A DNA stretch of 24,056 nucleotides from a virus: positions 1 through 24,056 of IMG/VR virus record IMGVR_UViG_3300021178_000043. One strand, 5' to 3'. A program made the translations under genes and the position numbers. Within the stretch, counting starts at the first letter, position 1, and the number at the start of each line of letters is the position of its first letter. Under the pieces are notes generated by a model. It made no database searches, had not been told where the DNA came from, and saw nothing but the letters and a program-made list of their open reading frames with translations. Below are positions 1 to 24,056 of the stretch, in pieces.

Positions 1-1
1 C

Positions 2-1072
2 ATCCCATTCTGCGGGGTAGCCGGAGCCGAGCTATCCCGCATCCTGATCGAGACCATCCCGAATAACCGTTATACGGCTGACTTCCGCTTTGCACTTGGG
101 CGCTCCGGATGGCACCAAATGCGGAACGTGTGGGCCAAGGAGGCGGGGATTGCCTTCACCAACGTGGCCGCACTCCGTCCGCCAAACAATGACTTTGACT
201 TCCTCCTCTGTTCAAAGAAGGAGCTTCCAGATGACTATCCTCCAATTCCCCCACTCGGAAGAGGGAGGCTTGCCTATCTCAGGCCGCAGTATTTGGGTGA
301 GCTTGACCGTCTCCGAGTCGAAATTGAACAAGCCAGACCAGTCTGTATCGTGGCGGCTGGAGCTATTGCGACCTGGGCCCTCCTTGGAAGAACTGACATT
401 AGCAATGTCCGTGGCACTGCGACAGTGGGTTCGCCAGGAGGGGTTGCTCCGGGAGTAAAAATCCTTCCCACCTATCACCCCTCCGCCGTATTGCCGGGAC
501 GTGGGAGACGGGAGTGGCGTATCATCTGCATGGCCGACTTCTTAAAGGCCGTCAGAGAGTCGGCTTCGCCGACTCTCATCCGGCCTTTAAGAAAAGCACT
601 TATCAACCCCACCATTCCAGAAATAAAAGAGTGGTATCTCCAATCCCAAAACAGTCTCACAGCCACGCTTGGAGTGGATTGTGAAACAGCAGGCTCTCTA
701 ATCACCTGCATCAGTTTCGCCGACTCGCCTACGTCGGCTCTCACAATCCCATTCCGCTCCAAAGACGGTACCCGCAATTACTGGCCCACTCCAGAAGAAG
801 AGATGGTTGCCTGGTTCTACGTTCATGAACTCTTAACGGGCGGCCGCCCCCTCCTCTTCCAGAACGGCATGTATGACATGCAGTATCTGATCCGCATGGG
901 CTTCAACCTGCGCAATGCGCGCGAAGATACCATGCTTCTACACCATTCCCTCTATCCAGAAGTGCAGAAGAGTTTGGGCTTCCTCGGCTCCATCTACACC
1001 AACGAGGCCAGCTGGAAACTGCTGGGCCGACACCGCGCAACCAAAGTTAAAGGAGAAAAACTAGATGAATGA
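2..1072 (+). CDS. Split family A DNA polymerase, N-terminal part: UDG-like domain plus first half of 3'-5' exonuclease (partial at 5' end)
   Basis: The frame is open to the window edge, so the ATG at 119 is internal and the true start is off the left side. The first visible residues (PFCGVAGAEL) match the PFxGxAG motif of the uracil-DNA glycosylase superfamily; TNVAALRPPNN and a late HPS (about visible residues 53-63 and 159-161) fit its other motifs. After a linker comes a DnaQ-like 3'-5' exonuclease: motif I DCE (D226, E228) and motif II NGMYD (N288, D292). The expected motif III (YxxxD) is missing; the protein stops after KGEKLDE, and motif III is at the start of the gene at 1459. Together the two products would rebuild one UDG-exonuclease-polymerase protein of the kind fused in other phages. 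The stop overlaps the next ATG by 8 nt. Domain calls are from motifs; activity and reassembly are inferred. Confidence 0.8.
   Translation: MPFCGVAGAELSRILIETIPNNRYTADFRFALGRSGWHQMRNVWAKEAGIAFTNVAALRPPNNDFDFLLCSKKELPDDYPPIPPLGRGRLAYLRPQYLGELDRLRVEIEQARPVCIVAAGAIATWALLGRTDISNVRGTATVGSPGGVAPGVKILPTYHPSAVLPGRGRREWRIICMADFLKAVRESASPTLIRPLRKALINPTIPEIKEWYLQSQNSLTATLGVDCETAGSLITCISFADSPTSALTIPFRSKDGTRNYWPTPEEEMVAWFYVHELLTGGRPLLFQNGMYDMQYLIRMGFNLRNAREDTMLLHHSLYPEVQKSLGFLGSIYTNEASWKLLGRHRATKVKGEKLDE
541..591. repeat. Compound hairpin, 11 bp outer and 10 bp inner arms, between UDG and exonuclease domains
   Basis: Outer arms: CTTAAAGGCCG (541-551) and CGGCCTTTAAG (581-591). Inner arms: GAGAGTCGGC (555-564) and GCCGACTCTC (568-577) around TTC. 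A 3x3 internal loop separates them. It codes for FLKAVRESASPTLIRPLRKA in the linker of the polymerase N-terminal gene. Confidence 0.9.
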
Positions 1073-1451
1073 ACCAACTCCAGGAGATGGTTACTGGTAT
1101 ATGGCCGGTCCATACTCCGACAACATAGAAGAGCGCTATCAGCAGCATTTAAATGCGGTCTCTGTTTTGACGCGAGCCAAGCTCACCATATACTCTCCAA
1201 TAGTCCATTATCATATGGTAGCCCAAGTGTTTAATATGCCAACTAATGCAGCCTTCTGGAATGAACATAACTACAATATGATACTCCCATCTAGAGGAGT
1301 AATTCTCCTATGTCTTACAAATTGGGCTGACTCAAAAGGAGTCAGGAGCGAGCTTAATTTTAGCAGAGACAAAGGAGTCCCTGTCTGGGCACTCGATCCG
1401 CCAATCTATCAAGGGACTGAAGTAAACCTCGTATGGACTCGCATGATCTGA
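1065..1451 (+). CDS. DUF1937 / nucleoside 2-deoxyribosyltransferase-like protein lying inside the split polymerase
   Basis: A 128-residue protein with the GYWYMAGPYSDN start typical of DUF1937/DUF4406-like, nucleoside 2-deoxyribosyltransferase-related proteins, and a later DSKGVRSEL segment. The Glu of that segment corresponds to the catalytic nucleophile region of nucleoside deoxyribosyltransferases, so an enzymatic role in nucleotide metabolism is possible but not shown. The start ATG follows a strong Shine-Dalgarno (AAAGGAG, 1049-1055) and overlaps the previous stop; the next gene begins 7 nt after its own stop. The central part is clearly richer in A and T than the flanking polymerase halves, which fits independent acquisition. 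Its position between exonuclease motifs II and III is the odd point: it splits a conserved domain rather than lying between domains. Confidence 0.75.
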   Translation: MNEPTPGDGYWYMAGPYSDNIEERYQQHLNAVSVLTRAKLTIYSPIVHYHMVAQVFNMPTNAAFWNEHNYNMILPSRGVILLCLTNWADSKGVRSELNFSRDKGVPVWALDPPIYQGTEVNLVWTRMI

Positions 1452-1458
1452 GATTTTA

Positions 1459-2997
1459 ATGCCAATTATCCAGACAGCCGCAATAGAACCTGGCAAACTG
1501 AATATTGAGGAGCAGCATCAGACCTATTGTGCGCTCGACTCCATGCTCACCCTGGAGATCCTTGAGAATATTAATCGGGAGCATCCGGGCGGAGCAGAGC
1601 CCATCTACTCCTTTGAGCGGGCGCTTCAAGCTCCTCTCCTGGAGATGGCTCTTCACGGCTTCCTCGTCGATGGACTGGATCGGCACCGTATGGAGCTTCA
1701 AGTTAAAAAGAAGGTGCAAGAGTCCCGCATGGTGCTGGACGAGCTAGCTCAGCCTATCTGGGGCAAGAGTCTCAACCCCCGCTCTCACACCCAGCTGTCC
1801 GAGTTCTTCTATAAGACTATGAAAATCCCAGAGATCTGGCTCTCCTTCAAAGGCGAAAGACGGCTGTCGGTTAATCGGGAGGCCCTGGAGAAGATAGATG
1901 AGTATATGTATGCTCGTCCGCTGGTCTCTCTTATCCTTTCATGCCGCGACTTCTACAAGCAGTTGGATGTTTTGACGGAGGAGATAGACGAAGATGGACG
2001 ACACCGAACGAGCTACAATATTGGCGGTACGGAGACTGGTCGATTATCTTCGTCAACTTCCGTCCTCGGAACGGGAGGCAACGCTCAGAATATTGCTCCT
2101 GAACTTAGACGGGTCTTTATCTCAGATCCAGGCTGGAAGCTCTGCTCAATTGACCTCGAACAGGTTGAGGCGCGTGACGTGGGTTTCATCTGTGGTTGCC
2201 TGTTTGGGGATTGGTCTCTCCTGGATTCTTGCGAGTCGGGGGACTTCCACACCAACAACTGCAGACTTATATGGCCAGATCAGCCTTGGCCAGCCGATCC
2301 CGCTGGTTGCCGTCAGCTGGCTGAACGCATCCCCGTCTACCGCGACTGGACTATGCGGGATTTGGCCAAGCGAGGAGGCCATCTCACCAACTACAACGGC
2401 ACCGCCTGGACAATGAGCCGCGTGCTAAAGCTCCCCATCAAGGTATGTGCGGAGTTCCAGGCTAGATATTGTCGTGGCAGTAGCCACGACAATATCAGGC
2501 CAGCCTATCCCGCACTTCGCCAATACTGGAACTGGATAGCTGACCGGCTCCAGACAAAAGGCTCTATAACAACTCCGTTTGGAAGACAGCGTCACTTCTT
2601 CGGAGATCAGCGGAGCGATGCGACCCTGCGGGAGGCGATCGCATTCGTTCCCCAATCAATGACTGCCGACAGGACTAATTTGTGGCTCTGGAAGGTATGG
2701 GCAACTCTCCAAAACCGTATCCAGCTATTGGCACAGACACACGACTCCATCACATTCCAGTTTCGCGAAGACGACGACATTGACGAAATAGTCACTATCG
2801 TCTTAGATTTGTTAGGCGACATTAAGCTCGTAGACTCGAAGAGTCTACGAGCTTATATGGCGCCGGGGGCTGCTAAAGTAGGATGGAATTGGGCACCTGA
2901 GTCGGAAAACAATCCGGCCGGACTAATGAAGTGGAGGAGGGGAACACAAGACAGGCGCTCCAGGCCGAAAGGCCTGGAGCGACTGATGGGAGGATGA
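1459..2997 (+). CDS. Split family A DNA polymerase, C-terminal part: exonuclease motif III and polymerase domain
   Basis: The 512-residue protein starts just before exonuclease motif III (YCALD, residues 23-27), so its first residues complete the exonuclease of the upstream gene. Polymerase landmarks follow: TETGRLSS (191-198); motif A with D232, E237, R239; motif B with R300, K304, Y312 and GT 314-315; motif C THDS with H428-D429, where the usual HDE has Ser in third place. This is the PolA-type replicative enzyme. The only upstream in-frame codons before a stop are TCT, GAG, ATT and TTA, so ATG 1459 is the start; its Shine-Dalgarno is weak and translation may be coupled to the preceding gene. 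Three perfect hairpins lie inside the coding sequence, at residues 336-346, 455-466 and about 500-508; the first two look like in-frame insertions. The stop is 6 nt from the next start. Confidence 0.9.
   Translation: MPIIQTAAIEPGKLNIEEQHQTYCALDSMLTLEILENINREHPGGAEPIYSFERALQAPLLEMALHGFLVDGLDRHRMELQVKKKVQESRMVLDELAQPIWGKSLNPRSHTQLSEFFYKTMKIPEIWLSFKGERRLSVNREALEKIDEYMYARPLVSLILSCRDFYKQLDVLTEEIDEDGRHRTSYNIGGTETGRLSSSTSVLGTGGNAQNIAPELRRVFISDPGWKLCSIDLEQVEARDVGFICGCLFGDWSLLDSCESGDFHTNNCRLIWPDQPWPADPAGCRQLAERIPVYRDWTMRDLAKRGGHLTNYNGTAWTMSRVLKLPIKVCAEFQARYCRGSSHDNIRPAYPALRQYWNWIADRLQTKGSITTPFGRQRHFFGDQRSDATLREAIAFVPQSMTADRTNLWLWKVWATLQNRIQLLAQTHDSITFQFREDDDIDEIVTIVLDLLGDIKLVDSKSLRAYMAPGAAKVGWNWAPESENNPAGLMKWRRGTQDRRSRPKGLERLMGG
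2465..2496. repeat. Perfect hairpin, 14 bp arms, inside the polymerase domain
   Basis: GATATTGTCGTGGC (2465-2478) pairs exactly with 2483-2496 around AGTA. It codes for residues 336-346 (RYCRGSSHDNI), just before PAYPALRQYW, where related polymerases usually continue directly from the helix into an (F/A)xPG/A-x-R-xYW segment. Confidence 0.9.
2823..2855. repeat. Perfect hairpin, 15 bp arms, near the polymerase C-terminus
   Basis: TAAGCTCGTAGACTC (2823-2837) pairs exactly with 2841-2855 around GAA. It codes for residues 455-466, where polymerases of this type have a short basic strand leading to the final GxNW. Confidence 0.9.
2956..2981. repeat. Perfect hairpin, 11 bp arms, GAAA loop, at the 3' end of the polymerase gene
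   Basis: CGCTCCAGGCC (2956-2966) pairs with GGCCTGGAGCG (2971-2981) around GAAA, a GNRA tetraloop. The ribosome binding site of the ATPase gene follows 7 nt later. There is no U-run, so it is not a classical terminator. Confidence 0.85.
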
Positions 2998-3003
2998 GTT
3001 GTC

Positions 3004-4191
3004 GTGCCATCTGGGGACTTGGTCAATCAATTTATGGCATACACTGAAGGTATGCAATCATGCACTCTTTATCGTAAGTGGTGCGCCATCACTATGGTCG
3101 CCGGTGCAATGGAGCGCCGCATCAAAGCAATCTCAGGTCGAGACACTAACTATGCAAATCTCTACGTGATGTTAGTCGGCCCTCCCGGCAGCGGTAAGAG
3201 CGTAATCAACGTAGTCCGCGACCTGTGGGACATGACCCGCAACGAGCTTGGCGCACCCGCCTTCTATTCCGGGGCGAACGACTCCACGAAGGCAGCCCTC
3301 TTCGACGCACTCAACAACGCCTCCCAAATCCATACCCTAACCCAATTCAAATATCACTGTCTGCTGCTTCCCATCGAGGAGTTCTCTAACTCTTTCTCAA
3401 AGTTCGAGGCTGACATCCTCGCATTCCTCACCACAATCTATGATGCCCCTCCGCACTTCAAAGAGTGGCGGCGAAAGAGTGGGGAGACAAGAATTGACTA
3501 TCCTCTCATAACAGCCCTCTTCGGCTACCAGCCCGCCCTTTTAGAGAAAATCCTGATGAAGGATGCTCAGGACCAGGGTTTCCTTCGACGCTCCATCCTT
3601 GTATGGAACGAGGTAGCTGACAGAATTTCCCCCTTCAACTCACCCACAATCAACATGGCTCTTCAGGCGGAGATATGCGAACGTCTCAGCGAAATCAGTC
3701 TGATTTGCGGGGAGATGGAGTGGTCCCAAGGAGCCAAAGATTATCTGACCAAGTGGCATCTTGCTGGCGGGCCGCCTCGTCCCCTTCACGAGGACTTAAA
3801 AAACTATAATACGTCGCGCAGCCAATTTGTAATGAAACTGTCCATGATAGCATCAATGAGTGAGAGTCCATCCATGTCAATTCAGCTTTCTCATGTAGAG
3901 CGCGCCCTCCAATGGCTGCTGGAGGTCGAGGATGTGATGCCCAACGCCTTCAACAGCGCCAAGGGCGAGTCAGAGATCCGCGTCATCAGAAAGCTTCACG
4001 CCGCCATCCTCGTCAAAATGAGCGCCGGTCAGCCTATAACGACTGCCTTCCTCCACACCTGGCTGAGCGAGAGGGTCAAGCCTCAGGTCATCCCCTACAT
4101 AATCCAGAATTTGGTGGTGCGTGAAATCATCGTCCAGAAAGACGATAAGACTTGGCGTGTCACAGGCAAGACTCTAACCGACCTCGGATAG
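3004..4191 (+). CDS. P-loop ATPase, probable replicative helicase (DUF3987-like)
   Basis: A 395-residue protein with a clear Walker A (GPPGSGKS, residues 59-66) and a hydrophobic strand ending in acidic residues (CLLLPIEEF, about 119-127) that can serve as Walker B. The general layout resembles the DUF3987 ATPases found next to phage and plasmid replication genes, and the position directly after the polymerase supports a helicase or primase-helicase role. No zinc finger or primase catalytic motif is visible, so primase activity is not claimed. The start is GTG; the polymerase stop is in the same frame 6 nt upstream, and GGGAGG at 2988-2993 is the ribosome binding site. The 3' end overlaps the oppositely oriented HTH gene by 18 nt. 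Confidence 0.7.
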   Translation: MPSGDLVNQFMAYTEGMQSCTLYRKWCAITMVAGAMERRIKAISGRDTNYANLYVMLVGPPGSGKSVINVVRDLWDMTRNELGAPAFYSGANDSTKAALFDALNNASQIHTLTQFKYHCLLLPIEEFSNSFSKFEADILAFLTTIYDAPPHFKEWRRKSGETRIDYPLITALFGYQPALLEKILMKDAQDQGFLRRSILVWNEVADRISPFNSPTINMALQAEICERLSEISLICGEMEWSQGAKDYLTKWHLAGGPPRPLHEDLKNYNTSRSQFVMKLSMIASMSESPSMSIQLSHVERALQWLLEVEDVMPNAFNSAKGESEIRVIRKLHAAILVKMSAGQPITTAFLHTWLSERVKPQVIPYIIQNLVVREIIVQKDDKTWRVTGKTLTDLG

Positions 4192-4425
4192 ATCCGCCTC
4201 ATGTTCTTCAATCTGAAGCTCATTATATTGCAGAATACCTGTGGCCACTGCAATGGCCACCGCCTGCGGCAAATTAACTGCATTCAGTTTTAATCTGACA
4301 CGATCCAAATAAGTCTTGACTGAGGGGAACGTAAGCCCAATAATAACACCTGTCTCTGCATAAGTCTTCCCGCGTGCAATCCACAGCAGACATTCACGTT
4401 CCCTGCCCGAAAGCTCGTGCCTCAT
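4174..4425 (-). CDS. Stand-alone LuxR/GerE-type helix-turn-helix protein
   Basis: The 83-residue protein is almost entirely one LuxR-type DNA-binding domain: LSGRERECLLWIARGKT, then GLTFPSVKTYLDRVRLKLNA, then QAVAIAVATGIL (about residues 5-64). These match the conserved positions of the GerE fold, including the recognition helix. There is no acyl-homoserine-lactone or receiver domain, so it is not a complete quorum-sensing or response regulator. Similar free-standing domains are common in alphaproteobacterial genomes. The start overlaps the stop of the preceding ejection-protein gene (ATGA) with no Shine-Dalgarno, so it is probably translated by coupling and made late. The stop overlaps the end of the convergent ATPase gene. 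It may regulate phage late genes or host promoters, or act as a decoy; the sequence does not decide. Confidence 0.8.
   Translation of the reverse strand: MRHELSGRERECLLWIARGKTYAETGVIIGLTFPSVKTYLDRVRLKLNAVNLPQAVAIAVATGILQYNELQIEEHEADLSEVG
4241..4260. repeat. Short inverted repeat in the HTH gene (7 bp arms)
   Basis: GTGGCCA at 4241-4247 pairs with TGGCCAC at 4254-4260 around a 6-nt loop. It lies in the codons for the alternating Ala-Val segment of the HTH protein. It is shorter than the other hairpins of this window and may be chance. Confidence 0.4.
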
Positions 4426-6725
4426 TTATTTTGCCCAACCCCAAAGCCCAGCTTGTTAGGCTCTGGTGGAGGTGCAGAAGCAGTCCCGGCTTGAAGCAAA
4501 TTTCTCACTGCATGAGGATTTTGGTAAAGTTCTTTCGCTCCCTGTGTCATTCCATACATACCAAGGCCAGCAGCACCACTCATTAACTGCTGACCCCAGT
4601 CTGGCATTTGCATTCCAAACTCATTCAGTAAATGCTGTCCTCCCAAATAGCCGCTCGCCAGCGAGGGCATATTCCTAATCCAGAACGGAAACTCCCTTCC
4701 GCCAACTGACGTAGCCCTTCTCTGCAGCTCTTTGGCCCAAGCCGTCAACTGCTGTGTCTTCGCCTTAGCATTCTCCTCCGCCTGACTTAATCCAATCTTA
4801 GTCTTTGCCCTTACATTAATGTCCACGTCCCTCAGTCTAGCTCCATGTGAAATAATTTGCTGTTTACCCTCCTTGGCCGCATCAGTCATCTGTTGATGTT
4901 GTGCATCGGCAGCCGCCTTCGCATCAGCAGCCGCACTCTCAGCCGCCGCTCTCTTAGCCGTGATAGCATCCAGAGCTGGCGCATGTGGCCCGAACATCGC
5001 CGCCTTAGCCTCTGGCAGCTTATCATAAGCCGTCTCAGCTTCCCTGCCACCCGCCCTCAGTTTGGACGCTGCCACCTCATTGACCCCTTTATCCAGCGTC
5101 GGCTCCGATCGCAGCTGACTTATCTTCGTGCTGTCATTCCACAGCCCCTTATTATCCGCCAGCATCTTAGGAGTGATAGTCTCTTTCCCCACATTCGTCG
5201 TCGTAACAATATTATCTCCTACAGTCCCTGCCACACCAAACAGACGAGTCGCCTCCTTATTGAATTTGTCGAACGCATCCAGCCCTTCTTGCCCCGCACT
5301 CTTACTAACAGCCGCCCTTATATCATCATTCACCCCTCTATACATCTCATTCAGCTTCTTCACCCCAATCCCAGAGATCACTGACGGGTCGCCTAACGCA
5401 TCCCCAATGGCCGACCTAATATTCCTCAGATCCGCAAACGTAAACTGAGGAGCTTGCCCGGCTGGCAATCCCTGCTTTTGAGCCAGCATATCCAGCTTAG
5501 CATTAACTGCTTCTGGCAGCCTGCTTCTAAACATTGCCGCGATCGGCTCACCTTCTATTCCCGCTCCCGTCACATAAGAGTGCTCTATAGAGCTTTTAAG
5601 ATGAGTTGCATCGCCAAGCGCATCCTGCGGAACCAGCGTACCCTGACTATGATCTACAGGATTTTTATAAAACATCCCCTCTTCAGCCTTGTTTAGCGCT
5701 GGCTTAAACTCACTCCCCAACCATTGCCGGGCCTGATCTTGCATCTTCCCCGTACCCTCTTCCAGCGTCTTCGACGTCCCCAACTTAGCCGCAGCAGCCT
5801 CTCGGTCCGCATCCGCTCCCGTATGCTCAGTCTGCAGTTGTGTATCAGCCGCTGTAGTCTGAATGTCGTGCGCCTTGTCAATATCTGTCTGCGAACCCTT
5901 CTTGAATTGTTTCGCTACTTCCTGCGCTCCCTGAGTCTGTGCCTTCTGCAACTGCTGTTCATCAGGTGCTGCAATGTCGTGAGCTTGTCTAGCCGCAGTG
6001 GCTTCAGCCTGCTCTTTGGCCGCCTGCTCTGCAGCCTGAGTTGCCGCCTGCCTCGCACTTGACTCTCCCCACAGCCGCATGAAACCAGTTCCAGTGAGTG
6101 CAGCTGGCAAACTTGCCCACAGCGGACTTGTGTTAGTATAGTGGTGCCACAGGTCGCCAATAGCCGATGGTATATAAGTGTAACCTAAATTAGCTGCTCT
6201 AGTCATTCCCATCGCTTCGCCCATCGGCAACGTGGCAGTCGCTTGTCCAGCTCCCCTTATTATCTGGCTACTAAGATCTTTCGGCTGAGTCGGGTCATAC
6301 CCAATATTTTTCTGCGCCTCCCCCAGCATCTCGCTCGCCGTATGAGGCGCGAGGAACCTTGTCAGCGCATTATCCGGAATATTAACTCCAAGCTTAGAAA
6401 GCCCAGAACCTATTGCATGTTCTGCTATGGCGGGCAGTCCTAGCATCCCAGCTCCACCCTCAATCGCCCCCTGATAAAGCTGATGTGGCGTACCCGCTAT
6501 AACATCTCCCCAAGTTCGAGGCGTAGCACTGCCACCTTGCGGTACAGCAGCCCCTGGCAACGGAGGTGCAGCAGCCCGCAATGCTGCCCCTCCAGTCAAG
6601 GGAGCCGGAGCACTCCCTGGAACAGTACCTTGTAGCGGCTCTTCTGGTGTCGGTGCTTGCACCTGTGGTTTAAGCTGGGCACGTAATGCGGCTGCCCCAG
6701 TCAGTGGTGGTTGGTTATCAGCCAT
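4422..6725 (-). CDS. Large internal virion / ejection protein candidate
   Basis: A 767-residue protein without a recognised catalytic motif. The N-terminus has a short duplicated unit (PLTGAAALRA and PLTGGAALRA, about residues 7-50) separated by Pro-rich sequence. The middle (about 215-330) and a later segment (about 590-670) are rich in Ala, Gln, Glu and Lys and should form long helices or coiled coils. Near the C-terminus are Gly- and aromatic-rich stretches. Large size, Ala/Gln-rich helices, and position at the end of the late operon after other low-complexity proteins fit the ejection proteins of podoviruses (P22 gp16/gp20 class), but no direct homology is claimed. The start at 6725 follows an AGGTGAG ribosome binding site. 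The 3' end overlaps the HTH gene by 4 nt. No long hairpins were seen in this gene. Confidence 0.6.
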   Translation of the reverse strand: MADNQPPLTGAAALRAQLKPQVQAPTPEEPLQGTVPGSAPAPLTGGAALRAAAPPLPGAAVPQGGSATPRTWGDVIAGTPHQLYQGAIEGGAGMLGLPAIAEHAIGSGLSKLGVNIPDNALTRFLAPHTASEMLGEAQKNIGYDPTQPKDLSSQIIRGAGQATATLPMGEAMGMTRAANLGYTYIPSAIGDLWHHYTNTSPLWASLPAALTGTGFMRLWGESSARQAATQAAEQAAKEQAEATAARQAHDIAAPDEQQLQKAQTQGAQEVAKQFKKGSQTDIDKAHDIQTTAADTQLQTEHTGADADREAAAAKLGTSKTLEEGTGKMQDQARQWLGSEFKPALNKAEEGMFYKNPVDHSQGTLVPQDALGDATHLKSSIEHSYVTGAGIEGEPIAAMFRSRLPEAVNAKLDMLAQKQGLPAGQAPQFTFADLRNIRSAIGDALGDPSVISGIGVKKLNEMYRGVNDDIRAAVSKSAGQEGLDAFDKFNKEATRLFGVAGTVGDNIVTTTNVGKETITPKMLADNKGLWNDSTKISQLRSEPTLDKGVNEVAASKLRAGGREAETAYDKLPEAKAAMFGPHAPALDAITAKRAAAESAAADAKAAADAQHQQMTDAAKEGKQQIISHGARLRDVDINVRAKTKIGLSQAEENAKAKTQQLTAWAKELQRRATSVGGREFPFWIRNMPSLASGYLGGQHLLNEFGMQMPDWGQQLMSGAAGLGMYGMTQGAKELYQNPHAVRNLLQAGTASAPPPEPNKLGFGVGQNK

Positions 6726-6732
6726 AACTCAC

Positions 6733-8361
6733 CTATTTCTTAGGCTTCAGATCTGGATGCATAGTGTCGTACATGTCATCCATTGCTTTTTCCGCTGGTC
6801 CATCCGGATCATCTGGGTTATCTTTCGGCTTACCAAACAATCCCCTTTGATAAGCCTGCGTCAGATGCGTGTCATCAGTAAATTTTATGTGACTTCCATC
6901 CAACACAATCCCTTCTTTCGCCAACTCCTTTTGAGCCTCGGCGAGCGGCGTTGCAATCTTATTGTAGGCTACATCCGATCCAAGCAGCGACCCACTGCTA
7001 TTTCCAGGATGCGCTATATATTTCTCCTTAAATTCATACTTTCCAATATCCCAATTAGCTAACGCCTTCAGTCCCGCAGTCAATACCTTAAAAGCCAATG
7101 GAGTATTTTCCATACTTGGCACGGCCGCAGCAGCCTCCATCAGCACACCTAACCCTCGTCCGTTCGTTCCATCAAGCGCATTTTTCAGAGCAAATGGCAA
7201 GGCATGAGCCCACTTGTTAATAACCTGAGCATCTGCATCTTTAGCAGGCAGTGCTGCATCACCAGTAAATTTCGTGCCCAATACATTCTCAGCAGTTTCC
7301 ATTGCATTCGAGATGGCTCCTCTAGCCGTACCAAACAAGCCAGGCACTGTAAAGCCACCTCGAGCTGTCAAATCATCGGCAGCTGATTGCATCTGACCAA
7401 GGCTATTGAGCATTCCTCTATCACCATTATAAGCTGTCAGTTCTGGTCCACTATGCTGCTCTTTAAGATTTTTGTCCATCTCCCCAAACTTATCTTTATC
7501 AATAATATTTCTCCCCTCCGTAGTGACGACCGGATTTCCCTGCCTATCTCTCACCAGATAAGGAGTGACTCCCGACACATCAATCGGAGCACTAGCTCCA
7601 GTTGCTGAGTTAGTGAATGTTGTAGCTTCCGTCGGAGCCTGCGTGGGCGGCAAAGTTCCAGAGATGGGACTTGTAAATCCACCACGCCCTGCCTCAAGCG
7701 TAGAGGGCACATACCTTGGAACCTGATCAGGACCAACCACAGTGCTAGGCAGAACTGCTGCTAGGCGGTCACGATCACCACCTGCGCTCACATACCCACC
7801 AGCTATCAAACTTTGAATGGCCTTCCTTGCCTGTGCAGCCTGCGCTGGATCATTCATATTCAGTCCTTGAATTTTGGCTGCAATCCCCGCCTTCATTGCA
7901 TCAACCCGCGGTTTGACAAAATCCATCGCTTCTGGAGCAACTCCACTCATCGCACCATCAATATACTTATTCCAATTTTGGGGGTCATCCGCAGCCTGCA
8001 AACCAGCCGTAGCCACATTAAGAAACGAGTCCTGCCCCAGCTTCGTCTTTGCAGCCGCCGTACTCATTCCAATCATCTTCGTCTGAGCCTGCCTCGCAAT
8101 CATCTCTGTCGCAGTATTCAATCCCTCTTGAGCAAACCCTGCAATCAGCGGATTTTGTCTAGCCTGAGCAAGCCCCTCCTCCATAGTCGGAGCATGAGCC
8201 ATAGCCTCCCCCAATGCCTGGTTGGCCATAAACTCCGCCTGGAACTTCCTATTCGCATTGGACTTATTCTGGAAATCCATTAGGGAGTTAGCCATCCCAA
8301 TCGGATCACCAAACCCTGCTCCACCAGGTTGTCCAGTCGCTTCAGGTATCAGTCCAGGCAT
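6733..8361 (-). CDS. Internal virion / ejection protein candidate
   Basis: A 542-residue protein of unrecognised family. The N-terminal third is helical and rich in Ala, Gln, Met and Asn; the middle (about 210-270) is Pro/Thr/Ser-rich and probably flexible; the C-terminal third is a mixed globular region ending in an acidic and lysine-rich tail. No signal peptide or catalytic motif is evident. It lies between two other low-complexity virion-like genes, which suggests a virion-internal or DNA-delivery role. The ATG follows directly on the stop of the preceding gene (TAAATG), with GGAGGAG as the ribosome binding site inside the end of that gene, so the two are probably translationally coupled. 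Confidence 0.55.
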   Translation of the reverse strand: MPGLIPEATGQPGGAGFGDPIGMANSLMDFQNKSNANRKFQAEFMANQALGEAMAHAPTMEEGLAQARQNPLIAGFAQEGLNTATEMIARQAQTKMIGMSTAAAKTKLGQDSFLNVATAGLQAADDPQNWNKYIDGAMSGVAPEAMDFVKPRVDAMKAGIAAKIQGLNMNDPAQAAQARKAIQSLIAGGYVSAGGDRDRLAAVLPSTVVGPDQVPRYVPSTLEAGRGGFTSPISGTLPPTQAPTEATTFTNSATGASAPIDVSGVTPYLVRDRQGNPVVTTEGRNIIDKDKFGEMDKNLKEQHSGPELTAYNGDRGMLNSLGQMQSAADDLTARGGFTVPGLFGTARGAISNAMETAENVLGTKFTGDAALPAKDADAQVINKWAHALPFALKNALDGTNGRGLGVLMEAAAAVPSMENTPLAFKVLTAGLKALANWDIGKYEFKEKYIAHPGNSSGSLLGSDVAYNKIATPLAEAQKELAKEGIVLDGSHIKFTDDTHLTQAYQRGLFGKPKDNPDDPDGPAEKAMDDMYDTMHPDLKPKK

Positions 8362-9000
8362 TTACTCCTCCTCTTCTTCCCCGGGGCCACCTTCGCCTTG
8401 CGGCGAAGGAGTCCCCATTCCACCAGGAGCTAATGCTCCTCCCATTGGAGCGCCGCCTTGCGGCGCTCCTGGCATGGCTCCTTGTGCAGCCATATGTCGC
8501 TGTTTGATTGAGTGGACATGGAGAGAGGCCATACCAGTAATGGCCCTATGGACAGCGGACGCCTTAAATTTCTGTTGCAGCATTTGATCCATCTGCTGCG
8601 CTCTCTGATCTTGCTGTTCAACCCACGCTTGGAGCGCCTCCCCTCCAGTGGTCGGCATCTGCGCCAGCATCTGCGCCAGCGCTGTCGGACTAAACCCGGC
8701 TCCCACCATCGTCCCAGCCCCTTCGATCACATCCTCCACCTGGATCTGATCCCCTTTCTTCTTCAGCGAGTCCAACATACTCCTTGCAACATTCATCCTC
8801 TTCACAGAAGCTTGCAACTGCTTATGCTGCGCTTGCGCCTGTTGCCAATTCTGTTCAACGTGCTGCTCCACGCTAAAATTGCCCGGACTTTGCCCCGGCG
8901 GCTGAGGTTTCGCCAGCGCATTCGGAGGACCACCCATCGGAATGCCAGGAGGCATTCCACCCGGCATCACACCTGGGGCCATTGCATTCCCATTAGGCAT
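8362..9000 (-). CDS. Small Gln/Met/Gly-rich internal virion protein candidate
   Basis: The 212-residue protein begins with a Met/Pro/Gly-rich segment (residues 1-40), followed by a long helical Gln-rich region (about 42-165), and ends with Gly/Pro-rich sequence and a run of Glu. The family is not recognised. The composition and position within the putative ejection block suggest a virion-internal protein or assembly partner. The start has an excellent Shine-Dalgarno (AAGGAGG, about 7 nt upstream). Two perfect hairpins fall in the codons for the Gly/Pro-rich C-terminal part (8390-8409 and 8447-8469). Confidence 0.55.
   Translation of the reverse strand: MPNGNAMAPGVMPGGMPPGIPMGGPPNALAKPQPPGQSPGNFSVEQHVEQNWQQAQAQHKQLQASVKRMNVARSMLDSLKKKGDQIQVEDVIEGAGTMVGAGFSPTALAQMLAQMPTTGGEALQAWVEQQDQRAQQMDQMLQQKFKASAVHRAITGMASLHVHSIKQRHMAAQGAMPGAPQGGAPMGGALAPGGMGTPSPQGEGGPGEEEEE
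8390..8409. repeat. Perfect hairpin, 8 bp arms, GNRA-type loop
   Basis: CCTTCGCC (8390-8397) pairs with GGCGAAGG (8402-8409). The loop reads GCAA on the transcribed strand, a GNRA tetraloop. It is in the 3' part of the coding sequence at 8362-9000. Confidence 0.75.
8447..8469. repeat. Perfect hairpin, 10 bp arms
   Basis: GGAGCGCCGC (8447-8456) pairs with GCGGCGCTCC (8460-8469) around a 3-nt loop. It encodes part of the Gly/Pro/Ala tail of the protein at 8362-9000, 37 nt from the 8390 hairpin. Confidence 0.8.
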
Positions 9001-9010
9001 TCTAACCTCC

Positions 9011-9799
9011 TTAGCCCATAATCATCGAGTCAGTCAGTCCGTTGAATGTCGAGTCAGTCACCCCTCCACCGCCTCCGCCCCCAAACAGGCTACCACCACC
9101 CAACGAGTTGAGCAGCGCAAAATTGCTCAAACCTGATGTCGCTCCTGTAATCCCTTGCCCAATCGCATTCGCTCCACTCTGTATCCCAGCGCCTGTGGCA
9201 GCACCACCCGCACTTGCCAGCCCGGACATCGCATTAGTTGCACTCTGGCTCACTCCGCCAAACGTCCCCGCCGCCTGCTCACCAAGCCCCGCCTGGCCCA
9301 TCATCATCTGGAACAGTTGCGAATTCTGCCCCAAATAATTCTGGAATTGCTGTTGGTAGGTCGTGGAGGCTAAATTCTCCGCATAAGTGGTCGCGCCCTT
9401 TATCCCAGGCCCCGAGGGCGTCATCGCAGTGGCACCACCCGTCACACCCGCCCCCAGTCCCTGCCCCGAGTACGCGTTAGCCACCCCTTGCTCACCCTGA
9501 TTGAGCGTAAACTGGTAGCCCGGTGTAGCGGCCAAATCAGCCATGGTCGGATTGAACGGCTTCGTCAGAGTTCCAATGTTAGCATTCAGCTGATCAAGGC
9601 CAGCCTGTCCCTGGGTCATATACGGCTGGAGCATTCCCTGCAGCAAATTCTTCTGCGTCTGCTGAAAAACAAGGCCCTCATTAATTCCTTGCAGCTGCGC
9701 ATCGGCCGCGCTCTTCGCTCCACCCGCCGAGATAAGCCCTCCAGCGATAGAGCCTGCTCCTCCAATAGCTGCAGCGCCAGCAAGTCCGATTGATGGCAT
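9011..9799 (-). CDS. P22 gp7-like DNA transfer / internal virion protein
   Basis: A 262-residue protein. Its N-terminus is a Gly/Ala-rich stretch (GLAGAAAIGGAGSIAGGL) followed by KSAADAQ, a pattern shared by P22 gp7-type DNA-transfer proteins and their many phage relatives. A central PYMTQGQAGLDQL segment, then PGYQFTLNQGEQGV and QGLGAGVTGGA, is also typical of this group. The C-terminus is Gly/Ser-rich, with a run of seven Gly near the end. The hydrophobic Gly-rich N-terminus could insert in or disturb a membrane, as expected for an ejected protein, but this is inference. The start ATG touches the stop of the GNAT-like gene (TAGATG); GGAGGAGG lies just upstream. Confidence 0.65.
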   Translation of the reverse strand: MPSIGLAGAAAIGGAGSIAGGLISAGGAKSAADAQLQGINEGLVFQQTQKNLLQGMLQPYMTQGQAGLDQLNANIGTLTKPFNPTMADLAATPGYQFTLNQGEQGVANAYSGQGLGAGVTGGATAMTPSGPGIKGATTYAENLASTTYQQQFQNYLGQNSQLFQMMMGQAGLGEQAAGTFGGVSQSATNAMSGLASAGGAATGAGIQSGANAIGQGITGATSGLSNFALLNSLGGGSLFGGGGGGGVTDSTFNGLTDSMIMG

Positions 9800-10315
9800 C
9801 TAAGCCTCCTCCTGGGTGGGGGAGCTTCGCTCCCCCACCCAAAGCATGTAAGTCTGTTGAATAGGAACAGCTCCCAGACTTTGGAAGAACCGTCCCAATC
9901 TCACTCCCCTGCCTTGGAGTCTATGATGCGGAAACACACACTGTACGCCGATCTTCTTCAGCTCATCCAAACTGACCATGAACAGCTTGGCGGCCCCTCC
10001 CCACGGAGCACCCTCCCCCACATACCACGCTCCTTGCGTTGCAATGGGCAGCCCCTCACTCTCCAAATCCCAGTTTACATTCCATGAACAATATCCATAA
10101 ATCTCACCATCCACTCTCAACGTAAACCACCTAATAAATCCCAGCCTGTCCGCCTGAATGATCCGCGCCACATCCAGCTTAAACGGTCTCGGACTCCCTT
10201 CTGGCTCAACCTCCTTAGCATGAGCCCTCGTCAGATCTCTGATCGCAGGCCAAATAGCCTCAAACGGCTCCCTCTGAACCCGGACAAATCTATGCGGAAC
10301 AGCCTCAGCTAACAT
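9800..10315 (-). CDS. GNAT-like acetyltransferase family protein of phage type
   Basis: A 171-residue protein starting MLAEAVPHRF. The TTG codon two codons upstream is too close to the GGAG ribosome binding site, so ATG at 10315 is preferred. The order of strands and helices, with GEIYGYCSWNV in the middle, a GAWYV-GEGAPWGGAAKLF segment (about 96-112) where the acetyl-CoA-binding turn would be, and GVRLGRFFQSLGA near the end, fits the divergent GNAT proteins that many phages carry in their late region. The substrate is unknown. It overlaps the sulfotransferase-like gene by 11 nt, so the two are likely made together. A perfect 13-bp hairpin forms codons 159-168, immediately before the ribosome binding site of the next gene. 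Confidence 0.6.
   Translation of the reverse strand: MLAEAVPHRFVRVQREPFEAIWPAIRDLTRAHAKEVEPEGSPRPFKLDVARIIQADRLGFIRWFTLRVDGEIYGYCSWNVNWDLESEGLPIATQGAWYVGEGAPWGGAAKLFMVSLDELKKIGVQCVFPHHRLQGRGVRLGRFFQSLGAVPIQQTYMLWVGERSSPTQEEA
9813..9841. repeat. Perfect hairpin, 13 bp arms, GAA loop, just before a ribosome binding site
   Basis: The arms are TGGGTGGGGGAGC (9813-9825) and its exact complement (9829-9841). On the transcribed strand the apex reads GCGAAGC, a sequence known to form an unusually stable mini-hairpin in DNA. It encodes the end of the GNAT-like protein and is followed at once by GGAGGAGG and the start of the 9011-9799 gene. No U-run follows, so it is not a classical terminator. Confidence 0.85.
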
Positions 10316-10883
10316 TTGCAATCTCCAGCTTCAGCTTCACAATGTTGTCCGCATTCCTTCGCAGCTCCTCAACCCTTTTCTGCATATCAACTTGAACATT
10401 CATAGGAGTCCATTGAGCCCACCATTGGAAATTCCATGGAACGTCCAAACAATACTCCCAAATCCACCTCGCACAGCTCTCCAGATCTAAATCATTATAA
10501 GCAACCGTCCTTACCCCACTCGCACTAACCGTCCACAGATCCCTGACCCTCTGGCTCCAGTCATCCGGGTCAACAGTAATCCCCTTCTTCATCAAACTAT
10601 GAAGGCAGTCCATCGGCTCCCTCTGTACCACCAGCATCTTCGCCTTTGGTATCTTATCCCGAAGCATCGGATAAGCAAAGGCAGCTCCAGTCTCCACAGT
10701 CCCATCTAACCCCCCTCCCGGCGCATAAAAGAGAGAAAGACATTCCGCAACATTCGAGCATCTACTAAATGCGTCGTGCCCAACCGACTTCACCCGGCTC
10801 CCATTCTCAATATAGGAGAGCCAATGGCTCAACCATGCAGTCCGACTGCGCGGCAGAGCAAAGATGATGAATGGCTCATGCAT
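10305..10883 (-). CDS. Sulfotransferase-like P-loop protein
   Basis: The 192-residue protein opens with FIIFALPRSRTAWLS (residues 5-19), which matches the PAPS 5'-phosphosulfate-binding loop of sulfotransferases (PRSGTTWL type). A second segment, VVQREPMDCLHS (85-96), matches the 3'-phosphate-binding motif (RDPxDxxxS). It is shorter than most bacterial sulfotransferases, and the acceptor is not predictable. The start is ATG at 10883, which shares one base with the preceding stop (TGATG) and has GGAGG at a 6-nt spacing; the upstream in-frame codons have no comparable ribosome binding site. Its position after the tail genes and before a GNAT-like gene suggests modification of a virion or host surface component late in infection. 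That role is inference. Confidence 0.7.
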   Translation of the reverse strand: MHEPFIIFALPRSRTAWLSHWLSYIENGSRVKSVGHDAFSRCSNVAECLSLFYAPGGGLDGTVETGAAFAYPMLRDKIPKAKMLVVQREPMDCLHSLMKKGITVDPDDWSQRVRDLWTVSASGVRTVAYNDLDLESCARWIWEYCLDVPWNFQWWAQWTPMNVQVDMQKRVEELRRNADNIVKLKLEIANVS

Positions 10884-11350
10884 CAGAAGCCTCCAGGAAA
10901 CCAAACAGCCGACGGCGCAGGCCCATACCAGATCACGTTTATGTGATCGCCCTCCACCATAACGATCTGCCCACCCAGCATAGACGCCTTATAAAAGTTG
11001 ACCCCATCCCTCGAGTAATCCACTTCCCCGCCCGACAGCGCCATAAACCCGTTCACCGTGGCCCTAAAGGGCCACGGCGAACTTACCAGTGTTTGAACGA
11101 CAGGAGCCGATTTAGCAACTGGTCCTCCCCCGATCGGTGTCCCATTGCTCGGTCCTGGTCCTGAAATGACTGGCCCAGCTGGCGTCTCAATGACCACATA
11201 GGAGTTTTGAATATTTGTTGTCCCGCCACCCGTCTTGGCCCACAGCGCCTGAAAGAAATATTGCCACGCAGGCGTGAGCTGTCCGAAGCCATCCACAATC
11301 TGGAAGTCTTTCGGAAAAGACGACGAGAACTGGTAGGGGTTAACGCCCAT
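10883..11350 (-). CDS. Small tail / fibre-associated protein
   Basis: A 155-residue protein. The N-terminal part contains LTPAWQYFFQALWAKTGG (about 25-42), a pattern seen in many small podoviral structural proteins located next to the tail hub and fibres. The middle is Pro/Gly/Ser-rich; the C-terminus has short strand-like segments and ends GPAPSAVWFPGGF. No enzyme motif is present. The start overlaps the stop of the gp10-like gene by one base (TGATG) with little Shine-Dalgarno, which suggests coupled translation. The hairpin at 11051-11082 lies within the codons for SSPWPFRATV. Confidence 0.5.
   Translation of the reverse strand: MGVNPYQFSSSFPKDFQIVDGFGQLTPAWQYFFQALWAKTGGGTTNIQNSYVVIETPAGPVISGPGPSNGTPIGGGPVAKSAPVVQTLVSSPWPFRATVNGFMALSGGEVDYSRDGVNFYKASMLGGQIVMVEGDHINVIWYGPAPSAVWFPGGF
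11051..11082. repeat. Hairpin, 9 bp perfect plus 4 bp outer arms
   Basis: CCGTGGCCC (11056-11064) pairs with GGGCCACGG (11069-11077) around TAAA. Beyond a single mismatch, GTTC (11051-11054) pairs with GAAC (11079-11082). It is inside the coding sequence of the small tail protein. Confidence 0.8.
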
Positions 11351-12915
11351 CAGCTATCCAGAATCTCAGCATCAATCCACGCTCCATTCAGCGCCGTTTC
11401 CCCCGCCGACGAAAAACTCAGCTCAAAGATCCGATCCCTTGCCATCCCCAATCCCCTCCATGTCGGCCAGGTATCATACTTCCCTTGCGGTCCATACGGC
11501 TGAAGTATCCCATTCTTCCACGTATTGCCCCTATCATCACTCCACCTCAGCGTCATCAGCGGATTACCATCCGCATCCAGCGGCACCTGCCCAGCATCAA
11601 TGTCCGCATACACCGAGTTAAACTTAACCCTCCTCCCGTCAGTCGTCCCCTCCTGCATCGTCCCCTGCGCCCTCGCCCTCCCAATATGATGAAACGTCCT
11701 AATCCAGCTAATTGGCCCCGGCTTATGCGTAGGCGGATATCCCGGAGCCAACGCCTTATCCTCTAGCGCATCATCATAAAAATAGTTCGGGTTAAGAAAA
11801 TACAGGCTCCCATTCTGCCAATCCCCACACACAAACACTCCATTCTGGCTCCCCCACACTGCATCCTTCATAAACGCTCCACAGTAGGCCCTCGACTTAT
11901 GCAGCCCACCCTCATGGTCTGTCCAGGCCCATTGATGCCACGCATCATTCGCATCCGTAGTGGACGCATCATAGACCCACGTCTGATCCCCACTCGGAAA
12001 CGTCAGCACATAAAATATATGCCCATCAAACTGCGTTGTGAACCCAACCGCATCCTGCACAGTCCCCTGGCTCGCCATCTGCCTAATCTGATATTCCAGC
12101 GCATGGTTAGAAATCCGTCTCGTCTCATACCCCCGCTGCATCATCACCACACCCTGTCCCTGCTCATTAGTCGACAGCCAATAAACTTCAATATTCTGGA
12201 ATGCCGCGCTATATGGCGCCAATATCCCCTGCTGAATATAGATGCCTGGCAGCAGCGCAAATGGAAACTGAGCACCCCCTGTATTGTACCAGATCTCACT
12301 CCTCTTCGCCCCCAGCAGCAAAATCTCCCTCTTATTAACAATCAACCTCTCCAGCGGATCTGGGAAAGCTGCCTTGGCAGCAAAATAGAGCCCATCGAAC
12401 GACGTACTCCCAGCCAGCGTAGATCCAAAGAAATTGGAGTTCAGAAATCCCCAAACAATGAACGTGTCCAGCGTGTCAACTGAGGTCGCCCCCGTAAAGA
12501 TCCCAGTCGTATCATTAATCACCGAGAATACATTCCCCATCAACTGAATAAAATATCCATTCGCCGTCCCATCCACAAGCATACACGTCACGCCATTATC
12601 CGTCATAATCACCGGTCCACTAATAGAGCCAATAGTCCCAATTGCACTCAAATTCATCCCATTATCCAGATAATAGACTGTCGCGCCAATGACCACATAC
12701 GCCCCATTGGAGTCCGTCCGACTCCAGATCCCTCGCACCTGCGTCAGATTGGCCGGGTCATTCGTTATGAATTGCAATCCAGGCCGCTGGTAATGGGTCA
12801 TCGGGACGAGCGCAAACTCCTTCGGGTTAATCTCCGGATAGAGATTAATCGCCCTCGTGCAGCTCGCAATATTGGAGCGTGCCGAGTAAGCGCCTCCGAC
12901 TAACGGCATCCTCAT
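11350..12915 (-). CDS. P22 gp10-like tail hub / packaged DNA stabilisation protein
   Basis: The 521-residue protein has the features of the P22 gp10 family (Phage_stabilise): N-terminal PLVGGAYSARSN followed by CTRAINLYPE, PGLQFI near residue 50, the LERLIVNKREILLLGAKRSEIW core, a WLSTNEQGQGVV segment, and a late LRWSDDRGNTW. In P22 gp10 is the hub below the gp4 ring and closes the packaged head together with gp4 and the needle. The length is close to P22 gp10 (about 470 residues). The start ATG has only a weak ribosome binding site; the second ATG two codons later is too close to GAGG. It follows the collagen-like fibre gene by 57 nt and overlaps the next gene by one base. Confidence 0.85.
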   Translation of the reverse strand: MRMPLVGGAYSARSNIASCTRAINLYPEINPKEFALVPMTHYQRPGLQFITNDPANLTQVRGIWSRTDSNGAYVVIGATVYYLDNGMNLSAIGTIGSISGPVIMTDNGVTCMLVDGTANGYFIQLMGNVFSVINDTTGIFTGATSVDTLDTFIVWGFLNSNFFGSTLAGSTSFDGLYFAAKAAFPDPLERLIVNKREILLLGAKRSEIWYNTGGAQFPFALLPGIYIQQGILAPYSAAFQNIEVYWLSTNEQGQGVVMMQRGYETRRISNHALEYQIRQMASQGTVQDAVGFTTQFDGHIFYVLTFPSGDQTWVYDASTTDANDAWHQWAWTDHEGGLHKSRAYCGAFMKDAVWGSQNGVFVCGDWQNGSLYFLNPNYFYDDALEDKALAPGYPPTHKPGPISWIRTFHHIGRARAQGTMQEGTTDGRRVKFNSVYADIDAGQVPLDADGNPLMTLRWSDDRGNTWKNGILQPYGPQGKYDTWPTWRGLGMARDRIFELSFSSAGETALNGAWIDAEILDS

Positions 12916-12972
12916 ATCAGTCCAACCAACCTTTCATGTGAATTGAAAATCTCCAGAAAAAAATTCCTATTC

Positions 12973-14580
12973 TCACCGCATACGTCTGGCCCCAATATAT
13001 CCCATACCCGCCGTCGTTCCTCCACCAGTAACCTGCGCAATCAGAAAAACACTCTTGGAGGCATTCGTATTGACCCTACACCTTCCAGTCGGTATAAAGA
13101 ATGCTCCAGACTGCAATCCACCTTGACTCTGAAACATTGCTGCAGTCCCATTCAACACATTAGCCGTAGTCGGCAATGCAGCACTCGTATTACTTACCCC
13201 CACAATCACCTGCGATGGACCATTCTGCGCAGTAAAATAGACCACGCCAGACACGTCCCAATCACCCGCTGTCAGTGCCAGCGTAGCAATATTGGTCGGC
13301 GTTCCGCTCGTAATACCTACTCCAACTGTCACCGACGCAAACAGCACCTCTCCCACACACCCAGCCGGAGGATTATCTCCCGCTACCGATCCCAGCAGGT
13401 TCAGCACCCCCGTCATATTCACGCCGCCAGCCTGCGGCACCTTCGTATCCGAATACTGTTTGGTGACAGCGCCGAGCGGCGCAGTCGGATCGCCGGACAG
13501 CGTCAGAAGCCCGGACATGATGTCGCCAGACTTCGACACCTTATTGCCGTCCGCTGGATGCACATGATCCGCTCTGGCCCACGTGATCCCCGTCCCAACC
13601 GCTGCTGTCCCCGCCATCAGCGGAACAGTAGTGGAAGGCCCCGGCACAGCAGCATCCACATACTGCCTCGGAGTCGCCATCAACGCTGTCGTCGGATTAC
13701 CATTGAGCGTCAGCGGCCCTCCCATCGTATCGCCAGACTTCGACAGCTTACTCGGATCAGACGGATGCTGATGGTCCCCCCTCGAATAAACTGCCGACGT
13801 CCCTGCCGACCCAGTTCCATCCGGTGCAGGCACCGTATTCGACCCAGCCGGAACAATGGGAGCTGGTACAAAAATACGCGTATCAGTCCCCAGAACAGCC
13901 GTATTCCCCGTATCCGTACTCACCGCACTGGGTCCGGCTGGACCTTGCGGTCCAGCCGGTCCCTGTGCTCCCGTATTCCCCGTATTCCCAGTCGGCCCAG
14001 CCAGTCCCTGCGGTCCTTGCTGTCCAATCGGACCCTGCGGACCCTGCGCCCCAGTCAGCCCAGTATTCCCAGGCGGTCCCTGCTGTCCAGCCGGGCCTTG
14101 CGCTCCCGTCAGTCCAACATCTCCCTTAGGACCTGCCGGACCCTGTGGCCCAGCAGCTCCCACTCCGCCATCTTGCCCGGCGGGACCAGGCGGTCCCGCC
14201 ACTCCAGCCGACCCAGGTGTTCCCTGCGCCCCAGCCGGACCAGCAGGCCCAATTGTCCCAGGCGCTCCTGATGGTCCCTGCAACCCAGTCATGCCAGGAT
14301 TTCCCTGGTCTCCCTTCGGTCCAGCCGGTCCTTGAGGCCCCGTATTCCCTGGAGGCCCACTCGGCCCAACCGGTCCCTGCGGGCCTGGAGGCCCAACACC
14401 TCCCTGACTTTCGTCCAACACAACCCAGTCGCCACTCTGCATCCCATAGACCTGCCCATCCACAGGCGCAGTCACCGGATGACTATCAGCCTCAGCAGCC
14501 AGCGTTTGTAAATCCAGTCCGGTCGGCATCACCGGCCCAGTAGAGACGTTGAAGCTCGGATACTTCCCAGTAACTGTCAT
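12973..14580 (-). CDS. Collagen-like tail fibre
   Basis: A 535-residue fibre protein. The N-terminus ([17 protein letters not shown] and LDLQTL) is shared with the fibre gene at 16709-17641 and is probably the common attachment or assembly segment. Residues 60-218 form 53 uninterrupted Gly-X-Y triplets, which should make a trimeric collagen-type rod. After it come two fibre-type repeats containing GDHQHP and [13 protein letters not shown], then ADHVHP and [13 protein letters not shown], and a C-terminal beta-rich domain ending [10 protein letters not shown]. It probably acts in host recognition at the tail. The start has GAGGAGG and lies 32 nt after the preceding gene, in a gap occupied by a perfect palindrome. 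Confidence 0.85.
13927..14403 (-). repeat. Collagen-like Gly-X-Y repeat array (53 triplets)
   Basis: The coding repeat is Gly-X-Y without interruption. Frequent triplets are GPA, GPQ, GPP and GNT, with occasional PKGD segments. Because the Gly-Pro codons GGN CCN are nearly self-complementary, some inverted repeats here are expected from composition, including CCGGCTGGACC at 13934-13944 paired with 13949-13959. Confidence 0.9.
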
Positions 14581-14592
14581 CTTAGCCTCCTC

Positions 14593-14620
14593 TTGCTTAA
14601 TTGATCAATCAATTAAGCAA
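14593..14620. repeat. Perfect palindrome, 13 bp arms, across a stop codon
   Basis: TTGCTTAATTGAT (14593-14605) pairs with its exact complement (14608-14620) around CA. On the transcribed strand it includes the stop of the SPRY fibre gene and is followed directly by GAGGAGG and the start of the collagen-like gene. It is AT-rich, unlike most hairpins here. No U-run follows. Confidence 0.85.
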
Positions 14621-16652
14621 AGACCATAACACTTGCCTTAGCTGATGGCACCGTCGGAACATTATTCGTGAGTGCATCAAAAATTGCCTCGTTTGAAGTC
14701 CCACCACCAATTGTACTTGTTGCATTTCCATTTATGAATGTAGCATTATTTTGAAGCACGCTGACACTCATTCCAGCTACCCAAGTGTTAGCTGCCCAAG
14801 CCCCGCCTGAAGTCCCAAAATTGGTAATAAAACTAAAGCCTGTAGGTGGAGTGCCTCCACCAGCCACCGTCCCAACTAAAAACAATAAGAGGTCATTCGG
14901 ACTAGACGTACTAATACCAGTGAATGATGGCGTCCAAGTTGGAGTTGGTGCCGACTGCGCTGCTGGAAGACTGGCATTGGCATCAAATGGCGCGGTCGGA
15001 CTTCCACAACCAGAAACAAAGACTAAACAAGCAGCAACATCATCATATGTACCAGCCATATTCACAGTAATAGAATACCCAGACAGAGCACCAGTACCAT
15101 GTGCCCACCACAACTCCAAATCACCTGTTGCGGTACCTTTCGACCTTTTGCGCAGCCTCCAAGTCATACCGGCACTAGTAATAGAAGACACAGTAGCTGC
15201 TGACGAACCAGCATTTTCATTATAAATCGCTATCAGAGCAATATAATCTGTTTGTGTTGTAGAAACACCAGTAAATGAGAAAGAGGCGAGGTTTGTCCCA
15301 GCTGCGCCATAAACCTCATGCGTAACTGGACTAGACGACGCAACCGATCCCCATGCTGTAAAACCAGCTGGGATTGCACCAACGAACGGTCCAGAAAAGT
15401 TAGCAGTCCACACGTTCCCCGCCACACCAGCCTGTCCAGCCAGCCCATTTCCAAACGTGACAAACGGCACATTTCCCCCACTCGTCATCGGTATCCCACC
15501 AGGGCCAGGGACAGCTGGATTGTGATTAGAAGTGCCGTTCCAGAGCCCCGACGGGCACAGACGAAACCAGCACAACTGATCCGTAAAATCTACTGCAACA
15601 CCAATCACATTCCCTGAAGTCCTTGCCCCAATCGAGTATCCAGTATTCCCTCCAGGCCCCGCCATAATAGTACCTGTCCCAGTATGACCTACAGCCATAC
15701 ACATAGAACCACTCGTAGCAGCCGTACTTATCCCTGCATAAGTCGCCGCCGTGCTACCAATCCCCACTCCAACTCCAGCCCCTCCCGTAAAAGTATTAAG
15801 TGTAACCTCAAAATAAAGCTTCCCAGCAGAAATCGCATTCGCAAAAGCAACATGCGCCCCCTGATTAGTCGAAGTCGTCCCAGTATTAGTCGCAGTCAGA
15901 TTGCCATTCGAGAGGTTAACCGCCGCAACAGTAACTGGGTCCCAATTCATTCCAGAAGCAATAACAGTAGATGCGAGTGCATCGAAAATTGCCTCGCCAG
16001 CAGCTGCTCCAAATGTATTAGTTAGTGCTGCTCCATAAGTGAAAGTTGCACCACTCTGAATAGGCACAACAGCCTGTGCATCCATGCGACAGGCTGCAGC
16101 CCATGAACCACCTCCAGTAGAACCAGTCGCTATATTCGTAAAACCAACCGCTGGTGTACCGCCACCACTCACCGTCCCTGTAAGAAACAGTAGTAAATCA
16201 TTACCTGTACTTGTATTAACCCCAGTGAATGAAGGCGTCCACGTTGGAGTCGGCGCAGATTGAGCTGCCGGAAGACCAGCATTGGTATCGAACGGTGCAA
16301 TCGCACTCCCACAACCAGAAATGACAGCTATGCAACATGCACAATCATCATACGCTCCAGAAAAATTCACAGTAACACCGTAAGTTGTAGATGCCAATGT
16401 AGCATGTGCCCACCATAACTCCAAACCACCAGTTACACTACTATTAGACCTCTTGCGCAATGCCCAAGTCAGTCCAGAGCCAGCGCCAGTACCAACAACA
16501 GAAGTAACCGTTGCCGCTGCCGATCCAGCATGTTCATTATAGATGGCCAAAAGAAGAATATAATCTGTCTGCGTCGTTGAAATACCACTAAACGAAACAG
16601 CAGGCGTGTTAGTTGCGCTGAAATTGAACGTTTCATGAGAAACAGGAGCCAC
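14613..16652 (-). CDS. Receptor-binding / fibre protein with SPRY-like core between two copies of another domain
   Basis: The 679-residue protein has three parts. Residues about 2-230 and 441-669 are two copies of the same domain; both contain FSFTGVSTTQTDYI-like, RKRS, LELWWAH, FVSGCGS and SLPAAQSAPTPTWTPSFTG segments. Between them, about 245-434, is a SPRY/concanavalin-like domain (SAGKLYFEVTL, GNVIGVAVDF, WFRLCPSGLWNG, and a final IPAGFTAW), common in phage fibre tips and minor tail proteins. Binding of host surface glycans or proteins is likely, but the ligand is unknown. The start is GTG at 16652, and no upstream ATG fits. Its AAAGGAGG ribosome binding site lies in the apex and 3' arm of a 15-bp hairpin that ends at the start codon. 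Confidence 0.75.
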   Translation of the reverse strand: MAPVSHETFNFSATNTPAVSFSGISTTQTDYILLLAIYNEHAGSAAATVTSVVGTGAGSGLTWALRKRSNSSVTGGLELWWAHATLASTTYGVTVNFSGAYDDCACCIAVISGCGSAIAPFDTNAGLPAAQSAPTPTWTPSFTGVNTSTGNDLLLFLTGTVSGGGTPAVGFTNIATGSTGGGSWAAACRMDAQAVVPIQSGATFTYGAALTNTFGAAAGEAIFDALASTVIASGMNWDPVTVAAVNLSNGNLTATNTGTTSTNQGAHVAFANAISAGKLYFEVTLNTFTGGAGVGVGIGSTAATYAGISTAATSGSMCMAVGHTGTGTIMAGPGGNTGYSIGARTSGNVIGVAVDFTDQLCWFRLCPSGLWNGTSNHNPAVPGPGGIPMTSGGNVPFVTFGNGLAGQAGVAGNVWTANFSGPFVGAIPAGFTAWGSVASSSPVTHEVYGAAGTNLASFSFTGVSTTQTDYIALIAIYNENAGSSAATVSSITSAGMTWRLRKRSKGTATGDLELWWAHGTGALSGYSITVNMAGTYDDVAACLVFVSGCGSPTAPFDANASLPAAQSAPTPTWTPSFTGISTSSPNDLLLFLVGTVAGGGTPPTGFSFITNFGTSGGAWAANTWVAGMSVSVLQNNATFINGNATSTIGGGTSNEAIFDALTNNVPTVPSAKASVMVFA
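14646..15332 (-). repeat. Duplicated domain copy 2 (C-terminal) of the SPRY fibre gene
   Basis: It encodes residues about 441-669 and is a diverged direct repeat of 15963-16649. The similarity is visible at the nucleotide level around 14922-14998 and 16222-16300 (both read GTGAATGA-GGCGTCCA-GTTGGAGT with scattered differences), so the duplication is fairly recent or kept alike by recombination. Confidence 0.85.
15963..16649 (-). repeat. Duplicated domain copy 1 (N-terminal) of the SPRY fibre gene
   Basis: It encodes residues about 2-230 and is the partner of 14646-15332. The two copies flank the SPRY-like domain, giving an A-B-A arrangement. Confidence 0.85.
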
Positions 16653-16685
16653 GAGCTATCGTCCTCCTTTGGAGGACGGTAGCTC
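16653..16685. promoter_or_regulatory. Hairpin enclosing the ribosome binding site of the SPRY fibre gene
   Basis: GAGCTATCGTCCTCC (16653-16667) pairs with GGAGGACGGTAGCTC (16671-16685): 15 bp with one mismatch that is wobble-tolerant on one strand, and a 3-nt loop. On the mRNA the AAAGGAGG Shine-Dalgarno falls in the loop and 3' arm, paired to CCTCC, and the stem ends at the GTG start. Folding would hide the ribosome binding site; regulation is inferred. Confidence 0.65.
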
Positions 16686-16708
16686 AAAGATATTATCAGA
16701 ATACATTC

Positions 16709-17641
16709 CTATACCCTCTTCGCCAAAATGGTAATTCCCACATCCGCCAGCGTGCTATCACTCGTCGACGGAGCGACGAGTGATAGCACATCACCCACCG
16801 CTATACTGCCACCAGCCCCAGCCAATGTTGCAGACGTATGCGATGCAGGAGTAATAGTGATTGTCCCTAGCGCAGTCGTCACTCCAGCCGAAATTTTATT
16901 CAACGTGAAAGTTGCATTAGCAGTCGCCTGCGTAGCGTCATAAACAACTGTCCCCGCCAGCGCAGCCGCAACTGTCAGAGCCATCGCCGCCGGAGCGTTA
17001 ACCATCGCCCCATTCGCCGGGACGCCCGGAAACGCAAAACTGATCGGAACACTCTGCACTTCAGCTGGCAGCATCGCATACGTAATAGCCCCTGTAACCG
17101 CATTGGCCAAAACAAAAGCAGTCGTCGCAATACTACTTGAATTATCCCCCAACAGTGGAGTCGGCGCAGTCGGGTTCCCCGTCAATGGCGGACTATTGAG
17201 CGGGGCATAATTCATATTAGAGGCCCCAGTTACTAACCCCTTCGCGTTGACCGTAATTCCCTGAAAAGTTCCCACATTCACATTCACATTGGCCAGTGTC
17301 GCCGTAATATTTGTGGTCCCCAACCCAGTCAAATCACCACCCAGCGTAATAACCTGATTACCCGTCAAGAAGGTCGCAGTCGCAGCAGCCCAATCCGTCA
17401 AATCCCCATGATTGAGCGTGACAATCCCCGTCTTCCCTGCCACACTCGAAACCAAATTACTCGACGGCACAACTACCCAGCTAGCATTCTGCCTCCCATA
17501 CAAGTTCCCATTGGAGGGGGCGTCCGGTATCCCGCCCCCTCCTTGAAGCATATCCTGCACCAGCTGCTGCAGATCTTGGCCGGTTGGCATAAGCCGACCA
17601 AAACTAGTATTGAAGCTAGGGTACTTCCCAGTCGAACTCAT
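16709..17641 (-). CDS. Tail fibre protein sharing its N-terminus with the collagen-like fibre
   Basis: A 310-residue protein. The N-terminal segment (GKYPSFNTSFGRLMPTG, then QDLQQL) is the same module as in the 12973-14580 fibre. It continues with SSVAGKTGIVTLNHGDLTDW, a common phage fibre motif, and repeats of the APLNSPPLTGNPTAPTP type, then a C-terminal beta-rich domain (about 200-310). No enzyme motif is visible. The ATG at 17641 has GAGG at a 7-nt spacing, 9 nt after the preceding stop. Near the 3' end the codons for LVAPSTSDSTLADV contain a perfect 16-bp palindrome, which could be an insertion in the C-terminal domain. Confidence 0.7.
   Translation of the reverse strand: MSSTGKYPSFNTSFGRLMPTGQDLQQLVQDMLQGGGGIPDAPSNGNLYGRQNASWVVVPSSNLVSSVAGKTGIVTLNHGDLTDWAAATATFLTGNQVITLGGDLTGLGTTNITATLANVNVNVGTFQGITVNAKGLVTGASNMNYAPLNSPPLTGNPTAPTPLLGDNSSSIATTAFVLANAVTGAITYAMLPAEVQSVPISFAFPGVPANGAMVNAPAAMALTVAAALAGTVVYDATQATANATFTLNKISAGVTTALGTITITPASHTSATLAGAGGSIAVGDVLSLVAPSTSDSTLADVGITILAKRV
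16752..16789. repeat. Perfect hairpin, 16 bp arms, within a fibre gene
   Basis: GTGCTATCACTCGTCG (16752-16767) pairs exactly with 16774-16789 around a 6-nt loop. It encodes the residues around APSTSDSTLA near the fibre C-terminus. Confidence 0.9.
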
Positions 17642-17650
17642 TCTCGTGCC

Positions 17651-18103
17651 TCAGGCGAAGTCGGCGACCTGCTTCCACACACCCACAGTCATACACACAA
17701 ACAGGGACGTATGCCCCGCAGCCAGCGCAACAGCAGCCGTCCCCGCATTCGGTGTCGTAACTCCGTGCGGGATAATCACATCCGTCAGCGAGTTATTCTG
17801 CGAATTGCTCTGCAGATTGAACACATTCATACTTGCCGCACCACCATTATAAACCCAGCTCCAGGCATTTATAATGGCCGGTGGCAGCACCACGGAGTCC
17901 GCCGCCGTAGCGCAGACATCTACCTCATTAAACCCCAGATTGAGCGGAGTCGCAGCAGCGACTCCACCGCCCGCATGAGCCACAATACCATTCACGCAGC
18001 CCAGCACCATGTTGAAGAACTTCGACATCTCTGTCGCATCTATCAACCCCGACCCTCTCCCCGTCTGAAGAGAGGGCAAATAAGCCAGATGAGACCTTGC
18101 CAT
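17651..18103 (-). CDS. Small structural protein, paralogue of the next upstream gene
   Basis: A 150-residue protein. Residues about 35-150 align by eye with the 128-residue product of 18171-18557: NGIVAHAGGGV / NGIVALAGGAL, NEVDVCATAADSVVLPPAI / NEVNTVVTTGDSVVMPPAV, and a shared ending SLFVC---GVWKQVADFA / SLFIC---GIWKQVADNA. The family is not named. Its size, composition and location between the head-tail adaptor and fibre genes suggest a head-decoration or minor tail protein. The N-terminal 35 residues (LAYLPSLQTGRGSGLID) are an addition. The ATG directly abuts a hairpin whose 3' arm contains the AAAGGA ribosome binding site. Confidence 0.6.
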   Translation of the reverse strand: MARSHLAYLPSLQTGRGSGLIDATEMSKFFNMVLGCVNGIVAHAGGGVAAATPLNLGFNEVDVCATAADSVVLPPAIINAWSWVYNGGAASMNVFNLQSNSQNNSLTDVIIPHGVTTPNAGTAAVALAAGHTSLFVCMTVGVWKQVADFA

Positions 18104-18140
18104 CAGGTGTCCTTTCGCCTTTCAGGCGAAAGTCCACCTG
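18104..18140. promoter_or_regulatory. Hairpin enclosing the ribosome binding site of the 17651-18103 gene
   Basis: CAGGTG (18104-18109) pairs with CACCTG (18135-18140) and, after a 2x2 internal loop, CCTTTCGCCT (18111-18120 region) pairs with AGGCGAAAGG around a TTC loop (GAA on the mRNA). The mRNA 3' arm carries the AAAGGA Shine-Dalgarno and ends at the ATG. Pairing would block ribosome access; a regulatory role is inferred. Confidence 0.65.
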
Positions 18141-18170
18141 AGAGGCCATTAGAGAGAACAGATACCTTAC

Positions 18171-18557
18171 TCATGCGTTGTCGGCGACCTGCTTCCAAAT
18201 GCCCTGTGTCGTGCAAATGAACAGGCTCACGTGCCCATTCAGCAGCACCAACCCAGTCGCACCCGCAACCAGCGCCACCGACCCATGCGCCACAAACTGA
18301 TCCAGCGCATTATTGTTGAACGGATTGGCCTGGGCCACAATCTTCATTGACAGCCCAGCCGCCGTGTTCTGCGCATTCACATAAACACTGCTACCCATCA
18401 CGGCAGGCGGCATCACAACGGAGTCACCCGTCGTGACCACTGTATTCACCTCATTCATCCCCGTTGACAGCAACGGCGTGAGCGGAGTGAGCGCACCACC
18501 AGCCAGCGCCACAATGCCATTCGTGACCGGGTTATTCGGAAGCGTATAGACTGACAT
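18171..18557 (-). CDS. Small structural protein, paralogue of the neighbouring 17651-18103 gene
   Basis: The 128-residue protein begins MSVYTLPNNPVTNG and has the NEVNTVVTTGDSVVMPPAVMG core and SLFICTTQGIWKQVADNA ending that are repeated in the gene downstream. The two genes look like a tandem duplication that later diverged. It may decorate the capsid or sit at the head-tail junction; nothing in the sequence fixes the function. The ribosome binding site is GAGAGGA about 6 nt before the ATG, 13 nt after the gp4-like gene. Confidence 0.6.
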   Translation of the reverse strand: MSVYTLPNNPVTNGIVALAGGALTPLTPLLSTGMNEVNTVVTTGDSVVMPPAVMGSSVYVNAQNTAAGLSMKIVAQANPFNNNALDQFVAHGSVALVAGATGLVLLNGHVSLFICTTQGIWKQVADNA

Positions 18558-18570
18558 CTCAGTTCCTCTC

Positions 18571-19422
18571 TCAGTAAGACCTATCCGAGAATATGTTATA
18601 TATTCCCGGCCTACTCAACTCCTGTGGCAGGCTAAGTTGAGCAATCTGCACAGAAGTATTCTTGATCGCCGCTCTCGCACCCTTCGCAAGATCCGGCAGC
18701 TGATCTCCAGGAAACGTCCTCATCCCATAATGCGGCCTCAGCCGTACAGCCAAATTCAGATAAAAAGCATTAAAGTAAATGAACGGCAGCTCAATCAAAT
18801 CCTGCGTCGTCACAAACTGAAGTGGAAGCTGATCCCTAACAACCACACCAACACCATAAATAGAATTAGTAGGCAAAGGATACAGAAAAATTCTGCCAAG
18901 CGGCCAAGCCGGATCATAGTAATACGCTCCTGGAAAACTCACCATCCCCTTAAGCGCAATCCTAGAATAGTCCTGCATCGCATCCAGCGCATACAGCGGA
19001 TAGTCAATCGGAATTCCTCCCCCGGTTGAAGGCTGCCTTAAAAAGGCAGCCTTCAACCTTCGTGGAGCTACTGATTTAGATTGCGTCGGTGTCACGGTCG
19101 TATTGTCTGGTCCAGTCTCAAACCCTCCCAGCGTCCCTGCTCCCGGCCCAATTGGAAAATAGTAGACTGGGTGACTCGGCGTCCCCATATCTGGATCAGT
19201 TGGCAGCAGTGCAGTATTCACCTGCGGCACCGTTATAGTCCTTGTCCTCCAGACTATAAAAGTGTCTTCCCCCCACTCCTGCAACATCCACTGCAGCCTC
19301 GCCCAAGCATCCGCAATCTCCTCTCCCGTCGGACTCTGACCCTGCCCGACTGCACCGCACTCCTTCAGCGCAGCCATACAAATGTCATTGACCGAAGTCG
19401 CGAGAGGAGTTAGCTGGGACAT
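18571..19422 (-). CDS. P22 gp4-like head-tail adaptor / tail accessory factor
   Basis: A 283-residue protein. The N-terminal part matches gp4-type adaptors: ICMAALKECGAVGQGQSP, then DAWARLQWMLQEWGEDTF (about 40-57). The central segment contains LKAAFLRQ, IDYPLYALDAMQDYSRIALKG, YYYDPAWPLGRIFLYPLP, and the C-terminus NLAVRLRPHYG followed by a helical tail, as in longer members of the family. In P22 gp4 binds the portal ring and provides the seat for gp10, which is also present here. The ATG follows the stop of the preceding gene directly (TAAATG) and depends on an AAGG ribosome binding site inside that gene. A perfect 16-bp hairpin covers codons 122-133. Confidence 0.8.
   Translation of the reverse strand: MSQLTPLATSVNDICMAALKECGAVGQGQSPTGEEIADAWARLQWMLQEWGEDTFIVWRTRTITVPQVNTALLPTDPDMGTPSHPVYYFPIGPGAGTLGGFETGPDNTTVTPTQSKSVAPRRLKAAFLRQPSTGGGIPIDYPLYALDAMQDYSRIALKGMVSFPGAYYYDPAWPLGRIFLYPLPTNSIYGVGVVVRDQLPLQFVTTQDLIELPFIYFNAFYLNLAVRLRPHYGMRTFPGDQLPDLAKGARAAIKNTSVQIAQLSLPQELSRPGIYNIFSDRSY
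19024..19058. repeat. Perfect hairpin, 16 bp arms, in the adaptor gene
   Basis: GGTTGAAGGCTGCCTT (19024-19039) pairs exactly with 19043-19058 around AAA. It codes for RLKAAFLRQPST. Part of this segment resembles conserved gp4-family sequence, so one arm may be ancestral and the other new. Confidence 0.9.
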
Positions 19423-19929
19423 TTACGCAGCCTTCCCTGGTGCAGGCCCAGCCTTGGCAGGCTGGGCCTGCGGAGCTGTTGCCTCAGCCAGTTTCTTCTC
19501 CAGCTCGGCAATCCGCTCTTGCTGAAGCTCCGCGTGAGTCTTGGGTGGCGCCTTCAGATGAGTCTCAGGATTGGCCCTCAGCGCTTGCGCCTCTGTAAAA
19601 TGCCAGCCCTGTGCTACCATCTCAGCTTCCTGAGCCTCACTCTCCACAATGATATTCTTCACCCCCCACACCGCTCCCGCATATTTCGGCTTCCCTGTCT
19701 CATCAAAGACCGGCCGACTATCCCGGTCCGTAACCAGAATACCCTGGTTAATGCAATGCAGCTCCCCCTTGGGATGATACAGCATCTTCGGATACTGCAC
19801 CGGCCCCTCATAAATGGAGAGCCCATCATTATTGATTGCCTGGACATTAGCCTTGTTCGTCTCAAACAGTCCTCTATCCTCCATCGAATGATAGATGGAG
19901 TAGACTTTATTCATCCGGTTCCTTGCCAT
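19423..19929 (-). CDS. Phage accessory protein with YPKMLY motif
   Basis: The 168-residue protein begins MARNRMNKVYSIYHSMEDRG. The middle has VQYPKMLYHPKGE, followed by a region around IIVESEAQEAEMVAQGWHF, and a helical Ala/Glu/Lys-rich C-terminus (about 125-168). A YPxMLY segment followed by an Ala/Glu-rich turn and G-W/F is common in small phage proteins near the capsid gene and is repeated in the 20120-20635 product. The function is unknown. The ATG shares one base with the preceding stop (TAATG). A 13-bp hairpin lies in the last codons, which encode PQAQPAKAGPAPGK. Confidence 0.5.
   Translation of the reverse strand: MARNRMNKVYSIYHSMEDRGLFETNKANVQAINNDGLSIYEGPVQYPKMLYHPKGELHCINQGILVTDRDSRPVFDETGKPKYAGAVWGVKNIIVESEAQEAEMVAQGWHFTEAQALRANPETHLKAPPKTHAELQQERIAELEKKLAEATAPQAQPAKAGPAPGKAA
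19442..19471. repeat. Perfect hairpin, 13 bp arms
   Basis: GCAGGCCCAGCCT (19442-19454) pairs with AGGCTGGGCCTGC (19459-19471) around a 4-nt loop. It is in the C-terminal codons of the 19423-19929 gene, just before the stop. Confidence 0.85.
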
Positions 19930-20117
19930 TACTTCTTCTCCTTGTGTCTTTCAGCCCTGGTCATCTCCCCTCTCTTCACGCCCTTCGCCGTAGCCTTATT
20001 CGTTCCCTTCTTCAGCTCTCCAGCTTTCTGCAGCGTGCTGGTCGCCACAGCCCATGGATTAACTCCCGGACTGCTCTTCTTGATCGCCTTAACAGCGTCC
20101 TCCAAAATCTTGGGCAT
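19929..20117 (-). CDS. Small basic phage protein
   Basis: The 62-residue, lysine-rich protein MPKILEDAVKAIKKSSPG continues with NPWAVATSTLQKAGELKKGTN and ends in a basic tail. Similar short proteins with an AxATxxLQKAG-ELKKG core are frequent in phage genomes, but no function is known. GAGGAGG lies 5 nt before the ATG, within the end of the preceding gene, and the stop overlaps the next start by one base. Confidence 0.7.
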   Translation of the reverse strand: MPKILEDAVKAIKKSSPGVNPWAVATSTLQKAGELKKGTNKATAKGVKRGEMTRAERHKEKK

Positions 20118-20119
20118 CT

Positions 20120-20635
20120 CTACCTCCTCGTCGGCGGAGCCTTCGGCGGCGGAGCAGGAGTAGCAGGCTTCTTCACCTCCACAGACTTCTGCACACTCAC
20201 CGTCGCCGTCGTCGTAGTCTTTGTCTCCGGCTTCGGCTCCGGAGCAGACTCCTGTCTCTTGATGGGTGGCGGCATACCCCTCGACGGCAGCTCTTGACTC
20301 GGTCCTTCTGGACCCCCCTGATCCGGCCTCTGAGGCGGCTTGGGCGGATCTAAAATCCCAGGCGGCTTAGGCGGGTCCACAATTCCAGGCGGCTGATCCC
20401 GCTCCATGCTAGGATGCGGCCTGAAGCCATTCCTCGTCGCTTCAGCCCTTTCCTCCGCATCAAACACAATACACTCCCTATTCCCATCATAGAGCATCAT
20501 CGGATACTTTGCGCCAACTTCCGGCATGTCCTCCTCCTCTTCCTTGGGAGGCCAGAATTGGCCTCCCATCTCTTCCAGAAGACGCAGCCACTCGTCCTGA
20601 CTTTCCGAACCAGGACGAGGTGCCTGTATCTTCAT
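20120..20635 (-). CDS. Proline-rich accessory protein downstream of the capsid gene
   Basis: A 171-residue protein from the ATG at 20635, which overlaps the capsid stop by 4 nt (ATGA). A longer upstream reading would run far into the capsid gene and is less likely. The N-terminus is DEWLRLLEEMGGQF; the middle has the YPMMLYDGNREC segment similar to the next gene; the rest is Pro-rich, with PPGIVDPPKPPGILDPPKPP as a short internal repeat, and ends basic. It is likely unfolded over its C-terminal half. The function is unknown. Two hairpins (20545-20568 and 20591-20619) lie in the first 30 codons. Confidence 0.55.
   Translation of the reverse strand: MKIQAPRPGSESQDEWLRLLEEMGGQFWPPKEEEEDMPEVGAKYPMMLYDGNRECIVFDAEERAEATRNGFRPHPSMERDQPPGIVDPPKPPGILDPPKPPQRPDQGGPEGPSQELPSRGMPPPIKRQESAPEPKPETKTTTTATVSVQKSVEVKKPATPAPPPKAPPTRR
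20545..20568. repeat. Perfect hairpin, 10 bp arms
   Basis: TGGGAGGCCA (20545-20554) pairs with TGGCCTCCCA (20559-20568) around GAAT, in the 5' part of the Pro-rich gene. Confidence 0.8.
20591..20619. repeat. Hairpin, 9 bp arms, 11 nt loop
   Basis: CTCGTCCTG (20591-20599) pairs with CAGGACGAG (20611-20619). It is close to the start of the 20120-20635 gene and could influence its coupled translation. Confidence 0.65.
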
Positions 20636-21855
20636 ATCACGTCTGCAACCACGACGGCCCATTCCGGCCTGATCCACAGATACCCATACAGCACGTCAAG
20701 CCGGGTAATCAGCTGATCAGTGCCGATGAAGTAATCCGTAATCATCCTCATGGACACGCCATCAAACTGCTCACGCGCAACCGCATGCACGCCCTCTGGA
20801 GTCTCCAGATCCGCAGTCGCCAGCGTCACTGCCTCCGGAGCGAACACAAAATTCTTCCGATAGACAGAGGACGGTGCCAGTCCATTGGTCGGATTGACAG
20901 CCGCTCCATTCGCCGGGCTTGCCGTCACCGTCTGATACTGCACCGGCAGCCCACCACTTGGAGGCACAACAGCCGGATACACATTCAGCGTAGTCCCGCC
21001 AACTGCGAGCGGAGCCGTCACGACAAACTGCTCCAGCTGCCCAGTCGTCTGCTTGGTGATCCTATTCACCTTAAACACACCAGCAATAGTGACAATGTCG
21101 CCCACCGCCAGCGTGCTCGCAGCCGCCGTAACCGTAATCGCCAGTCCAGTCTGATTGGCTCCATTGACCGTGAGCGAACCTTGCGCCATGGTCCCAGACG
21201 TATGGGTGATGACGGTCTGGTCCTTCATCCAGATGAAACCGAGCGCATCATACATCCGCCCAGTCACATACTGCCGTCCGATCTCCGGCGCCGGATTGAG
21301 CAGTCCAGCCAGCGTGGCAACCATTCTGGCCTCAGTGACCGGATTATTAACCACCTTCCGGTTCTCAATCGGCCCCGAGTTGTTATCCAGGTTGGCACCC
21401 GCAAGCAGATAGGTGGCTGCAATGGGGCTCAGAACGTTGTTGCTCGCGTCCTGATTGGCCACAAAATTGCAGATCCCGCCCTCAGCCCCCGACATAAGAT
21501 CCGCCGCAACTGACCCAGCCAGGTTATTCACCGCCGGAGCCAAAATCCTCCGGGAGAAGTCATCCAAGCTGAGAGTCCGCTCCTGTGTCGTGAACTGCAC
21601 ATCCACGTGCTTCTGCGTCGCCATAGTAAGCGTCGTATTCTGCTCCGCAGTATCCTGCACACTCAGCGCAGGCCCCGTCGTCACAATATAGTCGTTCGGG
21701 AGCCTGATCCTCAGCGTATTGCCGATCTTGGCCCCCGCCACCGCAAAGGAGTCATCATACTGCATATCCACGTTCTGCAGAAACGCATTGCTATTCTTCC
21801 AGAGTCTGACCGCCTCTCTTGTGATCAGATTAATAGTGAGTAGGGTATTAGCCAT
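20632..21855 (-). CDS. Major capsid protein, P22 coat protein family
   Basis: A 407-residue protein beginning MANTLLTINLITREAVRLWK, followed by YDDSFAVAGAKIGNTLRIRLPNDY, the opening typical of P22-type (HK97-fold) coat proteins. A QEWTL-like region is present as FTTQERTLSLDDFSRRI (about 88-104). In the middle (about 225-310) are beta-rich sequences (LAITVTAAASTLAVGDIVTIAG), which correspond to the extra I-domain of P22 coat. The C-terminal part contains ETPEGVHAVAREQFDGVSMRMI. The scaffold gene lies two genes upstream. Two ATG codons are adjacent (21858 and 21855); the second has the better spacing (5 nt) from GGAGG. That GGAGG is the 3' arm of a hairpin. Confidence 0.9.
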   Translation of the reverse strand: MANTLLTINLITREAVRLWKNSNAFLQNVDMQYDDSFAVAGAKIGNTLRIRLPNDYIVTTGPALSVQDTAEQNTTLTMATQKHVDVQFTTQERTLSLDDFSRRILAPAVNNLAGSVAADLMSGAEGGICNFVANQDASNNVLSPIAATYLLAGANLDNNSGPIENRKVVNNPVTEARMVATLAGLLNPAPEIGRQYVTGRMYDALGFIWMKDQTVITHTSGTMAQGSLTVNGANQTGLAITVTAAASTLAVGDIVTIAGVFKVNRITKQTTGQLEQFVVTAPLAVGGTTLNVYPAVVPPSGGLPVQYQTVTASPANGAAVNPTNGLAPSSVYRKNFVFAPEAVTLATADLETPEGVHAVAREQFDGVSMRMITDYFIGTDQLITRLDVLYGYLWIRPEWAVVVADVI

Positions 21856-21859
21856 CATA

Positions 21860-21882
21860 GCCTCCGTCCTTCGGCCGGAGGC
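21860..21882. promoter_or_regulatory. Hairpin enclosing the ribosome binding site of the capsid gene
   Basis: GCCTCCG (21860-21866) pairs with CGGAGGC (21876-21882), with two more pairs inside a single mismatch and a TTC apex (GAA on the mRNA). On the mRNA the GGAGG Shine-Dalgarno of the capsid gene is the 3' arm and is paired to CCTCC. A strongly expressed gene with a hidden ribosome binding site is unexpected; it may be melted by ribosomes or used for timing. Confidence 0.6.
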
Positions 21883-21930
21883 TCGAAGGAGCAGCCAGTA
21901 ACGGCAGTAGAGCGACTACCAGATAGCTCT

Positions 21931-21957
21931 ACAGGGTTTCGCTTTGCTAAACCCTGT
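21931..21957. repeat. Hairpin, 9 bp arms plus 2 inner pairs
   Basis: ACAGGGTTT (21931-21939) pairs with AAACCCTGT (21949-21957); after one mismatch GC pairs with GC around TTT. It is intergenic, before the capsid gene. Confidence 0.75.
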
Positions 21958-22037
21958 CACAGGGATCACAGTTCCCAGGGACTGACCAGGAGGCAGGAGC
22001 CATGGTCTCTCCGACAGGACCTTCCGGTCCAGAAACT

Positions 22038-22277
22038 TCAGTCTTTCCAAGTCGCCGCCTTCACGGCCCACATTTGCGCTCCCTGCGCCTCGGTAATTGC
22101 AACCGACCAGAGCCGCTTCTTCTCGCCACTCGCATCAGGACTATTCCGATATTCATCGCAGATATCGATAATCCGTGCATAGAGCGCTTTCAGTTCACTC
22201 ACAAGCGGATCACCGCTCGGGTTAAAGGTCAGACCAACAGCCTTCTGACCAAAAGTCAACTCCCGTTCCTGCTCCAT
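22038..22277 (-). CDS. Acb2/Tad1-like cyclic-nucleotide sponge (candidate anti-CBASS / anti-Thoeris protein)
   Basis: A 79-residue protein (80 if the overlapping GTG at 22280 is used). The segment LTFGQKAVGLTFNPSGDP near the N-terminus and AITEAQGAQMWAVKAATW at the C-terminus match by recall the small two-helix proteins of the Acb2/Tad1 hairpin family (formerly unnamed phage DUFs). Characterised members assemble into oligomers that bind cyclic di- and tri-nucleotides or gcADPR-type signals, and so silence CBASS and Thoeris defence. The ATG overlaps the scaffold stop by one base (TGATG), with GAGGAGG about 8 nt upstream, so expression is coupled to scaffold. Family assignment rests on these two motifs; ligand and activity are inferred. 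Confidence 0.75.
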   Translation of the reverse strand: MEQERELTFGQKAVGLTFNPSGDPLVSELKALYARIIDICDEYRNSPDASGEKKRLWSVAITEAQGAQMWAVKAATWKD

Positions 22278-23059
22278 CACCTAATCCTCCTCTCAGCCGC
22301 CTGTTTGTTCCGCGCATTCATCCAGTCGTCAATCTTCATCTCAGCCCCCCTCTCTGGATCATCCGGCTTCGTCGTCGTCACCGGGCTTGTGCTCCCAATT
22401 GGCCTAATCGGCTTAGGAGCCTTACTTGGGGAAGATTGGCCTCCTTCGGAGGCCAACTTCCCCACTTCCATTGCCATCTTCATCGGGCTCAACGCCAGTA
22501 TTCTTGATGCAACATTCAAATCACTCCCCAGCTTATGAATAATTGCCTCGGCATCCCCCGTCTCCAACGCAGCCTCCAAAAACAGATTATACTGCTGAAG
22601 ACTTCGAGCGTCCGTCTGGTCCACCAGCTGGGTCAGCCCATTCAGCTTAACCTGCCAATCCGGATACTTGCTCGCCCCCCTATTCGCAGCCTCATTACAC
22701 CTTGTATTGAAAGCCGTCTGGTTCGCCACCAGAGTAGCTCTCTCATTAATCATCTGGTCAATCTGGGCAGGCGTGAACGCCTGCCCAGTGGCAGGATCTA
22801 TTGGCTGCTGTCCGCCCGCAGCTCTCGCTTCATAGTCTCTCAGCCGGGCCGTCAGCTTGGCAACCCGATCTACGGCACTCTTGGGCCACTGACCCGAGGT
22901 GTGAGGGGAAGGAGTGGGAGAAGGAGGTGCCCCCTTATCCTTCCCCTCTTCGACGGGAGCCTCATGCGTCTGAGTCTCGACCGCCGCTCCGGAGGGCTGG
23001 GGGGAGTCGCCAGTACCCTCCGAACCAACTACAACCTTATCATTCTCATCAGGGTCCAC
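22277..23059 (-). CDS. Capsid scaffolding protein
   Basis: A 260-residue acidic, helical protein without Cys-rich or catalytic motifs. An unfolded Pro/Ser/Glu-rich N-terminus (1-60) is followed by coiled segments (WPKSAVDRVAKLTARLRDYEARA, cut here into parts) and a middle helical region. The C-terminal part has MKMAMEVGKL, SKAPKPIRPIG and a final IDDWMNARNKQAAERRIR, cut to its sense: a basic helix. This SKAPKP-IxP-G plus DxWMxxRN tail is typical of scaffolds preceding P22-like coat genes in phages, where the basic C-terminal helix contacts the coat. The start is GTG at 23059, with GGAG at a 7-nt spacing; no suitable ATG is near. Hairpins at 22427-22464 and 22763-22788 lie within it. Confidence 0.8.
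   Translation of the reverse strand: MDPDENDKVVVGSEGTGDSPQPSGAAVETQTHEAPVEEGKDKGAPPSPTPSPHTSGQWPKSAVDRVAKLTARLRDYEARAAGGQQPIDPATGQAFTPAQIDQMINERATLVANQTAFNTRCNEAANRGASKYPDWQVKLNGLTQLVDQTDARSLQQYNLFLEAALETGDAEAIIHKLGSDLNVASRILALSPMKMAMEVGKLASEGGQSSPSKAPKPIRPIGSTSPVTTTKPDDPERGAEMKIDDWMNARNKQAAERRIR
22427..22464. repeat. Long hairpin, 9 bp plus 8 bp arms with one bulged base
   Basis: TTGGCCTCC (22436-22444) pairs with GGAGGCCAA (22448-22456) around TTC (GAA on the transcribed strand). After a bulged A, TGGGGAAG (22427-22434) pairs with CTTCCCCA (22457-22464). It codes for VGKLASEGGQSSPS in the scaffold gene, where it may be an insertion before the conserved SKAPKP. Confidence 0.85.
22763..22788. 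repeat. Perfect hairpin, 11-12 bp arms
   Basis: CTGGGCAGGCG (22763-22773) pairs with CGCCTGCCCAG (22778-22788) around TGAA. It is in the scaffold gene, coding for TGQAFTPAQI. Confidence 0.85.
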
Positions 23060-23076
23060 TTAATTTCTCCTTGAGC

Positions 23077-23100
23077 CTTTCGGCTCTATCGAGCCGAAAG
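23077..23100. repeat. Perfect hairpin, 10 bp arms, in the gap before the scaffold gene
   Basis: CTTTCGGCTC (23077-23086) pairs with GAGCCGAAAG (23091-23100) around TATC. GAGCC at 23073-23077 can instead pair with GGCTC at 23082-23086 around TTTC, so two mutually exclusive folds are possible. It lies between the 23103 stop and the scaffold ribosome binding site. No U-run follows on the transcribed strand. Confidence 0.8.
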
Positions 23101-23102
23101 TT

Positions 23103-23507
23103 TCAGTTTCGGCGAATTCCTGCTGCTTCCCAAGCGTCCGTCCGTCTTCCCATCTGCAGAGATCTATCCAGAATCAGAGCCTCATGGATCTTCTCTCTCG
23201 ACTCCTCATCCACTCCTGGCGCAGCAGCCGGGTCCAGCATCCTAGCCAGCACTTGTCTCGCAGCCTCCACACCCTTCCCCCAATTATGCTCCAGATAAAT
23301 CTGCTCCAGCTCCTTACTCGTCGCATCCGGAAACTGCCTCTTAAAGGCCGCCCAGTGTTCATTATGATGCATCAGCGCATCATAGCTCTCCATTATAATC
23401 CCTAGCGCAGCATCCGCCACCATCGGATGCACATGCTTGAGTCGTCGATTACGCTTACGCGCCAAGGCACCATAAACTGCCTTAGCGGCTTCATCTCTAC
23501 TGCCCAT
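23103..23507 (-). CDS. Small helical late protein of unknown function
   Basis: A 134-residue protein starting MGSRDEAAKAVYGALARKRN. The ATG at 23507 is chosen because GGAGGAG lies about 7 nt upstream; the same frame is open further up, but that part overlaps the preceding gene and has no good ribosome binding site. The sequence is charged and helical (NEHWAAFKRQFPDATSKELE; NWGKGVEAARQVLARML), with a C-terminus ending RTDAWEAAGIRRN. No family is recognised. It overlaps the upstream gene by 11 nt and precedes scaffold, so a role in head assembly is plausible but unproven. Confidence 0.65.
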   Translation of the reverse strand: MGSRDEAAKAVYGALARKRNRRLKHVHPMVADAALGIIMESYDALMHHNEHWAAFKRQFPDATSKELEQIYLEHNWGKGVEAARQVLARMLDPAAAPGVDEESREKIHEALILDRSLQMGRRTDAWEAAGIRRN

Positions 23508-24056
23508 TGTTGTCTCCTCCTTCCAGATCCTGATCCTGCACCACCATTGGGGGCACTCCCGTTCCCCGAGCCGCCAACAGATTAGCCGTATCCTTATATT
23601 TCGGATCAAACGCTGCATGTGGATGTCTCAGCTGACTCGGATGCCTCACAATCAACTGATCATGATTTCCCCCCAAATCATGAATATTCTTCAACAACAG
23701 TGCATCATATCCCTTATTCCAGGCATCTTTAATCACTTTCGACATCTTATCCTTATTATACATAGTCCCTTTCGACACAGTCTTCCAGTCAGTAACCAGC
23801 GGATTTTCAGCCCTCAACACATGTGGGTTCAAATTAGTCCCATACATATTAGCATTAACCATCCCTGACTTCCCATACGCATTCACATCCGGATGAAAGA
23901 ACAGCCCCGGCTCATAATCTTTCGTAGCCGGATTTTTATATCCAACCGCCGCCGAGTCCCACGAGTACGGCCCATGCGGTGCAACCCCTCTCCACCAAAT
24001 CAAATTCTTATCCAGCGGCCCAAACCCTTGCTCCTCCATCCTCTTCATTACTGACG
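23497..24056 (-). CDS. Partial protein with ART-like / polyvalent-protein-type C-terminal domain
   Basis: The reading frame stays open to the right edge (the ATG at 24048 is preceded in frame by GTA and TCA), so the N-terminus is off the window. Visible are LIWWRGVAPHGPYSWD, a short turn before PGLFFHPDVNAYG, then ENPLVTDWKTVSKG, WNKGYDALLLKNIHDLG, and LIVRHPSQLRHPHAAFDP. The order WRG, GYDALLLKN and a final PSQLRxxxAAFDP is that of the ADP-ribosyltransferase-like domains found at the ends of phage and mobile-element polyvalent proteins. Catalytic residues cannot be checked with the N-terminus missing. It could be a virion enzyme or part of a protein near the portal. It precedes a small late gene with an 11-nt overlap. 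Confidence 0.55.
   Translation of the reverse strand, partial: SVMKRMEEQGFGPLDKNLIWWRGVAPHGPYSWDSAAVGYKNPATKDYEPGLFFHPDVNAYGKSGMVNANMYGTNLNPHVLRAENPLVTDWKTVSKGTMYNKDKMSKVIKDAWNKGYDALLLKNIHDLGGNHDQLIVRHPSQLRHPHAAFDPKYKDTANLLAARGTGVPPMVVQDQDLEGGDNNGQ

Follow-up and report, generated by a model that had tools for sequence, protein, structure and literature searches.

Hairpins of unrelated sequence crowd the genomes of a phage lineage and may be products of a process acting on DNA

The window analyzed here, a metagenome contig of 24 kb from an uncultured phage resembling podoviruses, is strewn with perfect and near-perfect hairpins whose number far exceeds chance, whose arms remain complementary while their own sequence changes, and which are concentrated in one clade of closely related, uncultured phages of soil and water. 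Strict Watson-Crick pairing, DNA-stable loops, a cost in amino acid sequence and restriction to particular lineages together favor a DNA process over RNA elements, and it is most likely that the process acts on DNA. We put at about even the chance that the hairpins are products of a DNA process specific to the lineage and are neither copies of an element nor RNA elements.

The window encodes a P22-type major capsid protein (20632-21858), a head closure Hc3 protein (11350-12915), a DNA ejection protein (9011-9799) and a collagen-like fiber (12973-14580), and on its plus strand the two halves of a split family-A DNA polymerase flank a DUF1937/DUF4406 gene and are followed by a primase/helicase-like gene. 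The split polymerase was rejected as the cause of the hairpins because hairpin-free relatives carry it too. No near-identical DNA match to the window was found in the phage collection, and relatives were drawn from IMG/VR by means of the capsid, polymerase and Hc3 proteins. Most of them are contigs that may be incomplete; the longest close relative, G001 (43,311 bases), was taken whole. A simple open-frame caller supplied the gene starts and reading frames. A host search returned a single 3.4-kb contig in a Rhizobiales metagenome bin, which is too weak to name a host.

With overlaps removed, the window holds 15 perfect hairpins with arms of at least 10 bp and loops of 2 to 8 nt (16 with loops of up to 10 nt), against 0.07 to 0.5 expected from Markov-1, -2 and -3 shuffles; arms of at least 12 bp number 8 in the window and 0 in the shuffles. 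A shuffle of synonymous codons inside genes, which the original prediction had named as a test capable of refuting it, gave a mean of 0.15 and a maximum of 2 over 100 replicates, against 11 hairpins observed in genes. The claim that the hairpins are far above chance thus holds against both kinds of control. Nineteen of the 20 hairpins listed in that prediction were located where it had placed them, some of them imperfect (Table 1); the one listed at 20591 could not be recovered at an arm length of 8 bp or more. The near absence of hairpins from 4422 to 8361 was likewise borne out, with one weak imperfect hairpin where the window mean would give 3.8. This stretch is the ejection-protein block, and the corresponding block of G001 (16762-20958) is also hairpin-poor. 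Among phages used as yardsticks, T7 has 0 such hairpins, N4 has 1 in its first 50 kb and T4 has 4 in its first 50 kb.

Table 1. Hairpins of the window, with their placement and their state in related phages
Position	Strand	Hairpin	Loop	Placement	Relatives
539..593	+	imperfect, long; 26-nt arms, 88%		UDG/exonuclease part of PolA	absent in 99%-identical G002 (recombined patch), also in G001 and G003
555-577	+	perfect 10-bp core of 539..593	TTC		
2465..2496	+	perfect, 14 bp	AGTA	in PolA	present in G002; G001 and G003 hairpin-free
2823..2855	+	perfect, 15 bp	GAA	in PolA	perfect in G001 with different arms
2952..2985	+	15 bp, 1 mismatch	GAAA	PolA end, closely upstream of start 3004	
8383..8416	-	8-bp perfect core	GCAA	end of ORF 8362-9000	G001 and G003 carry a different hairpin where this gene ends
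8447..8469	-	perfect, 10 bp		in ORF 8362-9000	
9813..9841	-	perfect, 13 bp	GAA	between conserved end of ORF 9800-10321 and ribosome-binding site of next gene	no right arm in G004
11051..11082	-	14 bp, 1 mismatch	TTTA	ORF 10883-11350	G001 has a covarying pair change
13925..13968	-	20 bp, 2 mismatches	GCAA	collagen-like fiber gene	
14593..14620	-	perfect, 12-13 bp		closely upstream of start 14580	absent in G001 and G003
16653..16685	-	15 bp, 1 mismatch		start of ORF 14613-16652	G001 hairpin with different arms
16752..16789	-	perfect, 16 bp		ORF 16709-17641	also in G001; absent in G003 and L011
18103..18141	-	18 bp, 2 mismatches	GAA	abuts start 18103	different hairpins in G002, G001 and L011; imperfect hybrid in L014
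19024..19058	-	perfect, 16 bp		ORF 18571-19422	
19442..19471	-	perfect, 13 bp	GCCA	~20 nt upstream of start 19422	
20545..20568	-	perfect, 10 bp		after capsid gene	clade-wide, partly in L015
21859..21883	-	11-bp arms, 1 mismatch	GAA	abuts capsid-gene start	
21931..21957	-	12-bp arms, 1 mismatch		upstream of capsid gene	different hairpin in most clade members, none in outgroup
22436..22456	-	perfect, 9 bp	GAA	ORF 22277-23059	absent in 99%-identical G002, within recombined patch
22763..22788	-	perfect, 11-12 bp		ORF 22277-23059	
23077..23100	-	perfect, 10 bp		18 nt upstream of start 23059	also in G001

Loops are mostly 3 to 5 nt long, with GNA, AAA, TAAA/TTTA, CAAG/CTTG and RCAAG recurring, and the sense strand has the GAA and GNRA apexes that had been described; GC..GC closing occurs in 29 of 70 hairpins. 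Loops of the GNRA and CTTG types are DNA-stable and are enriched in template-switch hairpins (PMC8794818), and single-strand DNA folding of five examples reproduced the hairpins, with energies of -15 to -19 kcal/mol. Mismatches in unique hairpins comprise 11 G-U, 14 A-C and 37 others. At orthologous sites, G-U outnumbers A-C by 24 to 10 when related comparisons are counted repeatedly, a count that weighs against correction of the arms in DNA, and the figures are 16 and 15 after de-duplication. The de-duplicated and unique-hairpin counts therefore reveal no clear preference for pairs that are possible only in RNA.

Hairpin richness is found in one clade and, separately, in the more distant relative G005. 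Loci with a capsid identity of at least 92% mostly carry 4 to 10 hairpins per 10 kb (about 2 in L010 and L013, two of the 12 loci), and loci at 79% or lower mostly carry none. Whole contigs hold 55 hairpins in G001, where 0.4 are expected, 28 in G002, 15 in the window, 12 each in G004 and G006, and 9 in G003. G005, at a capsid identity of 72%, has 42, whereas its closest relative, G018 (capsid 88% and polymerase 86% identical to those of G005), has 5, none with arms of at least 12 bp; among the other relatives at 72 to 79%, 8 of 11 have 0 to 3 hairpins, and G012, G018 and G010 have 4, 5 and 8. The capsid of G003 is 97% identical to that of the window, yet the last 8 kb of this contig, which is the early region where G001 is densest, contains no hairpin of at least 10 bp. 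These two contrasts show that hairpin richness is lineage-specific, that it was either gained more than once or lost more than once, and that it is not essential to phages of the window's kind.

Comparison of related genomes shows how the arms change. Shared hairpins remain 80 to 100% paired where the flanks have diverged by about 20%, and 31 of 451 pairs have changed on both sides. Where a hairpin was gained relative to hairpin-free orthologues, amino acid identity is 0.50 to 0.57 within the hairpin and 0.61 to 0.89 in the flanks, and pN/pS is about 1.3 to 2.4 times the flank value, which argues that the protein sequence yielded to the palindrome; hairpins in genes may merely survive where the protein tolerates change. 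Over 25 substitution-type gains, 81 changes fell in the left arm and 81 in the right, 59 pairs had changed on both sides (57 expected under independent arms), and the changes switched between arms 75 times against 71.7 in permutations, so they do not form blocks. The two arms are also about equally diverged from the hairpin-free orthologues, with identities of 0.61 and 0.58 against 0.79 in the flanks. Such interleaved change in both directions speaks against a single block switch and for many small corrections in which either arm served as the template.

The hairpin at 18112 in L014 combines a G001-like left arm with a window-like right arm and is incompletely paired, which speaks for correction of the arms in DNA. 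Some sites record more extensive replacement: at both 18112 and 21931 close relatives carry wholly different hairpins; copying from one arm leaves unexplained that both arms are new at these two sites, which counts against the correction model. Hairpin differences between the window and G002 fall in recombined patches, so recombination is one route by which hairpins are replaced. A scan for inverted spacers gave one weak candidate, TCA/TGA in L010/L011, which a single substitution also explains; loop inversion was rejected as proof of intermolecular switching, the remaining matches of the scan being opposite strands of the same hairpin.

We infer a process in which short inverted repeats that arise by chance and have a small DNA-stable loop would fold while the phage DNA is single-stranded or forms a cruciform. 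Stem mismatches would then be corrected to Watson-Crick pairs, with either arm as the template, through template switching by the replicating polymerase or through mismatch correction of the hairpin, and at what would be a raised rate. Repeated correction would lengthen and perfect the stems, and old stems would stay perfect while their sequence drifts; foldback synthesis may occasionally add a whole arm. Purifying selection on proteins would let hairpins survive where coding sequence tolerates change and immediately beyond ribosome-binding sites.

The main rival to this process is gradual selection for DNA pairing, from which a similar pattern of change is expected, with arm changes interleaved and equal in number. 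In its general form, which we regard as possible though rather unlikely, the hairpins are kept by selection for mRNA or DNA structure, and pair-adding point mutations in either arm are favored; examples would be insulation of ribosome-binding sites, protection of mRNA and sites for a structure-specific phage protein. The placement of some hairpins speaks for this reading. Of the 66 hairpins in G001 that score at least 10, 21 are located -5 to 40 nt ahead of a start codon, where random placement would give 3.8, and 13 of these form a peak at 13 to 20 nt, just beyond the ribosome-binding site. Both this enrichment and the purine-rich sense-strand loops of early genes (51:19, compared with 28:22 in late genes and 16:20 in G005) weigh against the correction model. 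Nevertheless, hairpin enrichment upstream of starts is common in viruses and bacteria (PMC13155455) and is also expected from relaxed constraint. Synonymous divergence (pS) is 0.37 to 0.40 in shared arms against 0.63 to 0.66 in flanks, at three to six sites per comparison; this slower change is expected from selection for structure and likewise tells against correction. The upstream enrichment and the suppressed silent change fit both mutational and selection readings. Persistence of the hairpin upstream of the capsid gene despite replacement of its sequence also favors selection for structure. On the other side stand the lack of G-U preference in the de-duplicated counts, gains that raise pN/pS instead of using silent sites, the hairpin-free early region of G003, and the fact that most hairpins are intragenic (42 of the 66 in G001 lie wholly within genes, although genes make up 90% of the genome) and irregularly spaced. 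Spacing is Poisson-like or clustered, with a CV of 1.1 to 1.2, and regular spacing was rejected on this ground.

Specific RNA and promoter identities were tried as well. Intrinsic terminators were rejected, there being no T enrichment after the stems and 17 terminator-like sites against 14.8 in shuffles; no Rfam model of a known structured RNA family matched, and tRNAs were also rejected as the identity of the hairpins. The uses that had been suggested, in N4-like promoters, packaging and mRNA stability, found no support. No virion RNA polymerase of ~3500 aa is present among the frames of the 43-kb relative, the longest of which is 769 aa and whose record may lack some genes; N4 is itself without such hairpins, and G-U mismatches are not preferred over A-C.

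A related reading, which we consider improbable, is that the hairpins are used without regard to their sequence, a structure-specific phage or host protein selecting any strong DNA hairpin and thereby bending protein sequence. Lagging-strand priming, recombination and genome protection may be such uses.

A one-step local template switch for each hairpin, in which a stretch was copied once as its own complement, seems to us slightly more doubtful still. Changes confined to one arm were seen at three sites, which count in favor of the correction model too. At 9813 in the window, conserved coding sequence makes up the left arm, and G004 lacks the right one; in L011 at 8364, the old arm is the right one, which contains a stop codon and ribosome-binding site, and its new inverted copy forms the left arm; and in G002 at 8559, two one-arm changes relative to the window perfect a palindrome in a stretch that is otherwise identical. 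Divergence between genomes may also mask single events. Averaged over sites, however, change is two-armed: most comparable sites changed equally in both arms and without blocks, whereas simple template switching predicts one conserved arm and one arm rewritten in blocks, which was not observed. The original prediction of local template switching or inversion therefore stands as far as a DNA-level process that makes arms complementary is concerned, which is the best reading, and one-arm copies do occur at 9813 and in L011; its single copy event per hairpin does not agree with the equal and interleaved changes over the 25 gains.

A dispersed palindromic mobile element of the REP, RPE or MITE kind is very improbable; the recurrence of the loops TAAA, ACAAG and GCAAG and of inner GC..GC would fit one, but arms recur elsewhere in the 43-kb relative no more than random stretches do, which contradicts it and confirms the view that they are unrelated and form no repeat family. 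We give least credence of all to an assembly or amplification artefact: the window is a metagenome contig, but G001, L007 and L008, contigs of separate metagenome records, have hairpin-bearing DNA that matches at 100% identity, the window and L005 are 99.9% identical, hairpins in the window's genes sit within intact open frames, and arms covary between genomes.

The open-licence literature searched contained no report of a phage genome with a comparable hairpin density. Palindromes covering a phage genome offer a small, fast system for measuring how DNA hairpins are made and kept up, in which the origin and upkeep of long perfect stems, debated for RNA genes and for nematomorph mitochondria, would become testable. 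They also carry the warning that covariation of arms need not imply a functional RNA.

Among known systems, surveys of perfect inverted repeats use the same hairpin definition and find the same enrichment upstream of starts, at a viral mean of 1.93 inverted-repeat bp per kb, with about half of viruses having none (PMC13155455), against 17 bp per kb in the window and 39 bp per kb in G001. The nearest mechanism is quasipalindrome correction. Quasipalindrome template-switch mutation was described by Ripley in 1982, first in yeast CYC1 and phage T4 rIIB (PMC7202029, PMC8604942), and RNA hairpins, according to one proposal, originate and are maintained by template switching (PMC8794818). Common to both the quasipalindromes and the phage hairpins are arm-to-arm correction in DNA, changes in clusters, DNA-stable loops and some single-arm insertions. 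However, quasipalindromes are known as rare hotspots that change as one block, whereas the phage clade has one hairpin per 0.5 to 1.5 kb genome-wide and most of its sites show interleaved change in two arms.

The closest parallel is found in the coding palindromes of Nematomorpha mitochondria, for which a repeat-conversion mechanism was proposed (PMC6649704). In both systems perfect inverted repeats lie within genes and form no dispersed family, and the phage repeats, as expected of palindromes of that kind, exceed the codon-shuffle expectation in coding regions. The nematomorph palindromes likewise show lineage-restricted gain and loss, few imperfect copies and a preference for phase-1 pairing (PMC6649704). 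The ratios among phases are 22:4:14 in G001, against 52:66:78 for chance hairpins, and 6:0:5 in the window; G005 (10:8:7) shows the preference weakly, and G004 (0:5:4) lacks it. Unlike those of Nematomorpha, the palindromes described here belong to a phage genome, have shorter arms (10 to 26 nt) and are found in intergenic DNA and close to ribosome-binding sites as well, and the phage set includes enough related genomes to follow the change of the arms.

The site upstream of the capsid gene (21931-21957) is occupied by another, unrelated hairpin in most members of the clade, which comprises phages whose capsid proteins are at least 92% identical. Comparison of the window with its 99%-identical relative G002 revealed mosaic patches at 1-1160, 18100-18230 and 22430-22650, and the hairpins inside these patches are not the same in the two phages. 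Few hairpins lie in the block encoding two large presumed ejection proteins, in the window, in G002 and in the longest close relative, G001; these genes diverge quickly, yet are hairpin-poor.

Features of the window
Feature	Position	Remark
Family-A DNA polymerase, two pieces	119-2997	
DUF1937/DUF4406 gene	1065-1451	between the two polymerase pieces
Two large presumed ejection proteins	4422-8361	

A sulfotransferase-like protein (10305-10904; Pfam match under the cut-off) sits among the window's structural genes. The protein at G001:31965-32552 (L093:11965-12552) has an apparent PEP-CTERM-like C-terminus, VPEPSTWAMILLGFAGLAFIGGRSRR, which is unusual for a phage.

Translations of the split polymerase place the Exo I and Exo II motifs in the first piece and the Exo III motif, YxxxD, at the beginning of the second. 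G001 has the identical gene order at the split, whereas in Caulobacter phage Kuura the split site holds different genes.

Follow-up and report, generated by a model that had tools for sequence, protein, structure and literature searches.

The UDG-exonuclease-PolA replicase of a diverse phage clade has very probably undergone an ancient, lineage-wide fission, after which its two chains reassemble and keep proofreading while the slot between their genes exchanges nucleotide-metabolism genes. Specifically, we propose that an ancestral phage UDG-exonuclease-polymerase (family A) gene was cut into gene A, which encodes UDG and most of the exonuclease, and gene B, which encodes the polymerase preceded by the final, motif III-bearing helix of the exonuclease. 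The A and B chains would bind each other and rebuild one DEDDy active site, such that proofreading would be retained, and binding would probably be helped by clade-specific tails at the C-terminus of A and the N-terminus of B. Both genes remain in one packed operon, where their translation would be coupled, and the space between them would gain and lose nucleotide-metabolism genes, mostly of the deoxyribosyltransferase type, such as DUF1937.

The break in the exonuclease fold

The window is the whole stretch of viral DNA analysed here (IMGVR_UViG_3300021178_000043:1-24056; 24,056 nucleotides). Its features relevant to the replicase, all on the plus strand, are as follows.

2-1072, + strand: gene A, UDG-like domain and N-terminal part of a DEDDy 3'-5' exonuclease with motifs I and II (open reading frame, PF03167, phrog_17)
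677-679 and 683-685, + strand: D and E of exonuclease motif I (VDCET), invariant in 110 of 110 split loci
863-865 and 875-877, + strand: N and D of exonuclease motif II (NGMYD), invariant in 110 of 110 split loci
1031-1069, + strand: C-terminal tail of gene A, KVKGEKLDE, clade consensus TxK(R/K)(D/E)(E/D), candidate docking tail (alignment, model)
1051-1055, + strand: Shine-Dalgarno sequence AGGAG of the DUF1937 gene, within the last codons of gene A (sequence read directly)
1065-1451, + strand: DUF1937 gene, nucleoside 2-deoxyribosyltransferase superfamily (open reading frame, PF09152, phrog_355)
1459-2997, + strand: gene B, exonuclease motif III helix and family-A DNA polymerase (open reading frame, PF00476, phrog_17, model)
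1459-1503, + strand: N-terminal extension of gene B, MPIIQTAAIEPGKLN, clade pattern MxIIxT, candidate docking segment (alignment)
1525-1527 and 1537-1539, + strand: Y and D of exonuclease motif III (YCALD), invariant in 110 of 110 split loci
3004-4191, + strand: DUF3987 primase/helicase-like gene, downstream in a common replication operon (profile matches)

Three further genes of the window lie on the minus strand: one for a small HTH protein of the LuxR/GerE type at the convergent end of the replication operon (4174-4425), one for a sulfotransferase-like protein amid structural genes, whose PF00685 match falls below the cut-off (10305-10904), and a tail fibre gene with collagen-like G-X-Y repeats (12973-14580).

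The window edge truncates the 5' end of gene A, leaving about 32 first codons outside; in a near-identical record, L001, the gene is complete and encodes 388 amino acids. In profile searches, gene A matches PF03167 with 26.6 bits (cut-off 24.3) and phrog_17 at positions 554-788, and gene B matches positions 808-1230 of the same PHROG family. Gene B also scores 102 bits against PF00476 (cut-off 34.3), which places it among the family-A polymerases. An AlphaFold model of the full-length L001 gene A product (mean pLDDT 91.4) matches family 4 UDG and UdgX structures over residues 1-225 (Z 17-18), and this fold together with the PF03167 match assigns the protein to the UDG superfamily as family 4/UdgX-like. 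Residues 230-364 match the EXD2 exonuclease (Z 12.2), and the modelled domain is an exonuclease that lacks its last helix. A Foldseek search also pairs gene A with the phiLo family-A polymerase of known structure (PDB 9qhs), which is a single polypeptide; because the VIA list for gene A holds mostly UDG chains, the Klenow matches of the exonuclease part rest on Foldseek. The gene B model (mean pLDDT 93.2) matches Klenow-type polymerase structures with Z values of about 28-32.

Together, the two chains carry the full set of DEDDy motifs, with ExoI (DxE) and ExoII (NxxxD) on A and ExoIII (YxxxD) on B. An earlier note on this DNA had described a UDG-exonuclease-polymerase gene split inside a single exonuclease fold, and this description holds. 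When the chains are aligned with unsplit homologues, as that note had suggested, the break maps to the loop between an 'SWK' segment past motif II and the motif III helix, with a tail on either end. Fused relatives read through the junction uninterrupted (for example, YWKDDGKTWSASMDERVLWRYNCEDC). Chain A of the split clade ends with SWKLMR...(T)xKRDE and chain B opens with MxIIxT...YNGLDC, and both the C-terminal tail of A and the N-terminal extension of B are absent from the fused relatives.

The tail of gene A is predicted to be disordered on its own (residues 376-388 of the L001 copy, pLDDT <50). The arginine codon of -KRDE differs among loci, suggesting that it is the protein that is constrained. 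At several loci, the nucleotides for -KRDE double as the ribosome-binding site and start of the following gene, and the tail may in part encode such signals. The resemblance between the ends GEKLDE and GKLNIEE had been ascribed, as one option, to a small duplication at the insertion point. We rejected this candidate because the two sequences belong to different, separately conserved tails.

Between A and B of the window lies a gene that matches PF09152 (DUF1937; 34 bits against a cut-off of 23, 5e-08) and phrog_355, which makes it a member of the nucleoside 2-deoxyribosyltransferase superfamily. PF14359 and PF05014 are relatives, and PF05014 itself scores under its cut-off. The gene is complete and, with a GC fraction of 0.444 compared to 0.550 and 0.535 for genes A and B, AT-richer than its neighbours, as the earlier note had stated. 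The ribosome-binding site credited to it exists, but AGGAG sits inside the last codons of gene A, with which the DUF1937 gene shares 8 bases; the gap to gene B is 7 bases. Since the insert encodes DUF1937, the window does not fit the kind of gene split by a homing endonuclease that is represented by Aeh1 nrdA.

The split clade and its gene slot

In an initial search, three loci (L001, L002 and L003) were found to keep the gene order of the window, and in a fourth (L004, 72% identity) a DUF1937 gene precedes gene B at the contig start. The isolated Caulobacter phage Kuura has the equal break, with two unrelated small ORFs between A and B. Profile searches then yielded 121 non-redundant loci with both parts, 111 of them split, and in 110 of these (all but L171) the break falls at about positions 370-388 of the exonuclease profile and 1-20 of the polymerase profile. 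In a 92-row polymerase tree, built by a quick method and with long outgroup branches, the 78 split rows group together in a single clade (SH-aLRT 99); these representatives share less than about 75% identity with each other. No fused member was found inside the 78-row clade of this tree; its closest fused relatives, Mel-JY34, MW202489 and others, branch outside it. Thus, related phages do carry the split that the earlier note had proposed to look for: 110 loci, with 78 representatives in a single clade.

Nearly all members of the split clade come from uncultured phages. A DNA-level search of annotated phages gave zero matches, and a scan of bacterial genomes returned just two MAG contigs, L172 and L173, each of them split. 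Polymerase loci that lacked gene A in the profile search are cut off close upstream by a contig start, except for three distant annotated-phage outgroups. Two loci show other arrangements. In L164 (5911-7439), gene A is cut additionally between its UDG and exonuclease parts, with about 330 bases between them. L171, which falls with the fused polymerases outside the split clade, has a separate adjacent split in a similar place (5830-8386) that may be a frameshift error.

At least 100 bases separate the two genes in 100 split loci, and this interval has a median coding fraction of 98% and a maximum length of 3.3 kb. Seven loci have no insert, and there the stop of A and the start of B overlap by four bases, which indicates that the genes are not kept apart by the insert. 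Short overlaps are also the commonest junctions elsewhere: at the end of gene A, 8-base overlaps (29 of 96) and 4-base overlaps (11 of 96), and at the start of gene B, 1-base and 4-base overlaps (19 each). With stop and start codons that overlap in this way, translation of the genes may be coupled.

The cargo of the slot is enriched for nucleotide metabolism and includes DUF1937/DUF4406, DUF7768, MazG, dCTP deaminase/dUTPase, TSCPD, deoxynucleotidase, ribonucleotide reductase and DNA ligase genes; a few slots hold HNH, GIY-YIG or endonuclease VII genes. The ribonucleotide reductase gene occupies the slot of L028 (3010-4770) and the ligase gene that of L024 (4346-5263). DUF1937-type genes (cluster CL0) occupy 23 slots, and they and the DUF7768-type genes are remote relatives (hhalign probability 84.5%). 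When 50 whole virus records were searched with the independent model phrog_355, 27 had matches, all 27 of them inside the slot, which makes up 40 kb of the 2.18 Mb searched (26 matches were placed by program, and the last, in L088, from its position). This enrichment is owed partly to shared descent rather than to independent events. Moreover, in the fused Mel-JY34, and in L131 and L168/L169, a deoxyribosyltransferase gene adjoins the replicase without lying inside it, so that its link to the replication operon extends beyond the slot. Judged from the sequences, the DUF1937 gene of the window is one tenant of an old slot.

If the slot is old, did an insert create it? Inserts were gained or lost at least six times on the polymerase tree, and parsimony at the base of the clade assigns a cost of 6 to an ancestor with an insert versus 8 to one without. 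An insert-free ancestor with directly overlapping genes is therefore not favoured. For a deoxyribosyltransferase-type insert in the ancestor, the costs are equal (19 versus 19). A gene inserted in the clade ancestor might thus have caused the fission and later been lost from the insert-free loci; it may have been an early gene of the deoxyribosyltransferase type, or one for a homing endonuclease that has since disappeared. We give this origin a substantial chance, although somewhat short of even. The slight parsimony preference for an insert-bearing ancestor agrees with it, as do the tracking of polymerase distances by DUF1937 distances (r = 0.75), the few endonuclease genes among the inserts, and precedents of the T4 type (PMC2988022). 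However, the inserts come from many unrelated families and their presence has switched repeatedly, and a deoxyribosyltransferase gene that already adjoined the replicase, as in Mel-JY34, L131 and L168/L169, could have moved into a ready-made gap. The claim that the replicase gene was split by the DUF1937 gene may therefore hold for the clade ancestor, but is not supported as a local event, given a clade-wide break with varied inserts or none. Regardless of which came first, insertion as the cause departs from the fission and reassembly that we favour in origin only, and not in present function.

Probable proofreading by two chains

The six exonuclease residues (D, E, N and D on A; Y and D on B) are identical in all 110 loci. 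For 54 of these 110, which were collected with polymerase-only patterns, the exonuclease motifs were no selection criterion. Among close relatives, dN/dS is about 0.03-0.1 for both the last 110 codons of gene A and the first 40 codons of gene B, indicating that purifying selection acts on both sides of the break. Seven records were searched over their full length, and each half is present once in them, with no second intact exonuclease or polymerase copy. Covariation between A and B was computed from about 92 effective sequences and is dominated by hub columns. The invariance of ExoI through ExoIII across the split loci strongly indicates that the two chains associate for proofreading, as the earlier note had argued they must unless proofreading was lost.

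Loss of proofreading would leave gene A as a UDG-like or nuclease-like protein only, with motif III of gene B as a relic. Dead exonuclease domains are common among family-A polymerases, Taq being one example, and exonuclease function is read here from sequence conservation. Nevertheless, exonuclease domains in decay lose motif residues, whereas all six are invariant in this clade and purifying selection is strong on either side of the break. We consider such a loss improbable.

It is less probable still that A and B are joined after all, whether by self-splicing of an intron, by an intein, or by frameshifting or bypassing at the ribosome. Introns are frequent in phage polymerase genes. Moreover, the authors of a study of OM43 phages suspected an intron for another split (PMC10580990). 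Here, however, the interval between A and B is essentially all coding, the inserts vary from nothing at all up to 3.3 kb, with genes for ribonucleotide reductase and ligase among them, and gene B retains its own start even at insert-free loci. No Rfam match was found in the window region or in 12 loci searched, and this blank together with the 8-base overlap and 7-base gap, which leave no space, rejects a group I or II intron; the earlier note had likewise judged the non-coding sequence too short for self-splicing. Profile searches revealed no intein domain in gene A or gene B, and the termini of both adjoin exonuclease sequence directly, unlike those of a split intein. Finally, although the window is a single metagenomic record, an assembly join or sequencing frameshift at 1030-1510 is barely credible, because the gene order recurs in independent metagenomes (L001, L002, L003 and L017) and the break is also present in the isolated phage Kuura.

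Relation to known split replicases

Split phage replicases are already known, and the break in the exonuclease fold is a new variant. In OM43 phages MEP401 and MEP402, and in most of their phage group, the PolA coding sequence is divided into two ORFs that flank a small unrelated one (PMC10580990, Microbiol Spectr 2023). These phages thus resemble the split clade in having a family-A polymerase in two ORFs around an unrelated one. However, their break lies in the polymerase domain and leaves the exonuclease intact on the first chain, and a UDG domain is unmentioned. In Vibrio phage VS-ABTNL-3 (L015, 2200-5334) and in L166, L168 and L169, the exonuclease and polymerase are likewise fused and the split falls at about profile position 212, within the polymerase domain; in L015, the halves flank a 184-aa ORF. 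Together with MEP401 and MEP402, these loci show that fission has occurred more than once in this polymerase family.

Further parallels, drawn from a review (PMC2988022), are provided by Aeromonas phages 25 and 44RR, whose gp43A and gp43B are reported to co-purify with polymerase activity, and by the split NrdA of Aeh1, whose products are reported to assemble and to have NrdA activity. These are also replication or nucleotide enzymes in two genes around an insert. They differ in that the enzymes are a family B polymerase or RNR, the inserts are homing endonucleases or untranslated sequence, and the splits occur in individual phages or small groups; the cut described here passes through the exonuclease fold, is shared by an entire clade and comes with metabolic cargo. 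The replicase of Microcystis phage Mel-JY34 has homologous UDG-exonuclease and polymerase parts in equal order, but in one gene and a single polypeptide without the A and B tails. Within the clade, a cultured reference is Kuura (OQ067476), with its equal split and two small ORFs in the slot. Its UDG-exonuclease half, Kuura_029 (WCD44107.1; L005, 4210-5319), is annotated as hypothetical, and the split is unmentioned in the Kuura paper (PMC9959647). A literature search that covered few subscription journals found no paper on a polymerase split in its exonuclease domain.

One speculative extension, which we consider rather unlikely as a whole, is that proofreading has become a separable subunit function. 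The exonuclease site would then form only when the UDG-exonuclease chain docks via the tails, fidelity could be tuned by the subunit ratio, and the deoxyribosyltransferase-type enzymes of the slot could cooperate with the replicase, for example in its nucleotide supply.

The split also carries a warning for annotation: even the isolated phage Kuura has its gene A listed as hypothetical, and polymerases of this kind may seem exonuclease-deficient. In the phages of the split clade, nucleotide-metabolism genes have a marked site in the slot. That so diverse a clade has kept a cut through the proofreading fold of its replicase would mean that this active site can be built stably from two chains, and these phages may offer a natural setting in which to test proofreading in trans and to design two-part polymerases whose fidelity can be switched.
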